This document shows positions 1-64,000 of a stretch of 64,000 nt of DNA, piece after piece. The stretch's first letter is position 1. Every line of letters begins with the position of its first letter. Origin of the DNA: Pseudoalteromonas rubra (GTDB lineage Bacteria; Pseudomonadota; Gammaproteobacteria; Enterobacterales; Alteromonadaceae); assembly GCF_001482385.1 (NCBI RefSeq), contig NZ_CP013611.1:1860001-1924000 (forward strand), given 5' to 3'. Made by a program: the position numbers and the translations under genes. The notes under the pieces were generated by a model. That model searched no databases and was not told the DNA's origin. It saw only the letters and a list, made by a program, of their open reading frames with translations.

Positions 1-110
1 TAGCAACATCCCCCTCTTCAGGTTGAACTATCTCGTGTCTGCAACTAGCTTTTAGACGCATGATTGCAAACGCTCTGTGACTCTCTCAATTATTTTACCG
101 AGGTAGGTGT

Positions 111-944
111 ATGGAAAGCTTCTTAGAAAAAATCGATATCAATCAATATTTACCTGTCGCCGTTGACTGGGCAACCAACCTGGTACTGGCATTATTAATA
201 CTGATCATTGGCATCTGGCTGGCGGGCAAGGCTTACAGAGCGGTTGTCTCTGTGGCGAATCGCTATGACAAACTCGATGATACTTTGTTTAAATTTTTTG
301 GCAGTGTTGCCAAGTACACTGTGTTGGCCTTTGTTGGCATCGCAGTGCTCAATCGGTTTGGTGTACAAACCGCATCGATCATTGCTTTGCTCGGTGCCGC
401 AGGACTTGCGGTAGGCCTGGCACTGCAAGGGACCCTATCCAACCTCGCGGCGGGCGTCATGCTGTTAATTTTCCGCCCCTACAAAGTCAATGACTTTATC
501 GATACAGCAGGACAATTTGGCAAAGTGACAGAAATTGATATGTTTACGACCATCTTGCAAACCTTCGACAACCAACAAATCGTTATTCCCAACAGCCATA
601 TCTGGGGCAGTAAAATCGTTAACCACTCACATCATGCAATTCGGGGTGTCGATATGCGTTTTGGCGTTGCTTACAATGAAAACACGGATAAGGCCAGGGC
701 TGTGATCCAATCCGTGTTGCAGGCACATCCCCATATTTTGTCAGATCCGGCCCCGTTTGTAGAGGTGGAGTCGCTCAGTAACAGCTCAGTGGACTTTTTA
801 GTCAGACCATTTTGCGACGGCGCACATTATTTTGATGTGCTTTACTCCGTGCCTGAGCAAGTGAAAAAAGCCCTCGATGAGGCCAATATAGAGATCCCCT
901 TCCCTCATCGTAAAGTGATTCTGGTCAACGAAAGCGACGCCTGA
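111..944 (+). CDS. mscS: MscS-family small-conductance mechanosensitive channel
   Basis: Inner-membrane channel that opens under membrane tension to release solutes on hypo-osmotic shock. The 277-residue product is close to the usual length of E. coli-type MscS. Hydrophobic segments lie near residues 15-40 and 66-84. A Gly/Ala-rich third helix (about 87-115, with GAAGLAVGLALQG) is the typical pore-lining helix. It is followed by the conserved FRPYKVNDFI stretch that enters the soluble beta domain. A GAGG-poor but recognisable AGGT ribosome site precedes the ATG. It stands alone, upstream of the chemoreceptor gene. Family assignment is firm; physiological role is by family. Confidence 0.95.
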   Translation: MESFLEKIDINQYLPVAVDWATNLVLALLILIIGIWLAGKAYRAVVSVANRYDKLDDTLFKFFGSVAKYTVLAFVGIAVLNRFGVQTASIIALLGAAGLAVGLALQGTLSNLAAGVMLLIFRPYKVNDFIDTAGQFGKVTEIDMFTTILQTFDNQQIVIPNSHIWGSKIVNHSHHAIRGVDMRFGVAYNENTDKARAVIQSVLQAHPHILSDPAPFVEVESLSNSSVDFLVRPFCDGAHYFDVLYSVPEQVKKALDEANIEIPFPHRKVILVNESDA

Positions 945-954
945 CTTTGCTAAG

Positions 955-986
955 TATGGATCAGCCTGTTGACGGGCTGCTCCATA
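955..986. terminator. Stem-loop after mscS
   Basis: Arms at 955-966 and 975-986 pair at 11 of 12 positions around an 8-nt loop. There is no clear T-run after it, so it may be a weak or Rho-assisted terminator or only an mRNA-end structure. Confidence 0.4.
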
Positions 987-1074
987 TACAACCGTATCTC
1001 ACTCACAAACTTGGGGGCGCTGTGATTCCTTGTCTATAGTGTTATAGATAATCCACTACATACCAGGATGTGAT

Positions 1075-3795
1075 ATGGCGCTCTTCGGCTTTTCAAGAAC
1101 AAAAACTACAGAACCACAAATCACCCTACCGCAAACATTGCCTTGGCTAAAGCTCGACCGGCACGGTAATATTCTCGCCACCAGCGAGGCTTTTAATACC
1201 GCACTGGCGTTTTCGAGCAGCGCCCCACCCAAGACATTGTCAGCACTGTGCAATCGTCACAGCGACTACCAGACGTTACATAACGCGCTGCAAAAACGTC
1301 AACATAACAACGCGCAAATCTGCACCATGCACAATATCGAGGGCACAGTGTTTCACGTCTCAGTACAATTGTGTCCGCTGGATGAGTCACACAGCTTTGC
1401 CGTGATCCAGGATGTGACAGCGCAGTATCAACCTTTGGTGGACACCTCCTCAGCCATACAGGCCTTGTCAAATGCGCAAGCCTGGGCAGAGCTGGACCTG
1501 CAAGGCACGGTATTGAATGCCAACGAGCATTTCCTATCCCTGGTGGATGCCACAAGACAACAATTGGTTAATCAGCATTATCAGCAATTTGTGGTCAATG
1601 AACAGCTCAATGACGCTTGCTGGGAAGCGCTTTGTGAAGGCCAGACGCTTGAGTGTGACCTAAAATGGCAAACTTCGGAGCAAACATTTGCCTGGCTGCA
1701 TGCCAAACTGGTTCCGGTGCCGGATCCACACCAGCGCACTGCCAAAGTATTGTTGTTAGCCAGCGATATCTCTAAGCAAAAACATACGACAATCAATCTC
1801 AACAGTCAGGTTGACGGGATCCGCAATGCCCAGGCAGTTATTGAGTTTACCCTCGATGGCACCATAGTAACGGCCAATCAAAATTTTCTCGATGTGATGG
1901 GTTATCAGCTTGAAGAGATCCAAGGTCAGCACCACCGCCTGTTTGTCACTACAAAAGAAGCTGCCAGTGATGAGTATGCAGCATTCTGGCGGGCTTTAGG
2001 CAGGGGCGAACTTCAATCTGGCGAGTTTAAACGGGTCAACAAACACGGTGAAGCGGTATGGATCCAGGCGCACTACACCCCCTTGTATGACGAGAATGGT
2101 CGGCTCTGGAAAATCATGAAGTTCGCCTCTGACATAACCGCAGATAAACTGAATGCCTTTGAGGCACAAGGACAAATCGAGGCAATCAATCGATCTCAGG
2201 CGGTGATCCAATTCAATTTAGACGGGACCATTTTAGACGCCAACGACAACTTTTTGAGCGCCATGGGTTATAGCAAAGAGGAAATCATTGGCCAGCACCA
2301 CAGGCTGTTTGTTGAGCCCAAGTATGCTCAGAGTGAGGAATATCAGCAGTTTTGGCAAGATCTGAAGAATGGCCATTTCCATTCCGGTGAATTTTTTCGA
2401 CTGGGAAAACATGCCAAACCTATCTGGATTAGTGCAACTTATAACCTGATCCGTGATGATGAGGGCAACCCGCTGAAAGTGGTTAAATACGCCATGGATA
2501 TCACCCACCAGAAGCAAATCACAGCGGATCTGGAAGGGCAAGTACAGGCCATTCATAAATCTCAGGCGGTCATTGAATTTGAAATGGACGGTACCATACT
2601 GTGGGCCAATGACCTCTTTTTAGCAACCATGGGCTACACACTCCACGAGATCAAAGGCCAGCATCACCGCATGTTTGCCACCCCGGAGCAGGCACAAAGC
2701 AACGAATATCAACAATTTTGGGCACAGCTCAATCGCGGCGAATTTGACTCGGGGCAATATATGCGGATCGCCAAAAATGGCCAAGAGATATGGATCCAGG
2801 CAACCTATAACCCAATCCTGGATCAACATGGCCGCCCAGTCAAAGTGGTTAAATATGCCACAGACATCACAGAACAAAAACAGGCTGTACAGCATATCAA
2901 AAACGCCATTTTTGCGCTTGAGCAAGGCAATTTAACCCACCGGATCACCGCTGAACTGGGAGAGGACTTCTCAGTGCTAACCCAGGCAATGAATGGTCTG
3001 TTCGACAAGCTCAGCGAGCTGGTTCAGACCATCAATAACGGGGCGGCCCAGGTGTTTGATATCGCCCGACAAATCGCCTCCAATAATGAAGAGCTCAATA
3101 GCCGTATAGAAAGTCAGGCAGCCAGCCTGGAAGAAACAGCTGCCACAATGGAGCAGCTGACAGCGACGGTGAAAAATAACGCGATCAGCGCAACCACAGC
3201 GTCTGAACGCGCAACAGTGGTCCGTGAAAAAGCGCTCAGTGGTAAACAAACCATTGAAGATGCCATCAATGCGGTTGGTAATATTGAAAGCTACAGCAGA
3301 AAAATCTCCGACATCGTTGGCGTGATTGATGAAATTGCCTTTCAAACTAACCTGCTGGCACTCAATGCGTCGGTTGAGGCCGCCAGAGCGGGCGAAGCTG
3401 GCAGAGGGTTTGCCGTGGTCGCCAGTGAAGTGCGTAACCTAGCACAACGCAGTGCCAGCGCAGCCAAAGAAATTAAAGCGCTCATCAAGAACAGTGTTGA
3501 CGCCGTTACCGAAGGGAGCAAGCTGGTTTATGATTCCGGCACGACTTTCGATGAGTTGACTCAGTCGATTACACAAGTCAGTGACATGGTCTCGAACATT
3601 GACGATGCCAGCAAAGAGCAAGCATCAGGCATTGCCGCGGTATGCTCTACCATCGCACAAATGGATGGCATTACTCAGCAAAATGTCTCCCTGGTCGAAA
3701 CTACGTCAAAGTCGGGCAAAACCATGGAGAGTCAGGCCCGGGTGTTGACCGATCAGGTTGCCTTTTTCAACCTCGAAGACAGCCGCTTATCTTAG
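1075..3795 (+). CDS. Soluble methyl-accepting chemotaxis protein with tandem PAS domains
   Basis: Chemoreceptor that would pass sensory input to CheA/CheW. No membrane segment is visible in 906 residues, so it is probably cytoplasmic. The N-terminal part (about 20-250) holds weaker PAS-like units. Three closely related PAS/PAC units follow (about 253-374, 375-496, 497-618), each with a G(Q)HHR(L/M)F motif, as in Aer/BdlA-type receptors that can bind haem or flavin. The last third is the MCP signalling hairpin; its tip (EIAFQTNLLALNASVEAARAG) starts near residue 752. The C-terminus lacks a CheR/CheB-binding pentapeptide. The stop overlaps the convergent gene by 4 nt. Ligand unknown. Confidence 0.92.
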   Translation: MALFGFSRTKTTEPQITLPQTLPWLKLDRHGNILATSEAFNTALAFSSSAPPKTLSALCNRHSDYQTLHNALQKRQHNNAQICTMHNIEGTVFHVSVQLCPLDESHSFAVIQDVTAQYQPLVDTSSAIQALSNAQAWAELDLQGTVLNANEHFLSLVDATRQQLVNQHYQQFVVNEQLNDACWEALCEGQTLECDLKWQTSEQTFAWLHAKLVPVPDPHQRTAKVLLLASDISKQKHTTINLNSQVDGIRNAQAVIEFTLDGTIVTANQNFLDVMGYQLEEIQGQHHRLFVTTKEAASDEYAAFWRALGRGELQSGEFKRVNKHGEAVWIQAHYTPLYDENGRLWKIMKFASDITADKLNAFEAQGQIEAINRSQAVIQFNLDGTILDANDNFLSAMGYSKEEIIGQHHRLFVEPKYAQSEEYQQFWQDLKNGHFHSGEFFRLGKHAKPIWISATYNLIRDDEGNPLKVVKYAMDITHQKQITADLEGQVQAIHKSQAVIEFEMDGTILWANDLFLATMGYTLHEIKGQHHRMFATPEQAQSNEYQQFWAQLNRGEFDSGQYMRIAKNGQEIWIQATYNPILDQHGRPVKVVKYATDITEQKQAVQHIKNAIFALEQGNLTHRITAELGEDFSVLTQAMNGLFDKLSELVQTINNGAAQVFDIARQIASNNEELNSRIESQAASLEETAATMEQLTATVKNNAISATTASERATVVREKALSGKQTIEDAINAVGNIESYSRKISDIVGVIDEIAFQTNLLALNASVEAARAGEAGRGFAVVASEVRNLAQRSASAAKEIKALIKNSVDAVTEGSKLVYDSGTTFDELTQSITQVSDMVSNIDDASKEQASGIAAVCSTIAQMDGITQQNVSLVETTSKSGKTMESQARVLTDQVAFFNLEDSRLS
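1831..2928 (+). repeat. Three-fold 366-nt tandem repeat coding PAS units
   Basis: The codons for QAV(I)(E/Q)F recur at 1831, 2197 and 2563, an exact 366-nt (122-codon) period. The repeats are diverged at DNA level but aligned in frame, showing duplication of a PAS module inside the receptor gene. Confidence 0.8.
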
Positions 3796-4877
3796 CGGCT
3801 GTTCGGTTGATACTCACGAATAAAACTGTATTCAAATTTACCCGTATTGAGTTCAGCACAAACGGGCTCAAAGCCGTAGCTACGAATGCTGTCAATTTCT
3901 GCGCTGATGGGAGACTCATCGGTCAGCTGAGACAAGCCATTGATTAGCATCAATGCCTGGTTTTTATCATAGCGGCAACCAAACTCAATGGTTTTAAATA
4001 GCTTGGCATAGTCATCGCCAAGCTCTGCCGCCTCCTCAACTTGCTGACTTCCCTGACTCCCCCCGTTGATGATGCCCAGAATAAATAAAGCTCGGGGTTC
4101 AGCCCTTTGCTCCGTCAAATGGATCAGGATGGTTTTCGCCTTGAACTCAGAGTGCACAAACTGGCCCTTATTTCTGCCATATTCGTCTATCCGATAACCG
4201 CTAAAATAAGCGTACGCATAATGCAACGCTTGTCTGGTTGAGAGGGTTTTTAAGCCCTGAGGTGTGATGTCAATTTCGTTTTTCTGAGCGCGCAGTGCTC
4301 GCTGTTGCTGCTGTTCGTCTAGCTCCTGTGCAATCAATAACTGCTCCGCTGTCGTCACACCATATAGTGCCATCAGGCCGGTGGCCAGCGAAATACTCAT
4401 TAAAACGGGTAACACAATGAAACAACGGTTTTTCAGCTTTTTCCGACTTGCATGCTGCTGTTTTTCCGCAAGCTCAAAAAAAGCCCGGTGTTCAGAAAAT
4501 GGTACCTTTTTACGTGCCAAGCACACACTGGACCAAGCACCAATGACATATAAAATACCCAATACCATTAGCCAGGTATCGTTACTGACAATTAATTCCA
4601 GTGCCAGGGCCAGAAAAACCAGCCAGGCGTGCAGTACAAAAGCAATAACACCAAATACTTTCTGATAGCCCCGACCGTGAAACCGGATCACTAAGCCGAC
4701 CAGCACACCACTGACGGCCAGCATCAAGGGACCAAAGTCTGCGTTTAATGTAAAAGCGCCAAACCAGGCAAATAAAATGGGAAACACCCACAATCCACCA
4801 GCAATCGCTGCACCCAGCGCGTTTTGTTTATTGAGCCGGTGCTCAACTTTGGCTAACTCGTCACAAGGAACCTGCAT
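3792..4877 (-). CDS. Hypothetical membrane protein, C-terminal soluble domain
   Basis: I do not recognise the family. The 361-residue product has about four hydrophobic segments in the first 125 residues, another near 152-172, then a soluble region beginning with a Gln/Glu-rich charged stretch (DELDEQQQQRALRAQK). The end contains two cysteines that could pair outside the membrane. An AGGAAAG ribosome site precedes the ATG. It converges on the chemoreceptor gene with a 4-nt overlap. No function is claimed. Confidence 0.75.
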   Translation of the reverse strand: MQVPCDELAKVEHRLNKQNALGAAIAGGLWVFPILFAWFGAFTLNADFGPLMLAVSGVLVGLVIRFHGRGYQKVFGVIAFVLHAWLVFLALALELIVSNDTWLMVLGILYVIGAWSSVCLARKKVPFSEHRAFFELAEKQQHASRKKLKNRCFIVLPVLMSISLATGLMALYGVTTAEQLLIAQELDEQQQQRALRAQKNEIDITPQGLKTLSTRQALHYAYAYFSGYRIDEYGRNKGQFVHSEFKAKTILIHLTEQRAEPRALFILGIINGGSQGSQQVEEAAELGDDYAKLFKTIEFGCRYDKNQALMLINGLSQLTDESPISAEIDSIRSYGFEPVCAELNTGKFEYSFIREYQPNSR

Positions 4878-4934
4878 CTGACTTTCCTGTTTTTATTGTT
4901 GTTTTGTTTTTTATTGTCATATCAGCATAAAGCA

Positions 4935-4952
4935 TAGGCCTGTGTAGGCCCA
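4935..4952 (-). terminator. Possible terminator for the 82-residue gene
   Basis: Arms at 4937-4941 and 4946-4950 (GGCCT/AGGCC) form a short hairpin downstream of the minus-strand gene ending at 5009. The T-run is poor, so this is only a candidate. Confidence 0.25.
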
Positions 4953-5008
4953 TAGGAAGGCAGATGTATACAAATCAAAACGGTCCGATACATCTGACCA
5001 GCACTTGA

Positions 5009-5257
5009 TTAGTGTGCTTTCTTCGGCCCCTGACGGACAAGGTCCTTGCCATTATCAAACACTTCTTGCGTCACCCAGCGGCCCAGGATCAACTGATGAT
5101 TATCATCCAGCACAGCTACAAATGGCCGACCATTACTATTATTCGTCGCCAGCGCCACTCCTGCTGCGTTATTCAGACCTAACCCACCACTTTCTACCAG
5201 CTGTAAAAACGCTTCCAGTTCGTCCAGTGTGCTGATCAATTCTTTATCGTCAATCAT
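5009..5257 (-). CDS. Small hypothetical protein
   Basis: Eighty-two residues with an acidic N-terminal helix (DDKELISTLDELEAFLQLVE) and a compact beta-like remainder that includes RPFVAVLDDNHQLILGRW. No signal peptide or membrane segment is seen. It sits 82 nt downstream of the Kef antiporter gene on the same strand, so it may be co-transcribed. The ribosome site is weak. I recognise no family; reading-frame quality and position support a real gene. Confidence 0.55.
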   Translation of the reverse strand: MIDDKELISTLDELEAFLQLVESGGLGLNNAAGVALATNNSNGRPFVAVLDDNHQLILGRWVTQEVFDNGKDLVRQGPKKAH

Positions 5258-5339
5258 GTTTCGTACTCAGTTGTCGCTAAAAGCGTGTAGCATATCAGGT
5301 CTGTCACTGTCTGCACCAGCATTGGTATGGAGATCTTCG

Positions 5340-7220
5340 TCAGCCCTGTTTCGTGACGTCATCGCTACCCTGCCCACCCCGGTGTTCGGCTCGCATGGCT
5401 GCTTTGATGGCCTCCTCAGTCTGAATGAACAGCTTACGAAAATCATGGTCGTATTGCTGGCCATCGCTACCATGTTGCCAGGTATCGTAGAGCTGCTCGG
5501 ATGCTGCCTGCTCGGTTTCCCAGAAGGCTTGTTTTTTCTGCGCCGCAGTGTCTGGCGTAAAGCCCAGACAGGTAAGCGCCTGTGCCCCCAAATCGAGCGC
5601 AGAATGATACGTTTCACTGACAATCACATCCGCGCCGGCATGTTTCAATTCGTAGTGATGGCCTCGGTCAAATGCTCTGGCCAACACTGTCACCCCAGGG
5701 TGGCTATGCTTGACCGACTGCACCAGTGCTTTCGCACTCTCTCTGTCATCAATGGCAACAACCAGCAAGGCAGCTTGCTCAATACCCGCGGTATGCAGCA
5801 ATTCAGGTCGTGTGGCATCACCAAAGTAGGCCTTAACCTGAATGCGGCGCATTGACTCCACCTGGGTTGCATCCAGGTCCATCACCACAGTGTGAACGCC
5901 ATTAGCGATGAGTAAACGATTAACAATTTGCCCAAAACGACCAATGCCTGCGATGATCACCTGCCCGTGTTCATCAATCTCATCATACTCCTGTTGATTG
6001 GCCGTATGTTGATAGCGGGGCAAAATCACTTTGTCGTAAAGAATAAACAAAGTCGGTGTCAGAAACATAGACAACGCCACAATCAGCTGCAGCAAGCTCA
6101 CCGTGTCGGATGGGATGACATGGTTTTGCAACGCGTAGCTTAACAACACAAAGCCAAATTCCCCGGCCTGGGATAAACTCAGCACAAACAACCAGCGGTC
6201 ACTATTGTGGATTTTAAACATCATAGCGAGTCCCCAAAGTACCGCGGCTTTTACCAACATCACGGTCAGCGTCAGACTCAGGATCAAAAGTAAGTGCTCA
6301 GAGAGTATGGCAAAATTGATCCCTGCCCCCACAGTAATGAAAAATAACCCCAGCAACAGACCTTTAAAAGGCTCAATATTTGATTCAAGCTCATGACGGA
6401 ATTCGCTGTTCGCCAGTACTACCCCGGCCAGAAAAGTCCCCAGTGCCGGAGACAGCCCAACCAGACTCATCAAAGTAGCGATGCCAATCACAAGCAACAA
6501 CGCGGTTGCGACAAAGATTTCCCGTAATCCGGAGTTAGCAACATAATGGAACAAAGGACGACTCAGATAATGACCTATCACAACCACACCAGCGATACTG
6601 GCAAAAATAGCCCCCGCGTAGGCCCAGGCTGGCAAACCTGCAACCAGGCTCAGTGATTCATGATGTTCCGCTGTGGTTTGCAGCGCTTGCGCTGCACTCA
6701 TTAACTCAGGTAAAGCCAAAACAGGGATAAATGCCAGTATCGGTATCACAGCGATATCCTGCATCAGTAACACAGAAAACGCATTTTGCCCGCCTTCCGT
6801 TTTTGTCAGACCTTTCTCATTCAATGTTTGCAACACAATGGCGGTCGACGACAAAGAAAAGACCAGACCGATTGCCACCGCAATGGAAAGTGGCTGACCC
6901 AGTAGCCAGGCAATGCAGGCAAGCAACAGAGCACTCGCAGCCACCTGCAAGCCACCGAGTCCGAGCAACCGATGACGCATTTTCCACAGCATCTGAGGGT
7001 GTAACTCCAGCCCCACCAAAAACAACATCATCACCACGCCGAACTCAGCAAAGTGTTGTATTGTCGCCGTTTCCTTGCCGACGACACCTGCTACAGGACC
7101 GATCAGCACACCGGCTATCAGGTAACCCAACACTGAGCCAAGTCCCAGGCGTTTTGCCAGTGGCACCATCACCACTGCCGCGGCCAGATAGATAAAAGCC
7201 TGAATAAAATAACCGGTCAT
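5340..7220 (-). CDS. Kef/CPA2-type monovalent cation:proton antiporter with RCK domain
   Basis: Inner-membrane K+/H+ antiporter of the KefB/KefC family, which acidifies the cytoplasm in response to electrophiles when gated by glutathione adducts. The first 385 or so residues hold about 12 membrane segments. A Rossmann RCK/TrkA-N domain follows, with GIGRFGQ near residue 425, and then a hydrophilic tail. The start at 7220 (MTGYFIQ) was chosen over one 14 codons upstream because a GGAGG site lies about 10 nt before it. No KefF/KefG-type quinone oxidoreductase partner is adjacent, so glutathione gating is by family only. Total 626 residues. Confidence 0.9.
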   Translation of the reverse strand: MTGYFIQAFIYLAAAVVMVPLAKRLGLGSVLGYLIAGVLIGPVAGVVGKETATIQHFAEFGVVMMLFLVGLELHPQMLWKMRHRLLGLGGLQVAASALLLACIAWLLGQPLSIAVAIGLVFSLSSTAIVLQTLNEKGLTKTEGGQNAFSVLLMQDIAVIPILAFIPVLALPELMSAAQALQTTAEHHESLSLVAGLPAWAYAGAIFASIAGVVVIGHYLSRPLFHYVANSGLREIFVATALLLVIGIATLMSLVGLSPALGTFLAGVVLANSEFRHELESNIEPFKGLLLGLFFITVGAGINFAILSEHLLLILSLTLTVMLVKAAVLWGLAMMFKIHNSDRWLFVLSLSQAGEFGFVLLSYALQNHVIPSDTVSLLQLIVALSMFLTPTLFILYDKVILPRYQHTANQQEYDEIDEHGQVIIAGIGRFGQIVNRLLIANGVHTVVMDLDATQVESMRRIQVKAYFGDATRPELLHTAGIEQAALLVVAIDDRESAKALVQSVKHSHPGVTVLARAFDRGHHYELKHAGADVIVSETYHSALDLGAQALTCLGFTPDTAAQKKQAFWETEQAASEQLYDTWQHGSDGQQYDHDFRKLFIQTEEAIKAAMRAEHRGGQGSDDVTKQG

Positions 7221-7555
7221 GCGAGAGCGTCCTCCATGGTTAAATGCTTTACCATCGCGCAACGACCGAGGCCATTACCGGATGGCTGTTGCTGAAATGG
7301 TTTCATATTCAAACATCTCTATATTGCACGCAGATCTTTTACACTTTAGTACGAAACGGATGACTGTGCCGACGGCACACTGCGTTTGCACTTGTTCATA
7401 CAATCACAACCTAGTCTGATTTTCGCTGTAGCTCACTGAATCATTGTGAGACATCCAAGCGTATAAATTTTAGTCACGCAAAGTCCCTATATCAGTATTC
7501 TCCCGGACCGTTTGGTGATAATCTGTTCACAGTCGCAGCTTTAAGGATAAACGTT
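7221..7555. other. Intergenic region between antiporter and acyltransferase genes
   Basis: Divergent promoter region of 335 bp with no convincing gene. It contains a short dyad, TGTGCC-GAC-GGCACA (7365-7379), that could be an operator, and AT-rich sequence before the acyltransferase gene. Open frames here lack ribosome sites and family resemblance. Confidence 0.5.
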
Positions 7556-8737
7556 ATGCACTCTTCCCCTCGTTTTCACTATATAGATAACTTGCGTAGC
7601 CTGGCACTTTTGTTGGGCGTGGTGTTCCATGCAGCGCTAGCCTATGGCCCTTACTTCTCAAACATCTGGTTTACCGCCGATCCGAGCAAACATGTCGCTT
7701 TTGAGTACTTTGCTATCTGGTCGCACTTATTCAGAATGCCGCTGTTTTTCGCCATCGCCGGGTTTTGCGCCGCACTGCTGATCAGTAAACGCGGGGGGAA
7801 TGCCTTTATCAGCAATCGCCTCAAACGCGTTTTTTTGCCCTTTGTGATATTTTTTCCGCTGACCATGTTGGTGCTAATTCATGCGCTTGGCTGGGGCGCA
7901 GAAATCGTCCATGAAAAGCCGGGCCTGTTTACCATTTTTCAGTCCGTCGACGAACCGCTCATCTCCACCATGCACTTGTGGTTTCTATGGAACCTGACCC
8001 AGTTCTGCTGCATCATCTGGTTATTGCAAAAATATACTCAGGTCTATCAATCCATACTCGCCTTTGTCGTGCGCCCCCTGTTTTTAGGAGTAGCTTTGCC
8101 GGTACTGCTCACGCTTGCCATGCACCAGCAGCTGGTGCCATTCCCGGCGCCCGATAAGCTGTATCCGCAACTCTGGTCCTACGGGTTCTATGGTATCCTG
8201 TTTTTAATCGGTGCCGGGCTCTATCATCATCATACCCGGGTAGAACAGTACGCCAGATACTTTACGCCTTTACTGATACTGGCTTGTGTGTCATTACTGC
8301 CTTACTTTTACCTGATGGACCCTCCCCCCTCGATAGAAACCATCATTCGAGCAGCGAATACCGGAGACATGACGCCAGAGCACATCAATCTCTACGCCGT
8401 GCTCGCACAATCGGTTGCCATCGTTAGCTGGACCGGTGTTGCCTTCCTGGCCGGATATAAATGGCTCAATCAATACAGTCAGCTGAACAAGTATATGTCC
8501 GACGCGTCATACTGGATTTACCTCATTCATGTACCGGTACTGATGTACATCCAGTTTCCACTGAGCAATACCACGCTGCCATTATTACTTAAGCTCGTCA
8601 TTTCGGTCACCACCACCCTGGCTATCGGTTTGGTAGGTTATCAGTTATTGGTCAGACATACCTGGATAGGCGTTCTGTTAAATGGCAAAAAAGCAAAACC
8701 AAGCACCTCCCCTCAACAGGCTGAATCTATGTCTTAG
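7556..8737 (+). CDS. Acyltransferase-3 family membrane protein (OpgC-like)
   Basis: Polytopic inner-membrane O-acyltransferase, 393 residues with about 10-11 hydrophobic segments. It carries the family's R-x10-H motif in the first helix (Arg14 and His25), needed for acyl transfer in this family. It resembles the OpgC/MdoC branch, which modifies periplasmic glucans, but the acceptor cannot be read from sequence and no glucan synthesis gene is nearby. An AAGGA site precedes the ATG. Divergent from the Kef gene. Confidence 0.88.
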   Translation: MHSSPRFHYIDNLRSLALLLGVVFHAALAYGPYFSNIWFTADPSKHVAFEYFAIWSHLFRMPLFFAIAGFCAALLISKRGGNAFISNRLKRVFLPFVIFFPLTMLVLIHALGWGAEIVHEKPGLFTIFQSVDEPLISTMHLWFLWNLTQFCCIIWLLQKYTQVYQSILAFVVRPLFLGVALPVLLTLAMHQQLVPFPAPDKLYPQLWSYGFYGILFLIGAGLYHHHTRVEQYARYFTPLLILACVSLLPYFYLMDPPPSIETIIRAANTGDMTPEHINLYAVLAQSVAIVSWTGVAFLAGYKWLNQYSQLNKYMSDASYWIYLIHVPVLMYIQFPLSNTTLPLLLKLVISVTTTLAIGLVGYQLLVRHTWIGVLLNGKKAKPSTSPQQAESMS

Positions 8738-8997
8738 AAGCACCTAGGCCTGTACTATGAGAGCTGGCTTTCTTTTTCTCAGATAATGCCAGCCAGACCA
8801 ACCTGAGAGTGATAAGAGCAGCCTATTTCTCTCTTCTTAGTCAGGCCTCTATACATAGGGAGTATTGAAAAAGTACACTCCACCTGCACAGAGTGAATAT
8901 CACGCTCTCTATGCAGGAGCATCTCAATTGTCACTAACACAATTAAGTCGCCTCAAAGGTAATTAACATCTAAAAACAACGAAACTGAGAAGTAATA

Positions 8998-9027
8998 TGA
9001 GTGAAAAAGGAAATCACCAGGAGTGAA
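8998..9027 (+). CDS. Possible 9-codon leader peptide
   Basis: ATG at 8998 opens MSEKGNHQE, whose TGA overlaps the GTG start of the next gene (GTGA, 9023-9027). It could couple translation to the downstream gene, or it could mark a frameshift in an originally longer N-terminus. Confidence 0.3.
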
Positions 9028-9742
9028 GAAAAGCCTGCACTATGGCTATTCCTACAATTTATGCGACACGATTAAAAACCATAGCGATATATGCGACGAG
9101 GCAGGCTTAGATGGTTTTGAGTGGCGGTCATGCAACGACATTAATGCTCATGTTACTTCAAAAAGCTCGGGCAGGGATGGTATCAAACTTGATTCCTGTG
9201 GTAGGCAAATCAATGTTGAATGCAATATAAGCTGGCCTTCGAGACATGCGATCAACATCTTACGCCCCAGATCACTCCATGTTTTAAAACCATTTATATC
9301 TGGCAACAAGCATCAATATCGTTTAAGCACAACATCTGATCAAACAATAAATACGCCATCCATCCATATTATCCATCCACAGTTTGCGGATAACGCATGG
9401 GGCAAAAATGGTGGCTATTGGACGGGTGATATCATTCCACATGTTGATTTTGGAAACCGAGTCTCCAGATTAGTACTGCCCGAAAGCACAGCACCCGATG
9501 TTACAGCCAGTACATTGTATACCGTCAACAATGAGCGCGGAGTACTACTTTCAAACCTAACAGGAGCAAATGCACCTGACAAAGAGGTTGAGCTGTTTTT
9601 CGTCAATACAAATACTACGCTTGAGCATGCAAATGGAAACCTCAGACTGAAAGGCCACTCAAACGTCACGCCACCTGTGGGAGGAAGCATGAAATTGAGA
9701 TTCATTAATAACTTATGGCATGAAACCTATCGCAGTTTTTAG
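9023..9742 (+). CDS. Hypothetical protein, 239 residues
   Basis: No family recognised. The product has no signal peptide, several scattered cysteines in the first 70 residues, and a beta-rich remainder with aromatic and Asn/Thr-rich segments. The only usable start is GTG at 9023, directly after an AGGA that is too close to be a good ribosome site; a mini-frame at 8998 overlaps it. It looks more AT-rich than its neighbours, which may indicate acquired DNA. A strong terminator follows. The N-terminus is uncertain. Confidence 0.55.
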   Translation: MKKSLHYGYSYNLCDTIKNHSDICDEAGLDGFEWRSCNDINAHVTSKSSGRDGIKLDSCGRQINVECNISWPSRHAINILRPRSLHVLKPFISGNKHQYRLSTTSDQTINTPSIHIIHPQFADNAWGKNGGYWTGDIIPHVDFGNRVSRLVLPESTAPDVTASTLYTVNNERGVLLSNLTGANAPDKEVELFFVNTNTTLEHANGNLRLKGHSNVTPPVGGSMKLRFINNLWHETYRSF

Positions 9743-9790
9743 TATCGCCTCAGCGCATGCTGTAAAACCAGCATACTGATACAAACAATC

Positions 9791-9837
9791 AACCTATTGG
9801 TTACTTTAATATAGTGAGGTCAACCAATAGGTTTTTT
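9791..9837 (+). terminator. Rho-independent terminator
   Basis: Perfect 12-bp arms AACCTATTGGTT (9791-9802) and AACCAATAGGTT (9822-9833) run into a T tract. Confidence 0.85.
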
Positions 9838-9964
9838 AATCGCCACCAGGGCACACCTGTGTCTGAATATAAAAAGTAAATTAAAAGCGAAAAACCACCC
9901 GACACATCCACCAACACTTACTCAATGATAACCACAAACAATTGATAAAAAAGCTTATTTTTAT

Positions 9965-9988
9965 CTTATACAAACAATTTGGTATAAG
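9965..9988. promoter_or_regulatory. Dyad upstream of the DUF2306 gene
   Basis: Perfect 7-bp arms CTTATAC and GTATAAG separated by 10 bp; size and spacing suit a dimeric regulator. No bound protein can be named. Confidence 0.35.
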
Positions 9989-10063
9989 CAGGCCCATTCG
10001 AACGACCGAACATCCTCTTCACGGCACACTTGAAAGCATATTCACCGTTACGAGGCCGTCACA

Positions 10064-10954
10064 ATGGACAAAATACTTAATACGACTTCTGGATCAGAAG
10101 CAATAAAAGAGGCAGGCGCAGCCACATCGCACAGAGGTATATCAGCGCACACTGCTGGCAAGACGCTCAGTTGCACTGCCATATTCTGGTTTATTTCCGT
10201 GTTACTCGGGCAATGGTTTTTCTTTTACTACATCATTAAGTTTTACGGATTTTCCGTGATCAATGACAACATGGAAATCTGGAACCGCTGGGAGGTTATG
10301 GGTGCAACCCCTTACCATGTGGGAGACTTTGCCGGTAATCTGGCATTTGCAGCGCACACAATCGGCGCAGGCATCGTTGCGTTCGGCGGCGTATTTCAAC
10401 TTATTCCTAAGATGCGCAACCGCTTCCCTACTTTCCATAAAATCAATGGCTACGTCTATCTGCTTACCGTCATTCTGTTGGCTTTCTCAGGGTATTACCT
10501 GGTGTGGTTCAGAGACGCAAGCCCGATCGAACTGGGCGACATAGGCACCAGTATCAATGGCTCTTTGATCCTGCTGTTCTCTTATTTAACGGTACGCAGC
10601 GCAATTAAAAAAGACATCGCGAGCCACAGAAAATGGGCTATCTGCTTGTTCCTTGTATCAAATGCGCAATGGTTCCTGAGAGTGGGCGTGTTCAGCTATC
10701 TGGTCACCGGTACCACCCTGGGTCTTGATCCCGCATTTGGTGACCCGTTTTTCCCAATGTGGACCTTTGGCTGCTTTTTAATCCCGCTACTGACCGCCAA
10801 GCTCTACTTTTATGCACAACAAAGCGGCGGTGCACAGGTGAAGTTGGCGGCCAGTGTCATCTTATGTGTACTCACACTGCTTATGCTGATCGGTATTATG
10901 GGGTATACGCCATTTTTGCTATCCGTTATGTCTGAAGATCCTATCTCCTTCTGA
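10064..10954 (+). CDS. DUF2306 family membrane protein
   Basis: Integral membrane protein of 296 residues with about seven hydrophobic segments from residue 36 onward, after a hydrophilic N-terminal 30. The HKINGYVY and SHRKWAI motifs, each with conserved histidine, are typical of DUF2306 proteins. Their function is not established; conserved histidines in or near helices suggest a cofactor or proton role, which is inference. It is a single-gene unit, converging on the S9 peptidase gene with a shared terminator between them. Confidence 0.85.
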   Translation: MDKILNTTSGSEAIKEAGAATSHRGISAHTAGKTLSCTAIFWFISVLLGQWFFFYYIIKFYGFSVINDNMEIWNRWEVMGATPYHVGDFAGNLAFAAHTIGAGIVAFGGVFQLIPKMRNRFPTFHKINGYVYLLTVILLAFSGYYLVWFRDASPIELGDIGTSINGSLILLFSYLTVRSAIKKDIASHRKWAICLFLVSNAQWFLRVGVFSYLVTGTTLGLDPAFGDPFFPMWTFGCFLIPLLTAKLYFYAQQSGGAQVKLAASVILCVLTLLMLIGIMGYTPFLLSVMSEDPISF

Positions 10955-10977
10955 TCCCTCAGCACCGACACAATCAC

Positions 10978-11012
10978 AAAAAAGCAGGCCGATGGTATCA
11001 TCGCCCTGCTTT
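10978..11012 (-). terminator. Bidirectional terminator, stronger for the minus strand
   Basis: Arms 10981-10994 and 10999-11012 pair except for one C-C mismatch, with loop GTAT. On the minus strand the stem is followed by a run of T, so it ends the S9 peptidase transcript. Confidence 0.75.
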
Positions 11013-11039
11013 ACTTTAATAAAGCCTGTTTAACCGTGG

Positions 11040-13109
11040 TTATAACTGGTTGACATCGACACGCAGGGTATCCAAATGTGCACTAATGGCTGGATTAACC
11101 GTGTTAGAGGTGCCGCCACCCAGGTGTTTGGCAAAAAAGCGCTCCATTGCCACAATAGAGGCCAGTTTATTATTTTGCTTCATAAACCCATGCCCTTCGT
11201 CTTTTGCCAGAATATATTCGAGGGGGTGATTTTTAGCAGCCAGCGCTCTGGCAATATTATCCGATTCAACCTGTGTCACACGCGGGTCGTTTGCCCCCTG
11301 CACCAGCATCAAAGGTGCTTTGATTTGATCGACAAAGTTAATCGGTGAACGTGATTCCATATCTGCTCTGTCCTTTGCAATCTCTGGGTCACCTACTGAG
11401 ACATACCAGGTCCCCAGATAAGGGCGGTAGTGTGCGGGGAAAGACTCCATCAAAGTCACCAGGCTGGATGGACCAACATAGGAAATCACCGCTTTATATA
11501 CATCTGGTGTAAATGTCGCACCAGCCAATGCGGCATAGCCGCCGTAGGAAGCCCCCATGATACCCACGCGTTGCTTATCAGCAATGCCCTGCTCTATCAG
11601 GTAATTCACACCATCCGTTAAATCATGCTGCATTGTGCCTGTGCCCCAGTTTTTCTCGCCCAACTGAATAAAGCGCTTACCGAATCCCAATGAGCCGCGG
11701 AAGTTAGGTTGCAGCACGGCATAGCCGCGGTTAGCAAAATAATGCGCCACAGGAACAAAATAACCGCTGCTGTAGCCCCATTGATCTCGTGCCCAGGGAC
11801 CGCCATGTGGCAACACTATGGTTGGCAGGTTCTTACTCAAGTTTTTAGGTAAAGTCAGATATGCCTGGATTTCAACACCATCTGATGCCGTATAAGTAAT
11901 AGACTTTCGGTCTCCCAACAACTCAGGATCAAACCCTGGAGCCTCATTCAACAGGCCTGTCAGCTTATCCTGAGTCGGATAATACACATATTTTTGATCC
12001 GGGCGGTCAGCAAAAGACACCGTTAGCAACCACTGCTCTTCCTTATGGTTTATTTTATCTACTTTTAATTCAATATCTTGTGAGAAACGGTTGTGTATCT
12101 GTTGTAACGCTTTAGCCGCTGTGTCGGTCAGTGGGTAATTACGCAGCTTACCCCCATAGTAAGATACAATCAGTGGCTGCCCTTGCTCGTCAAATACAAC
12201 ATGGTGCAGATCAGAACTTTGCTGGGGGTCAAGGTGGACCGTCTCTGTCGACTTAGTTGCTAAATCTACTTTAATCAGTTCCTGTTTATCACGTCCTTCA
12301 ATGCTGCCTGCAATAAAAGCGGTATTGGTTTGCTCATCAAAGCTGATGATCTCCAGGATCTCTCCCGGTGCAGTGGTCATCACCTTGAGCCAGCGCCCGT
12401 CTGTGAATGTGTACATGCTTCTGGAGTTATCAGCGTTGAGCGCCAACCCCAGTGCCACCTGACCCGATTTATTCAGCTGTGTCTCAAACAGACTCACACT
12501 GTTAGTCTGAGTTTGCGTCAGTTCGCCCTTATCCACCGTCAGGTGAAAATAATCAATGCGCTCCGGTGTTACGTGATTGGCGGCGACAGCCAAAATATTT
12601 GCATCCTGCTCAGACTGTCCCAACAGAATGTAATCGACCTCATCATTATGAGTGAGTCTCGTCATAGTGCTGGCTGTCAGATCTGTACTATTCAGCGCCA
12701 GTTTATAAATCTGGCTATTTTCATTGCCCTGATGATCCTTAGAAAACAAGATCTCGTTGCGATTGGCAGACCAGATAAAACTGTCAACCGAATCGATGAG
12801 GTTAGTCACAGGTACAGGTATCGCATCAGACTTATCGGCAGCCACCACAAACAGGTTATGTGCGCCGTTGTGCATTTTCAGAAATGCGATCCACTGGCCA
12901 TCCTTTGACATCGAAATCGACTTTTTCTCACTGGTGCTGAATAAACTCTCTACATCCACAAATGCCGAAACATGCTGAACCGACTCTGCCTCGCTCACTG
13001 GCTGCTTGTCGCTCAGCGTACAGCCTGACAACACAGCCGTAGTGCCCAGTACGGTACTCAGTGCAACACTCAACGCTAATCTGGTTACTGTGCTTTTATT
13101 TTTCATCAT
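11040..13109 (-). CDS. S9 family prolyl oligopeptidase-type lipoprotein peptidase
   Basis: Serine peptidase of the S9 family that cleaves short peptides in the cell envelope. The N-terminus (MMKNKSTVTRLALSVALS) ends in lipobox LSGC, so it should be an envelope lipoprotein. A beta-propeller region (about 45-400) is followed by an alpha/beta-hydrolase domain with GASYGG (Ser521), NDPRV (Asp608) and DEGHGF (His640) as the catalytic triad. The start at 13109 sits behind AAGGAG; ten extra upstream codons lack such a site, and ATG at 13106 is an equal alternative. Length 689 residues is typical. Confidence 0.92.
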   Translation of the reverse strand: MMKNKSTVTRLALSVALSTVLGTTAVLSGCTLSDKQPVSEAESVQHVSAFVDVESLFSTSEKKSISMSKDGQWIAFLKMHNGAHNLFVVAADKSDAIPVPVTNLIDSVDSFIWSANRNEILFSKDHQGNENSQIYKLALNSTDLTASTMTRLTHNDEVDYILLGQSEQDANILAVAANHVTPERIDYFHLTVDKGELTQTQTNSVSLFETQLNKSGQVALGLALNADNSRSMYTFTDGRWLKVMTTAPGEILEIISFDEQTNTAFIAGSIEGRDKQELIKVDLATKSTETVHLDPQQSSDLHHVVFDEQGQPLIVSYYGGKLRNYPLTDTAAKALQQIHNRFSQDIELKVDKINHKEEQWLLTVSFADRPDQKYVYYPTQDKLTGLLNEAPGFDPELLGDRKSITYTASDGVEIQAYLTLPKNLSKNLPTIVLPHGGPWARDQWGYSSGYFVPVAHYFANRGYAVLQPNFRGSLGFGKRFIQLGEKNWGTGTMQHDLTDGVNYLIEQGIADKQRVGIMGASYGGYAALAGATFTPDVYKAVISYVGPSSLVTLMESFPAHYRPYLGTWYVSVGDPEIAKDRADMESRSPINFVDQIKAPLMLVQGANDPRVTQVESDNIARALAAKNHPLEYILAKDEGHGFMKQNNKLASIVAMERFFAKHLGGGTSNTVNPAISAHLDTLRVDVNQL

Positions 13110-13247
13110 GTCACTCCTTCTCTTTGTTGAAAATATCATTACACGGATTTTTATTATTGTAAAACGATAATTTATTTTCTTTTTTCAGAAATTAGTTTCT
13201 GTGTGATATGATTCTTATCAAGAACAACATAGAAACAAGGGATCTTT

Positions 13248-13763
13248 ATGGTCAAATCGACAGACAAAATTCAGCGCTGGTGCGGCACCTTCCGTGCTGT
13301 GGTGCTGGGTATCAGTGGCTTGATATTTTCGTTTCTTATTTATCACCTGATCATCAATGGTGAGGTACGGTATATAGAAAGCGAGTCATTCAATTTATTG
13401 TGGAAAAGTGAGCAAATCAGTCACAGCATATTGTTTAGTCTCACTCTCCCCTTACTGGCTGGGATGCTGCTCAGTGTGTACTGGATAATCAGGCTATTAA
13501 AGCTCTTTAGTGGCGGACAGTTTTTTCATAACCACTGCTACACCTGCTATCAGGGGTTTATCTGGACAAAAATTGCATTGGTCCTCTATTCGTGTGGCCT
13601 GAATTTTTCTCTGGATTACTGGTATCACACACTCTACCACGCGAACCAGGTAGTGCTGAAAATCCCTTTTGGTGAGCTCACGACGCTCGGACTCTTCGCT
13701 GTGGTGGCCTATCTGCTTAAAGCAGCAAAAGAAATCGAAGATGAAAACAAGGAGTTCGTTTAA
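13248..13763 (+). CDS. DUF2975 membrane protein
   Basis: Membrane protein of 171 residues with four hydrophobic segments (about 18-38, 58-82, 100-118, 140-158). The layout, and the small XRE regulator 3 nt downstream, match the DUF2975/YozG-type pair found in many bacteria. The role is unknown; the membrane protein may sense a signal and control the regulator, which is inference from the conserved pairing. It is divergent from the S9 peptidase gene across an AT-rich 138-bp gap. Confidence 0.85.
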   Translation: MVKSTDKIQRWCGTFRAVVLGISGLIFSFLIYHLIINGEVRYIESESFNLLWKSEQISHSILFSLTLPLLAGMLLSVYWIIRLLKLFSGGQFFHNHCYTCYQGFIWTKIALVLYSCGLNFSLDYWYHTLYHANQVVLKIPFGELTTLGLFAVVAYLLKAAKEIEDENKEFV

Positions 13764-13766
13764 GCT

Positions 13767-13979
13767 ATGGAGATTGTTGTGAACTTAGATGTGGTGATGG
13801 CAATGCGCAAAGTGTCATCCAAAGAGCTGGCCAAAGCCATAGGGATCACCGAAGCAAATTTGTCTTTGCTCAAACGCGGTAAGGTGAAGGGGGTGCGCTT
13901 TGAAACACTGGCGCAGATCTGTCGATATTTAGACTGTCAGCCCGGCGACTTGTTGGCCTTTAAACCAGACGAAGCGTAA
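13767..13979 (+). CDS. Small XRE-family regulator (YozG-like)
   Basis: A 70-residue Cro/CI-type helix-turn-helix protein. The HTH spans about 17-38 (SSKELAKAIGITEANLSLLK) and the end CRYLDCQPGDLLAF is typical of this compact family. It forms an operon with the DUF2975 protein. An in-frame GTG four codons later is an alternative start. It probably autoregulates the pair. Confidence 0.9.
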   Translation: MEIVVNLDVVMAMRKVSSKELAKAIGITEANLSLLKRGKVKGVRFETLAQICRYLDCQPGDLLAFKPDEA

Positions 13980-13987
13980 TCATTTAA

Positions 13988-14019
13988 CAGGGTTGCAGGC
14001 CGCTGCAACCCTGGTTTTA
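13988..14019 (+). terminator. Rho-independent terminator after XRE gene
   Basis: Perfect 11-bp arms CAGGGTTGCAG (13988-13998) and CTGCAACCCTG (14003-14013), loop GCCG, then TTTT. Confidence 0.85.
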
Positions 14020-14029
14020 TGCGTGGGCC

Positions 14030-14824
14030 TTAAAATTGCGCCACAAACTGCAAGCTGGTTTCTTCACCAGCATCACGATCAATGTACTCAGCTCTTAGGT
14101 AGTAGCTGTCGTTAAAGAAGTACTTACCTTCCAGTGCTAAATCAGAGTCATAAGAGCCTACGCCCACAGCAATATTACGGTTAAAGTAATAGTTTACCAA
14201 AGCATTGGTATACGACTCATCGGTGTATCCTAAATCGACCTCATGATGAGATACATCCACGCTGATATAGCGCTCTGCATCCAGATGCATAAAGTAACGG
14301 CCAGATACCGTGTAATTGTCCATCTCATCATCTGTATCAATGGTTACACCCAAATAGTCGGTGTCATTGAGCTGATGATTGTACTCGGCTTTTAACCAGG
14401 TGCTGTCAGCGCCCAGGTCAGACTCATTGCGGCGAACACTCAGCTTCAGCGTGTCGTTATACAGATATCCAATCCCGTATGTGTAGTGGTCATCCATTTC
14501 ACCCAGGTCACTAACCCGACCAATCACAAACACTTCTTTGTTGAAGTAACCTTCACCCGCAAAAGCGAAACGGTCCACATATTCGTCGTTGTAATAACCC
14601 AGTGCAACATTACTATCCGTATCCAGATAGCCATAGTCATCCCAAACGCCTGAGCTTTGCTGCGGAGCAAAGAAATAACGGCTGCTAATCATCAACGCAT
14701 CGTTATCATACGCACGGTCCTGATCGGTATACGTGACGCTGTTAAACCATTGTTTAGTCTCGGTAGCGTGGGCTGATGTGGCGGTGATGACGGCAAGTGC
14801 CGCAAGTGTGAATAGCTTTTTCAT
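14030..14824 (-). CDS. Putative outer-membrane porin / beta-barrel protein
   Basis: The 264-residue product has a signal peptide (about 1-20, cleaved after AHA), then alternating aromatic/polar strands throughout with many Tyr and Asp, and ends in Phe (QFVAQF), the usual C-terminal signature for BamA-inserted barrels. It resembles small putative porins of Shewanella and Pseudoalteromonas. Divergent from creB across 169 bp, so it may be in the CreBC regulon. Substrate unknown. Confidence 0.75.
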   Translation of the reverse strand: MKKLFTLAALAVITATSAHATETKQWFNSVTYTDQDRAYDNDALMISSRYFFAPQQSSGVWDDYGYLDTDSNVALGYYNDEYVDRFAFAGEGYFNKEVFVIGRVSDLGEMDDHYTYGIGYLYNDTLKLSVRRNESDLGADSTWLKAEYNHQLNDTDYLGVTIDTDDEMDNYTVSGRYFMHLDAERYISVDVSHHEVDLGYTDESYTNALVNYYFNRNIAVGVGSYDSDLALEGKYFFNDSYYLRAEYIDRDAGEETSLQFVAQF

Positions 14825-14858
14825 AAAAAACCTTTATTTCCATATAGTAAAGCAGTAT

Positions 14859-14877
14859 TGCTCACCACTGTAGTGAG
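14859..14877. promoter_or_regulatory. Dyad in porin-creB intergenic region
   Basis: GCTCAC-N7-GTGAGC, about 35 bp upstream of the porin start. It is a possible operator for a dimeric regulator and does not match the TTCAC-N6-TTCAC cre tag cleanly. Confidence 0.3.
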
Positions 14878-14993
14878 CGCGGCGCATCATATAGAAGCGA
14901 AACTGAATGCGCAATGACTTTCTCAGGTTTTACCGAATTTCGCTTTACAGGTAATATGTTAGCCCGACGCGCTGAGTAAACTGAATTTTATAT

Positions 14994-15665
14994 ATGACGA
15001 TAGTAATCATTGAAGACGAGCCCGCCATTGCCGATACGCTGGTCCACATTCTTGAAATGGACGGGTTCGACGTGCACTGGTTTACAACCGCTGGGGCTGG
15101 CTGCGAGTACTTACAGCAACACCCTGCCGATCTGTTGATCCTGGATGTTGGCCTGCCGGATGGAAACGGCTTTGACGTGTGCAAACAACTACGTCAGTAT
15201 TCCGCTATTCCGATCATCTTCCTCACAGCACGCAGCGATGAAATTGACCGTGTGGTTGGCTTAGAAATTGGTGCGGACGATTATGTCACCAAACCCTTTA
15301 GTCCCAGAGAAATGCTCGCCCGGGTCAAACTCAGACTCAAAAAACTACATCCGCCTCTGACAAGTGTAGCGACGGAACAAGCACCCAAGTGGCAGGCCAA
15401 GAACTTTGATTATTACTACAAAGGGGCGGCACTTGGGCTGACAGCATTAGAGTTCAAACTGCTTGATGCACTTATCACCCATACACCGCGCGTTCTGAGC
15501 AGAGCCCAGCTACTGGATGCAACCCAAGCACCGGCTGATTGCGGTTATGAGCGCAATATCGACAGTCATATCAAAGCCATTCGGGTCAAAATGAAGCGTT
15601 ATGACTGTGCAGAGTCGTTAAAAACCAAGCGAGGATTTGGCTACTATTTCGAGGGCTCAACGTGA
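14994..15665 (+). CDS. creB: Two-component response regulator CreB
   Basis: OmpR-family regulator of 223 residues. The receiver domain has the acidic pair near Glu7-Asp8, phospho-acceptor Asp51 (LILDVGLPDG) and Lys in TKPFSPRE. A winged-helix domain follows, ending KTKRGFGYYFEG. LDVGLPD and LEIGADDYV.KPFSPRE match E. coli CreB closely, and the adjacent creC and creD confirm the assignment. CreB responds to growth on fermentable carbon and, in some species, to beta-lactam damage. The stop overlaps the creC start by 4 nt. Confidence 0.93.
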   Translation: MTIVIIEDEPAIADTLVHILEMDGFDVHWFTTAGAGCEYLQQHPADLLILDVGLPDGNGFDVCKQLRQYSAIPIIFLTARSDEIDRVVGLEIGADDYVTKPFSPREMLARVKLRLKKLHPPLTSVATEQAPKWQAKNFDYYYKGAALGLTALEFKLLDALITHTPRVLSRAQLLDATQAPADCGYERNIDSHIKAIRVKMKRYDCAESLKTKRGFGYYFEGST

Positions 15666-17110
15666 AAGCACGACACTGGCCACGTATTCCGCTGGGGCTG
15701 AGATTTTTCATGCTTTATCTGATATTGGTTCTGCTGACGACTTACGTGATCAGCAATACGATGCTCAGAGAGATTAAGCCAACCATACGTCAGGCAACCG
15801 AAGAAACCCTGGTCGATATGGCCAACCTGCTCGCCGTTGTCGTGGCAGAAGATCTGGCTCAAGGTACCACCAGCAACAGCCGTCTGGTTGAACTGATGAA
15901 AATATATGGACAGCGAGAAGTCGATGCCGCTATTTGGGGAATTGAAAAGACCACTATGTCACATCGCATTTATCTCACGGATCATCGCGGTATTGTGGTT
16001 GCTGATTCCTGGCAGCAAGATGTCGGTACTGACTTTTCGCAATGGAACGACGTATACCTGACTTTGCGCGGAGAATACGGCGCCCGATCCAGTGCCACCG
16101 ACCCAGACGACCCCCTGTCAACGGTTATGCATGTCGCCGCCCCGGTGATTTACCAGGATCAGATCATCGGCAGTCTCACCGTTGCCAAAGCAAACCGTTC
16201 GGTTCAGCCATTTATCGAACACAGTCAGCAACGTATAGTGAAATGGCTCGCTCTGCTAAGTTTACTCGCACTTCTGATTGGCGCACTCATCGCCTGGCGG
16301 ATCAATTCAGCGGTGAGTAAACTCGCTAACTACGCAAGAAAAATGGGCCAGGGCGAGCAAGCTGATAAACCCCAATTCAGGGTCTTTTACGAGTATCGCC
16401 AACTCAGTGACGCCGTAGAACAAATGCGTAATCAACTCGATGGTAAGGTTTATATAGAACAATATGTTGAAACTTTAACACATGAATTAAAAAGTCCACT
16501 GTCTGGGATCAAAGGGGCCAGCGAACTACTACAGATGCCGTTGAGTGATGATAAACGTCATCAGTTTGCACACAATATTGAGCGCGAAACCCAGCGAATG
16601 CAGCAGCTGATCGACAGGCTTCTGGAATTGGCCCGGCTGGAACAGTTGCCCACGTTGAATACCCGACAATCTGTGTCAGTTGCACCTCTGCTTCACCAGT
16701 GTGAGCAAATCCTGGCCCATCGGGTAGTGCAAAAATCGGTTACCTTCACCACGACACAGGCGCGGATATCAACGGTCAATGGCGATCCCTTTCTGTTACA
16801 ACAAGCGCTCCTTAATTTGCTGGAAAATGCCCTGGACTTTGTTCCCTCACACGGAGATATCAGCCTGTCTGTCACCTCTGCCGGCAACACATGTTCGTTC
16901 AGCATCTACAACACCGGCCCGGCAATCCCAGACTATGCGCTGCCCAGATTATGTGAGCGATTTTACTCCCTGCCTCGTGCCAACGGCGCAAAGAGCACCG
17001 GACTGGGTCTCAATTTTGTGGAGCGGGTTGCCAAACTGCATCACGGTAAGTTGACCATCAACAACCGCGCGCAAGGCGTGGAAGCCACACTCACCATTAA
17101 AACTCCATAG
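15662..17110 (+). CDS. creC: Sensor histidine kinase CreC
   Basis: Inner-membrane kinase of 482 residues that phosphorylates CreB. It has a membrane segment at about 12-30, a periplasmic sensor region, a second segment at about 196-216, a HAMP-like linker, then the DHp domain with phospho-acceptor His274 (THELKSPLSGIKGASE) and an ATPase domain with N-box (NLLENALDF) and G-box (STGLGLNFV). It starts at GTG 15662, overlapping creB by 4 nt, which implies translational coupling. Confidence 0.93.
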   Translation: MKARHWPRIPLGLRFFMLYLILVLLTTYVISNTMLREIKPTIRQATEETLVDMANLLAVVVAEDLAQGTTSNSRLVELMKIYGQREVDAAIWGIEKTTMSHRIYLTDHRGIVVADSWQQDVGTDFSQWNDVYLTLRGEYGARSSATDPDDPLSTVMHVAAPVIYQDQIIGSLTVAKANRSVQPFIEHSQQRIVKWLALLSLLALLIGALIAWRINSAVSKLANYARKMGQGEQADKPQFRVFYEYRQLSDAVEQMRNQLDGKVYIEQYVETLTHELKSPLSGIKGASELLQMPLSDDKRHQFAHNIERETQRMQQLIDRLLELARLEQLPTLNTRQSVSVAPLLHQCEQILAHRVVQKSVTFTTTQARISTVNGDPFLLQQALLNLLENALDFVPSHGDISLSVTSAGNTCSFSIYNTGPAIPDYALPRLCERFYSLPRANGAKSTGLGLNFVERVAKLHHGKLTINNRAQGVEATLTIKTP

Positions 17111-17143
17111 AGTCTCCACATATCCCCCATTCTGACACCAATT

Positions 17144-17183
17144 ATCTCGGTTAACCTGTCGACAAATCAGGCCTAACCGAGAT
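17144..17183 (+). promoter_or_regulatory. Inverted repeat just before creD
   Basis: Arms ATCTCGGTTA (17144-17153) and TAACCGAGAT (17174-17183) are perfect. An inner CCTG/CAGG pair extends the stem with a two-base interruption. The right arm contains the GAGAT likely used as ribosome site for creD, so the hairpin could limit creD translation or act as an attenuator. Confidence 0.5.
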
Positions 17184-17187
17184 ACTT

Positions 17188-18531
17188 ATGACACAACAAA
17201 TTACCGAAAAGACAGGGATCAAATTAGCCATCATCGCCGCAATCATTTTATTGCTGATGATTCCCATCGCCATGATCACCGACTTGATCGACGAGCGCTC
17301 CGCCACTGAACACACTGTACAACAGGAAATTGCCCGCAGCACCAGCGGAACTCAATCTCTGATTGCCCCCTTTATTTACGCTGAATATGAGGTATCCACA
17401 GAAGTCGATGGCGTACATACGCGCATAAAGCACCAGCGTACCTTTCTCCCCAAGCAATTGATGGTAAAGGGATCGCTCGACACGTTCGAAAAGTACCGCA
17501 GCATATACAAGGCACAGCTTTATCGTGCAGACTTGGCGCTCACTGGTCACTTTGATCCCAAACAGCTAAGTGATTTGGCTGACCTCACACCAACCCGGGT
17601 CGCCATGGTGTTAGGCGTCAGCGATATCCGGGGCATTGGCCTCAACACCCAGATTTCACTCAACGGGCAAACCCACTCACTGATCCCCGGCACCACATTA
17701 AATTCTATAGAAGAAGGCGTGCACATTGCGCTGCCCATCACAACATTGCGCGATAACGCTTTGGCGTTTGATATTCAATTAGATTTGCAAGGGATGACTT
17801 CATTGTCGATCGCGCCCCTGGGCGCTCGAACTGAAGTATCATTAGACGCCAACTGGCCACACCCCAGCTTTCAGGGAGAATATCTGCCCGTTCACTCTGA
17901 GATCACTGACACCCATTTTAGCGCCAGCTGGCAAACCAGCTATTTTGCCACCAATATGAAAGAGCTATTTTCGCGTTGTATTTTTAAGCACCAGTGCGAA
18001 CAGTTAGAAGCACGCAATATGGGCGTGCGCCTCGTGGAGCCGGTTGACCATTACCTGAAAAGTCATCGTGCCACAAACTATGCACTGTTGGTGATTATTT
18101 TAGTGATATCGAGTTTCTTTCTGCTGGAACTCAGTAAGACCAAAGCCATCCACCCGGTACAATACGGGTTTGTCGGGCTGTCGCTAGCGGTCTTTTATCT
18201 GTTGCTGATTTCTCTGAGCGAGCATCTGGGCTTTGCCTGGGCTTATGCGCTATCAGCACTGGCAGCCATCCTGCTGTTGGTCAGCTACATTTGGGGGATA
18301 CTGCAAAGCGCAAAGCTCAGTGCTGCTTATCTCATTGCTTTGAGTGCCCTGTATGCCATGCTCTACGCCATGTTAAGCGCCGAACATTATGCGCTACTGC
18401 TGGGTAGCCTGCTGTGCTTTACGGTACTCGCGGCGGTTATGCTGGCGACCCGACACGTCAACTGGTATGGCACAACGCAGGCTGCTAGTGGACCCCCCCA
18501 CGCTCAACACAGCAACTCACCCGCTCAATAA
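17188..18531 (+). CDS. creD: Inner membrane protein CreD
   Basis: CreD/Cet family protein of 447 residues, the usual effector of the CreBC regulon, tied to envelope integrity and colicin or beta-lactam responses. An N-terminal membrane helix (about 11-33) precedes a large periplasmic domain (about 35-300), then about five helices at the C-terminus (about 305-430). It follows creC after 77 nt that contain a hairpin. The last 20 residues are Ser/Pro/His-rich and probably disordered. Confidence 0.92.
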   Translation: MTQQITEKTGIKLAIIAAIILLLMIPIAMITDLIDERSATEHTVQQEIARSTSGTQSLIAPFIYAEYEVSTEVDGVHTRIKHQRTFLPKQLMVKGSLDTFEKYRSIYKAQLYRADLALTGHFDPKQLSDLADLTPTRVAMVLGVSDIRGIGLNTQISLNGQTHSLIPGTTLNSIEEGVHIALPITTLRDNALAFDIQLDLQGMTSLSIAPLGARTEVSLDANWPHPSFQGEYLPVHSEITDTHFSASWQTSYFATNMKELFSRCIFKHQCEQLEARNMGVRLVEPVDHYLKSHRATNYALLVIILVISSFFLLELSKTKAIHPVQYGFVGLSLAVFYLLLISLSEHLGFAWAYALSALAAILLLVSYIWGILQSAKLSAAYLIALSALYAMLYAMLSAEHYALLLGSLLCFTVLAAVMLATRHVNWYGTTQAASGPPHAQHSNSPAQ

Positions 18532-18821
18532 TCACCAGAGCATGTTGCAGGTTTAGTCCGACATCACTGGCTTGCCATCAATTAACACCACAGTTATCTG
18601 ATGGCACGCACACATGAGAGCGCAATCACAGCGCCAATTAACAACCCAGCACATGAACAATAAAGAAAAACAACACTAATATACGTGACTTTCCCGTAAA
18701 AACTCAAAGATCCATAAAGTACAGCAGCTGGATTACTCCACGGCAGATAAAAATTGAGCAAACACCTGTTGATGACACCATGTAAAAGGTACACTTACAT
18801 TTTATCTAAAAAGGACTAACC

Positions 18822-19142
18822 ATGTTAAAAAAAGCAATAACCTTAGCACTTGCCCTGACAACCTTGAGCACAACAGCCAGTGTAACGAATCACAATGGTG
18901 AAATAGCCAATATGAGAACCTGGGTGTCCGGTTCGAATACTTATGGAGTCTGGGTTAGTTTGAAAAGTAACCCAAGTATTTGCCCCGGTGGTTTTTACCT
19001 GCCTCATACGTCTGACAATAAACAACTGGTTTACAGCACCTTACTCGCAGCACGCTTGTCTGGCAAAGCCATTATGATCCAGGCTGCAGACAGCTCCTAC
19101 AAAATTGGCGATCGATGCCGCATCAACTACGTTATGCTTTAA
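18822..19142 (+). CDS. Small secreted hypothetical protein
   Basis: The 106-residue product has a clear signal peptide (MLKKAITLALALTTLSTTAS). The mature part of about 86 residues contains two cysteines (SICPGG and DRCRINY) that could form a periplasmic disulfide. The C-terminal half reads LLAARLSGKAIMIQAADSSYKIGDRCRI, a short beta-rich pattern seen in small secreted proteins of Vibrio and Pseudoalteromonas, but I cannot name a family. An AAAGGA site precedes the ATG. It is a monocistronic unit. Confidence 0.7.
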   Translation: MLKKAITLALALTTLSTTASVTNHNGEIANMRTWVSGSNTYGVWVSLKSNPSICPGGFYLPHTSDNKQLVYSTLLAARLSGKAIMIQAADSSYKIGDRCRINYVML

Positions 19143-19281
19143 AAATCGCCAACCTGGGTGTTTAAATTAAACACCCTCATACTTCTCGATGACCCAGATA
19201 GAACAACCCCGTCCAAACTCATTATTGCTCCACATTTTTGCTATATACTAAACACTGGGTAAGAATAGATTAGGAAATACA

Positions 19282-21159
19282 ATGCGCCATTTAACACGTG
19301 CCATTTTAGCGAGCGCTATGCTCACCACACTATCCGGGTGTGATCTTGGGGGTGACGATAAACTCCCTATCGTGATCCCGGTTGAACAGAGCAAAAGCAA
19401 TATTGCCATTACCAAGATATCCACAGGTCCACTAGAAACACTGGAACCCAATACCGCTGTGCAGGTCTTTTATGATGTAGACATCAGCGGCTTTAAGGAT
19501 ATCGACGTTGATGTGCACTTCTACCTGGTGCATGCAGCAGAATTAGATACCTCTGACGGTGAAGAAGCTGAAATCGAAGAAGCCCATAAAGTAGGCGCAT
19601 TGGAGTTAATTCAGGTCACTGAAGGCAGTCACAGCTTTGAAACGGAAATCACCATTCCGGATACCCTGCTGGGTGGTCATTATCACTTAATCGCACAGAT
19701 TGACCCGCATGATGATCATGCCGAGGACATTGAAGAAGACAACCACCCATCGGTTGACCACGCACCTTTCTCTGAGGGCGAGTTTCCTTTCGCTGACATA
19801 CAGGTAAGGGTACCAGAAAGCCATGATTACAAGCTGCTAAACGCAGAATTTGGTCAACAAGCGTTGATCCTGGATGTACCAAATAATACCGACGGTACCA
19901 GCGAGCACCATTCTGACCTGGTCGGCTACCTGACTGCGGACTATGAAGGGGGCAATCTGGGCAGCACCGCGATTACCGTGGAAGTTTTAGTAGACGGTAA
20001 CTGGCAACCGACCCACTTCTGGAATACCGAAAACACCGCTTATGAGGCGCAGCTAACGCATAATTTCACAGTCGGCTTGCACGATGAGCACATTGGTTTT
20101 GACATTGCACTGGATGACGCGCTGCTCACTCAGATTTATCAGGGCTACGACGCGACTCAGGAGCAGTCTTTACAGGTTCGCTTCACTCTGACGGATTTGG
20201 CTCAGAATGCCGAAACCATTACAGACAACAATGTGATCGAAACTGAAATCCCGCTGTACTTCTTTACCGGTGACAACACGGACACCGAGCAGAGCCTGGC
20301 AAAGCGCGATGCGCAATACGCAGTGGGACTGGCTAACATCAAGCTTGAGAAAGAGTTTGATAAATCTTATGGCAACAAGTCTAAGTTCAGTGTCGGTGTT
20401 GATTTAAGTGGCCAGTTGTTTATTGTTCCAACTGGTGATCCGGGTGGCCGGATCGCAGGTGAAGGCATCGTTGAAGCGTACTTTTTCAATGCTAAAAACA
20501 CCTTATTCAGTATTTCATATGACGGCAGTGCTTATATCAGCGGACAGAACACAGGCTATGCATCGGAAATGATCATCTTCAATAACGTTGCGTTTGAAGA
20601 TGAGAAATACACCACCAAGTATGAAAAGTCATGGGAAAAATCCTGGGAAGAAGAAAAAGTTCTGGCGCAGGCGCGCTTTACCATAGGTCCGGTGCCTATG
20701 AGTGTTGAAGCAGGCGTGACAGGTAGCCTGGGCTTTGAGCTGACCGTAGGGTATAACGCTGAGCTTTATGCCGAGGGCGACTTGTTCCATGTTGACTTTA
20801 ACGCCTTTGGTCGTGGTGGTGTGAATCTTGGCTTAGTCTCAGCCGGTATCCAGGCGATTTTGACCTTGATCGACAATACTTTTGCCATGGAGTCCAATGC
20901 GGGCTTTGCCCTGGTCTCTAACGGTAACAAAGCACCACACATTTATTATGGTATTGAGCTGAAGAACGACCTGGATGTGATTTCAGGTAAATTTGGTTTA
21001 TACGCCGAGACCATTGGCGTGAAATGGTGTAAGAAATGGGGGATCCCTTATCCGTGTGGTAAGAAAACCCACCGCTACGACCTGTGGCTATACCAGACAC
21101 CAAGCGTGTATAACAAATCCTGGACTTTGTACTCCAAAGAGGACGAAATCGAACTATGA
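19282..21159 (+). CDS. Large lipoprotein of unknown function
   Basis: Lipoprotein of 625 residues with lipobox TLSGC (Cys20). Residues about 35-320 look like two or more immunoglobulin/CARDB-like beta domains with acidic loops, and a His/Asp-rich stretch near 130-165 may bind metal. The region after about 345 is Gly- and aromatic-rich and beta-structured, with alternating strands that could form a barrel or lipid-contacting sheet. The end holds a Cys pair (KWCKKWGIPYPCGKK). It overlaps the next gene by 4 nt (ATGA), so the two products are probably made in fixed ratio and act together. Function unknown. Confidence 0.75.
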   Translation: MRHLTRAILASAMLTTLSGCDLGGDDKLPIVIPVEQSKSNIAITKISTGPLETLEPNTAVQVFYDVDISGFKDIDVDVHFYLVHAAELDTSDGEEAEIEEAHKVGALELIQVTEGSHSFETEITIPDTLLGGHYHLIAQIDPHDDHAEDIEEDNHPSVDHAPFSEGEFPFADIQVRVPESHDYKLLNAEFGQQALILDVPNNTDGTSEHHSDLVGYLTADYEGGNLGSTAITVEVLVDGNWQPTHFWNTENTAYEAQLTHNFTVGLHDEHIGFDIALDDALLTQIYQGYDATQEQSLQVRFTLTDLAQNAETITDNNVIETEIPLYFFTGDNTDTEQSLAKRDAQYAVGLANIKLEKEFDKSYGNKSKFSVGVDLSGQLFIVPTGDPGGRIAGEGIVEAYFFNAKNTLFSISYDGSAYISGQNTGYASEMIIFNNVAFEDEKYTTKYEKSWEKSWEEEKVLAQARFTIGPVPMSVEAGVTGSLGFELTVGYNAELYAEGDLFHVDFNAFGRGGVNLGLVSAGIQAILTLIDNTFAMESNAGFALVSNGNKAPHIYYGIELKNDLDVISGKFGLYAETIGVKWCKKWGIPYPCGKKTHRYDLWLYQTPSVYNKSWTLYSKEDEIEL

Positions 21160-22853
21160 CCTCGTGTCGATTGACTCTGCTTGCAGCGCCCTGGGTGGCG
21201 CTGACAAGCGCGCAGGTAATGGCTGGTGCATTCTGCCAGCCGCAATACCAGTTTGACATCCAAAGCCAAACCTCCTTTGACTACATTAAGCTGCAAAGTG
21301 CCCCGCAAACCTCTATGGTGCATTTACAAGGTAAGCTGTCGCTCAAACCGGCGCAAAAAGGAGAAGAATACAACTGGTGGGCGATTAAAGCCGATCAGGT
21401 CGTTGCGGTTCAGGGCAAAGAACGTATGCCGTTGCCTAGTTATGAACACCCGTTTGCCTTTAAACTCACCGACAAAGGCCTGATCAGTGACTTTCACTTT
21501 GCAGGTCAGCTCGACCAGCAGACTCAGGACAAGCTAAAAGGGTTAGCTTACTATCTTCAATATCAAAGAGATATTAGTGAGGTAAGTAAAGAGCCCGATA
21601 CGCTGGGCCAGTATCAACCCGCTTACCAACAGGTCGATAAGCAGTTAAAAATGGTCAAACGACATTACAGCGACTTTGACCGCACTCAGCTGACGACCTT
21701 TAATCGTATCGACATACTCGATTCTGCGCACCTGATCACCCCAGATAGCTGCTTTTTGGTGCACCGGGAAGGTCAGGAGGCCCTGGCCCTGTCAGGTACC
21801 GATCTGCGATTTGGCTCGCAACAAAACTATACCCTGACGCAGCTTAGCCAGCCTTTTAACAGTGCCTTGTACGAATTAGGCACCGATCTGACTACCTGGC
21901 AACGCACCACAGCCGAGCTCAGCGAAGCAGAAAAGGCGCGTCTGGCAGCCGAGTTACAGCAGCTGATCACCGGTCAGGATATCACTCAGATAGATGCCCA
22001 TACGCTGTCTATTCTGCTGAAAAAATACGACGCTGTCATTGGCACTTTGGCGCCGTTGATGCTTTCAGGCACACTCAACGACAAGGCTCAGATGCGCCTG
22101 TTCAATGCACTGGGCCAACTAGACTCAGCCACCAGTCAGCAGTTACTCAGCCAGCTGCTACAGGCTGAGAAGCAACCACTCACTCAGTTTCGTGCACTGC
22201 GCGCACTGACCCAGGGCAGTGCACCATTGTCACAACAAGCCACTGATATGCTATTGGAAATGCTGACAAATGGATTCAGCACCTTAGACTCAGAAGTCGA
22301 GTCCAGTTTCTATATGTCACTCGGCACCTTACTCAACAACCGCCGTGCATCGGATACCGCGATGCAGTTAAGCCTGGCAATCACTGAACAGATCACGCTG
22401 GGCGAAAACGAGGGTAAAACTGCCAACCTCATCACCGCTTTAGGGAACAGTCGTGATCCCCAGCATGAGCCGCTGCTCAATGCGCATCTGTCTGACAGCA
22501 GTGCCCGTATTGAGAAAGCCTCCATCCGTGCGCTGGGCATGATGCAAACCGACGCGGCTTATCAGAATCTGGAACAGCACTTTTTTAACGCTCCAGCGCG
22601 CAATAAAAAGGCGTTGATCAGTGCATTAGGGAATTATCAGATGAGTGCCAAAACCAGTGACACTGTGCTTAATATGGCAGTGAATGATAAGGACGATACC
22701 ATTCGTTTGGCTGCTATCAATGCATTGGCTACCCAGCAGCAAAAAGACGCGATCAAGCCCGTGTTACGCCAGGCGCTGCAAAACGAAACCTCGCGACGTA
22801 ACTTTAAGGCCATCATAAAACTGTTACACAGCAAAGAGCAACAGGCGCAATAG
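21156..22853 (+). CDS. Secreted protein with vitellogenin-N-like start and HEAT-like repeats
   Basis: The 565-residue product has a signal peptide (about 1-24). Residues 28-150 are beta-rich, and the run PFAFKLTDKGLISDFHFAG, followed by an amphipathic KLKGLAYYLQY helix and then DTLGQYQPAY, resembles the N-terminal beta domain of vitellogenin and microsomal triglyceride transfer protein. From about 240 the protein is a chain of alpha-helical HEAT-like repeats, as in the helical domain of that superfamily. It is coupled to the upstream lipoprotein by a 4-nt overlap. A lipid-transfer role is inference; a generic HEAT-repeat adaptor is the alternative. Confidence 0.75.
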   Translation: MTSCRLTLLAAPWVALTSAQVMAGAFCQPQYQFDIQSQTSFDYIKLQSAPQTSMVHLQGKLSLKPAQKGEEYNWWAIKADQVVAVQGKERMPLPSYEHPFAFKLTDKGLISDFHFAGQLDQQTQDKLKGLAYYLQYQRDISEVSKEPDTLGQYQPAYQQVDKQLKMVKRHYSDFDRTQLTTFNRIDILDSAHLITPDSCFLVHREGQEALALSGTDLRFGSQQNYTLTQLSQPFNSALYELGTDLTTWQRTTAELSEAEKARLAAELQQLITGQDITQIDAHTLSILLKKYDAVIGTLAPLMLSGTLNDKAQMRLFNALGQLDSATSQQLLSQLLQAEKQPLTQFRALRALTQGSAPLSQQATDMLLEMLTNGFSTLDSEVESSFYMSLGTLLNNRRASDTAMQLSLAITEQITLGENEGKTANLITALGNSRDPQHEPLLNAHLSDSSARIEKASIRALGMMQTDAAYQNLEQHFFNAPARNKKALISALGNYQMSAKTSDTVLNMAVNDKDDTIRLAAINALATQQQKDAIKPVLRQALQNETSRRNFKAIIKLLHSKEQQAQ

Positions 22854-22864
22854 CGCCTTTTGTT
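22843..22864 (+). terminator. Terminator overlapping the stop codon
   Basis: AGGCGC (22843-22848), loop AATA, GCGCCT (22853-22858), then a T-rich run. The stop codon lies in the loop. Confidence 0.75.
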
Positions 22865-22923
22865 CATCATCCCAGCCAAACCGCGATACGATATCACTCC
22901 TGCTCGCCGGGTATTTGAACAAA

Positions 22924-23260
22924 ATGAGCGCTTGCCAACCCGCAATGTGGCACACAAATAGTCGATAAGTGGTCGATCTTAATCCCGTTTGCTTTGGTTG
23001 ATGGGCCTGAACGATTCAATGCCTTAAGATCAAGAGTTCAGGGCATATCACAACGCATGCTGACACAAACCTTGCGCGATATGGAACGCGATGGCTATGT
23101 CAAACGCACCGTTTATGCAGATGTTAAGGTTGAGTATGAACTCACCGAGCTGGGACGAGGGCAGGCTACGTCGGCCTGGCAACTGGTGTCGTGGGCCGAC
23201 GATCACCTTGATGAAATTACCGTAGCCCGCGCCCGTTACGATGAAGCCAGTCAGTCTTGA
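22924..23260 (+). pseudogene. HxlR-family regulator, frameshifted
   Basis: The frame from about 22928 to 23260 reads IVDKWSILIPFALVDGPERF and then GISQRMLTQTLRDMERDG, a textbook HxlR winged-helix domain. The N-terminal part has no start codon in that frame before TTG at 22994, which lies inside the helix-turn-helix. A +1-shifted frame beginning ATG at 22924 (MSACQPAMWHTNSR) stops at a TAA around 22966 and could supply the missing start, so a single-base change is the simplest explanation. Alternatively a truncated 88-residue protein starts at TTG. The C-terminus converges on the tautomerase gene 3 nt away. Confidence 0.65.
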
Positions 23261-23263
23261 TCG

Positions 23264-23467
23264 TTAAGTCTCTCGCTGCCTGATCGCGGTAACCTGTTCA
23301 TAGCCAATGCCCCAGTTGTCAGTCGAGACTTCATCAATAACCACAAAGGTAGTCTCCGGGCTTTTCCCTAATACATCGACCATCAACTGGGTAGTGCCTT
23401 TGATCAATGACTGCTTCTGTGCATTTGTCACCCCTTCATCGGTGACACGAATGTGAATATAAGGCAT
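23264..23467 (-). CDS. 4-oxalocrotonate tautomerase family protein
   Basis: Small tautomerase of 67 residues. The start at 23467 gives MPYIHIRVTDEG, placing the catalytic Pro at residue 2, where it becomes the N-terminal base after Met removal. Longer upstream reading is rejected for that reason and because an AGGAG site lies 5 nt before this ATG. It is the last gene of a GST / SnoaL-like / tautomerase operon. The substrate is unknown; the neighbours suggest handling of a reactive carbonyl or aromatic compound. Confidence 0.88.
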   Translation of the reverse strand: MPYIHIRVTDEGVTNAQKQSLIKGTTQLMVDVLGKSPETTFVVIDEVSTDNWGIGYEQVTAIRQRET

Positions 23468-23469
23468 AA

Positions 23470-23853
23470 CTACTCCTGGTGAGTGTGCGGTAAATCCGCA
23501 TACATTTTGTTGACTATTCGCCACTGGTCCTGTTCTTTCAACAAGCCCAGAAAGTCGACGTAAGTATGTTCAAACAACGGGCATAACACCTTGACCATGG
23601 CCTGTTGCCCAAGCAAGTCAACCGCCAGCACCTGGTAAGCAAATTCATCGCCTTTGTCCGCTGGTGAGGTGCGATGGCTGACCAGCTTTAGCCACTCATC
23701 CAGACTGCGCCTCAAACCCGGCGTTTTGAGCCAGCAGTCAGGATGAAACAGAGGACGTAATGCCTCACTACTCCCGTCATGTAACCCCTTGAAATAGCTG
23801 TGTACTATGGCCAGGACCTGACTCAGATCCGCTTTCATTTCAGCGTGTTCCAT
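23470..23853 (-). CDS. SnoaL-like (NTF2 fold) protein
   Basis: A 127-residue protein with the alpha+beta cone pattern of the NTF2/SnoaL superfamily: an N-terminal helix pair (LSQVLAIVHSYFKGLHDGSSEALRPL is the usual opening), FHPDCWL, and a final strand (DQWRIVNKMYAD). Members are small-molecule isomerases, cyclases or plain binding proteins. Its ATG shares one base with the stop of the upstream GST gene (TAATG), and it lies 2 nt from the tautomerase start, so it is tightly co-translated. Confidence 0.8.
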   Translation of the reverse strand: MEHAEMKADLSQVLAIVHSYFKGLHDGSSEALRPLFHPDCWLKTPGLRRSLDEWLKLVSHRTSPADKGDEFAYQVLAVDLLGQQAMVKVLCPLFEHTYVDFLGLLKEQDQWRIVNKMYADLPHTHQE

Positions 23854-24461
23854 TATGCCCCCTGTGCTTGTTCAGCTTGCAGCGCTGCCACAAAGCCTGG
23901 CATGCGCTTTACTGCTTCAATCATCTGTGCAGTGCGCGGTGGGATCACGATGTCGACCTCAAATGCAGCCCCCCAGCGCGAATACACTGCCAGCAAAATA
24001 TCGGCAACTGACGCGTGCTGCCCACCCAAAAATGGCTGAGATTGCAACTGAGATTCGACCTGCAGCCATAGCTGATTGATCCCCTTCGCAGCTGCTTCAA
24101 ACAGTTGCTGGCGCACAGTGCCATGCTGCATAACACGCGCAATAAAAAACAACCTGGAATAGGCCGGATGCATAGTGGCATTGGCAAACAACAATTGCTC
24201 AATCGCTCGGCGACGAGCTGGCCCCTGCTCAGTGGGAAACAAATGGCTGGGATGCTTACTAGTGAGATGCAGCATAATCGCGGCCCCTTCAACAAGTTGT
24301 TCGTCTCCATCAATGAGTACCGGAACCTGTTGGGCAGGATTCACGGTTGAAAAGTCACTGAGGGTATCGGCACGGATAAGCGTCACATCCTGCTCTAGTT
24401 CACGTAATACGGTGTTCACGGCGAGTGAACAGGCTTCCTGAATGTAGTAAAGGGTGTACAT
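23853..24461 (-). CDS. Glutathione S-transferase family protein
   Basis: Cytosolic GST of 202 residues. The N-terminal thioredoxin-like domain begins MYTLYYIQEACSLAVNTVLREL, close to beta-class/GstA-type starts, with the conserved cis-Pro in QQVPVLIDGD and the glutathione-binding LVEGAAIMLHL. An all-helical C-terminal domain follows. The start at 24461 was chosen because AAGGA lies 8 nt upstream; an ATG two codons earlier is too close to it. It is the first gene of a three-gene operon divergent from a LysR regulator. Confidence 0.9.
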   Translation of the reverse strand: MYTLYYIQEACSLAVNTVLRELEQDVTLIRADTLSDFSTVNPAQQVPVLIDGDEQLVEGAAIMLHLTSKHPSHLFPTEQGPARRRAIEQLLFANATMHPAYSRLFFIARVMQHGTVRQQLFEAAAKGINQLWLQVESQLQSQPFLGGQHASVADILLAVYSRWGAAFEVDIVIPPRTAQMIEAVKRMPGFVAALQAEQAQGA

Positions 24462-24489
24462 AATCATCGTCCTTCTTATCGGATAATAC

Positions 24490-24513
24490 AGACGAGTTTG
24501 GTGTGCTTCGTCT
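24490..24513. promoter_or_regulatory. Dyad upstream of the GST operon
   Basis: AGACGA-N12-TCGTCT lies 29-52 bp before the GST start, over the likely promoter. A candidate operator. Confidence 0.35.
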
Positions 24514-24591
24514 GCGGTTATTTTCAATGCCTTTAGTCTATGACCTGCTCTTTGTTTGATATATAACTACAAAAGAAACCGAGTGTTCACT

Positions 24592-24609
24592 CATAAGAAA
24601 CAATGTATG
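24592..24609. promoter_or_regulatory. LysR-type dyad upstream of the regulator gene
   Basis: CATA-N10-TATG lies about 41 bp before the LysR start in the divergent intergenic region. It has the size of LysR-family binding sites, so autoregulation is plausible. Confidence 0.35.
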
Positions 24610-24649
24610 CTTAAGTCAATACAATCCGTGGCCAATAAGGACAATTTAT

Positions 24650-25549
24650 ATGAACAAACTACGTGCTATTGAGCTCTTCGTGAAATTGGCGGAAGTGGGT
24701 AGCTTTACCCAGGTTGCTGAACAATTCAGCACATCAAAATCGATGGTCAGCAAAGAAATAAGCCGTCTTGAAGATCAACTTGGCGCACGCTTGTTACATC
24801 GCACCACCCGCAATATCCAGCTGACTCAGGTCGGTGAGGGTTATTTGCAACGTGCCAGGGATATTCTCAATAAGCTGGAGGAGGCAGACACCTTTGTTCA
24901 GTCAACACAGCAGGCCCCCAGGGGGAAGCTAAAAGTGAACTTACCTATGGTGCTGGGGATAACGGACTTGGGGAAAATGTTTGCAGACTTTATGCAGGCT
25001 TACCCGAAAATAGAACTCGACATTCATCTTGGTGATGAGGATATTGACCTGGTTGAGCAAGGGTTTGATCTGGGTCTGCGGGCCACCAGCCGGCCCATTG
25101 ACAGCAATTACATCGGCCGTGAAATCACCCGGTTTGACTATCACATTTGCGCCAGTCCAGCATACCTGGCGACACATCCAAACATTACTCATCCTCGCGA
25201 TTTGACTCAGCATAACTGCTTTGAATACCGTTATTTTAAAGGAAAAAATATCTGGCCGCTGGCTGAAGGCGTCAAAATTACTGGCACATTAAAAGCGAAC
25301 AATGTTCTGTTTATGCTGGAAGCCATTAAATCCGGCCTAGGGATAGGTATATTGCCGGAATTTGCCTGTCGGCACGCCATTGAAGCCAAAGAAGTGGTGA
25401 GTATTCTGCCGGATAGTAAGAAACCGCAACTCACCCTACTTGCTCTCTACCCAGCCCGTCACCACGTACCGGCCAGCGTGTTGCAATGCATCCAGTTTTT
25501 ACAGCATTGGTTTACACACCAGTATCCAATCAACCAGCGTGTCATTTGA
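24650..25549 (+). CDS. LysR-family transcriptional regulator
   Basis: A 299-residue LTTR. The winged HTH occupies about 5-62 (SFTQVAEQFSTSKSMVSKEISRLEDQLG, LLHRTTR), followed by a substrate-binding-protein-like effector domain (about 90-290) of the type common in regulators near oxidoreductase and GST genes. It is divergent from the GST/SnoaL/tautomerase operon, which it most likely controls. An AAGGA site lies upstream of the ATG. Confidence 0.92.
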   Translation: MNKLRAIELFVKLAEVGSFTQVAEQFSTSKSMVSKEISRLEDQLGARLLHRTTRNIQLTQVGEGYLQRARDILNKLEEADTFVQSTQQAPRGKLKVNLPMVLGITDLGKMFADFMQAYPKIELDIHLGDEDIDLVEQGFDLGLRATSRPIDSNYIGREITRFDYHICASPAYLATHPNITHPRDLTQHNCFEYRYFKGKNIWPLAEGVKITGTLKANNVLFMLEAIKSGLGIGILPEFACRHAIEAKEVVSILPDSKKPQLTLLALYPARHHVPASVLQCIQFLQHWFTHQYPINQRVI

Positions 25550-25570
25550 GCACAGCACCATTCACCTGGA

Positions 25571-26284
25571 TCACACCGGGATATCGATTATCCGCAATTG
25601 TTGAGACTCATCTCCCTGCGCCAGCACTGTCCCTTGGGGGTCAACAATGAGGCTGTTGCCAATGAAACGGACCCCGGTACTACAGTCATGATCCATACCC
25701 AGGCGATTGGCGGCTATCACATAGACACTATGGTCTTTGGCGGCCTTTTTGATAACTTCCAGGCTGTCCTCCCCACAAAAGTTAGACGGATTAAGAATGA
25801 TCTGCACGCCCTGTTGTTTGAGCGCCTCCAGCCCATCTTCAAACCAGATGTCGTAACACAATAAAACACCGATTTTTACCCCCTGAACTTCATACACGCA
25901 GAAATCCTTACCTGGCACAAATCGTAACTGATCCGTTTGCGCTAGATGTACTTTGCGGTGAATGCCAAGTAAACCGTCTGGACCTGTCAGCAGTGTACTA
26001 TTGTAGAGCTGATCTTCGTGGCACTCAGCCAGGCCGGCAACAATGCAGGCCGACTTTTCCTGCGCCACGGTTTGCAATAACATTGAAGATGCCCCCTGAT
26101 ACAAATCTTCTGCCAGCTCACTCACTTGCTGACGATCGAAGAATATGCTCCCCGTGGTGCACAACTCAGGGAGCAACAAGAGATCAAATTCATGAGACAT
26201 CATCAGCGCCTGCTTGATGGCGTCACGGTTTTGTTCAGGCTCGGCAAATGCCACGTCGAACTGAAAAAAGCCCACTTTCATCAC
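25571..26284 (-). CDS. Carbon-nitrogen hydrolase (nitrilase superfamily)
   Basis: A 237-residue amidase-type hydrolase with the Glu-Lys-Cys triad visible at Glu40 (LLPELCTT), Lys111 (HRKVHL) and Cys143 (LLCYDIWFED). The short length and lack of extra domains fit omega-amidase-like or carbamoyl-type hydrolases; the substrate cannot be assigned. ATG at 26284 or the next codon follow AAGGAAG. It starts 10 nt after the AlkB-like gene and probably forms an operon with it. Confidence 0.9.
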   Translation of the reverse strand: MMKVGFFQFDVAFAEPEQNRDAIKQALMMSHEFDLLLLPELCTTGSIFFDRQQVSELAEDLYQGASSMLLQTVAQEKSACIVAGLAECHEDQLYNSTLLTGPDGLLGIHRKVHLAQTDQLRFVPGKDFCVYEVQGVKIGVLLCYDIWFEDGLEALKQQGVQIILNPSNFCGEDSLEVIKKAAKDHSVYVIAANRLGMDHDCSTGVRFIGNSLIVDPQGTVLAQGDESQQLRIIDIPV

Positions 26285-26294
26285 ACTTCCTTAC

Positions 26295-26885
26295 TTATAA
26301 AATTTGGTCAAACTGGCGAAACGTCAGATTAAAACGGGGACCGGCCCCTTCTGATGCCCGCGGTACTGCATGTTGGTAGCGTGACTGAAAGCCCTCACCC
26401 ATGACAAACAGGGAGCCATTTGCCAGCTCAAGCGAGTGCACTTCCTGATGATCTTGTGTATTGCGTATCAGGAAGGTACGTTTTGCGCCTATGCTCAAAG
26501 AGGGAATGACATTGGTGGAGCCAAACGCTGGCAAATCACAGTGAAAATCCATCCACTCTTCTCCATCTGGATAATACAGGCACACACACACAGGAAAAAC
26601 TAACCCGGTCAGCGCTGTCAGACGCTGATGGATCTGCTCGATTAACGGAAACCAGGGTTGTTGTCTGCCATGGAACCAACCAAATTGCCCAGATTGGGCA
26701 AGTTCGGGCTCTAACAGATTGACTTTCCATGGTAAAATTTCGGATTCTGACCCATCCCCCATGGTAATGGTTTCAGGCTGTGACAGGTCAAAGTGCTCTG
26801 TCAGCCACTGAAACAAAGCCTGGCTTTGTGCGTCAGTTAAAAAGTTGGGGTCATAGCTCGAGTCACATTGTAATGACAGCGTCAT
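26295..26885 (-). CDS. AlkB-family 2-oxoglutarate/Fe(II) dioxygenase
   Basis: Cytosolic dioxygenase of 196 residues of the AlkB/ALKBH2-3 type, which removes alkyl groups from nucleic-acid bases. The iron ligands are His115 and Asp117 (FHCDLP) and His172 (YQHAVPR). The arginines of the final GPRFNLTFR segment bind 2-oxoglutarate. It shares a strand and a 10-nt gap with the nitrilase gene and is divergent from rluA. Nucleic-acid repair is by family; protein substrates are known for some members. Confidence 0.88.
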   Translation of the reverse strand: MTLSLQCDSSYDPNFLTDAQSQALFQWLTEHFDLSQPETITMGDGSESEILPWKVNLLEPELAQSGQFGWFHGRQQPWFPLIEQIHQRLTALTGLVFPVCVCLYYPDGEEWMDFHCDLPAFGSTNVIPSLSIGAKRTFLIRNTQDHQEVHSLELANGSLFVMGEGFQSRYQHAVPRASEGAGPRFNLTFRQFDQIL

Positions 26886-27041
26886 GGCGCGTTCCTTTTG
26901 GTGTTTCTGTGTAGACTTTCACTGATCCTGCCTGCGCTGTCAATAACAGAGGATTACATCTTTTGTGATTGGCCTTTTGCACGCACGCTAGGTAAAATGT
27001 CGGCCCTTGAAATAAATGCCAGTCGCAGGTTATCCGTGTTA

Positions 27042-27689
27042 GTGAATTACGCTCCCCCTACCAATCCTTATCTTGATATTCTCCATCAGGACGAGCATAT
27101 GCTGGTATTGAATAAACCCAGTGGCCTGCTGAGCGTGCCAGGGAAAGATCCGAAACACTGGGACAGTGTGATCAGCCGGGTTAACCTTGTCTACCCCAAT
27201 GCGAAAATTGTGCATCGTTTGGATATGGCTACATCCGGGGTACTATGCCTGGCAATGAACAAAGCCGCACATCGCTTTCTCAGCATTCAATTTCAGGACC
27301 GCCTCACTGCCAAGCGCTATATTGCGAGGGTGCATGGCCACCTGCAACAAACCAGTGGTTCAGTGGATCTACCACTGATCTGTGATTGGCCGAACCGCCC
27401 GAAACAAATGGTTTGTCATGAAACAGGCAAGCCCTCATTGACACATTTTGAGGTGCTGACGCACGAAGCACACGCCACCCGGGTTAAGCTAACACCTATC
27501 ACCGGGCGCTCGCATCAGCTGCGTGTACACATGCTCTCGCTGGGCCATCCAATTTTAGGCGATCGCCTCTACGCTCAGGGCGAGGCACTTGCTGCGGCCC
27601 CAAGGCTTCAGCTTCATGCCGAAATGCTCCAGATCCGTCACCCCGACAGTGAAGACATGATGACCTTTATTGCCCCGGTGCCGTTTTAA
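27042..27689 (+). CDS. rluA: 23S rRNA/tRNA pseudouridine synthase RluA
   Basis: Converts uridine to pseudouridine in tRNA anticodon loops and 23S rRNA. It carries HRLDMATSGV with catalytic Asp61, and long stretches such as LPLICDWPNRPKQ.VC and ITGRSHQLRVHML are nearly identical to E. coli RluA. The GTG at 27042 gives 215 residues, matching the 219 of E. coli (MNYAPP aligned to ENYNPP). An ATG at 26997 has a nearer AGGT and would add 15 residues, so the start is not certain. The 3' end overlaps the convergent amidohydrolase gene by 23 nt. Confidence 0.93.
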   Translation: MNYAPPTNPYLDILHQDEHMLVLNKPSGLLSVPGKDPKHWDSVISRVNLVYPNAKIVHRLDMATSGVLCLAMNKAAHRFLSIQFQDRLTAKRYIARVHGHLQQTSGSVDLPLICDWPNRPKQMVCHETGKPSLTHFEVLTHEAHATRVKLTPITGRSHQLRVHMLSLGHPILGDRLYAQGEALAAAPRLQLHAEMLQIRHPDSEDMMTFIAPVPF

Positions 27690-28992
27690 ACAAATCCAGC
27701 GCACTGGCTGTCATGGCACGCACGCCGGTTTTAATGGTCAACGGGTAGTCCGGTGCAAACTTGCTGGAATGCAAAGACGGCAAAGACTCGCCTGAGAATT
27801 GGGCCTGTCGGTAAGCTTCGGGCTCCACACCGCCCAGCCAGAATATCGTTGCCGGTATGTTTTCCGGTGTACGACCGTACAGACCAAAATCTTCCCCCGC
27901 CATCACAGGCTCTGCTTTGACGACTTGCGCATCACCCAGTTCCTTACGAATGCTTTGTTCCACCCGTACTGCCAGTTCAGGTGTGTTATAGGTTGACGGA
28001 ATGCTCTCTTCTTCATGCACATACACGATAGGGGCAAGCTCAGGGGGTAAGCCAGCACTTTGCGCTACGCCCTTCGTCATGCGTTCCAGCGCGGCAATTT
28101 GTTGCTCGCGCACCGCCGGATCATAAGAGCGTAAAGTCAGCTGAAGCTTCACTTCGTTAGAGATGATGTTGTGTTTAGAGCCACCATGGATCGAACCCAC
28201 CGTAATCACCGAAGGCTTTAAAGGTGATATCTCCCGACTGGTAATGGTTTGCGCTGCCAGCACGATACGCGATGCCAATACCACCGGGTCGATTGTGGTG
28301 TGCGGATAAGCACCATGCCCGCCTTTACCGCGCACAGTAATGTCAACCGAGTCGACATTGGCCAGTGCATAGCCTGGCGCAATGGCCACCTGACCCGCTG
28401 GTAATGAGGCACTCACATGCAGGCCAAGTACATGATCAGGCTTCGCAAAACGGCTAAACAAACCTTCTTTAAGCATGGCTTTTGCCCCTGCCCCTACTTC
28501 TTCTGCCGGTTGCGCCACCATCATCAAGGTCCCCTGCCATTGATCACGGTTATTAGCCAGTTGCTGTGCTGTACCGATAAAGCTGGTCATGTGAATATCA
28601 TGACCACACCCGTGCATCACACCCACCTCATTATTACTGGCATCTTTTACTCTCACTTTTGAAGCATAAGACTTGCCGGTTTGCTCTACGATGGGCAGAC
28701 CATCGGTATCAGCACGGATCATCACAGTGGGTCCCTCGCCATTGCGCAGCAGGGCCACAACGCCATGTCCGCCAATGTTTTCGGTCACCTCAAAACCCAA
28801 CTGTTTTAGCTCTTTAGCAAGGCGTTTGGCGGTTTGCGATTCCTGATAAGACAGTTCAGGATTCTGATGCAAATGCAAATATAGCGCTTCAAGCTCAGGC
28901 AACGCCCGGGCGACTTCAGTGTTCAGTTGATACGCTCCTGCGCTGTGACTCGCCAGCGCCAGCGATAATGCAGATAGTAGTGTTTTCATCAT
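27667..28992 (-). CDS. Secreted M20D amidohydrolase
   Basis: Metal-dependent amidohydrolase of 441 residues of the hippuricase/N-acyl-amino-acid hydrolase branch. A signal peptide (MMKTLLSALSLALASHSAGA) directs it to the envelope. Metal-ligand motifs MHGCGHDIH, PAEEVGAGA and GEDFGLYG are visible, with the dimerisation domain between. The start at 28992 was chosen so that the signal peptide is N-terminal; 21 upstream codons look non-coding. It is paralogous to the gene at 57671. Confidence 0.88.
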   Translation of the reverse strand: MMKTLLSALSLALASHSAGAYQLNTEVARALPELEALYLHLHQNPELSYQESQTAKRLAKELKQLGFEVTENIGGHGVVALLRNGEGPTVMIRADTDGLPIVEQTGKSYASKVRVKDASNNEVGVMHGCGHDIHMTSFIGTAQQLANNRDQWQGTLMMVAQPAEEVGAGAKAMLKEGLFSRFAKPDHVLGLHVSASLPAGQVAIAPGYALANVDSVDITVRGKGGHGAYPHTTIDPVVLASRIVLAAQTITSREISPLKPSVITVGSIHGGSKHNIISNEVKLQLTLRSYDPAVREQQIAALERMTKGVAQSAGLPPELAPIVYVHEEESIPSTYNTPELAVRVEQSIRKELGDAQVVKAEPVMAGEDFGLYGRTPENIPATIFWLGGVEPEAYRQAQFSGESLPSLHSSKFAPDYPLTIKTGVRAMTASALDLFKTAPGQ

Positions 28993-29162
28993 TGTTATTC
29001 TTACTGTTTTTTTGGATTTATCAGCTTGCGAAGAAATCGCACGAATTGCAACCACTTTGCGTTATCAGACTCTGTGTGAGGTTAATAAACCACCCGATCC
29101 GGCCTTTATTTATGCCTAACCTTTGCTAAGCTTAAATTCTGAACAACCATCTCAATACGGCC

Positions 29163-30365
29163 GTGAAAACGATTACTATCAACGACTTAAAACCAGGCAT
29201 GTTTGTTGTTGGTGTCACCCAGCAAGCGGGCAATGTGCGAGTCAAAAGCCAGGGCTGGGTACGCACCAAAGGGGCAATTGGTGCACTGCAAAAAGCTGGC
29301 GTGCTGGAAGTGGAAATCGATCCAGACAAAACCCTACAGACCAAGCAGCAAAAGCAAGCACGGTCGGATGAATGCCCACATGAAGAAGACGTCACCGTGC
29401 ACGATCCCTGGCACAAAACCACCAGTGTCGAGGCCGAGCTGGATCTGGCCACCACTTTATACGAAGAAGCAAAAGGGTTGCAGGAAAAAGCCTTTGCAGA
29501 TTTCAAAGCAGGTAAAGCCATCGCCGTTGACGAGTTTAAACAAACCGCGTCTGGCTTTATTGACTCCATATTTCGTAATCAAGATGCCCTAGCCTGTATT
29601 GCCCGGATCCGTGAAAAAGACAGCTATTTACTGGAGCATTCACTGAATGTGTCCATTTTAATGAGTATTTTTGCCAAACACCTGGGCCTGGAGCGTGACA
29701 TCATAGAGCAGCTGGCCACCGGTGCCTTATTACATGATATCGGCAAAATTAAAATATCCAGCCAGATCCTCAACAAACCCGGAAAACTCAGTGACGATGA
29801 GTACCGCTTAATGATGGAGCATGCCAGATACAGTTATGAAATTGTCGGGGAAAGTGGCTTAGGTCAGATAGCCACTGAAATTGGAGGCTTTCATCATGAG
29901 CGACTGGACGGCAGTGGCTACCCCTATGGCAAAAAAGCCGATGCACTTTCTCAGTATGTGCGCATGGCTGCCATTGTTGACGTATACGATGCCTTAACAG
30001 CAGAACGCGTGTATAAGGTAGGCCTGACACCGATCCGTGCCTTTCGTATTTTAAAAGACGGCACCCCCAAACATTATGACGCCGATCTGCTGGCGCACTT
30101 TATCAATTGTATTGGCGTATACCCGGTCGGCACCCTGGTGAAGCTGAAAAGTGAACGCATTGGCATTGTTGCCTCAAGCAATCCGCAAGAGCCGCTCAAG
30201 CCTGTGGTGAAAGTGTTTTATCATGCCAAAAACATGCTTTATACCGAAGTAAAAGACATAGACTTGGCTGATAAGCGGGTGACTGATGAACTGGAAGCGG
30301 CGATAAAACCGGAAGAGTTCAGCATTGACCTGATCCGATTTTTCCGCCACACCATGATGCCCTGA
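29163..30365 (+). CDS. HD-GYP cyclic-di-GMP phosphodiesterase with DUF3391
   Basis: A 400-residue protein with an N-terminal DUF3391 domain (about 1-130) and an HD-GYP domain. His191-Asp192 (HDIGKIKI) and HHERLDGSGYP (from His244) supply the metal ligands and the GYP motif. Proteins of this build hydrolyse cyclic di-GMP and control motility and matrix production, which fits the exopolysaccharide locus further downstream, though no direct link is seen. It starts at GTG and converges on gspB with an 8-nt gap. Confidence 0.92.
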   Translation: MKTITINDLKPGMFVVGVTQQAGNVRVKSQGWVRTKGAIGALQKAGVLEVEIDPDKTLQTKQQKQARSDECPHEEDVTVHDPWHKTTSVEAELDLATTLYEEAKGLQEKAFADFKAGKAIAVDEFKQTASGFIDSIFRNQDALACIARIREKDSYLLEHSLNVSILMSIFAKHLGLERDIIEQLATGALLHDIGKIKISSQILNKPGKLSDDEYRLMMEHARYSYEIVGESGLGQIATEIGGFHHERLDGSGYPYGKKADALSQYVRMAAIVDVYDALTAERVYKVGLTPIRAFRILKDGTPKHYDADLLAHFINCIGVYPVGTLVKLKSERIGIVASSNPQEPLKPVVKVFYHAKNMLYTEVKDIDLADKRVTDELEAAIKPEEFSIDLIRFFRHTMMP

Positions 30366-30372
30366 GTAACAA

Positions 30373-31476
30373 CTACTCTGCGGGCCAATCCTGCATGGCC
30401 TGCAGCGTAAACTCTATGCCATCAAAATCGAACATGGCCTGCTCCGGTGTGATCTCCACCAGTTGCAGCGCTCCCATGTTATCTCCTTCATATAACTCAC
30501 GATTATTAAGCTTGATCCAGCGCTTTTCAGCATCAGTGGCATAAATATGTGCCTGATAACGTAACCTTGGCAAACTATTTTGTAGCTGCACAGGCAACAA
30601 CTCAACCGGCGTCGCACGTGCCGACCCTCTGGTGCTGGATAACACCTCAGAGGCAACCTGCTCAGACTGCGGAGCAGTGTCTTCTACAGCCTGTTCAAAC
30701 GCTTTTTTTAGCTCATCCGGTACACCAGCCAGTGCCTGAGCTTCCTGACGCTCCGCTTCTTGGCGGGCCGCGTTCGCACGGGCTTGCTCCAGGGGGACCC
30801 CAAGCACCCGATAGCCACTCAGATCTTCCAGCGGTTGTTGTAATGGTTGCCCCTGATTGGCCGTGAACATCGCAGCATTGTTGGGCTGATAAGCCTGTTG
30901 TGTCGCCGCATACTGATTCCCGACAGACTGCTGTACAATCTGGCCATTGGCTGAAACGGGCACCAACTGCTGTGAATACACCGGCTGTCCCTGAGAATCG
31001 AAGCCTACCTGAACAGACATCCACTGATAATGGATCTGACGCTGCGCGCTGTGCATCACAGGGTTAGTAGTCTGATTGACCGGCTGACTGATAATTTGTC
31101 CGGGCTGCACGACAACCTGGTTGCTAACTGGCACCTGAGTCACTGGCGCAGGTGCCATCACAGGCACTGCCGCCTGAGTTTGTGTTGTTTGAGGCGATAG
31201 ACTGCTTTGCGGATTGGCTTGCTTATCCTCAGCCGCCACACTTGCTTCATCACCTTCATCTGCGGTACTTGCCAGCACTTCAGTTTGGGGAACACTCTGA
31301 ACCGCTTCTCCCACAAAGTAACCGGCACTTAGCGAGCACACACTGATCAGCGCCCCACCCAAAGTAAGGCTTAAACGGCGATAAAAACGGACCTGTTGCT
31401 CATGACGTGATTGTTGATAATCCTGCTCAGAGTCGATTTGTTGAGATTGTTTTAATGCATTGATTAGGTACGACAT
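30373..31476 (-). CDS. gspB: General secretion pathway protein B (GspB/ExeB-like)
   Basis: Bitopic inner-membrane protein of 367 residues that helps place the type II secretin in the wall. It has a short cytoplasmic N-terminus, a membrane segment (about 35-55), a long Gln/Pro/Val-rich periplasmic linker (about 60-300), and a C-terminal T2SSB domain ending LVEITPEQAMFDFDGIEFTL. It lies 9 nt after the ExeA-like ATPase, the conserved exeAB order. The rest of the type II system is outside this window. Confidence 0.9.
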   Translation of the reverse strand: MSYLINALKQSQQIDSEQDYQQSRHEQQVRFYRRLSLTLGGALISVCSLSAGYFVGEAVQSVPQTEVLASTADEGDEASVAAEDKQANPQSSLSPQTTQTQAAVPVMAPAPVTQVPVSNQVVVQPGQIISQPVNQTTNPVMHSAQRQIHYQWMSVQVGFDSQGQPVYSQQLVPVSANGQIVQQSVGNQYAATQQAYQPNNAAMFTANQGQPLQQPLEDLSGYRVLGVPLEQARANAARQEAERQEAQALAGVPDELKKAFEQAVEDTAPQSEQVASEVLSSTRGSARATPVELLPVQLQNSLPRLRYQAHIYATDAEKRWIKLNNRELYEGDNMGALQLVEITPEQAMFDFDGIEFTLQAMQDWPAE

Positions 31477-31485
31477 ATCACACCA

Positions 31486-32400
31486 CTAAAAAATATAAGA
31501 AAGACCGATGCCACAAATAAACATGGCAGCTACCCAACCAGATACCAGCACCGGCATATTCACCGGCTTCTTACTGGACTGTGGCACCAGATCCAACGGC
31601 AGGGCCTCTTTGGCAGCCTGCACTGCAATCGCTTTGGTGACCAGCTGCTGTTGTGCGGAATACGCTCCTAGTAAACAGCGGTCTGCCAGTAAGTTAATTA
31701 GCCTTGGGATCCCGGCAGTAACCTGATGCATGTAAGCAATGGCCTGAGGCTCAAACAGGCTGGTCTGACAGCCTGCCTTATTAAGGCGGTGCTTCACGTA
31801 AGCAAAGACCTGAGATTCCGTCAGCGGTAATAAGTGATAGCGTGCCGTAATCCGTTGTGCCAGCTGACGCAATTCATTGCGCTTCAGCAGCTGCTGTAAT
31901 TCCGGCTGGCCCACCAGCACAATCTGTAACAGTTTTTTATGGTCGGTCTCCAGATTAGTAAGTAATCGCAACTGCTCTAGCACTTCAGCAGCCAGGTGTT
32001 GCGCTTCATCAATGATCAGCATGGTGTGACCACCCTGATGATGGTTATCCAGCAACCGCGCCTTAATCACATCGGTGAGAGATTTGAGGGTGGCATTATC
32101 CGCGTCATAGTCAATATTCAGCTCGTCACAGATACTTGCCAGCAATTCCATTTCCGACAACGCCGGATTCAGAATAAATGCCACCTGCGTGGAATCAGGC
32201 AATTGCGCCAGCATGCTGCGGGTTACGGTTGTTTTACCTGTGCCAACTTCACCGGTCAGCAGCACAAAGCCACCGGCATCACCCAGGCCATAAGTCAGAT
32301 GAGCAAGCGCTTCCTTATGGCGTTCGCTTAAGAACAAAAACTCCGGGTTTGGTGCTATCGAAAACGGCTTTTCGGTCAGACCAAAATAACGTAAATACAC
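31486..32400 (-). CDS. gspA: ExeA-like secretion ATPase (GspA)
   Basis: AAA ATPase of 304 residues, with GspB assisting secretin assembly. The P-loop is GEVGTGKTT, Walker B is MLIIDEAQHL, and a membrane helix near the C-terminus (about 283-302) anchors it. The GTG at 32400 gives the family-typical start (V/M)YLRYFGLTEKPFSIAPNP; 18 codons further upstream do not fit the family. No long peptidoglycan-binding C-terminal domain is present, so this is a short ExeA. Operon with gspB. Confidence 0.9.
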   Translation of the reverse strand: MYLRYFGLTEKPFSIAPNPEFLFLSERHKEALAHLTYGLGDAGGFVLLTGEVGTGKTTVTRSMLAQLPDSTQVAFILNPALSEMELLASICDELNIDYDADNATLKSLTDVIKARLLDNHHQGGHTMLIIDEAQHLAAEVLEQLRLLTNLETDHKKLLQIVLVGQPELQQLLKRNELRQLAQRITARYHLLPLTESQVFAYVKHRLNKAGCQTSLFEPQAIAYMHQVTAGIPRLINLLADRCLLGAYSAQQQLVTKAIAVQAAKEALPLDLVPQSSKKPVNMPVLVSGWVAAMFICGIGLSYIF

Positions 32401-32492
32401 GGCTCGTCTCTTTCTTGTTAGAATGGGGCCTATAATGGCAAAAAAACAGCACAAGTGAAAACCTTGTTTGCATTTTCAATACGGAATTTACC

Positions 32493-33596
32493 ATGAAAAT
32501 TTACCTGGTCGGCGGCGCAGTGCGCGATGAACTCCTCGGACGCCCTATTCTGGAACGCGATTACGTGGTCGTTGGCAGCACACCCGAGCAAATGGAAGCG
32601 CTTGGTTATCAGCAGGTTGGCAAGGATTTCCCGGTGTTTTTACACCCTGAAAGTAAAGATGAACACGCACTCGCCCGAACTGAACGAAAGCAAGGTCAGG
32701 GCTATACCGGGTTTATCTGTGATTTCGCGCCCAACATTACGCTTGAAGAAGATTTAATGCGTCGCGACCTCACGGTCAATGCCATTGCCCAGGATCAGGA
32801 CGGCAGTCTGATCGACCCGTACCAAGGCCAGCAAGACCTGAATGCTCGGGTGCTGCGCCATGTCAGCGATGCATTTGGAGAGGATCCGTTGCGGGTATTA
32901 CGGGTTGCCCGCTTCGCCGCCCGCTACCATCACCTTGGCTTTACCATTGCCCCAGAAACACAGGCCCTGATGCAGCGCATGGTGAATGATGGTGAACTGG
33001 CGACACTCACCAAAGAGCGGGTGTGGCAGGAAATTGAAAAATCACTCAAAGACGGTGCCATTAACATTTTTTCTGACGTACTGGCCAGCCTCAGCGCACT
33101 CCCCCTGGTAATACCATGGCTGGACGAGTGGACAAGTGCCGACAGCCAAAGCCTCAAAGCCCACCTTGCTCAGCTTAATCCACAAGATAATGACTTCCTG
33201 CTGATGAGTTTTGCCTTATGGCAATGTCAGGCACAACTGGACGGTTACAATCTGGAGCAGGACTTTAAAGTCCCCAAAGCCTATTGTGAGGCTCTGCGCG
33301 ACCTGCAGGCAGTATTACCTGTATTACAAGGTGCCCAGTGGCAACCCCAGACCATTATGCAGATTTTCGGCTTGCTGGACGCATCACGCCGCCCACAGCG
33401 ACTGACTTTGCTCTGTAAAGTCGCCAGAACGTTCAGTGATGAGCTGGCCAGTCGTTGCGATATGCTAGCGCACGCACTTTCGCTTGCTGCAAATGTAAAA
33501 GCACAGGATGTCATTGCATTAGGCTTTAAGGGCCCGCAAATCAAAACCGAAATGGACAAGTTAAAAGTACAGGCCATACAAGTTTTGTTTGACTGA
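32493..33596 (+). CDS. cca: CCA-adding tRNA nucleotidyltransferase, short form
   Basis: Adds or repairs the 3' CCA of tRNA. The class II nucleotidyltransferase head begins [16 protein letters not shown], followed by [25 protein letters not shown] and [16 protein letters not shown] as in E. coli Cca. At 367 residues it lacks the C-terminal HD phosphohydrolase of the 412-residue E. coli enzyme: no HDLGK motif is present. The first acidic residue of the usual DxD is Glu21, with Asp23 kept. Divergent from exeA. Confidence 0.93.
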
Positions 33597-33937
33597 CAAC
33601 AGCCTTACCTATTGCAGGCAGCTAACCCTCCGCGCCCTTTGTACAGTCATAACTCCCGGCCATCGTTATGACTGTAACCGAATACTAAACTCCCCCTTAA
33701 CAACCCACCCAGTAGCTGCATTACACAATCAATGACGGCCCAGCTGACAAGCTGCCTGAAACGGTTTGCCTCAGGTAAAAACCCACAGATTACTGATATA
33801 TATACTTTTAAAATAAAAAAGCCTAAATTCAGTCTAACATCAAGGTAACGTCATGCCTTTTATCTCAGTCTGGTTACAGTGTGATTCCAGCACATTTGCT
33901 GTTGTAACCAAGCACGAGAACATCGAGAGGAATTCGC
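33597..33937. other. Intergenic region between cca and esterase genes
   Basis: 341 bp without a gene. Apart from the inverted repeat at 33642-33676 it holds an AT-rich stretch (about 33790-33835) suited to a promoter for the esterase gene. Confidence 0.5.
33642..33676. repeat. Perfect 12-bp inverted repeat after cca
   Basis: TACAGTCATAAC (33642-33653) and GTTATGACTGTA (33665-33676) flank an 11-nt loop. No T-run follows, so it is either a factor-dependent terminator structure or a binding site. Confidence 0.5.
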
Positions 33938-34783
33938 ATGATAAAACGCACCCTGACACTATCACTGTTACTGCTGTCTTTTAATCTGCTGGCCAGTATG
34001 AAAACGGTGCCCTATGAAATACCGCGCACTCAGGTTGTGCCGCTGACTCAAACTGATACTAACCACCAATATCAACTCATCATCCAGCTTCCGGAAAATT
34101 ACACAGCGGAAAAACACCATCCCGTACTGTATTACACCGATGCCGCCTGGCACATCGAAATGCTGGCATCTGCCGCCTACTTTTTAATGGAAGACGCTAT
34201 CCTGGTCGGGATTTCCTGGCAAACCAATATGCCAGCTCCCCTGATGAAAGAAGCGGGAGCCCATGTCAGCCGCTTTAGAGATTACTCCTTTGCGCCGTCG
34301 AGCAACCCCGAGAATCAGGCAAAGTATCAATTTGGCGGGGCCAAGGCACACATCGACTTTATCCGCAGTCAGGTCAAGCCCTACATTGAACAACACTATC
34401 GCGTTAAACCCGACAGCGACAGTTACTTTGGGTACTCCATGGGTGGGCTGTTTGGCGCTTACACACTCCTGACACAGCCCGATACCTTTGATAATTATCT
34501 GCTGGGCAGCCCTTCAGTATGGCGGCTGGCGCAACTCATTAACACCCGCACTAAAGCCTTGAGCAAAGCGAAGGCCAATGTTTACCTGTCCCACGGCACA
34601 GAGGAAGCCAAGCTGAGCCCGCACATAAATGACTTTTATCAATTTTTAAATCAGCAAAATAACCCTTCTATGCATGTGGAACTGGCCGTCATAGATGGTA
34701 CGCACCAAACTGCCGCGCCATTGACCGGTGTCCGTGCCGTCAAATGGCTATCAGAGCGCACTTCAGCAGGGGGATCGCTATGA
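33938..34783 (+). CDS. Secreted esterase-D-type alpha/beta hydrolase
   Basis: The 281-residue product has a signal peptide (about 1-20) and the esterase D / enterochelin esterase-like fold. The nucleophile elbow is GYSMGG with Ser167. The late SHGTEE and IDGTHQ motifs offer the acid and His263-type base. Relatives hydrolyse siderophore esters, S-formylglutathione or sugar esters; the export signal favours an envelope or external ester. It overlaps the next gene by 4 nt. Confidence 0.85.
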   Translation: MIKRTLTLSLLLLSFNLLASMKTVPYEIPRTQVVPLTQTDTNHQYQLIIQLPENYTAEKHHPVLYYTDAAWHIEMLASAAYFLMEDAILVGISWQTNMPAPLMKEAGAHVSRFRDYSFAPSSNPENQAKYQFGGAKAHIDFIRSQVKPYIEQHYRVKPDSDSYFGYSMGGLFGAYTLLTQPDTFDNYLLGSPSVWRLAQLINTRTKALSKAKANVYLSHGTEEAKLSPHINDFYQFLNQQNNPSMHVELAVIDGTHQTAAPLTGVRAVKWLSERTSAGGSL

Positions 34784-35667
34784 AATCCAACGCATTGATA
34801 ATCGCCATCGCCAGCATGCTGATAGCGAGCGGCCAATCTCACGCAGAAGCGGAATTCGCCCCCGTCACGGGGCCTCTGATGGGCCAGACACCACCCGGCA
34901 TGGTTGCCGAACCCTTTGCGCCGGGTCTGATCTCCAAAGGTGACTGGGAACTTGAAGGGGTATTTGCACCAGGCATGCAGGAGTTTTACTTTACCCTTGA
35001 CCGGGGCGTCTATGCGGGTCCTGAAAAAACGGGCTTTCGTCCAACCGTGATTGGCTTCAGGCAACAAAACAACAAGTGGGTCAAGTTCACCGAGTTTTTA
35101 CGCACCGGCGAGGTCAGCTTCTCACCCGACGGTCAGCGTATGCATATGGCAGAAGACTACCGGGATCGTCAGGGCAATAACTGGTCAGAGCCTCAGAGTC
35201 TGGGCCCGATGTTTGACCGCGAAGACTGGGGAATTATGCGCTTATCCGCTTCCAGCAAAGGCACTTATGTCTTTGATGATTACAAAAGCGAGGTCGTCCG
35301 CATTTCTGAACTAGTGAACGGTCAGCGACAAGCGCCGCGGGTCATGAACAAAGTGGTCAACTCAGGTGAAATGACCGCCCATCCTTTTATTGCCCCCGAT
35401 GAGAGCTATCTGATCTGGGACAGCATACGCAAAGACGGCTTTGGTGATTCCGACCTCTATATCAGCTTTAAACAAAAAGACGGCAGCTGGGGGCGCGCAA
35501 TCAACATGGGCCCTGCCGTCAACTCAGATAAATGGGATGCCTATGCTACTGTCACACCTGATGGCAAATACCTGCTATTTAATCGCGGTGTCAGTGACGA
35601 CAACAAGAATATTGATATCTACTGGGTTGATGCCAGCATCATTGACACCCTCAGAGCACGACAGTAA
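34780..35667 (+). CDS. Periplasmic PD40 beta-propeller protein
   Basis: A 295-residue secreted protein (signal peptide about 1-22, cleaved after SHA). The repeated patterns FSPDG, IAPDESYLIWDS and VTPDGKYLLFNR are WD40-like PD40 blades, as in TolB. The ATG at 34780 overlaps the upstream stop (ATGA) behind a GGGGG ribosome site, so it is coupled to the esterase and probably assists or recognises the same substrate. Ligand unknown. Confidence 0.82.
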   Translation: MKSNALIIAIASMLIASGQSHAEAEFAPVTGPLMGQTPPGMVAEPFAPGLISKGDWELEGVFAPGMQEFYFTLDRGVYAGPEKTGFRPTVIGFRQQNNKWVKFTEFLRTGEVSFSPDGQRMHMAEDYRDRQGNNWSEPQSLGPMFDREDWGIMRLSASSKGTYVFDDYKSEVVRISELVNGQRQAPRVMNKVVNSGEMTAHPFIAPDESYLIWDSIRKDGFGDSDLYISFKQKDGSWGRAINMGPAVNSDKWDAYATVTPDGKYLLFNRGVSDDNKNIDIYWVDASIIDTLRARQ

Positions 35668-35676
35668 ATAGCACAT

Positions 35677-35727
35677 GCGCCGTTATCACCGTATCAAACC
35701 CAATGACACGCGTGATAACGCGCCTTT
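35677..35727. terminator. Possible bidirectional terminator
   Basis: GTTATCAC (35682-35689) and GTGATAAC (35712-35719), extended by GCGC on both sides with one bulge, lie between two convergent genes and partly inside the 3' end of the minus-strand glycosyltransferase gene. A short CTTT follows. Confidence 0.4.
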
Positions 35728-36618
35728 CGTCAGGCTCAGCAAGAGATAAGCACCCCAGTGGAATGGCTTGGCACGTGCTACCGGGTTGGCCAGCAAGCGC
35801 AGTGCATGGCCATACAAACGATGCCTGATATTACGCTTGGCCAAATCACAGATATGCGTGGCTACGTATTTATGCGCCATAGCAATGTGCGTGACCTCGC
35901 CATCTTTAACGGCTGTCAGCAAACGTTCCGCAAAAGGACACAGCTGCGTTGGTGGCGCTTTATCGCAAACACTGCCTGGTGCTCCCAGAAAATAAAAGCT
36001 CTCAATGGCCGGTGAGTATGCAATGCGCGATTTCAAGGCCGCCTGAACATAAAAGCTCTGATCTTCACCCATCCATTCCCCCACAGGGAAGCAACCCAAT
36101 TGATTAAAGGCCCCCTTCTCAACCACCAGACTCGACATGGTAAAAGGCAAGTCCCCATTTGCCGCTACCTCAAAATAATTGTCCATTTCATACCCTTCTG
36201 GTGTCCAATCAGTCAGAGCGATTTTAGCGTCAATGTATTCACCACTGTCGAGCACTTTCTGATAGCGAGAGGCGAACAGCCCGGCCGCAGGAAAACGTTG
36301 GATCAATTCTGCCATGCGTGCCAAAAAGAAAGGACTCCAGGTGTCGTCGGCATCAAGAAACGCCACGTAATCTGAGGAGGCCGCTTTAACGCCATTATTG
36401 CGTGCGACAGAGACCCCCTGATTGGCCTGACGTACCAGTCGCAGGTTTGGCAGACCCAGATCAAGCACTTTTTGCGGGCTGTCATCGGAAGAGCCATCGT
36501 CTACTACTATGATTTCCGCAGCCTGATGATGCTGGGCATGAACACTTTGCAGTGCCCGGACGATGCACCCGCTCTTATTGTACAGTGGAATAACGACTGT
36601 GAATTGAATCGTATTCAT
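35686..36618 (-). CDS. Family 2 glycosyltransferase (exopolysaccharide locus)
   Basis: GT-A fold transferase of 310 residues adding one sugar to a lipid-linked repeat unit. VVIPLYNKSGCI opens the domain, with VVDDGSSDDS and the metal-binding LDADDTW. The ATG at 36618 has GGAG 9 nt before it and lies inside the 3' end of the pyruvyl transferase gene (44-nt overlap), so the genes are co-transcribed. The donor and linkage cannot be read. It is the last gene of its unit. Confidence 0.9.
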   Translation of the reverse strand: MNTIQFTVVIPLYNKSGCIVRALQSVHAQHHQAAEIIVVDDGSSDDSPQKVLDLGLPNLRLVRQANQGVSVARNNGVKAASSDYVAFLDADDTWSPFFLARMAELIQRFPAAGLFASRYQKVLDSGEYIDAKIALTDWTPEGYEMDNYFEVAANGDLPFTMSSLVVEKGAFNQLGCFPVGEWMGEDQSFYVQAALKSRIAYSPAIESFYFLGAPGSVCDKAPPTQLCPFAERLLTAVKDGEVTHIAMAHKYVATHICDLAKRNIRHRLYGHALRLLANPVARAKPFHWGAYLLLSLTKGALSRVSLGLIR

Positions 36619-37714
36619 AGTTTTCGCTCCAGTTAGAAAGAGATAAGGTGATAGCCTGGTTAAGGGCCAGACTGGGGGCATCGAAACCTCGCTCCAGGCC
36701 GCGATACATCACCCGAAATAAGGTATCCGGACTAAATTCATTGGCGTCAAACGCATACTGCGGCGGCAAGCCAATTTGTTCACACCACTGTGTACACTTG
36801 GCGTGATATTGCAGACTGATAAACGGTGTTTGTGTCATGTAGGCGTATATTTGCGCATGCAGCCGCATGCCAATCATCACCCGGAACATCGCCATGCACT
36901 GTAAGATACTTGCTGGGTTCGGCACATAGCTGACCCGTTTCACATTCACATACTCTGGCAGGCGGGCGACTATTTTGTCGTGAATGGCTCTGTCGCTGCC
37001 TTTTGTTTGATCATTCAAGTCAACCAGATAAATGTCTTCATTAGTAAAGCTCCACGCTGTCGTAATGAGGTCAACCGCTTTCGCAATACGACGCAACTCG
37101 TTGTGTTCATTCACATTGCCAAACGCATCAATAGACTGTGGGCAAAAATTAAATGCAACCCCCTGGCGCTTAACCGGATTCAATTTACCTCGTAGGTGAT
37201 GCAGTAAGGAAGGCGCAAGATCAAACGTGTGCTTCAGGTTCGCATGAGGCGCCAGCGCCTCGGCAATGTCATAACTTTGTTTATCACGTAAGGTAACCAG
37301 CCCACATTCATACAGAAACTTTTTACACTGTATTTCATCATCCAGGGTTTTGAATGGCTCAATACCAACACCCAGTGCCATGGACTGCTTACGACCACTC
37401 AGTGCCATCATATGACGTTTAAGGGCAATGTCGCGGCTACTATGTAGCACAGAGCCACCACCAAAAATAACGTGCTGTGCCCCATACGCATGGCGGTAAT
37501 GCCATAACCGCTGGTGACCACGAAACAGCAGTGGTAGCTGTCCAACGCAGCCAATCTGATTCACCAGTGCGTCGTCGTCAGGGGCACTGACAGTGATCTG
37601 TTCACTGCCCAGAAAATGCCGGGCTCCCATTGCTGATGCCAGCATAAGCGCATCGTCACCGCTGTTGCGCATGCCGTAGTAACCGACAATATATGCTTTG
37701 TTTTTTGCTGCCAT
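36575..37714 (-). CDS. Polysaccharide pyruvyl transferase family protein
   Basis: A 379-residue protein of the CsaB/WcaK type that places ketal-linked pyruvate on polysaccharide sugars and so adds negative charge. Typical features are GYYGMRNSGDDALM near the N-terminus, FGGGSVLH, the C-terminal GMRLHAQIYA and FISLQYHAKC. The start is supported by the N-terminal fit to the family. A sigma-54-type promoter lies 36 bp upstream. Confidence 0.92.
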   Translation of the reverse strand: MAAKNKAYIVGYYGMRNSGDDALMLASAMGARHFLGSEQITVSAPDDDALVNQIGCVGQLPLLFRGHQRLWHYRHAYGAQHVIFGGGSVLHSSRDIALKRHMMALSGRKQSMALGVGIEPFKTLDDEIQCKKFLYECGLVTLRDKQSYDIAEALAPHANLKHTFDLAPSLLHHLRGKLNPVKRQGVAFNFCPQSIDAFGNVNEHNELRRIAKAVDLITTAWSFTNEDIYLVDLNDQTKGSDRAIHDKIVARLPEYVNVKRVSYVPNPASILQCMAMFRVMIGMRLHAQIYAYMTQTPFISLQYHAKCTQWCEQIGLPPQYAFDANEFSPDTLFRVMYRGLERGFDAPSLALNQAITLSLSNWSENYEYDSIHSRYSTVQ

Positions 37715-37749
37715 TGTGCTGCCTCGTTAAGTTAATATACTTACGGTAT

Positions 37750-37765
37750 TGCAGCTCTCATGCCA
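37750..37765 (-). promoter_or_regulatory. Sigma-54 promoter before pyruvyl transferase gene
   Basis: Minus-strand TGGCATGAGAGCTGCA: -24 TGGCAT, -12 CTGCA with correct spacing (GG and GC ten bases apart). It ends 36 bp before the start codon. A TTGCA half-site lies about 63 bp upstream (37828). Confidence 0.7.
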
Positions 37766-37879
37766 GAATTCAAACCACTGTTTTTAAATGATTTATTGAA
37801 AATTCAAGCCAGTTACAAATGCTTAATTTGCAAAAGGCGATGCGTTGTCCGGAGTGAATTATCAAAATAAAAAAGCGGG

Positions 37880-37914
37880 TTTGCAAAAAGAAAGCCACCG
37901 ACTAAGCGGTGGCT
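37880..37914 (-). terminator. Terminator after sugar transferase gene
   Basis: On the minus strand AGCCACCG-CTTAGT-CGGTGGCT is followed by TTCTTTTT. It separates the sugar transferase unit from the pyruvyl transferase unit. Confidence 0.8.
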
Positions 37915-37961
37915 CTACATGAAAAGACAGGTGTGATTCACAGTGTGCTCCCTCGATGAAT

Positions 37962-38645
37962 TTAGTAGGCTCCTTTGGCACCAATGACGCAAGGAATGGT
38001 CTTGAGCAAAATGGTGACATCGTTCAGCGCACTTTGCTCACTGATATAGCGCTTATCCAATTGCACCTGCTGTGCAAAAGTCGTGTCGGCCCGGCCGGTG
38101 ACCTGCCACAAGCCAGTCAGCCCCTGCTCACTGTTAAGACGACCTAACTCATGTGGTTGGTATGCGTGTACTTCTTTCTCCAGCGCAGGGCGCGGACCTA
38201 TCAACAGCATGTCTCCCCGTACCACATTCATCAACTGGGGTAACTCATCGATTGAGTACTTACGGATAAAAGCGCCAATACGGGTAATACGCGGATCATT
38301 GCGATATTTAGCGCACACACCTTCACGGTCGCTTTGTGCCGGGTCCGGATTACGAAAACGCGGATCCTCTGGCATGTACATAGAACGAAACTTATACATA
38401 GTAAAACGGCGGCCCAGTTTACCGACCCGAACCTGCTTATATACACATGGGCCCTGACTTTCCAGCTTGATCAGCGCTATAAGCACCAATAAAAATGGGC
38501 TTAGTAACAGTAATCCGGTGATCGCAGCCAGGCGCTGCAAACAGGCTGGAATACCATGGTGACGACCATCTGTTTTGGTTAGCTCAGAAGCAGATGATGA
38601 CATTGTATTGTACTGATTTTCTGTGGTTTTTTTGATGCTATACAT
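37962..38645 (-). CDS. Priming sugar transferase (short WcaJ/PglC type)
   Basis: Phosphoglycosyl transferase that starts repeat-unit synthesis on undecaprenyl phosphate. The 227 residues have one membrane segment (about 40-62) and the full catalytic block: KFRSMY, DPRITRIGAF, SIDELPQLMNVVRGDM, IGPRPAL and GLTGLWQVTGR. It lacks the long multi-helix N-terminus of WbaP. ATG at 38645 follows GAGG and lies 2 nt from the stop of the WecG-like gene. Confidence 0.93.
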   Translation of the reverse strand: MYSIKKTTENQYNTMSSSASELTKTDGRHHGIPACLQRLAAITGLLLLSPFLLVLIALIKLESQGPCVYKQVRVGKLGRRFTMYKFRSMYMPEDPRFRNPDPAQSDREGVCAKYRNDPRITRIGAFIRKYSIDELPQLMNVVRGDMLLIGPRPALEKEVHAYQPHELGRLNSEQGLTGLWQVTGRADTTFAQQVQLDKRYISEQSALNDVTILLKTIPCVIGAKGAY

Positions 38646-38647
38646 GA

Positions 38648-39904
38648 TTAAAGTCCTCGCAAAGCTTGTTGTAAAACATAAACACGGAATAGGAAAATCG
38701 GGTTACCGAGCACATAGCGGTTAAACTTGGCTTTGGGCTCCTGGATAAGACGCCAAACCCATTCAAGGCCCAGCTCTCTCATCCACATGGGGGCACGCGC
38801 TATTTTGCCGGAGAAAAAATCGAATAAGCCGCCGACCGCCAGCGCACACTGCGCCTGGAGTTTATGTTTGTTGTTATCTATCCAGAGTTCCTGACGAGGC
38901 GAGCCCAATGCGACCAGTACAATATCGGCACCACTTTGATTGATACAGTCGACAACATGTTCATCATCATCGAAGTAACCGTGGTGCGCACCCGCGATAC
39001 GCAACCCCGGGTATTGTTGACTCAAGTTGGCAGCGGCTTTGTGTGCAACACCGGGCTGTGCACCGAGTAAAAACAGAGAACGTTGATTTTCAGCAGCAGC
39101 CTGACAAAGCCCGGGCAGCATGTCGGTGCCATTGTTGTTGTCGGCCAGGTTCATGCCCGCTTTTCGGGCCGCGATCCGCATGCCCGACCCATCAATAAAG
39201 TTCCGGTCACTGTTTTGCAGAACTTGATAAAGCTGTGCGTTACCAGCCGATAAATTAACCGAGTTAACATTGATGTAGTAAGCCGACTGGCACCCTTGTG
39301 TATCTGTTTCCGCCGAGTCTTTTACGACCCAATCCACTGCAACCTGCATACGCGTGTTGCTAAACGGAATTCCAAACAATTCACTGCTCGACGGGGTACT
39401 TGTGGGTTTGCGATACAAACCCAGACACAAGAGCACCTTAAATACTAATAAAATATCTGCAAACAAAGACTGGTTGTGCTGCGCATGGAGCAACGCGAGC
39501 GGCTTATCCACACTGAGCCCGGTCAGGCTATGTAACCAGAGACAATCGAATAGTCCAGGCTGACCACAGGGTGAGTGTAAACGCGCCACCCGGGGCATGC
39601 TCACGCCGTCACGTAGCAGCGGGTTACCAACAAACCGAATACGACCACTCACAACATTTAACAGCGCTGCGCTGCGCTTGAACACACCAACCTGCCAGCC
39701 CAACAAAGACACAGGCTGAGCACTCACGTCTATCCAGGTCTGGCGTCTCAGTGGCGCTTTGAAACAGATTAGCGCAGCCAGAGAATTGAAGCAGAATAAT
39801 GGCACTAAAACGGTAGCTAACACCAATGCAGCGCTGACTCTGAGTGCTTTACGTGCACCTGACTCACTTGCGTGTGATGAATGTTTGGTTAAGTACGTAG
39901 ACAT
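38648..39904 (-). CDS. WecG/TagA/CpsF glycosyltransferase fused to degenerate sugar-transferase domain
   Basis: A 418-residue protein. The C-terminal part (about 190-400) is a WecG/TagA/CpsF transferase: YYINVNSVNL, DGSGMRIAARKAG, FLLGAQPGVA, GAHHGYFDDDE, VALGSPRQELWI, AVGGLFDFFSGKIARAP. The N-terminal 170 residues have one membrane helix and echoes of the neighbouring priming transferase (SGRIRFVGNPLLRDG for RGDMLLIGPRPAL; then a GLxxLW-like stretch and DILLVFKVLLCL). The KFRSM and DELPQL catalytic block is missing, so that half is probably structural. Operon with the intact sugar transferase. Confidence 0.88.
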   Translation of the reverse strand: MSTYLTKHSSHASESGARKALRVSAALVLATVLVPLFCFNSLAALICFKAPLRRQTWIDVSAQPVSLLGWQVGVFKRSAALLNVVSGRIRFVGNPLLRDGVSMPRVARLHSPCGQPGLFDCLWLHSLTGLSVDKPLALLHAQHNQSLFADILLVFKVLLCLGLYRKPTSTPSSSELFGIPFSNTRMQVAVDWVVKDSAETDTQGCQSAYYINVNSVNLSAGNAQLYQVLQNSDRNFIDGSGMRIAARKAGMNLADNNNGTDMLPGLCQAAAENQRSLFLLGAQPGVAHKAAANLSQQYPGLRIAGAHHGYFDDDEHVVDCINQSGADIVLVALGSPRQELWIDNNKHKLQAQCALAVGGLFDFFSGKIARAPMWMRELGLEWVWRLIQEPKAKFNRYVLGNPIFLFRVYVLQQALRGL

Positions 39905-39942
39905 CGCTTCCTCCGCTGTTCAGTTGATTACACCGAATATAT

Positions 39943-39958
39943 AGCGAGGACCATGCCA
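39943..39958 (-). promoter_or_regulatory. Sigma-54 promoter before WecG-fusion gene
   Basis: Minus-strand TGGCATGGTCCTCGCT: -24 TGGCA, -12 TCGCT, correct spacing, 38 bp before the start codon. A degenerate LuxO-like site lies about 67 bp upstream. Confidence 0.65.
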
Positions 39959-40024
39959 AAATTAAACCTTTGATTTAATATGAATTTAAAATTTTTCTGG
40001 GGTTCTATTCTCAGCTAAATTGCA

Positions 40025-40037
40025 TTGCATTTTGAGA
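40025..40037. promoter_or_regulatory. Degenerate LuxO-box-like site
   Basis: TTGCATTTTGAGA matches 10 of 13 positions of TTGCAWWWTGCAA. An overlapping TTGCA at 40020 strengthens it. Likely activator site for the promoter at 39943-39958. Confidence 0.4.
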
Positions 40038-40070
40038 ATTTTCTTATTTTGAAAAGCGTCGATGTGACGC

Positions 40071-40820
40071 TTATAAAGAGGAAAAATAACCCGGATACAA
40101 CGTCTGGATTTGGCTCAATGCCGCTGGAATGCGCAGCTGCACCACGGCGAGCTTATCCGCTTGCTCGTCCGGGCGGGACAGACTATGCCCGAGCAGCAGA
40201 CGTGAACATTTGAAAATCAACGTATGGAAGCATTTGTCCACTATTGAGCACTTCAGTGGTCCGTAATTAAAGTGACGAATATAGTCATCCAGGTGTGGCT
40301 CACAGGTGTTATTCCAGCGCCGTTCCAGTTCACCGACGCCCTCGCAATCCTGTGCATAATGGATCACATGGCCATTTTCTCCCCAGCCAATTCCCCGAGA
40401 TTCGGGCACCGGCTGAGTCATCGCAATTATCAGTGTATCCAGCCACTCAATTGACTGTGGGCAATTGCGCATCAGCATCACGCCTGAGTTAAACGCACCA
40501 CTGTAACCCCGAGCCAGAAAAAGGAACTTATCGGCGTCATCCAGTTTATCCAGTGCCGGGCACGCAGGCTGGATACAGGCATCCGCATCAACAAACATCA
40601 CCTGTTGGTAACCCGCCTGTAACGCCGCTTTCAGCAAAAACAACTTCAGCCAGCAACACTCGGCGCCCAGTCGATTCAGCCAGGGTCGTGTGACCACCAC
40701 ATAATCATAGCCCATGCGCTTGGCATATTGACGCTGACTGTTCAGATAACGCCGGTAGCGCCACTGATACCCATTCAATGCCACGCTAAATATCAAAGTG
40801 TCTGTTTGAGACGATTGCAT
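40071..40820 (-). CDS. Putative GT-A glycosyltransferase
   Basis: A 249-residue protein of the nucleotide-diphospho-sugar transferase fold. An early FSVALNGYQWRYRRYLNSQ, then YDYVVVTRPW, the metal site FVDADACI (DxD), and NSGVMLMRNC place it near GT8/GT34-like enzymes. The start at 40820 sits behind a near-perfect AAAGGAGG; an upstream ATG 15 codons earlier is rejected. It is a single-gene unit within the exopolysaccharide locus with its own sigma-54-type promoter. Confidence 0.8.
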   Translation of the reverse strand: MQSSQTDTLIFSVALNGYQWRYRRYLNSQRQYAKRMGYDYVVVTRPWLNRLGAECCWLKLFLLKAALQAGYQQVMFVDADACIQPACPALDKLDDADKFLFLARGYSGAFNSGVMLMRNCPQSIEWLDTLIIAMTQPVPESRGIGWGENGHVIHYAQDCEGVGELERRWNNTCEPHLDDYIRHFNYGPLKCSIVDKCFHTLIFKCSRLLLGHSLSRPDEQADKLAVVQLRIPAALSQIQTLYPGYFSSL

Positions 40821-40851
40821 GCCGACCTCCTTTATCTTCCATCTCTCATGA

Positions 40852-40867
40852 AGCAAGTATTGCACCG
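40852..40867 (-). promoter_or_regulatory. Sigma-54 promoter before the GT-A gene
   Basis: Minus-strand CGGTGCAATACTTGCT: -24 GG kept, -12 TTGCT perfect, correct spacing, 32 bp before the start codon. Confidence 0.6.
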
Positions 40868-40936
40868 TTTATAAAAAACACCGCATAGGCTGGTATTTCA
40901 TGCTGACGGTTATTCGCTGTCGGTCGCATTTTTTGT

Positions 40937-40966
40937 TTGCAAAGCGCAATGCAGTGCAATTTGCAA
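40937..40966. promoter_or_regulatory. Paired LuxO-box-like sites between divergent promoters
   Basis: TTGCAAAGCGCAA (40937-40949) and GTGCAATTTGCAA (40954-40966) match TTGCAWWWTGCAA at 11 and 12 of 13 positions. They lie about 70 bp from the leftward promoter and 61 bp from the rightward one, so both could share the bound activator. Confidence 0.65.
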
Positions 40967-41026
40967 AAAATCCCTACCCTACAGACATTTAAAAATTAAA
41001 CAACTGATAATTAAGTAATTTATTCT

Positions 41027-41042
41027 TGGCACGTTTCATGAA
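41027..41042 (+). promoter_or_regulatory. Sigma-54 promoter before LruC-domain gene
   Basis: TGGCACGTTTCATGAA: the -24 element TGGCACG is perfect. The -12 element is degenerate (ATGA for TTGC). It ends 44 bp before the start codon. Confidence 0.5.
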
Positions 41043-41086
41043 ATATCCAGCACAGAAGTACAAGATTGACTTAAATTGGAGCGAAT

Positions 41087-42712
41087 ATGATGAAACTGCT
41101 TAACCCACTTTACCCGTTAATGGCCTCCGGGCTAATATCCTTTGCAGCCTCTGCTGTCGAACTGATTGATGGCCAATATGTTTGGCAATTTCAGTCGGGC
41201 GAAGCCTGGCCTACAGGCTATAACCAGTCCACCGGTAAACCCGACTCACTAATCTATGCACGTGACGAATATAGTTCGGAGTTCTTCCAGCGGATCCAAA
41301 ACGCACTGCCTGAAGCGAGAGTTAATGAGGCCTTCATCACAGGTGACGAAGGTTCTACCATACACCTGGTTGAAGACGCCGAAGTGTTTGTGACTTTCAT
41401 TCATGAAGGCGCGGGTTATAAAAACTCATTCGGCTACTTTACCTTCGACCCGGACAATCCGCCCCAGACACCCGAAGAGGTGCGTGAAACCATCATCTTT
41501 CCGAACCTCAGCTACCCACACCTGACCAATGGCCACCGACTGAGTCTTGGTGAGTTTCCGGCTGGTACCAGCATTGGCTTTTTTATTGCGGCAAACGGCT
41601 TTTGGTATTACACCGGTGTAAAACCATTTCAGATCCCTTATTACTATTCATTGTCTGATCTCAACCCGGAAAGCAACGCAACCTTACGTCAGCACTGTGT
41701 ATTGCTGCTGGATGAAGAGGAACAAGAGGTCGTCATCGGCTTCGAAGACTTACCCCGTACCTGGGGAGATAACGACTTTAATGATGCCGTCTTCAGCGTA
41801 AAAAGCTCACCCGCATCTGCCATCTCAGCGCTCAACCTGACGGTGATGCCAGAGCAAAACGACAGCGATGCCGACGGCATTGAAGACGAACAGGACGAAT
41901 TTCCTGACGACTTTAACCGGGCCTACAGTCAATATTATCCGAGCGCAGAAGGGGTCACGACACTCGCATTCGAAGATAACTGGCCTGCTCGTGGCGACCA
42001 CGACATGAATGACCTGGTTGTTAAACAACGCATTCGCTTTACCTACAATGCAGACAACCAGATCAGCGGATTCATCATTTATGGTTGGATCACGGCGCGC
42101 GGTGCGGCCTACCAAAATGGCTTTGGTCTGCGCCTGATGAACAGTGACCCGGCTTTGATAAAACAAGCCACCCTGACTGTAGATGGCACAAATTATGACA
42201 AAGAGGCAGAAAGTGGACAAACTAACGCCGTGATATCGGTGTGGAGCAACACCCATACTTTTACCACCACAAATCAGCCTGGCCAGTGCCAGCACTTTAA
42301 TACGGTGATGACCTGCGACTACTTTGAACCTGTGCCATACACCTTAGATGTCAGCTTTGAACAAAACCTGGGTGCACTGAGCATTAACGATTTCGATTTC
42401 TTCCTGTACAGAACACAAGATCGTTCACTGGAAATCCACATGGCAGATTACCCGCCAACAGACAAGTTTGATGCTAACCGCTTTGGCACAGCCGATGATA
42501 CCTCAGATGCGCAAGCGGGCCGCTACTTCAGAACAGCCGAGAACCTGCCTTGGGCCTTGATGATCAGTAATGACTGGCACTACCCCAGAGAGTATCTCGA
42601 CGTGATTTGGGCGTATCCTGCCTACGAAACCTGGGTGGAAAGTAATGGCGAGCAGGCCCAGGACTGGTTTATGACCAACGAACGCACCACCCACACTTTC
42701 AGCGCACATTAA
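41087..42712 (+). CDS. LruC-domain secreted protein
   Basis: A 541-residue exported protein (signal peptide about 1-22). It has a DUF4114-like segment (VVIGFEDLPRTWGDNDFNDAVF, near 210-230) and, after an acidic calcium-type spacer (NDSDADGIEDEQDEFP), a LruC/DUF4842 domain beginning FEDNWPARGDHDMNDLVV. LruC proteins are surface or matrix-associated; the Asp-rich turns suggest calcium binding. It sits in the exopolysaccharide locus, upstream of a small lipoprotein by 12 nt, and may be a matrix protein. Role inferred from context. Confidence 0.85.
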   Translation: MMKLLNPLYPLMASGLISFAASAVELIDGQYVWQFQSGEAWPTGYNQSTGKPDSLIYARDEYSSEFFQRIQNALPEARVNEAFITGDEGSTIHLVEDAEVFVTFIHEGAGYKNSFGYFTFDPDNPPQTPEEVRETIIFPNLSYPHLTNGHRLSLGEFPAGTSIGFFIAANGFWYYTGVKPFQIPYYYSLSDLNPESNATLRQHCVLLLDEEEQEVVIGFEDLPRTWGDNDFNDAVFSVKSSPASAISALNLTVMPEQNDSDADGIEDEQDEFPDDFNRAYSQYYPSAEGVTTLAFEDNWPARGDHDMNDLVVKQRIRFTYNADNQISGFIIYGWITARGAAYQNGFGLRLMNSDPALIKQATLTVDGTNYDKEAESGQTNAVISVWSNTHTFTTTNQPGQCQHFNTVMTCDYFEPVPYTLDVSFEQNLGALSINDFDFFLYRTQDRSLEIHMADYPPTDKFDANRFGTADDTSDAQAGRYFRTAENLPWALMISNDWHYPREYLDVIWAYPAYETWVESNGEQAQDWFMTNERTTHTFSAH

Positions 42713-42724
42713 GAGGATACGACC

Positions 42725-43342
42725 ATGAATACATTGACTAAATTTTCAGCTTTAACTTTGGTTTGTTTCACTTTAAGTGGCTGCGGAGGAGGCGGTGGTG
42801 AAGGTGGCTCAACAGGCACTTCAACCAGCAGCGGTAATACGGCCACAGCACCGGCAAATAACACCAGCACACCTGCATCTACTAGCACCACACAGAGTCA
42901 AAGTCAGACGCAGAACGACGCAGCAACACCTGTCGAGGCAACAGAGCCTGAACCAAGTTACGAGCCGGACCCGACATTGCTGGACAGCCAGGCTGAAACC
43001 TCTAACGATTTGCATGTCAAAGCGGATTTTAACTTCAGTACCAGCAAAACAGTGACCTTAGATCTGGGTGGCCAGGATGTGCTTGGAGACAGTCTGGCTA
43101 ATAAGATGGTAAAAGTCTATGCCATGCATGAGGTGGTTGAAAGCTATGAGGACGAGGCGATGGCCGACAAAGCCCTGCTGGCAACGGCGCGCTTTAACAA
43201 CGCCGGACAAATCACCATGACACTGGATATTCCAGTCAATTACAAAACCTTGCTGATCAGCGTAGATGGTATGTTGCAGAGCAATCATTTACTCACCGAA
43301 CTGAATATGCAGGCCACCACGGTAGCACATCAGTTCAATTAA
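42725..43342 (+). CDS. Gly/Ser/Thr-rich lipoprotein
   Basis: A 205-residue lipoprotein with lipobox LSGC (Cys20) followed by GGGGGEGG and a Ser/Thr/Gln/Ala-rich linker to about residue 75. A beta-rich domain follows (about 95-205) with SKTVTLDLGGQ and ITMTLDIPVNYKTLLISVDG. The GC-repeat-like linker is common to surface lipoproteins of marine gammaproteobacteria. It is co-transcribed with the LruC-domain gene and may anchor it or bind matrix; I know no closer family. Confidence 0.75.
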   Translation: MNTLTKFSALTLVCFTLSGCGGGGGEGGSTGTSTSSGNTATAPANNTSTPASTSTTQSQSQTQNDAATPVEATEPEPSYEPDPTLLDSQAETSNDLHVKADFNFSTSKTVTLDLGGQDVLGDSLANKMVKVYAMHEVVESYEDEAMADKALLATARFNNAGQITMTLDIPVNYKTLLISVDGMLQSNHLLTELNMQATTVAHQFN

Positions 43343-43361
43343 ACAATGACAGTTCCTCGCT

Positions 43362-43400
43362 AAACCGCCTGCTCCTCTCTCATCGCAGGCGGTTTTATCT
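43362..43400 (+). terminator. Rho-independent terminator
   Basis: AAACCGCCTGC (43362-43372) and GCAGGCGGTTT (43385-43395), 12-nt loop, then TTTT. It ends the LruC/lipoprotein unit. Confidence 0.85.
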
Positions 43401-43489
43401 ATCATCAAAAAGTCCAGTGTATAAATGCTTCACTTTGTCTAGGACTGTGTAATACTTCTATTAACACGCGTTAACTTAGGCAGGATTAC

Positions 43490-44989
43490 ATGGACCCGGT
43501 TACTAACATTACCTTACTGTTCGTCGATGACGAACCCCTTATTCTGCGCTCCCTCACCCGTGCGCTTAAAAGCGAGCCTTATACGGTGTTCACCGCGACA
43601 AGTGGAGAAGAAGGCCTGGCCTTGTTAGAACAGCACCCTATCGACGTTGTTGTCTCAGATAAAATGATGCCCAATATGTCCGGCATTGAATTTCTGGCTC
43701 AGGTCGCCGAGCGTTTTCCGGACACCATTCGTATGATGCTCACCGCCTTCACCGAAGTAGAAGATCTCATTGACGCAATTAACCAAGGTAAGGTATGGGG
43801 CTATATGCAAAAGCCCTTCGACATCAGTAATATCAAGCTGACACTTGAGCAAGCCGTTCAGACTAAGATGTTGGTCGCCGAACGCAATATGTTGCGGGCC
43901 AGCCTACAGCGCTATCATAGCTCAATCAAATCGCAGTTTTATCGCTTTGTAGGGGGCTCCATTGCCATGCAAATGGTGTATAAAGCCATCGAAAAAGCAG
44001 GCCCCAGTCAGGCTAATGTATTTATCACCGGGCCCAGTGGGACCGGTAAAGAGCTGGCTGCCGATGCTATTCACCGCGCCAGCACACGTAAAGACAAACC
44101 GCTGGTGTGCATCAACTGTGCTGCGATCCCCAATGAACTGATGGAATCAGAGATCTTTGGTCACATCAAAGGCGCATTCTCGGGGGCAGTCACTAACCGC
44201 GATGGTGCTGCCACGCAAGCAGATGGCGGCACCCTGTTTTTAGATGAAATCGGCGAAATGGACATGAACCTGCAGGCTAAGATCTTACGCTTTGTCCAGT
44301 CAGGGGCCTTCCAGAAGGTCGGTAGTGGCAAAGAAGAAAAGGTCGATGTGCGTTTTATCTGCGCGACCAACCGCGAACCACATCAGGCCATTGCCGATCA
44401 GCGGTTACGTGAAGACTTGTTTTACCGTCTGAACGTCATTGCCATTGATTTGCCCGCATTGCATGAACGAGATCACGATGCCCTGCAAATTGCGCAGCAC
44501 TTTTTGAGCAAGTTCAGTGAAATCGAAAACAAAGTCTTTGTTGGTTTTTCATCTGCCGCAGAGCGACTCATCGTAAACTATGACTGGCCCGGTAATGTAC
44601 GTCAGCTCGAAAACCTGATCCACAGCTGTGTGGTAATGTCCGATGGTCCCCTCATCACCGAAGACACGTTACAAATGCAGCTTAAGCTCAAGCCGAGCGA
44701 TGCCCAGGTTTTACTTAACGGTCAGTCTGGCAGCGCCGCTGCAGCTCAGGACACACCAATGCCGCAACCCGTGGCAGTGCAGGAAAGTGGCTATGCAGCC
44801 CCCCTTCCACCGGAAGTTCCTTCTGAAAATCAGATTTGTTCACTCGCCGAGGTTGAACGTATCGCCATAGAAAAGGCCATTGCAGCATGCGATGACAATG
44901 TGGTGAAAGCTGCCAGTTTACTCGAAGTTAGCCCTTCAACGCTGTATCGCAAAATACAGCAATGGGGAGACAATAAAACCGGTGCCTGA
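43490..44989 (+). CDS. LuxO/SypG-like sigma-54-dependent response regulator
   Basis: Bacterial enhancer-binding protein of 499 residues. The receiver domain has Asp57 (VVVSDKMMPNMSG) and QKPF; the AAA+ domain has GPSGTGKE, the sigma-54 contact loop GAFSGA (228-233, Thr replaced by Ser), GGTLFLDEIGEM and a sensor II DWPGNVRQLENL. A Pro/Ala-rich linker (about 405-450) leads to a Fis-type HTH ending LLEVSPSTLYRKIQQW, close to LuxO. FQKVGSGKEEKVDVRFICATNREP also matches LuxO. No cognate kinase is nearby. It likely activates the sigma-54 promoters of this locus through the TTGCAWWWTGCAA-like sites. Confidence 0.92.
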   Translation: MDPVTNITLLFVDDEPLILRSLTRALKSEPYTVFTATSGEEGLALLEQHPIDVVVSDKMMPNMSGIEFLAQVAERFPDTIRMMLTAFTEVEDLIDAINQGKVWGYMQKPFDISNIKLTLEQAVQTKMLVAERNMLRASLQRYHSSIKSQFYRFVGGSIAMQMVYKAIEKAGPSQANVFITGPSGTGKELAADAIHRASTRKDKPLVCINCAAIPNELMESEIFGHIKGAFSGAVTNRDGAATQADGGTLFLDEIGEMDMNLQAKILRFVQSGAFQKVGSGKEEKVDVRFICATNREPHQAIADQRLREDLFYRLNVIAIDLPALHERDHDALQIAQHFLSKFSEIENKVFVGFSSAAERLIVNYDWPGNVRQLENLIHSCVVMSDGPLITEDTLQMQLKLKPSDAQVLLNGQSGSAAAAQDTPMPQPVAVQESGYAAPLPPEVPSENQICSLAEVERIAIEKAIAACDDNVVKAASLLEVSPSTLYRKIQQWGDNKTGA

Positions 44990-45016
44990 TCCACTCAAGC
45001 ATGCTGTCTGTGCAGA

Positions 45017-45029
45017 TTGCAAATTGCAA
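45017..45029. promoter_or_regulatory. LuxO-box match, site 1
   Basis: TTGCAAATTGCAA matches TTGCAWWWTGCAA at every position. It starts 21 bp before site 2, two helical turns, so two activator dimers would sit on one DNA face. Confidence 0.75.
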
Positions 45030-45037
45030 AATCGCCA

Positions 45038-45050
45038 TTGCAAAATGCAA
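45038..45050. promoter_or_regulatory. LuxO-box match, site 2
   Basis: TTGCAAAATGCAA is also an exact match to the consensus. It lies about 141 bp upstream of the sigma-54-type promoter at 45191. A further CTGCAAAC half-site follows at 45052. Confidence 0.75.
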
Positions 45051-45190
45051 TCTGCAAACACTTCCTGTTACTAAACTTGCTCCATCTGTTGTCTTCAAAT
45101 TGAGCTCAGTCACCTCAAGAAAACTGTTAAAACCATATAAAACAAACAATTAAAATCATTTCCCGGTTTATTTTTTGTGCTCACCCACCT

Positions 45191-45206
45191 TGGTACAAAT
45201 TTTGGT
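45191..45206 (+). promoter_or_regulatory. Sigma-54 promoter before flippase gene
   Basis: TGGTACAAATTTTGGT: -24 TGGTAC and -12 TTGG, correct spacing, 36 bp before the flippase start. Confidence 0.6.
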
Positions 45207-45241
45207 TAGTAAAGGTATCTGATAAAAAAGAGCGCGATGCC

Positions 45242-46495
45242 ATGACTAACCCATCCAGCACAATGCGGACCCTGCTCAGCAACACGTCTTACCTGATTGG
45301 TACAGAGGTGGTTGCCAAAGCATCCAGGCTGTTAAGCATTATGGCCATGGCCGCTTGCTTGTCAGCCGCAGAGTATGGCGCTGCTATGCTGGCACTGACC
45401 ATTCATGAAGTAATGAGGCTGTTAATGCGCTCTGGCGCTGGCACGCAGATCATTCGCGCCAACGATCAGGAATTACCGGCTTACTTGAAAAATGGGCTAA
45501 TTTTGCAATGGCTCTTATGTAGCTCGTTGTGTGTGGTGCAAATTATTGTGGCGTTGACCACCATCTGGCTGTTTCCTGGGCAGGATATCGCGCTGCCCGT
45601 CAGCCTTATGGCACTGTCTTATCTGGTTTTTCCATTTATGTGCATTCGCGGCTACTTAATGCAGCGCCGCAACCAGCTGGGGCTATTTGGCTTGCTTAGC
45701 AGCATAGGTGTCATAGTCGAGAACCTGGTACTTGCCATCGCTCTATACCTGGGTGCTGGTCTGATGGCCATCGTGATTGGCAAGTGGGCATTTACTTTGG
45801 TCTGGCTTGTTTGCTTCTCATTCGTCAAGTCAACACCGATCACAGGGACATTTAGTAAGCCTGTGTTTGTTCGTCTGCTTCGCGCCTCCACTCAGATGGT
45901 CGGTAGCGACATTCTGCGCTCATTGCGCGTCAACATGGATATGTTTCTGGGAGCCCGCCTATTGAGTCCGGAACTGTTCGGTTTATATAGCTTTGCCAAG
46001 AGCGTTGGAGTCGGGCTAGCAATATCACTGACGCAAGCCTATACCACTGCACTCTACCCCTATGTGTGTAAACTGAAAAACAGCAATGTGTTTGACTCAA
46101 AACACAAACAACAACTTATTGTTATAACAACGGTTATATCGACCATTTTTATTATGCAGGCGTTGCTGGTTCCCTGGTATGTACCAGTGTTGTTCACCGA
46201 AAACTGGCAAGAGAGCTTCATAACAGCCAGCCTGCTGTGCTTAATTGCCACCAGCACAACCTGGACAGACAGCTACGCCGTGATACAGAGAGCAAATGGC
46301 CGCTTCACTCGAGAATGCCAACTGAATGCTTACTGTTTACTGATTTCATTGACCGGGCTGTTAATGATACAGCCAGATCAACCCACTTTACTTGCCGCCG
46401 TACTGGTTAGTTGCAGCGTCTTATGGTTGCTCTTCCCATTGGCAGACATTGCGCTGAAACATTGTCACGTCAGCACAGCAAAATCTTCTTCATGA
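45242..46495 (+). CDS. Oligosaccharide flippase (Wzx-like)
   Basis: Polytopic inner-membrane protein of 417 residues with about 12 hydrophobic segments in the MATE-like MOP-superfamily pattern (opening LLSNTSYLIGTEVVAKASRL, the usual Wzx start). It would move lipid-linked repeat units to the periplasmic face. It heads a unit with a glycosyltransferase 13 nt downstream. The ribosome site is weak. Confidence 0.88.
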   Translation: MTNPSSTMRTLLSNTSYLIGTEVVAKASRLLSIMAMAACLSAAEYGAAMLALTIHEVMRLLMRSGAGTQIIRANDQELPAYLKNGLILQWLLCSSLCVVQIIVALTTIWLFPGQDIALPVSLMALSYLVFPFMCIRGYLMQRRNQLGLFGLLSSIGVIVENLVLAIALYLGAGLMAIVIGKWAFTLVWLVCFSFVKSTPITGTFSKPVFVRLLRASTQMVGSDILRSLRVNMDMFLGARLLSPELFGLYSFAKSVGVGLAISLTQAYTTALYPYVCKLKNSNVFDSKHKQQLIVITTVISTIFIMQALLVPWYVPVLFTENWQESFITASLLCLIATSTTWTDSYAVIQRANGRFTRECQLNAYCLLISLTGLLMIQPDQPTLLAAVLVSCSVLWLLFPLADIALKHCHVSTAKSSS

Positions 46496-46508
46496 TCCGG
46501 AGCCCATT

Positions 46509-47531
46509 ATGACTAACTATGTAATTAACTCAAAACCCGTTGTCAGTATCATCATCCCTATGTACAACGTTGAAAAGTATATCGATAAATGTATCTGCTC
46601 AGTACTTAATCAGACTTATCAGAATTTTGAAGTGATCTGTGTAGATGATGGCTGCAGCGACAACACACTCAGTTACCTGAGAGACTATAAAGACCACCGT
46701 ATCCACATCATTCGTCAGCAAAATCGTGGCTTATCCGGGGCCCGTAATACGGGGATACGAAATGCACGAGGCGTTTATATCGCTTTGCTGGATGCCGATG
46801 ACTATTGGGCAGTTAATAAACTTGAAAAACACGTTGCCCACTTAAATCGTAATCCTCATGTTGATGTCAGCTACTGCCCTTCGCTGTTTGTTGATGATGA
46901 CAACAAACAGCTGGGCATTGGCCAGTTTCCAAAGTTAGATAACATAGATGCTAAGACCATTTTTTGTCGTAACCCCGTTGGTAATGGCTCAGCACCGGTG
47001 GTTCGTGCTTCTATACTGGAAAAAGTAGCGTTTCACGACGATACCCGCAGCTGGAGACAGTACTTTGATGAAAACCTGAGACAGTCCGAAGACATAGAAA
47101 TGTGGCTGCGCCTGGCGCTAAATGCTCAGGCGATCTTCGCCGGGATCCCTGAACCCTTAACCTTTTATCGTGTTAATGCCAGCGGCCTGTCCGCCAACTT
47201 GAAAAAGCAATATCAGAGCTGGGAAACGGCGGTCAATAAACATCGCCGTAGCCATGCGAAGTTTTTCAGACAGTGTGGGTCGCTTGCCCGCGCTTATCAG
47301 CTCAGATACCTGAGTCGTCGTGCCGTACAATCGCGCAATGCATTTGCCGCAATAAAACTGATACATCAGGCACTATTCACTGATATCCGCATTCTATTAG
47401 ATGAGCCTGGCCGCACAGCACTCACCTGGTGTTGTGCCCTGACCAGCCTATTGCCAAAATCGCTGTACAATCGCGCAGAAAAACTGGCGATGCGCACTGT
47501 GGGCCAGTCTAACAAACATCCTGTAGGCTAA
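46509..47531 (+). CDS. Family 2 glycosyltransferase
   Basis: A 340-residue GT-A enzyme for repeat-unit assembly. The opening VSIIIPMYNVEKYIDKCI, VCVDDGCSDNTL, QQNRGLSGARNTGI and the metal site LLDADDYW are all canonical. ED in SEDIEMWLRLA is the likely catalytic acid region. The C-terminal 90 residues are basic and helical and may lie on the membrane. It follows the flippase by 13 nt with a GGAG site. Confidence 0.92.
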   Translation: MTNYVINSKPVVSIIIPMYNVEKYIDKCICSVLNQTYQNFEVICVDDGCSDNTLSYLRDYKDHRIHIIRQQNRGLSGARNTGIRNARGVYIALLDADDYWAVNKLEKHVAHLNRNPHVDVSYCPSLFVDDDNKQLGIGQFPKLDNIDAKTIFCRNPVGNGSAPVVRASILEKVAFHDDTRSWRQYFDENLRQSEDIEMWLRLALNAQAIFAGIPEPLTFYRVNASGLSANLKKQYQSWETAVNKHRRSHAKFFRQCGSLARAYQLRYLSRRAVQSRNAFAAIKLIHQALFTDIRILLDEPGRTALTWCCALTSLLPKSLYNRAEKLAMRTVGQSNKHPVG

Positions 47532-47599
47532 CCTCTCACTCCCGGGCCTACGCATTTATCTGCTTGTCGCAGATACTGCACCTCGCACCTGAGGCCCTT

Positions 47600-47624
47600 A
47601 AGCCAGCATTTGCTGGCTTCTTTT
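47600..47624 (+). terminator. Terminator after glycosyltransferase gene
   Basis: AAGCCAGCA (47600-47608), 2-nt loop, TGCTGGCTT (47611-47619), followed by a T-rich run. Confidence 0.85.
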
Positions 47625-47634
47625 CATTTTGAAA

Positions 47635-47645
47635 TTGCTTTGCAA
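47635..47645. promoter_or_regulatory. Contracted LuxO-box-like site
   Basis: TTGCTTTGCAA keeps both TTGC/GCAA halves but is two bases shorter than the consensus. It lies about 70 bp upstream of the promoter at 47715. Confidence 0.35.
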
Positions 47646-47714
47646 AATACAAAAAGCCACGCAGAAAAACACAAAAAAAACCTTAAGCGTCTGATTGTTA
47701 TAAATTTTAAAAAT

Positions 47715-47730
47715 TGGCTCAAATTGTGCT
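47715..47730 (+). promoter_or_regulatory. Sigma-54 promoter before export operon
   Basis: TGGCTCAAATTGTGCT: -24 TGGC, -12 GTGCT, correct GG/GC spacing, 49 bp before the start of the export gene. Confidence 0.7.
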
Positions 47731-47779
47731 CATATCTTGTTAAGACCACTTAGAGAGACAGACCTCCAAGGAGCACATT

Positions 47780-49048
47780 ATGAGACCAACCACTGCAATC
47801 ACAGCCCTGCTGACCCGCACTTGTGCGCTCGTACTGTGTGTCCTTGGCTCAGGGTGCTCACTCAGCCCGGACTATAATGACGAGGACTTTTACGGCATGC
47901 CGCATGCGGTTGGCACGCAATTTGGACAATCCAATTCTGTGTTTGCCTCTCGCCTGACCTGCACCGATGCCGATGACTTTGCCGCGGCAGCGAATTATCG
48001 GGTTGATCAACCAATCCCTTTGTCTGCACCCGCTGTCACTCCAGTAGACCATCGTTCACCAGATTTGCAGGGCTCTGCACCGCTCAGCCCGGGAGATCTG
48101 ATACAGGTCAATATGGAATACGGAGAAGGCTTTAATGGCGATTATGTCATTAACAACTCAGGGACATTAGACTTACCTGTCATTGAGCCTGTTTATGCCG
48201 CAGGCCTGACAACAGCAGCACTGGCTAAAAAGGTGGAACTTGCTCTGATCCGTGCCAAAATATTTCGTGCTCAAACGCTGGATGTCACCATAAAAATTAA
48301 AAACTGGGCTGCAATCGAAGTTCCAGTATCCGGGGCGGTTTTTTCACCAGGACGCGTCACAATTAACGCTAAAATCCCAGCTCAATTACTTGAAGAGCAA
48401 ATTGCAGCTTCTGGCGACCATTCGAAACAACGCCTGTTGTCTGAGGCTATACGTGCTGCCGCAGGTGTGCGCCCCGACGCCAAATTGGATCAGGTGATCC
48501 TGGTTCGTCAAGGCTGGCGTATCGAAGCAGATATGAGTGGTATATTAACTGGCCAACCTGTTACAGATCACGTGCTCATTGCAGGCGACCAAGTGATCGT
48601 GCCCAGCACGGGGTGTTTTCAACCTAACCTGGTGCGCCCTTCACAAATTACGCCAAAAGGCTTTCGGGTCTTTATGTCTAACCTGATTGACTCGTCAATG
48701 AGTAACGCTAATGCCGCAATAGGTCGTTTTTCAAGTAACCTGCCATATGGCACCCGTTTATTACAGGCCGCGATTTCAGCGAACTGTGTAGGTGGTAAAG
48801 AATATACCAATGCCCCTCGTCGCGTCGTGCTGGTCAGCAATCATCCACTGACAGGCCAAACCCAGGTCGTCGAGCGCTCTGTAGAAGAGCTGATGCGTAT
48901 GTCTTATCGCGACCATGTTAACCCGTATGTTATGCCGAATGATGCGATAGCCTGCTATGATTCAGATATCACTAACTTGCGTGATATCGCCAAAACCCTG
49001 CTCGATATCGTGGCACCTTTCTCTTTGCTGAGTAAGGAGGATTCATGA
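47780..49048 (+). CDS. Polysaccharide export protein (Wza/OPX family)
   Basis: A 422-residue envelope protein with a signal peptide and a likely lipidated Cys in LGSGC. The poly_export domain begins LSPGDLIQVNMEYGEGFNGDYVINNSGTLDLPVI, followed by SLBB-type segments (VPVSGAVFSPGRVTI). The C-terminal 150 residues, with two Cys, differ from E. coli Wza and may form the outer-membrane portion. It heads the operon exporter, co-polymerase and polymerase; the stop overlaps the next ATG by 4 nt. Confidence 0.9.
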   Translation: MRPTTAITALLTRTCALVLCVLGSGCSLSPDYNDEDFYGMPHAVGTQFGQSNSVFASRLTCTDADDFAAAANYRVDQPIPLSAPAVTPVDHRSPDLQGSAPLSPGDLIQVNMEYGEGFNGDYVINNSGTLDLPVIEPVYAAGLTTAALAKKVELALIRAKIFRAQTLDVTIKIKNWAAIEVPVSGAVFSPGRVTINAKIPAQLLEEQIAASGDHSKQRLLSEAIRAAAGVRPDAKLDQVILVRQGWRIEADMSGILTGQPVTDHVLIAGDQVIVPSTGCFQPNLVRPSQITPKGFRVFMSNLIDSSMSNANAAIGRFSSNLPYGTRLLQAAISANCVGGKEYTNAPRRVVLVSNHPLTGQTQVVERSVEELMRMSYRDHVNPYVMPNDAIACYDSDITNLRDIAKTLLDIVAPFSLLSKEDS

Positions 49049-50436
49049 ACACGCAACTTCAGGTAACCACGCCGTACTCACGGTTTAGATCTGCGATTTA
49101 TCGCACCCTGCATAAGCCTTACCTGGTCACCTGTCTGGTTAGCTATGCCGTTATTTTGTTACTGGTCTTTGCCTACCTGCAACAACCCGCAAAATACCGT
49201 AGTGACCTGGATATGGTACTACCCGGAACCGGTGCAAACAGTAATGTCTCTCTGGATGAGGTTGGTCAGGTCGTGTCTTCAACCACCGCACCGTTTGGTA
49301 AAGGCTATAACCCCAAGGTCAATTACAAAGAAATGCTGATGAGTAAAAACCTGATCGAAAACGCCGCCAAATCCATGGGTATGACTGCCGCAGCATTTGG
49401 CCGCCCTAAAGTGCGCCTGACTGAGCAAACATCCATTTTGAAAATCGAGATCACTGGTGCCAGCCCACGGATCGCCGAAAACAAAGCCTGGGCCCTGTAC
49501 GACGCTTTGCAAAACCAGCTTGATTACCTCAGGGCCGACGAAGTAAAACGCCGTGACGCCAGCATCAAGTCTGTCTTAGATCAGTACAGAGAAAGACTCA
49601 ACTACACACGGAACAACATCACCGATTTCCAGCAACGGTCATTACTGATCAGTCGGGACCAACTTGACCAGCAAATGCGCACTCTCTCCAATTTGAAAGA
49701 GCAGGTAGCCATTGTTAAAGCTGAGATTGGGCGTTCCGAATATTATGTCAGTCAGCTCAGTGTCGACTTGGGGGTCTCCCCCTCTATGGCTGGTCAGGCG
49801 TTTGTACTGCAATCGGATGGCGAATTCAGGGCCTACCTGTCTGAGCTGGATAACAGTGCTGCGCAACTGAGCGAGTACCGTTCACGCTGGGACGATGGTC
49901 ACCCAATGGTGAAAGCGGAACTAGCCCGTTTTGACCAATCAAAAGTGGCACTCATAAACCGTTCGGTGGGACTGGTAGGCATCAATGCCGCCCATGCCTT
50001 TCATACCACAGATCTGGCCAACAACCCCAATCGGGCGCAATTGTTTGCCGACCTGATCAGCGCCTTCGCCGCTAAAAAAGGGTCTGAAGCAAAACTGATT
50101 GAACTGGAAAATGCGGTTCAGTTGTTAAACGAAAAACTGAAAGTTTATGCCCGGGAAGCCGCAGAACTTGAACGCCTAGAACGTGAGTTTGATCTGGCAA
50201 AAGCCGTTTTCACCTCAGCAGTCGCAAGACTCGAAGCTAGCAAGGCGGACGTCTTCGCCTCATACCCGGTTATTCAATTGATGTCACCACCATCACTGCC
50301 GGTTAACTCCTATTCCCCGAAAAAGTCCATTGCCATTGCGGCAGCACTGGCCGCGATGATCTTCTTATCCATGGGGATATTGATGATCAACAAGCGTCGG
50401 GTGATTATCTCCGCCTTGATGAAGCAACCAGACTAA
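49045..50436 (+). CDS. Wzz/GumC-type polysaccharide co-polymerase
   Basis: Inner-membrane chain-length and export partner, 463 residues. Membrane helices lie at about 26-46 and 427-448, flanking a periplasmic domain with a long coiled coil (about 165-400). No C-terminal tyrosine-kinase domain is attached and none is nearby, so this is a PCP without BY-kinase. Overlap of 4 nt and an AAGGAGG site inside the upstream gene indicate coupling to the exporter. Confidence 0.9.
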   Translation: MNTQLQVTTPYSRFRSAIYRTLHKPYLVTCLVSYAVILLLVFAYLQQPAKYRSDLDMVLPGTGANSNVSLDEVGQVVSSTTAPFGKGYNPKVNYKEMLMSKNLIENAAKSMGMTAAAFGRPKVRLTEQTSILKIEITGASPRIAENKAWALYDALQNQLDYLRADEVKRRDASIKSVLDQYRERLNYTRNNITDFQQRSLLISRDQLDQQMRTLSNLKEQVAIVKAEIGRSEYYVSQLSVDLGVSPSMAGQAFVLQSDGEFRAYLSELDNSAAQLSEYRSRWDDGHPMVKAELARFDQSKVALINRSVGLVGINAAHAFHTTDLANNPNRAQLFADLISAFAAKKGSEAKLIELENAVQLLNEKLKVYAREAAELERLEREFDLAKAVFTSAVARLEASKADVFASYPVIQLMSPPSLPVNSYSPKKSIAIAAALAAMIFLSMGILMINKRRVIISALMKQPD

Positions 50437-50448
50437 CCGGAGGCAAGC

Positions 50449-51732
50449 ATGTTATTCACTGCCTACTTACCGTTTAAGGAGAAACGCTTCATCAGCACAG
50501 AAGAAAAGCTGGTCTGGGCTGGGCTAGTGCTGACCTACCCCGCCTTTTTGCTGGGTATGCTGTATGTCATGGGCTCCGTCATCGGCTGGCTGATTTTTAT
50601 GGTCGTACTAATGCGTTGTTACCTGAACTTACGCGCGAAGCCCCCTCCACTCTCACCAATCATCTGGATGTGGATCATCGCGATGTTACTCATGCTGCTG
50701 GCTTTACTCATCGCCCATAGCGAGTGGTCTCTGGGCGTAGGAAAAACCATAAAGTCCACCATTGGCTGGATGAAAGGCTGGGCGTTACTCGCGATTTTCC
50801 CTGTTATTGCAGCCTTGGCAAAAATTCGCAAAGAAGTGGTGATCCGCGGCGTATGTATAATCGCCATTCATACCCTGATCTTTTCATTCATCTCTATCGC
50901 ATTTTACATCGTGAAACTACCCGGCGATATCTTCCTGTCGCCGTTAAAAGTTATTGGCGGACCCGGGGAAACGTTTTTCATGGTCAGTCTTTATGGCATT
51001 AATCCCGAAACGGGCGCCGGGCGCTGGCGTTTCTTTACCCCCTGGGCACCGGCAGCCGGCTTTATGGCCTGCATATATCTGGTGTTTTGCTTGCAGGAAA
51101 AAAATGCGCAGCTGCGCCGCTGGGCCATTACCGGCTGCTGGGCTATGTTATTGCTGTCACAATCCCGTGCCGGTATCGCCATTTTCATTATGCTGTTTCC
51201 ACTGGTGCTGTTCAGTGATAAATTTAAAGAGCCCTGGATGCTGTTACTGCTTGGTATTACTGTACCCATCATATTGCTACTCGGTGAACCCATCTACAAT
51301 TCGCTTATGGATTCCTACGAAGCGGTGAAACAGCAACGTCCCGGCTCAACGCGGGTGCGTAAAGCGCTGGCCAACATTGCCATTCAGCGCTGGCAGGCAG
51401 AAGCGCCCATCTGGGGACATGGCATTGTTGAGCGCGGGCCTAAAATGGTGGAATTTATGCCGATTGGCTCGCACCACAGCTGGTACGGGTTGTTGTTTGT
51501 TAAAGGCATAGTTGGTGCGGTTGCGCTGGCTGTCCCTATGCTTGTTTCGAGTGTCTATTTACTGTGGGCATCGCAAGACTCAAAAACTGCCCAGACAGCA
51601 CTTTGCCTGATGGCCGTGCTAGTCTGCTACAGCTTTTTTGAAAACCTGGAGATCCTGTCGTTCCTCTACTGGCCTGCGCTACTGTGGTTTGGCTTTGCGT
51701 TTAGTAACAAGCGTTCATCAATGGCAATGTAA
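50449..51732 (+). CDS. O-antigen polymerase/ligase family protein (Wzy-like)
   Basis: Membrane protein of 427 residues with about 11 hydrophobic segments and a large periplasmic loop (about 290-345). The loop ends in the family motif region GHGIVERGP...PIGSHHSWYG, with the His residues typical of Wzy_C/WaaL proteins. It polymerises repeat units. A GGAGG site lies before the ATG. Its last 67 nt overlap the convergent NYN gene, an unusual antisense overlap. Confidence 0.88.
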   Translation: MLFTAYLPFKEKRFISTEEKLVWAGLVLTYPAFLLGMLYVMGSVIGWLIFMVVLMRCYLNLRAKPPPLSPIIWMWIIAMLLMLLALLIAHSEWSLGVGKTIKSTIGWMKGWALLAIFPVIAALAKIRKEVVIRGVCIIAIHTLIFSFISIAFYIVKLPGDIFLSPLKVIGGPGETFFMVSLYGINPETGAGRWRFFTPWAPAAGFMACIYLVFCLQEKNAQLRRWAITGCWAMLLLSQSRAGIAIFIMLFPLVLFSDKFKEPWMLLLLGITVPIILLLGEPIYNSLMDSYEAVKQQRPGSTRVRKALANIAIQRWQAEAPIWGHGIVERGPKMVEFMPIGSHHSWYGLLFVKGIVGAVALAVPMLVSSVYLLWASQDSKTAQTALCLMAVLVCYSFFENLEILSFLYWPALLWFGFAFSNKRSSMAM

Positions 51733-52172
51733 CGGGTGGCCGCGCGCTTCAGCGAGTTAGCTGTGAGCTGAGGCACGCCGTACACTTCGACTTCACAGCC
51801 ATGACGGCTGCGAATACGCTCGGCGAGTAGATCGAAGTCACCATCTCCGGTCAGCAACACCACCACATCACAATGTGGCGCACATTCCATGGCATCGAGG
51901 GTGATCCCCACATCCCAGTCACATTTGGCCGAGCCATCGGCGCGCTGAATATAGGGTTTTTGCTTAACCTCAAAGCCAATGGCTCTGAGAATATTCTGAA
52001 ACTGTTGCTGCTTAGGTGCATTCGGCTCACTGGAATACGCCAAAGCACGATACAAAATGCGCTCTTTTAATACCGCCTCCCAGAAGCCGTTGTAATCAAA
52101 GCTTCTGCCATAGGCCTGTCTGGTGGTGTAATAGATGTTCTGGACATCGACCAGAATGGCGATTTTTTTCAT
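51666..52172 (-). CDS. NYN/PIN-like domain protein (LabA/DUF88)
   Basis: A 168-residue protein of the NYN family, RNase-like with a PIN fold. The acidic residues expected at the metal site are present: Asp9 and Asn11 (ILVDVQNIYY), Asp83 region (KCDWDVGITLDAM) and Asp107/Asp109 in LLTGDGDFDLLAERIR. LabA-type proteins are tied to RNA handling. It converges on the polymerase gene with a 67-nt overlap and is probably not part of polysaccharide export. Confidence 0.88.
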   Translation of the reverse strand: MKKIAILVDVQNIYYTTRQAYGRSFDYNGFWEAVLKERILYRALAYSSEPNAPKQQQFQNILRAIGFEVKQKPYIQRADGSAKCDWDVGITLDAMECAPHCDVVVLLTGDGDFDLLAERIRSRHGCEVEVYGVPQLTANSLKRAATRYIAIDERLLLNAKPNHSSAGQ

Positions 52173-52197
52173 AGTGCTACGGACCTTTTAGATTCAT

Positions 52198-52536
52198 TCA
52201 TGATGACGGCCGTGCACCACACTGAGTGTCAATGAATGCATCTATGCCCTCGTAATAAAATTGCTTGCCAAGCTCAGGCTGTTGCTTAATAGCCTTGCTC
52301 AGTGCTGTCAGCAAAGTGTCCGGGCTCCAGGCGTGCAGACACTGACCATCGACCCCACGCGGTGGATTCAGTTTGAGCGCATCAAGAAAACCAAATAAAT
52401 AGCCCTGGCAACCCTGTCTGAGTGCACTGTGCTGCTCAGAACGACAGTCATCGACAAAGTGCATAAGCCGACTTGGCTGATAAGCCTCACTATGAAAACA
52501 TACCCAGGCCAACGTAAAGATCACACTTACCCGCAC
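52198..52536 (-). CDS. Small secreted protein, Rap1a/Tai-like
   Basis: A 112-residue protein with a short signal peptide (about 1-18) and four cysteines: DDCRSEQHSALRQGCQGYLFGFLDA, GQCLHAWSP and DTQCG. The C-x-n-C-x-GYLxGxxDA pattern followed by a CxP-like and a final-helix segment is typical of the Rap1a/Tai family, several of which are type VI immunity proteins. No effector or T6SS gene is nearby, so an immunity role is not supported here. It lies 25 nt after the NYN gene on the same strand. Confidence 0.55.
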   Translation of the reverse strand: MRVSVIFTLAWVCFHSEAYQPSRLMHFVDDCRSEQHSALRQGCQGYLFGFLDALKLNPPRGVDGQCLHAWSPDTLLTALSKAIKQQPELGKQFYYEGIDAFIDTQCGARPSS

Positions 52537-52708
52537 ATTTGGCTCCCCCGCATCTGAGTGCGTATCGGCTGCATAATGGCCTAACTATATCACAGACCCC
52601 TGCCAGTGGGGGTCATAAATAAGACGTTAAAAATTCACAACGTTTACATTCCAAATACACTTGTTCCCCGGATAATCCCGCGTTTCGTTTAATTACCAAG
52701 GAAATACT

Positions 52709-55357
52709 ATGACCTATTCTCTGCGAATACTGGGTCTGGGTCTGGTGCTGGCGCTCGGTCAGGCACACGCCCACACCGACGGGCTGGCAGTCCACCCCTA
52801 TTTGCAATCTGCAACCCCGACCAGCATCTGGATCAAATGGGAAACCAGCAGTGGTGATGAGTCCATTGTAGAATGGGGCACCACCGCTGAGCTGGGCCAG
52901 CAAGCCAGCGGTACCAGTGATACAGGTTATCTGCTGAGTCGTATCCATGAGGTCCAATTAACAAATCTTGAACCGGATAGCGTGTATTTCTACCGGGTCA
53001 GAACCGGCGATACTTACAGTCATGTTCACCAGTTCAGAACCCCACCGCTGGCCTCTGCCGAGAAGAGCAGCCGCATTCTGGCGGTCAGTGACATGCAACG
53101 CGACTCGGGGAACCCGGGCAAATTTGGCGAGATCATTAACCAGGGTGTATTGCCTTATGTGCAACAGGCACTGGGACTTGAGTTACACGATGGCCTGAAT
53201 ATGACCCTGATCCCCGGTGATTTAGTCGACAATGGCCAGGATTACAACAGCTGGCGCACCAGCTTCTTTTCACCCATTGCTGCGCTGGCCAGCTCAGTGC
53301 CGTTGTATCCTGCCCCCGGCAATCACGAGCGTGATACTCCAACCTACTTTAAATACTTCCGGCTGCCAGAAAACGGTACACCCGGCTATGAAGAACACTG
53401 GTGGTATCAGGACCATTCCAATGTCCGGGTGCTGTCACTCGACACCAATACCAATTACCGTATTGATGAACAGCTCGTCTGGCTGGACAAAGTGCTGGCC
53501 GAAACCTGTCTGCGTGCACAAACCGATTTTGTCTTCGCCCAGATGCACCACCCGCATAAATCAGAAATGTGGATTGCCGGTGAGACCGATTACAGCGGTA
53601 AAATTGTTGAACGTCTTGAGGCCTTTTCAACGCGCTGCAACAAACCGAGCATTCACTTTTTTGGCCACACTCACGCCTACTCTCGAGGCACCAGCCGGGA
53701 TCATAATCACACTATGGTGAATGTGGCTTCCGCCGGTGGCAACCTGGATTACTTTGGCGAGTTTGCACAGCGCGACTACACGGAATTCTCAGTCAGTGAA
53801 GACGAATATGGCTTTGTGGTGGTAGATATTACCGCCGGTGATGACCCGGCCTTTGAGCTCAAGCGCATTTCAATGGGTGATGAACAAGTGCCACTGAACA
53901 GTCAGATCAAGGACACCCTGACTGTAAGATTAAACAACACGGTACCGTTTACGCCTGAAATATTGGCCCCCACAGGACAAGTCCCGGCCAGTTGTGCCAA
54001 TGCAGTTGCAACCTTATTTGCAGATCCCGATAAAGATCTGTTTGGTGCTGCGCACTGGCAATTGAGCACTCACTGCGATGACTTCAGCCAGCCGCTGATC
54101 GATACCTGGTATCAGCATGAAAATATCTGGGATGGGGTTGATACCCGTGCAGGCCTTGCACCTAACCGCTTTGCACTGGGTCAGCTGACGCCTGGCGCGC
54201 AATATTGCGTCCGCATGCGCATGCGAGACCGCTCTCTGGCCTGGAGCGACTGGTCACAGCCACACTCATTTACCACCACCGATAGCGCACAACTGACCGA
54301 TAACCTGTTACAAAACCCGGGTGCAGAACTGGGCACCGACAGCTGGCAAGGTGACGGGCCGCTGGAAAGCCTAACAGATAAAGCCTGTGGTTCCGTTTCT
54401 CCTTATCAGGGAGAACGCTTCTTTGCCGTCGGTGGTGTCTGTGATAATGAACGCCAAAGCGGACGCGCATATCAGCGTGTTGATGTCAGCAACTGGGCAG
54501 CCAGCATTGACAATGGCACCCTAAAAGCCCTGTACTCGGGCATGCTACGTAACTGGGGTGGCAGCGATATTCCCGCTTTTGCCCTTGAATTTCGTGATGC
54601 AGATCTGGCGCTATTGAGCAGCACACCCGAAGTTAAAGGCGGGACTGCCAACTGGCAGGCCTATGCCCAGGAGGCACCGCTGCCCGCCAATACCCGTTAT
54701 ATTGATTTCGTCCTGACAGGCCAGCGCACCAGTGGGACCGACAATGACAGCTATTTTGACAACTTAGCACTCAAGCTGGCCGAGCAAAGTAACTGCGCCA
54801 CAGTGTCAGATCAGGGACCTGCTGGCGTGGCGGAAGAATACATTACCCAGCAACCAGGCAACTCAGCTAACCTGCTGCAAAACCCGGGCGCCGAAGCCGG
54901 CATTCAGGGCTGGAGCGGCGCCGGTCCGGTGGAATCTTTGACGGTTCAAGAATGTGACTCTATTCCCCCTGCGACTGGCGAGCGGTTTTTTGCCGTGGGT
55001 GGCGTGTGTACGGGCGAATCCGCTCAGGGCCAGATCAGTCAGACACTGTCTGTACAACACTACAGCCGATTAATCGAAGCTGGCCGGGTCAGCGTCAGTT
55101 ATGGCGGTCAACTTCGCAATTATAGTGGCAAGGATGTGCCTGCCATTCAGCTGCGTTTCCTTGATAACCGTCGACAAAGGGTGAGTGACAGTGAACAACT
55201 CAACACCACAGCTGCACAGTGGACAACCGTATCCGGGCAAACATTGCTACCTCAGGGGACGGCCTATATTGAGTTTGTCCTGCGAGGGACGCGTAATCAG
55301 GGCAGCGACAATGACAGCTACTTTGATGATTTGATCTTGCAAATACTTGTTGAATAA
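52709..55357 (+). CDS. Secreted metallophosphoesterase with FN3-like and C-terminal repeat domains
   Basis: An 882-residue exported enzyme (signal peptide about 1-21). A fibronectin/PAP-N-like domain (about 24-115) precedes a calcineurin-type domain with Asp128 (VSDMQRD), Asp171 (PGDLVDNG), Asn205-His206 (GNHE), QMHHP and His320/His322 (GHTHAYSR). It is thus a purple-acid-phosphatase-like phosphoesterase. An FN3-like segment (about 420-525) follows, then two about 150-residue copies starting NLLQNPGAE at 532 and 721, each with two Cys and a final DNDSYFD, which look like carbohydrate-binding jelly-roll domains. Substrate unknown; phosphate scavenging is plausible. Confidence 0.88.
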   Translation: MTYSLRILGLGLVLALGQAHAHTDGLAVHPYLQSATPTSIWIKWETSSGDESIVEWGTTAELGQQASGTSDTGYLLSRIHEVQLTNLEPDSVYFYRVRTGDTYSHVHQFRTPPLASAEKSSRILAVSDMQRDSGNPGKFGEIINQGVLPYVQQALGLELHDGLNMTLIPGDLVDNGQDYNSWRTSFFSPIAALASSVPLYPAPGNHERDTPTYFKYFRLPENGTPGYEEHWWYQDHSNVRVLSLDTNTNYRIDEQLVWLDKVLAETCLRAQTDFVFAQMHHPHKSEMWIAGETDYSGKIVERLEAFSTRCNKPSIHFFGHTHAYSRGTSRDHNHTMVNVASAGGNLDYFGEFAQRDYTEFSVSEDEYGFVVVDITAGDDPAFELKRISMGDEQVPLNSQIKDTLTVRLNNTVPFTPEILAPTGQVPASCANAVATLFADPDKDLFGAAHWQLSTHCDDFSQPLIDTWYQHENIWDGVDTRAGLAPNRFALGQLTPGAQYCVRMRMRDRSLAWSDWSQPHSFTTTDSAQLTDNLLQNPGAELGTDSWQGDGPLESLTDKACGSVSPYQGERFFAVGGVCDNERQSGRAYQRVDVSNWAASIDNGTLKALYSGMLRNWGGSDIPAFALEFRDADLALLSSTPEVKGGTANWQAYAQEAPLPANTRYIDFVLTGQRTSGTDNDSYFDNLALKLAEQSNCATVSDQGPAGVAEEYITQQPGNSANLLQNPGAEAGIQGWSGAGPVESLTVQECDSIPPATGERFFAVGGVCTGESAQGQISQTLSVQHYSRLIEAGRVSVSYGGQLRNYSGKDVPAIQLRFLDNRRQRVSDSEQLNTTAAQWTTVSGQTLLPQGTAYIEFVLRGTRNQGSDNDSYFDDLILQILVE

Positions 55358-55366
55358 GCCATCCGT

Positions 55367-55384
55367 CGCCGACCCACATCGGCG
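55367..55384 (+). terminator. Possible terminator after metallophosphoesterase
   Basis: CGCCGA-CCCACA-TCGGCG (55367-55384) is a stable hairpin but the following T-run is poor. Confidence 0.35.
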
Positions 55385-55524
55385 GCATCTTGAACTTTTC
55401 GCATCATGACACTTTTTTGATTGTTTTTTACACTTTCCCGATCCGGTATCTGATACATTCAATTTGCGTAAAAATCATCCCATTTACGTCCCCTCATTTT
55501 ATACAACATAAAAAGGAAGTGTTT

Positions 55525-57144
55525 ATGGAACACAATAAAAAGCAATCAGGCGAACATATCGCCACCTCACGACGTCAATTTCTCAAATCATCACTGGCTA
55601 TGGGCGGTGCCGTCGGTGCAGCCCCTCTCATGCTCAGCAACCCGGCTACCGCCAGTCCTCAGTACGGCCAGTATCATAAAGTGTATGCCGACGACCCCAG
55701 ATATCTCTCTATGCTCACCGGTTCTAACCTGAGGTTTCCCAATCAGCCAGGCTATATCGCGGCATGCAGCTCTGCCCATGAAGTTTACATGGCAGCCAGG
55801 GAAGCCGTGGAAAATAAACTCAGGTTCACTGTGCGATCTGGGGGACATTGCTATGAAGGCTTTGTGGTGAATGATCAGGGTGTGGTTATTGACCTTAGCA
55901 ATATGGATCGAGTCTATCGCAGCGATGATCACTATGTCGTTGAAGCAGGCGCTTCTTTAGGACATACCTATAAAACCCTGTTTAAGGAATTTGGCGTGAT
56001 CATTCCTGGCGGCTCCTGCTTTGGCGTCGGTGTTGGTGGTCACGTTTGCGGTGGCGGATTCGGCATTCATTCCAGGCAATACGGACTCAGCAGTGACTAC
56101 CTGGTGGGGGTAGAATTAATCACCTTTGATCAATGGGGCGGACAGGCCAACTACCCGCGCAGCTATTTTAAAGGTCAATCAGCAAAAGCTGACGAAATCG
56201 TCTGGGCACATCAGGGCGGCGGCGGAGGCAACTTTGGCATAGTCACTAAGTATTTCTTTAAAGACCTGCCCCCTGTGCCGGCATATATCCACCTACAGGA
56301 AATTGCCCTGCCCTGGCACTTGTTCGATTATGACCAGTTCGCCCAGCTGCTGCGCAATTATGGCGAATTCTGGTACGCACATAACGGCCCCAATAGTCGG
56401 TTTAATGCTTTGCACACGTCGATGGCATTACCCAACTCGGTGGCTGGCAGCGGCGACATTCGACTATCCCTGTATTGTAGTGGCGATCCAGCCCTGATTG
56501 ATGAATTTATCGATGCCTTGTTTACCCCAGAACAACTCACGGAGGCAAAAAAGGGGCTACGTACCACCAATCATATGGGCTTGCAGGAACAAGAAAACGC
56601 CCCTCAGCGCCCGGTGCCACCGGGCAGTTACTTTAGCATGCCCTGGTGGTATGGCACTCAGTATGGCGCTGGGACACTGGTTGGCGCACGGGGCAAGAAT
56701 AAATCGGCTTATATGAAACAGCCTTTTCCCGACGCACAAATTCAAACACTCTGGCAAACATTGCGCCATGGCGACTATCTGAGCCCAGGCGGCATGTTGC
56801 AGTTGTCTTCTTATGGCGGCCAGATCAACGCGCTATCAGATACCGACACTGCCGTTTCCCACCGCGATTCCATTATGAAACTACAGTATCAGACCTACTG
56901 GTTTGATGCGGCCCAGGACCCCTACCATATTGGCTGGATCAATGGCTTTTATCATGCCATGTACGGCGCTAAAGGGCCGCTGCCCGACGAGGTGATGGAT
57001 GGCTGTTATGTGAATTATGCCGATGTCGATATCCCGAACTGGCAGCATTTATACTACAAACAAAATTATGCCAGGTTACAGCAGCTGAAACGTCAGCTGG
57101 ACCCTGGGAATCAACTTCATCATGCTCAATCTATCGAGCTGTAA
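55525..57144 (+). CDS. Tat-exported berberine-bridge-type FAD oxidoreductase
   Basis: Secreted flavoprotein of 539 residues. A twin-arginine signal (TSRRQFLKSSLAMGGAVGA) leads a PCMH FAD domain with RSGGHCYEG (His108) and HVCGGGFG (Cys175), the two residues that bind FAD bicovalently in this family, and a C-terminal BBE segment (YYKQNYARLQQLKRQLDPGN). Members oxidise alcohols, sugars or aromatic natural products. ATG at 55525 follows AAAAGGAAG; 45 upstream codons are not coding-like. A RiPP precursor gene lies 206 nt downstream. Confidence 0.9.
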   Translation: MEHNKKQSGEHIATSRRQFLKSSLAMGGAVGAAPLMLSNPATASPQYGQYHKVYADDPRYLSMLTGSNLRFPNQPGYIAACSSAHEVYMAAREAVENKLRFTVRSGGHCYEGFVVNDQGVVIDLSNMDRVYRSDDHYVVEAGASLGHTYKTLFKEFGVIIPGGSCFGVGVGGHVCGGGFGIHSRQYGLSSDYLVGVELITFDQWGGQANYPRSYFKGQSAKADEIVWAHQGGGGGNFGIVTKYFFKDLPPVPAYIHLQEIALPWHLFDYDQFAQLLRNYGEFWYAHNGPNSRFNALHTSMALPNSVAGSGDIRLSLYCSGDPALIDEFIDALFTPEQLTEAKKGLRTTNHMGLQEQENAPQRPVPPGSYFSMPWWYGTQYGAGTLVGARGKNKSAYMKQPFPDAQIQTLWQTLRHGDYLSPGGMLQLSSYGGQINALSDTDTAVSHRDSIMKLQYQTYWFDAAQDPYHIGWINGFYHAMYGAKGPLPDEVMDGCYVNYADVDIPNWQHLYYKQNYARLQQLKRQLDPGNQLHHAQSIEL

Positions 57145-57190
57145 GTATTTAGCTCAGAGAGTTAATTTTTAACGTTATAATAACCAATGT

Positions 57191-57217
57191 TGAGCCCTGC
57201 CAATCACCACGGGCTCA
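57191..57217 (+). terminator. Stem-loop after flavoenzyme gene
   Basis: TGAGCCC (57191-57197) and GGGCTCA (57211-57217) with a 13-nt loop, no clear T-run. Confidence 0.35.
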
Positions 57218-57349
57218 CTGAAAATAAGAAAAAAACTACCCAAAACAACAAATTATACAAAAATACTCACAAACCTTGTTGACTCCCCCCCACCAAAATG
57301 TAAATATTTTCACGCATTTAATGCAGAAATGAAAAATAAGGAAATAACA

Positions 57350-57556
57350 ATGAAACTTAAAATATCTAAAAAGAAACTTAAAAGTCTATCGAAAGACCTG
57401 TCAGCTATCCCGGCAACAAAAACAGCCGAAATCGCTGGTGGTGATAAATACTCTCTCTATCGTGAGTGCATCCATACTATGGTTGTTCAATGTGGTTCTT
57501 TCACTTGCCCATCACGTCCAAACAATACGAACTGCGGTACAGATACCTGTCACTAA
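57350..57556 (+). CDS. Double-glycine-leader RiPP / class I lanthipeptide-like precursor
   Basis: A 68-residue peptide starting at ATG 57350 behind AAGGAAATAACA; an in-frame ATG seven codons upstream is rejected. The leader MKLKISKKKLKSLSKDLSAI is Lys-rich and ends IAGG, the cleavage site of peptidase-C39-type exporters. The core (DKYSLYREC to the end, 37 residues) has five Cys and several Ser/Thr, enough for thioether or disulfide bridges. Leaders of this form occur on orphan lanthipeptide-like precursors in Pseudoalteromonas and Bacteroidota. No LanB/LanC/LanM, radical-SAM or exporter gene is in the window, so the modifying genes would be elsewhere or the peptide is simply disulfide-linked. 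Confidence 0.78.
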   Translation: MKLKISKKKLKSLSKDLSAIPATKTAEIAGGDKYSLYRECIHTMVVQCGSFTCPSRPNNTNCGTDTCH

Positions 57557-57566
57557 GCTTTAAGTT

Positions 57567-57594
57567 ATGATGCGACCCTGGTCGCATCATTTTG
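57567..57594 (+). terminator. Rho-independent terminator after RiPP gene
   Basis: ATGATGCGAC (57567-57576), loop CCTG, GTCGCATCAT (57581-57590), then TTT. Confidence 0.85.
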
Positions 57595-57670
57595 TCTCCC
57601 TCCATGCAGCTTATCCGCTGTCACAAAGCACGAGCCCGGCAGCATGCGTTTCAGACCTAGCTTACGGCGT

Positions 57671-58969
57671 CTATTGTTTTGCCTGCTGCATATAGTCCAG
57701 AGTAAACTGGGTCAGCGCCCGCGTGCCCAGCTTGAACGACGATTCGTCGGCCATGAAATAAGGGGAATGGTTACTGGCCGCATTTCTGGGGTCGATGCCT
57801 TTTGCTGTTCCGCCCAGAAAAACGAACAATCCGGGTACTTCCATGGCGTAAAATGAGAAGTCTTCGGCCCCCGTCACCTTAGGCATTTCAATCATGCCCT
57901 GTGCACCAAACACCTTCTCCAATGTCGGCAACATTTGCTCAGTCAGAGCCGGATCGTTCACGGTTACCGGATAACCCTCGATGATATTCACTTCTGCGGT
58001 GTTACCAGAAGCCTGCGCGATGTGCTCCGCAGTGTGGGTAATTTTATCGAAGATCTGTGCCCGGTTGTCCATGTCGAAGTTACGAATGGTCCCTACCATA
58101 TTCACCTCTTCGGGAATGATGTTATTGCGCACCCCACCGGCGATTTTGCCAAATGACACAATGGCTGGCTCTTTGGTGATATTGATCTGACGGCTGACGA
58201 TATGATTCACCCCGGAGACAATTTGCGCAGCAGCGGCAATGGGATCGGCACCTGCCCAGGGTGTAGAACCGTGAGTTTGCTCTCCTTTCACACTGATCTC
58301 AAAGCGATCGGCACTGGCCATAGTCGGGCCACTGCGATACCCCAGCTGACCGACATTGAGCTTAGAAGTAATGTGCAAACCAAACGCCACTTCCGGCTGA
58401 TACTTTTTAAAGATCCCCTCTTTAAGCATTAGCTCTGCCCCGCCTTCTTCCCCTTCTGGTGCGCCTTCTTCAGCAGGCTGAAAGACAAACATCACGTTAC
58501 CTGCCAGCTCATCACGCATTCCCGCCAGCACCTCAGCGGCGCCCATTAGCATGGCGACATGGGTGTCATGCCCACACGCATGCATGATGCCCACATCCAC
58601 CCCACGATAATTGGTCGTCTTAGTTGATTTAAACGCCAGGTCGTTCTTCTCGGTCACCGGTAGTGCATCCATATCGGCACGCAACATGACGGTGGGCCCG
58701 GGCTTCGCACCTTTCAATATCCCTACCACACCGGTATAAGCAATCCCGGTCTCCACTTCCATGCCCAGTGATTTTAGGTGCTTGGCCACCTTAGCTGCGG
58801 TCCGCACCTCCCGGTTACCCAGCTCCGGGTTCTGGTGAATATCCCGACGCCACTCAATCACTTTAGGTTCAACCTGTTTCAGCAAACTGGCATGATCCGA
58901 TGCCAGGGCAGGCATGCTCAATGTGCCCAGAATCGACGCCAGACTCAAACTCAGAATAGATTTGTTCAT
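57671..58969 (-). CDS. Secreted M20D amidohydrolase (second copy)
   Basis: A 432-residue metal-dependent amidohydrolase with a signal peptide (about 1-23). Metal motifs are MHACGHDTHVAM, PAEEGAPEGEEGGA and GAEDFSFYA; the dimerisation domain is in between. It is paralogous to the gene at 27667 but only moderately similar. Typical substrates are N-acyl amino acids. A strong AAGGAAGGG site precedes the ATG. It converges on the RiPP gene. Confidence 0.9.
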   Translation of the reverse strand: MNKSILSLSLASILGTLSMPALASDHASLLKQVEPKVIEWRRDIHQNPELGNREVRTAAKVAKHLKSLGMEVETGIAYTGVVGILKGAKPGPTVMLRADMDALPVTEKNDLAFKSTKTTNYRGVDVGIMHACGHDTHVAMLMGAAEVLAGMRDELAGNVMFVFQPAEEGAPEGEEGGAELMLKEGIFKKYQPEVAFGLHITSKLNVGQLGYRSGPTMASADRFEISVKGEQTHGSTPWAGADPIAAAAQIVSGVNHIVSRQINITKEPAIVSFGKIAGGVRNNIIPEEVNMVGTIRNFDMDNRAQIFDKITHTAEHIAQASGNTAEVNIIEGYPVTVNDPALTEQMLPTLEKVFGAQGMIEMPKVTGAEDFSFYAMEVPGLFVFLGGTAKGIDPRNAASNHSPYFMADESSFKLGTRALTQFTLDYMQQAKQ

Positions 58970-59201
58970 TTCCCTTCCTTTTATATTTTTTATTAGTCAC
59001 CAATCAAAATAACAAACAAAACTATTAGGAGAAGAGATTTGCGACAGAGCCTGGATGAGTACGATAAGCTAAACAGGGTCAGCTAGGTTGCAATCGAGTT
59101 TTGATGCTTTTGAAGCCGCATTTAGTGCTACCCAGGCGCAGTTGACAGCATTGGGCTGGATACCGCAAAGGCCATTCGGGCAATTTTGACCACACCTTAT
59201 A

Positions 59202-59290
59202 TGCCTCCTGACAAAAAATTTATAGCTAAATCTTTTGACAATATTTTTATTGTCACTATATTTTAGCTATAAATATTTTGTCAGGAGGCA
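59202..59290. repeat. Inverted repeat with 29-bp arms before the ATPase pair
   Basis: The arms 59202-59230 and 59262-59290 are reverse complements at 28 of 29 positions; outer ends read TGCCTCCTGACAAAA and TTTTGTCAGGAGGCA. The right arm carries the AGGAGG ribosome site, 2 bp before the ATG at 59293. Inside the 31-bp centre is a nested perfect dyad TGACAATA-TTTT-TATTGTCA (59236-59255). It could be an operator, a translational control hairpin, or a MITE-like remnant. Confidence 0.75.
59235..59262 (+). promoter_or_regulatory. Strong sigma-70 promoter inside the dyad
   Basis: TTGACA (59235-59240), 16-bp spacer, TATATT (59257-59262). A transcript would start near 59268, so the left arm would not be in the RNA and the repeat would act on DNA. 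Confidence 0.65.
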
Positions 59291-59499
59291 TTATGGCGGG
59301 TCAGGTGGTTCGGGGTGATAAATATTTCCCCAGAGAAAAAGATCAAAATAAGCTGTTGCGGCGGCTCAGAGACGGAAGTCACTTGCTGGTCCTTGCCCCG
59401 CGGCGTGTCGGTAAAACGTCTATGCTGTTTTACCTGCAAGACAACCCGCCAGATGGCTACGTGTTTCTCTATAATATCGTGCAATCCTGTGCAACCGAG

Positions 59500-59508
59500 C
59501 ACGAATAC
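59500..59508 (+). repeat. Left 9-bp target-site duplication
   Basis: CACGAATAC flanks the IS on the left; an identical copy is at 60544-60552. Confidence 0.9.
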
Positions 59509-60543
59509 GGCGTTGTTTCCTAAATCATTGAACTAATTTAGCCTTATGTGATCAGATCTCGAAAGCAAACACAGAGGCTGAACTTTGAAAGAAAAGCGTA
59601 TCACCAACTGGCGCGAATACAACAAAGCCCTTATCGCCAGAGGTAACATCCAACTTTGGTTTTCCGAGGACGCGATTGAACAGTGGAACAACACGCAACA
59701 TCACGGCGGTAAAGGCCGGGCTAATCATTTCTCTGAACTGGCAATTGAGACCTGCCTGACTTTGCGGGCTGTATTTCGCTTGTCTCTTCGAGCTGCACAG
59801 GGTTTTGTTTCGTCACTAATATCAATGATGAAGCTTGATTTGGATACGCCAACTTATAGTTGTTTGTGCAAGCGTAGTGCAGAGCTGGCAGTTCGCTATA
59901 GGCCACACTCCAGTGCATCCGGAGGCATTGATATTGTGGTTGATAGCACTGGTTTGAAGGTGTACGGAAATGGTGAGTGGCATGCAAGAAAACATGGTGC
60001 AAACAAGCGCCGAACATGGCGAAAGCTACACCTGGCAGTTGATCCAGATACACACCAAATCGTAGGCGCTGAGTTGTCCACAGTGTCTGTAGCTGATTCA
60101 GAAGTTTTGGGTGACCTACTCAGACCATTGCGCAGGAAGATCAGCTCAGTTAAAGCAGATGGTGCCTATGATACCAGAGGCTGTTATGCCGAAGTAGCAG
60201 CTAAAAAGGCCGAAGCAGTGATCCCACCAAGGAGTAACGCACAGTTGTGGGAGGATGGACATGCTCGCAACAGCGCGGTCATTTTAACAAAGCATATAGG
60301 CAGCAGTGAGTGGAAAAAATGTGTGAACTACCATCAACGTTCACTGGCGGAAACGGCAATGTACCGATACAAACAGCTAATGGGTGACAAGCTGGTCAGT
60401 CGTGGATTCAATCAGCAACACACTGAAGCGATGATCAAAGTGAAAGTACTCAATAGAATGACTAGGCTAGGTATGCCTGAATATCAGGGAAGCAGTTGAA
60501 ATCTCGGTGTTACCTAAGTTATCTGGATTTGATCAACAAGGCC
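59509..60543 (+). mobile_element. IS5-family (IS903-group) insertion sequence
   Basis: A 1,035-bp element. Its ends form imperfect inverted repeats: GGCGTTGTTTCCTAAATC at the left and, reverse-complemented, GGCCTTGTTGATCAAATC at the right, like the GGCTTTGTTGAATAAATC of IS903. It carries one transposase gene and is bordered by a perfect 9-bp target duplication, the length expected for this group. It is inserted in the first ATPase gene. Confidence 0.93.
59585..60499 (+). CDS. IS5-family (IS903-group) transposase
   Basis: DDE transposase of 304 residues, full length compared with the 307 of IS903 and similar along its whole length (ITNWREYNKALIARG, FRLSLRAAQGF, KVYGNGEWHARKHG, AETAMYRYKQL). 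The catalytic triad is Asp120 (VVDSTGLK), Asp192 (KADGAYDT) and Glu256 (AETAMYR). It starts at TTG, behind GAGG. It appears intact, so the element may still move. Confidence 0.93.
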   Translation: MKEKRITNWREYNKALIARGNIQLWFSEDAIEQWNNTQHHGGKGRANHFSELAIETCLTLRAVFRLSLRAAQGFVSSLISMMKLDLDTPTYSCLCKRSAELAVRYRPHSSASGGIDIVVDSTGLKVYGNGEWHARKHGANKRRTWRKLHLAVDPDTHQIVGAELSTVSVADSEVLGDLLRPLRRKISSVKADGAYDTRGCYAEVAAKKAEAVIPPRSNAQLWEDGHARNSAVILTKHIGSSEWKKCVNYHQRSLAETAMYRYKQLMGDKLVSRGFNQQHTEAMIKVKVLNRMTRLGMPEYQGSS

Positions 60544-60552
60544 CACGAATAC
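60544..60552 (+). repeat. Right 9-bp target-site duplication
   Basis: CACGAATAC, identical to the left copy; codons HEY are shared by both host fragments. Confidence 0.9.
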
Positions 60553-61498
60553 TACAAACAGATCATAGATAACCTGTTCCGCTCCGAGTTTACCGACCAA
60601 CTGAGTAGCCTTTTTAAATGGGGCAAAGATCAAATTGACAAGTTTTGCAGCAGCATTACCGGCGTATCAGTCGGCGCCACGGGTATCGAGTTTGATCATC
60701 CGGACCGTCAGCTCACTCACCGAGATCTCAGCACCGCCCTCAATGCACTGACACTGGACAAAAAACTGGTGCTAATCATTGACGAGTTCCCGGATGTTGT
60801 TGAGAAAATCTATGATCAGCAAGATCACAAAAGCGCGGAGTCATTTTTATCTGGTTGTCGTGAATTGTGGTCAGAGCAAAGGCTCAACCAACATGTGCAG
60901 TTTGTGCTGACGGGTTCAATTGGGCTGGACACGCTGGTGAGCAAAATGGCACTGTCAGATCTCATCAATGTGCTCATCCCGGTGTCTATTGCGCCACTAA
61001 GCCAGGCTCAGGGCCGCGAGTTTATCAACACGCTCAACTACCGTGAACAGGAGCCCATCCAGATTGATGCCACAGCGCAGGATTATCTGCTCGACAAGGT
61101 TGGTTGGCTGATGCCCTATTACATCGAGATCCTGTGGATGCAGCTGGTTGATGTGTATTTTGATGAAGGACTGGATTCTGTCAGCCCGACAAATATTGAC
61201 GCCGCTTACAACAAGCTGTTCTCGATACAGTATCAATCTCACTTTAATCACTGGGCAGAACGACTAAACCGTTTTGCGGACAGCGAAAAAGCACTGGCAA
61301 GTGACGTTTTAACAGCGATGTGTGAGCATGCCGAGCTGCCGGGATCCCACTTGTTTAACCTCTCGCAGGCGAGCCCGTATCAGCAAATCAATTGCCAATA
61401 CGTGATCGACTGTCTGATCCACGATGGTTATATTTTTATCAATCAGGCGCAGTGTTATCAGTTCACCTCGCCCATGCTCAAAGAATGGTGGAGGCGCT

Positions 61499-63961
61499 AT
61501 GCAACTCGACGACTATAAAGAAGGCGTAAAGCTATACAACGCACAAAATGCATCAGACCAGTTCATTAAAACGCACTTTGTGATCCGCCTGAAAGAATAC
61601 AAAAAAATCTGGCGTGCCATTGCCAGCACCAACAAAGAGGTGCCCGAACAAAATTACCTGATCCAGGGCGTGCGCGGCGCCGGTAAAACCACCCTGCTGC
61701 GACGCCTTGCCATAGAGCTTGCACAAAGTGACGTGCTGAACACCTGGCTACTGCCTGTCACCTTTAAAGAAGAAGAATACGGGATCAGCTCTTTGTTTGC
61801 GCTCTGGGAGCGCGTCGCTGAAGAGCTGGAAGAGCATTATCACGACCAGTTTGCCGGGCTGCTGGATGGGCTGGATGCCATTGCGGGCCAGGATCCAGAC
61901 CCTAAAGCCGCGATTCAGTTGCTGAGTAACCGGCTCAAAAAGCAAGACAAACGGGTTGTGTTATTTATTGATAACCTGGTGGAACTATTCGAAAACTTTA
62001 ACCGCAAAGAAACAGAAATACTCAGGGAAGTACTTACCACCAATCCTTACTTCAGGCTGATAGGTGGCTCGGCGGTCAGCCTGGAAGCCTTTTACGACCA
62101 CCAGGCCCCTTTTTACCAGTTCTTTGAAGTGATCAATCTAGCCGGATTAGACAAGCCAGATACCGAGGCGCTGTTGCGGGCACTGGCCAGTCACAGTGGT
62201 GAACGTGAAGAACAAAGGTTGCTGGCTATCCTTGAGCAAGAACCGCAGCGCATTGAATCTATACGGCGCTTAACGGGCGGTATTCCGCGCACGCTGGTTA
62301 TTTTGTTTAATATTCTGATGGAAGGGGCCAACGGCCAGACCTATGCTCTGCTGGAAGAAACCATAGACCGGACCACGCCACTTTATAAACACCGCATGGA
62401 CGACCTGGCGCCGCAGCAAAAACCCATAGTCAACGCCATCGCACTGCACTGGGATGCCATCTCAGCCAAAGAGATAGCCGAAAAAACTCGTCTGCCCAGT
62501 AAAAATATCTCGGCCCAGCTCAGCCAGCTGGAGAAAAACTGGGTCATCGAGAAAATCAAAACCGATGGCAAGAATAACCTGTATCGCATCAAAGAACGCT
62601 TTTTTAATATCTGGTACCTGATGCGCTACGGCAGACGCCGGGACAAAAACCGGGTCCTCTGGCTGACGCGCTTTATGGAAGTCTGGTGTGTTGGCGACGA
62701 ACTAAAGCATCGCAGCCAGTCTTTTCTTGCGCAACTCACAGGCCCGTGCCATCCCCAAGCGACACTGACTTTTGCCAATGCATTGTTATGCAGTGACCAG
62801 CTTGAGCACACAGACAAACAACAAATTCTTGAGCAAACCCAGCAGTATCTGAGCGGTGCGGGACATACTGCGCTGAGTAAAGAGCTAATTGATATCACAG
62901 ATGTAGAAGGTGATAAAAACAAACAGATCCTGATTGAGTGGCTGCGAAGTGACAAACCGGCAGATATGACAGAGGCGGTTAAACATACTGTCAGTGCACT
63001 TCCTATGCTGAGCATTTTCCAGATCGCCATGGCCAAGGATAAAGAAAATAAATCAAGTAAACTACTCACACTTGCTGAAACGCTAGAAGAAAGAGACAGT
63101 TTTAAAGCCCTCATAGTTAAAGGCTTTGCCTACTTTAGTTCGGGCCAAGATGCTGATGCGAAGATGGTATTTCAGCAAATCACAGACAGAGAGCCTGCAA
63201 ATGTCGTTGCTGCAATGGGGTTGCACGGCATTTATCAAGATTCAGCTCAATGGGATAAAGCCCTAACGGCTTTGCAAGCCGCAAAATCTAAACTGATAAA
63301 CAATTTCCCAGGCTACTATCACAGGAGCATAGGTGAAATATACTATCAACTAGGTAAATATGACCTTTCAGAACAACACTTTCTATCCGCTCTGGACGCT
63401 GGAGAATCTGTATTGGACAGATTGGGTTTTCTAAACATGTGCAAAACAAACCTTTCACAAGCAATCGACTATTTTAAACAATACCTGAGCAATAATGAGG
63501 ATAGTGTTGTTTATTCAATGCTGGCACTGTGCTACTACTTCCAGGCAGATCCAATAAACAAATCTACGGCTTTGCAATACGCCAGGCAGGGAATGGAAAA
63601 CAACCCATCGCTAAATTCCACTGCCGTACTCATTCGAGTTATGCTGTGGAATAACCACTTTCAAGACGCAACCCAAACCATGGACGCATTACTCAGTCAG
63701 AATGACGGGCTTAACAGCTCAGATCACCCCCTGCATACAGATCTCATAGTTCCATTCCTAGCCAAAGGCCAGACGAACCTGGTCGAGCGCTGGTTTGAAC
63801 AATATGAACTGAAAGAACGTTTTAAGCCCACCTACTATGCCCTGATGACCTTAATGCAGGATAAATACCCGAATGAAGTATTAAAAATGGGCGACGAACT
63901 TAAAGAAACCGTTGATGAAGTGCTCAACGAAATAGAAGATTGGTCGGTAAAATATGCTTAG
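61499..63961 (+). CDS. AAA ATPase with winged-helix and TPR-like domains
   Basis: An 820-residue cytosolic protein. The N-terminal ATPase has P-loop GVRGAGKTT (Lys63) and Walker B RVVLFIDNLVE. A winged-helix-like segment (about 315-380, ISAKEIAEKTRLPSKNISAQL) follows, then a long helical region with TPR-like repeats (about 540-800, KALIVKGFAYFSSGQDADAK, YHRSIGEIYYQLGKYDLSEQHF). This STAND-like build suits a signal-dependent oligomer. Start at 61499 has GGAGG 6 nt before it, 20 nt inside the end of the upstream ATPase, so the pair is translationally coupled. Function unknown. Confidence 0.85.
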   Translation: MQLDDYKEGVKLYNAQNASDQFIKTHFVIRLKEYKKIWRAIASTNKEVPEQNYLIQGVRGAGKTTLLRRLAIELAQSDVLNTWLLPVTFKEEEYGISSLFALWERVAEELEEHYHDQFAGLLDGLDAIAGQDPDPKAAIQLLSNRLKKQDKRVVLFIDNLVELFENFNRKETEILREVLTTNPYFRLIGGSAVSLEAFYDHQAPFYQFFEVINLAGLDKPDTEALLRALASHSGEREEQRLLAILEQEPQRIESIRRLTGGIPRTLVILFNILMEGANGQTYALLEETIDRTTPLYKHRMDDLAPQQKPIVNAIALHWDAISAKEIAEKTRLPSKNISAQLSQLEKNWVIEKIKTDGKNNLYRIKERFFNIWYLMRYGRRRDKNRVLWLTRFMEVWCVGDELKHRSQSFLAQLTGPCHPQATLTFANALLCSDQLEHTDKQQILEQTQQYLSGAGHTALSKELIDITDVEGDKNKQILIEWLRSDKPADMTEAVKHTVSALPMLSIFQIAMAKDKENKSSKLLTLAETLEERDSFKALIVKGFAYFSSGQDADAKMVFQQITDREPANVVAAMGLHGIYQDSAQWDKALTALQAAKSKLINNFPGYYHRSIGEIYYQLGKYDLSEQHFLSALDAGESVLDRLGFLNMCKTNLSQAIDYFKQYLSNNEDSVVYSMLALCYYFQADPINKSTALQYARQGMENNPSLNSTAVLIRVMLWNNHFQDATQTMDALLSQNDGLNSSDHPLHTDLIVPFLAKGQTNLVERWFEQYELKERFKPTYYALMTLMQDKYPNEVLKMGDELKETVDEVLNEIEDWSVKYA

Positions 63962-64000
63962 GCGCAGATATCAAGAAAGTGAGTAACCTTGTGCCACGCA

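Follow-up and report, generated by a model that had tools for sequence, protein, structure and literature searches.

The exopolysaccharide (EPS) locus in the window, a 64,000-nucleotide stretch of the Pseudoalteromonas rubra genome, is divided into several units on both strands and carries among them the gene of an enhancer-binding protein (bEBP; 43490–44989, plus strand). The question it raises is whether this bEBP controls the units around it, and in answer to what signal. It is very probable, judging from sequence, that the bEBP activates the EPS units from LuxO-type enhancers via sigma-54. In the mechanism that we propose, the active phosphorylation state of the receiver would allow the protein to bind palindromic LuxO-type enhancers (TTTGCAnnnTGCAAA) lying ~58–64 bp upstream of -24/-12 elements, or 131–159 bp upstream at the flippase unit, and the bound protein would drive sigma-54 RNA polymerase at the five units pyruvyltransferase-GT2, WecG-sugar transferase, LruC-lipoprotein, flippase-GT2 and Wza-Wzc-Wzy, with a GT34-like gene as a probable, weakly driven sixth. 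The signal would most likely come from an H-NOX-type NO-sensing kinase, for which the H-NOX/kinase/NosR module on contig 2 is the candidate. The sites, their conservation, the clade and receiver type of the regulator and its linkage are read directly from the sequence; from these we infer binding, activation and the pairing with a kinase, including its sign. A sequence-only reading had already centred such a regulon, with sigma-54 promoters and LuxO-type enhancers, on the bEBP of the locus, and this proposal stands for five of the six units, in an arrangement that is kept in relatives.

A check of the window found all six -24/-12-like strings of that reading where it had placed them. On the minus strand, CTGGCATGAGAGCTGCAA (37749–37766) precedes the pyruvyltransferase-GT2 unit (36575–37714, 35686–36681), with a predicted enhancer, TTTGCAAAAGGCGAT, at 37827–37841 and a gap of 60 bp between the two. 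The WecG-sugar transferase unit (38648–39904, 37962–38645) is likewise preceded by TTGGCATGGTCCTCGCTA (39942–39959, minus strand) and by two predicted enhancers at 40024–40038 and 40041–40055, the nearest gap being 64 bp. A terminator-like hairpin between these two units (37891–37916, minus strand) supports their separation. The GT34-like gene, for which the ATG at 40820 is the more likely start, follows a weak element, ACGGTGCAATACTTGCTT (40851–40868, minus strand), and shares the predicted divergent enhancers at 40936–40950 and 40953–40967 with the LruC gene. The LruC-lipoprotein unit itself (41087–42712, 42725–43342) has TTGGCACGTTTCATGAAA at 41026–41043 on the plus strand, with a 58-bp gap and GA instead of GC at the -12 position.

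Further along the plus strand, the flippase-GT2 unit (45242–46495, 46509–47531) is preceded by TTGGTACAAATTTTGGTT (45190–45207), also lacking GC at -12, and by a predicted enhancer cluster (45009–45058) that includes two exact TTGCAWWWTGCAA sites at 45017–45029 and 45038–45050. The predicted enhancers of the Wza-Wzc-Wzy unit (47780–49048, 49045–50436, 50449–51732) lie at 47621–47635 and 47639–47653, directly 3' of a terminator-like hairpin (47600–47619), and are separated by 60 bp from TTGGCTCAAATTGTGCTC (47714–47731, plus strand). No scoring sigma-54 element was found for the regulator gene, which would not be under sigma-54/enhancer control in the rubra genome. A search for sigma-70 promoters gave 21 where 20.9 were expected.

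The regulator comprises a receiver (residues ~9–142), an AAA+ domain and a LuxO-type Fis HTH (~451–492). It is a sigma-54 enhancer-binding protein of the group I NtrC-like type, its REC, Sigma54_activat and Fis HTH domains all scoring above Pfam cut-offs. As the sequence-only reading had it, both the AAA+ domain and the HTH are LuxO-type, the HTH core reading SPSTLYRKIQ against SPSTIYRKLQ in LuxO. In this family the AAA+ loop is GAFSGA in place of GAFTGA, a variant that passages of two papers describe as compatible with activation (PMC4641369, PMC6615313). The receiver has a different affinity. Its best non-family relative, in a comparison that drew on neighbour proteins from the same loci, is a NosR/HnoD-like neighbour protein in all 31 members. 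Scores against NosR-like receivers are 106–135 bits, and no member exceeds 72 bits against those of LuxO. The NosR model (NF053512) aligns residues 9–142 only, at 165 bits, and since the receiver alone matches, a full-length NosR/HnoD-type response regulator (REC plus HD-GYP-like output) is rejected; the contig-2 NosR protein of the same genome passes this model (484 against 400 bits). By its sequence, the regulator is a hybrid of LuxO-type AAA+ and DNA-binding domains with a NosR/HnoD-type receiver.

Because the receiver is of this type, an NO-sensing kinase is the most likely input, and we lean modestly towards an NO input step on the strength of sequence comparisons. The evidence for it rests on linkage in other genera. 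An H-NOX gene is found near the regulator in 7 of 30 family loci and in none of 50 control loci. NosR/HnoD proteins, known from H-NOX and NosP networks, resemble the regulator in receiver type and differ in output, theirs being a degenerate HD-GYP domain and not a sigma-54 AAA+/HTH; 12 of the 30 relatives have a gene for a NosR-like protein close to the regulator, against 0 of 50 controls. In locus L036 the H-NOX, kinase and regulator frames are consecutive on one strand, with gaps of ~10 bp (8371–8961, 8972–9961, 9971–11500). The H-NOX link was absent from the sequence-only reading. If true, it would extend the H-NOX NO network, known mainly for control of c-di-GMP, to matrix genes transcribed directly through sigma-54.

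The strongest alternative, which we rate at somewhat below an even chance, is that the sigma-54 regulon is real and the input is not NO, another kinase driving the regulator and the H-NOX linkage of some genera being a local variant. It includes the regulon part of our preferred explanation, and the likelihoods given to the readings do not sum to 1. Such a kinase could resemble that of loci L032, L034 and L036, where the regulator has periplasmic-binding-protein genes nearby, together with a kinase belonging to one cluster (Pfam was applied to the L034 pair only); H-NOX occurs in L036 alone of these, L032 and L034 having this different sensor pair. Further, no H-NOX, linked-kinase or NosR-like cluster adjoins the regulator in the ten Pseudoalteromonas loci (the window and L009–L017). 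Against this alternative stand the NosR/HnoD-type receiver of every family member and the kinases themselves: the rubra genome's best match to the nine linked kinases is, by a wide margin, its H-NOX-adjacent kinase (279 bits, the next being 154), and its H-NOX/kinase/NosR module is on contig 2. Within the genus, H-NOX is present in all 24 regulator-bearing genomes, which represent few clades, and also in 51 of 84 without the regulator. The genome's own NosR and H-NOX proteins are 26–34% and 29–39% identical to the linked ones, and receiver alpha-1 similarity is barely higher within a locus than across loci (0.45 and 0.39).

A narrower form of the NO explanation, in which the H-NOX kinase would act on the bEBP directly and without a phosphorelay, is possible but on the doubtful side. 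Here the NosR/HnoD-type receiver would have been grafted onto a LuxO-type enhancer-binding machine, and the GAFSGA loop, together with the flippase -12 lacking GC, might make export the most tightly held step and the last to open. The conserved loop and the conserved non-GC -12 of the flippase would offer a natural system for studying the fit between a bEBP and the -12 region.

The enhancers might instead be read by another activator of the genome, the locus regulator controlling something else. The genome search did return 17 matches covering the AAA+ domain; the locus regulator is nevertheless the genome's best LuxO match (464 bits, the next scoring 392), the next three activators differ in the recognition helix, and the enhancer motif is found at the locus across relatives, so that we regard this as quite unlikely.

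We consider it very unlikely that the regulator is the equivalent of LuxO in quorum sensing, acting at low cell density downstream of a LuxU-like phosphorelay. The resemblance to LuxO of the Vibrio qrr promoters is close at the DNA: the sigma-54 mechanism is shared, the recognition helix is nearly identical, and the enhancer consensus given in a passage of PMC10162802, TTGCAWWWTGCAA, is the one matched exactly twice in the window. The two differ in receiver type, in the GAFSGA loop and in clade, and LuxO targets Qrr RNAs whereas the predicted targets here are EPS structural genes. LuxO identity (NF041946) is rejected at 464 bits against a cut-off of 800, which no protein of the rubra genome reaches; in the order, the model is passed in 11 of 197 genomes, all of family f21. 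Membership of the LuxO clade is also rejected, the 31 family members grouping in a single clade (SH-aLRT 99) that excludes the 11 LuxO proteins, in a quick tree whose fuller search is incomplete and which carries a long-branch warning for the rubra genome's own paralogues. The tree sampled 16 control proteins from 21 loci (L039–L059, of 50 control loci) and seven of nine LuxO-like loci, L150 and L157 being absent as no frame was picked up, and it used the truncated frames FAM_L023 and FAM_L038 as they are. The family clade also excludes nine LuxO-like proteins that are second copies in LuxO-bearing genomes; a tenth 'second copy' in the tree, L167, belongs to a genome in which no LuxO passes. 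Few EPS-gene matches were found around the nine, which are at most candidate SypG proteins. The description of the protein as a LuxO/SypG-like activator is not supported as it stands: the AAA+ and HTH domains are LuxO-type, and the model score, the separate clade and the receiver speak against it for the whole. What the comparison suggests is a single DNA box serving regulators whose input domains are quite unlike each other.

Another comparison is with SypG of Vibrio fischeri, which passages of PMC10162802 describe as a bEBP activating sigma-54 promoters of the syp polysaccharide locus, with the box TTCTCANNNTGMDWN. The rubra protein is likewise a bEBP of a polysaccharide locus with sigma-54 promoters, its activating role being predicted, and TTGCAWWWTGCAA enhancers lie upstream of those promoters, so that by sequence the box is of the LuxO/SypG type; its own receiver, unlike that of SypG, is NosR/HnoD-type. 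According to a passage of PMC12369376, the NO/HnoX-controlled kinase HahK feeds SypG through SypF or LuxU; the one linked kinase scanned here differs in having no attached receiver. PrsK/PrsR, of PEP-CTERM/exosortase EPS systems, offers a further parallel: PMC1569441 describes an NtrC-type regulator linked to EPS, and many intergenic regions in which a motif lies upstream of -24/-12 elements. PrsR identity (TIGR02915) is rejected for our regulator (360 against 502.6 bits), and its predicted targets are EPS genes and not PEP-CTERM proteins. The outcome is a testable wiring diagram for how a widespread marine bacterial group controls its EPS.

The arrangement can be recovered from relatives. Related loci were taken as the best 80 of a scan, the k-mer comparison covering 22 of 31 loci (the window and L009–L038). 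With the rubra clade held out, a search from random seeds rediscovered the LuxO box, the eight best listed, out of 60 seeds, being forms of TTT(t/g)CATTTTGCAA (both strands) and TTTGCAAAtTGcaAAA (given strand). The -24/-12 motif, refined from a seed, came out as TTGGCatantTntTGcaa. The seeded searches gave log-likelihood gains of 255 and 263 in the 83 EPS-locus regions, against 65 and 96 in 127 upstream regions of non-EPS genes in these loci. The exact TTGCAAATTGCAA is present in family loci L011, L031 and L036, and control loci L056 and L070 contain it too. In the listed alignments of the window with L009–L017, the elements at 37750, 39943, 41027, 45191 and 47715 are conserved in the rubra and luteoviolacea clades (the flippase element of L011 was seen separately). 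The one at 40852 is weak and is kept in the closest, rubra clade and not in the luteoviolacea clade, so that the earlier claim of -24/-12 elements at six units is upheld for five.

Across the family, many of whose loci retain the promoter-enhancer arrangement with shuffled gene order, pairs above hand-set thresholds (sigma-54 at least 11 bits, enhancer at least 9 bits upstream) precede WecG in 17 of 17 cases, LruC in 10/10, Pyv in 10/11, Wza in 14/15 and Wzx in 20/27, with GT34 (4/16), Wzy (2/3) and GT2 (1/6) following. None was found upstream of BacTr (0/5) or the regulator (0/28), and the background is 5 of 176 other genes of these loci and 9 of 473 in control loci. Of the 25 members scored, 24 have no GC at -12 in the flippase promoter. 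The near-constant spacing that had been claimed is seen within the rubra genome and is lost across the family, where gaps run from 48 to 118 bp with one at 161 bp; at the flippase, the gap to the best-scoring box is 131–162 bp in the rubra clade against 68–96 bp in the luteoviolacea clade. A helical phasing of the gaps (period ~11.25 bp, R 0.43, jitter p 0.0006, 50 de-duplicated promoters) is not relied on here, the best period exceeding that of B-DNA and the choice of enhancer being automatic.

Within the window, a generic -24/-12 matrix built from a consensus, applied to all positions of both strands, ranks 37750 first and 39943 fourth, with 41027 and 47715 tied at 16, 45191 at 108 and 40852 at 212. 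Matrices trained on 83 upstream regions from 22 relatives excluded the whole rubra clade; L013, L015, L017, L026 and L029 were also unused, and as most of these have close relatives inside the training set, held-out testing is limited. The best pairs are, in order, 39942- (64 bp), 41026+ (58 bp), 47714+ (60 bp), 47490- and 37749- (60 bp); 47490- is antisense within the GT2 gene and uses the 47639 box at 131 bp, so that with each box counted once the top four pairs in 64 kb are those at 37750, 39943, 41027 and 47715. The flippase element 45190+ is weak (8.9 bits, 131-bp gap) and 40851- the weakest of the six (5.5 bits). None of the 27 other upstream regions in the window exceeds both thresholds. 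The pairing lies beyond chance, as had been claimed: five pairs with gaps of 40–100 bp, the fifth being 37975+, antisense within the sugar-transferase gene, compare with a mean of 0.18 and a maximum of 2 in 200 block-wise dinucleotide shuffles, none of which reaches five. The claim fails for the 13-bp box by itself, which with at most two mismatches occurs 18 times in the window against 12.4 expected, a count reached by 7 of 100 shuffles and so not significant. That the elements are artefacts of chance or of the composition of AT-rich intergenic DNA is hardly credible, for all that this box is not enriched and two of the six strings score poorly, and it is refuted for 37750, 39943, 41027 and 47715 by the pair ranking, the shuffles and conservation across genera.

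Counts of the 13-bp site by itself are uninformative in the window. Three of 22 strict sigma-54 matches in the whole genome have an enhancer, two of them at the EPS locus and the third outside the window at C2:964635. Five of the 47 near-consensus enhancers in 5.91 Mb lie within 7.6 kb of the locus, and among the 42 places outside it only C2:964635 shows strong sigma-54 pairing. Seven further outside places have sigma-54 scores of 8.3–11.3 bits, the best being L204 (11.3 bits, gap 151, within a frame) and L205 (10.0 bits, gap 105). Upstream of a DUF642 gene lie two LuxO boxes (C1:4248788 and 4248847) that have no sigma-54 element of at least 8 bits. Genome-wide, with at most two mismatches allowed, the 13-bp box occurred 631 times and the reversed pattern 355 times, in a listing set aside as it shows no exact match although the window has two. 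L113, the sole match of its wider-regulon search, gains no support from the enhancer score (L135). A first such search of the genome had returned 14 matches, one of them at the locus. The gene downstream of the L104 match is presumably YceI-like.

The exopolysaccharide (EPS) locus carries, on its minus strand, genes for a GT2 protein, a pyruvyltransferase, an initiating sugar transferase and WecG-type and GT34-like glycosyltransferases, and, on its plus strand, genes for a LruC-domain protein, a small putative lipoprotein, a sigma-54 response regulator (43490-44989), a flippase, GT2, Wza, a Wzc-like chain-length protein and Wzy. The putative lipoprotein and the chain-length protein gave no Pfam matches. 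Terminator-like hairpins part some of the units (for example 37916-37891 and 47600-47619). From sequence comparison we conclude that the sigma-54 regulon at this locus is real and compact, and that it combines enhancers of the LuxO type with a hybrid regulator; a literature search that covered few subscription papers found no description of the locus or of the regulator family.

The six -24/-12-like strings of the sequence-only reading (37750, 39943, 40852, 41027, 45191 and 47715) are all present in the window. Motifs for scoring them were learnt from relatives, which makes the check less circular: the training set was 83 regions upstream of EPS-locus genes (the regulator gene among them) in 22 relatives, excluding the window and its closest relatives, L009-L011 (together the rubra clade). 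Expectation-maximisation from random seeds rediscovered the enhancer. When both strands were searched, the top eight of 60 seeds were variants of TTT(t/g)CATTTTGCAA; on the given strand they were variants of TTTGCAAAtTGcaAAA. Runs started from a chosen seed converged on TTTgCAaatTGcAAA as the enhancer and TTGGCatantTntTGcaa as the sigma-54 element, the latter not being first-ranked from random seeds in the 83 regions. TTGCAAA is the top over-represented intergenic 7-mer of 22 representative loci (121 occurrences against 29.9 expected, or 17.1 when scaled from controls). The reported UAS_LuxO is TTGCAWWWTGCAA, and a SypG motif is reported in the same paper (PMC10162802).

Scored with these matrices, the pairs of enhancer and sigma-54 element at 39943, 41027 and 47715 are the three best in the window and that at 37750 is fifth, which upholds part of the proposed set. 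The fourth, at 47490-47507 on the minus strand, is a good sigma-54 string lying antisense within the GT2 gene that uses the 47639 box at 131 bp, and is probably due to chance. Chance is a poor explanation of the pairs as a whole: at thresholds of 11 bits (sigma-54) and 9 bits (enhancer), with a gap of 40-100 bp, the window holds five, whereas 200 block shuffles averaged 0.18 and never exceeded 2. The last of the five, with a good string at 37975-37992 (plus strand) antisense in a gene, is probably spurious. In alignments the sigma-54 elements of five units are kept amid diverging flanks, whereas that at 40852 is kept in the rubra clade only.

The best 80 related loci comprise 30 family loci (L009-L038; best-segment identities 49-92%), most with EPS genes by tblastn, and 50 controls (46% or less), most without them. 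Exceptions are L029 and L036 (no EPS genes), L034 (a LruC piece only), a few controls with one or two scattered matches and L062 with four glycosyltransferase-type matches. At both thresholds, a pair lies upstream of WecG in 17/17 cases in the family loci, LruC in 10/10, Pyv in 10/11, Wza in 14/15, Wzx in 20/27, GT34 in 4/16, Wzy in 2/3, GT2 in 1/6, the NosR-like neighbour in 3/11 and H-NOX in 1/4, and upstream of neither the regulator itself (0/28) nor BacTr (0/5). The background is 5/176 for other genes of family loci, one of the five being a broken-off LruC frame in L009, and 9/473 for control loci. Gene order matches the window in the nine Pseudoalteromonas relatives; in most of the remaining 21 loci the visible order differs, L033 being one exception, and conservation of the pair is therefore not just inherited synteny.

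A whole-genome scan (5.91 Mb in three contigs, the window being G000:C1:1860001-1924000) found an enhancer at three of 22 strict sigma-54 matches, two at the EPS locus and one at C2:964635; those without include one upstream of a gene that, judged by eye, resembles flagellin genes. When one mismatch at most is allowed, an enhancer pattern occurs at 47 places, compared with 25 when the pattern is reversed, and five of the 47 lie no more than 7.6 kb from the EPS locus. The pair at C2:964635-964737 (L134; L136 8636-8738) scores 17.0 and 15.5 bits at a gap of 71 and is the only strong one that the search of this genome found besides those of the EPS locus. It precedes two adjacent genes, the first for a PhyH-like protein (match below cut-off) and the second for a GFO_IDH_MocA oxidoreductase, and is a possible extra regulon member. 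Two LuxO-type boxes 59 bp apart (C1:4248788 and 4248847; L183 3289-3362) lie upstream of a secreted-looking DUF642 protein, in a region with no scoring sigma-54 element.

The flippase promoter is unusual at -12. Among family members scoring at least 8.5 (sigma-54) and 9 (enhancer), window included, 24/25 lack GC there and 17/25 have TGA, against GC in 51/55 promoters of the other five classes, counts that are not independent since the sequences are related by descent. The non-GC form is found across several genera. Separately, a small protein (cluster c13, about 134-146 aa) occurs in 10 relatives (L018-L022, L025-L028, L038), most often immediately following the GT2 gene that lies downstream of the flippase; the one member searched had no Pfam or NCBIfam match.

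The window regulator is 91-92% identical to its counterparts, among the best 80, in two strains of Pseudoalteromonas rubra and in one Pseudoalteromonas sp. In a quick tree of 78 proteins, with three own paralogues on very long branches, the 31 family members form one clade (SH-aLRT 99). Outside it fall 11 LuxO (those over the LuxO cut-off), 7 LuxO-like proteins, 10 second copies, of which nine come from genomes that also carry LuxO, and 16 controls. The family loop reads GAFSGA in 30/31 and GSFSGA in one, against GAFTGA in all 47 other proteins. We take Thr86 of PspF to be the threonine of GAFTGA. The PspF T86S change is reported to lower affinity for the closed complex (PMC7229158), and GAFSGA to be compatible with activation (PMC4641369, PMC6615313). 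The recognition helix, SPSTLYRKIQ, nearly equals that of LuxO (SPSTIYRKLQ). Of six LuxO helix-3 residues reported as critical (PMC11407668), alignment by eye finds four identical and two (Ile425, Leu429) conservatively changed; at the position of LuxO Gly409 the window protein has Asp. The description of the activator as LuxO-like is supported for its AAA+ and HTH parts but not for the protein as a whole, which has a separate clade and a NosR/HnoD-like receiver. In L167 (5001-12001) the neighbours of Wza-, Wzc- and Wzy-like genes include a different LuxO-like protein, with GAFTGA and a receiver of the LuxO type, and a pair lies near 8215, in an arrangement parallel to the EPS locus.

For all 31 family receivers the closest non-family receiver is a NosR/HnoD-like neighbour protein (106-135 bits, against at most 72 for LuxO, 79 for controls and 82 for own paralogues), in a comparison drawn from the same loci, which may favour this result; the window locus has no such neighbour, yet its receiver scores 120 bits. 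Within the fetched flanks, H-NOX (PF07700, tested on one member) occurs in 7/30 family loci and a receiver-HD protein in 12/30, against 0/50 controls for each; a sensor kinase of one cluster occurs in nine family loci. A periplasmic-binding-protein gene occurs in L031, L032, L034 and L036, the last three also having a second-cluster kinase. The own genome has a single H-NOX gene (C2:679962-680441), beside a kinase and a protein over the NosR model cut-off, and a profile of the nine linked kinases ranks this kinase first (279 bits; next 154). Receiver type, H-NOX linkage, kinase match and co-occurrence with H-NOX in the genus make nitric oxide (NO) input to the regulator the leading hypothesis rather than a demonstration, its sign not being readable from sequence. 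Known systems include PrsR (PMC1569441), H-NOX pathways (PMC8738867), NosP-NosK-NosR (PMC12570481) and HnoX-HahK, reported to feed SypF/LuxU and SypG (PMC12369376).

In L036 a single strand carries consecutive frames for H-NOX, the kinase and the regulator, spaced about 10 bp apart, and a pair precedes H-NOX. This is a probable operon, and the regulator would then control itself. Pairs before the H-NOX operon or NosR-like gene in some relatives (L036 8371-8961, L028 6507, L030 6656) suggest feedback on the NO module. Across 108 genomes of the genus, H-NOX is present in 24/24 with the regulator and 51/84 without (Fisher 7e-5, uncorrected for descent). Genomes with a regulator at 67-70% identity (G023-G026, G028-G032, G037, G092, G104) have two or three H-NOX genes, and those at 91-100% and 71% have one each.
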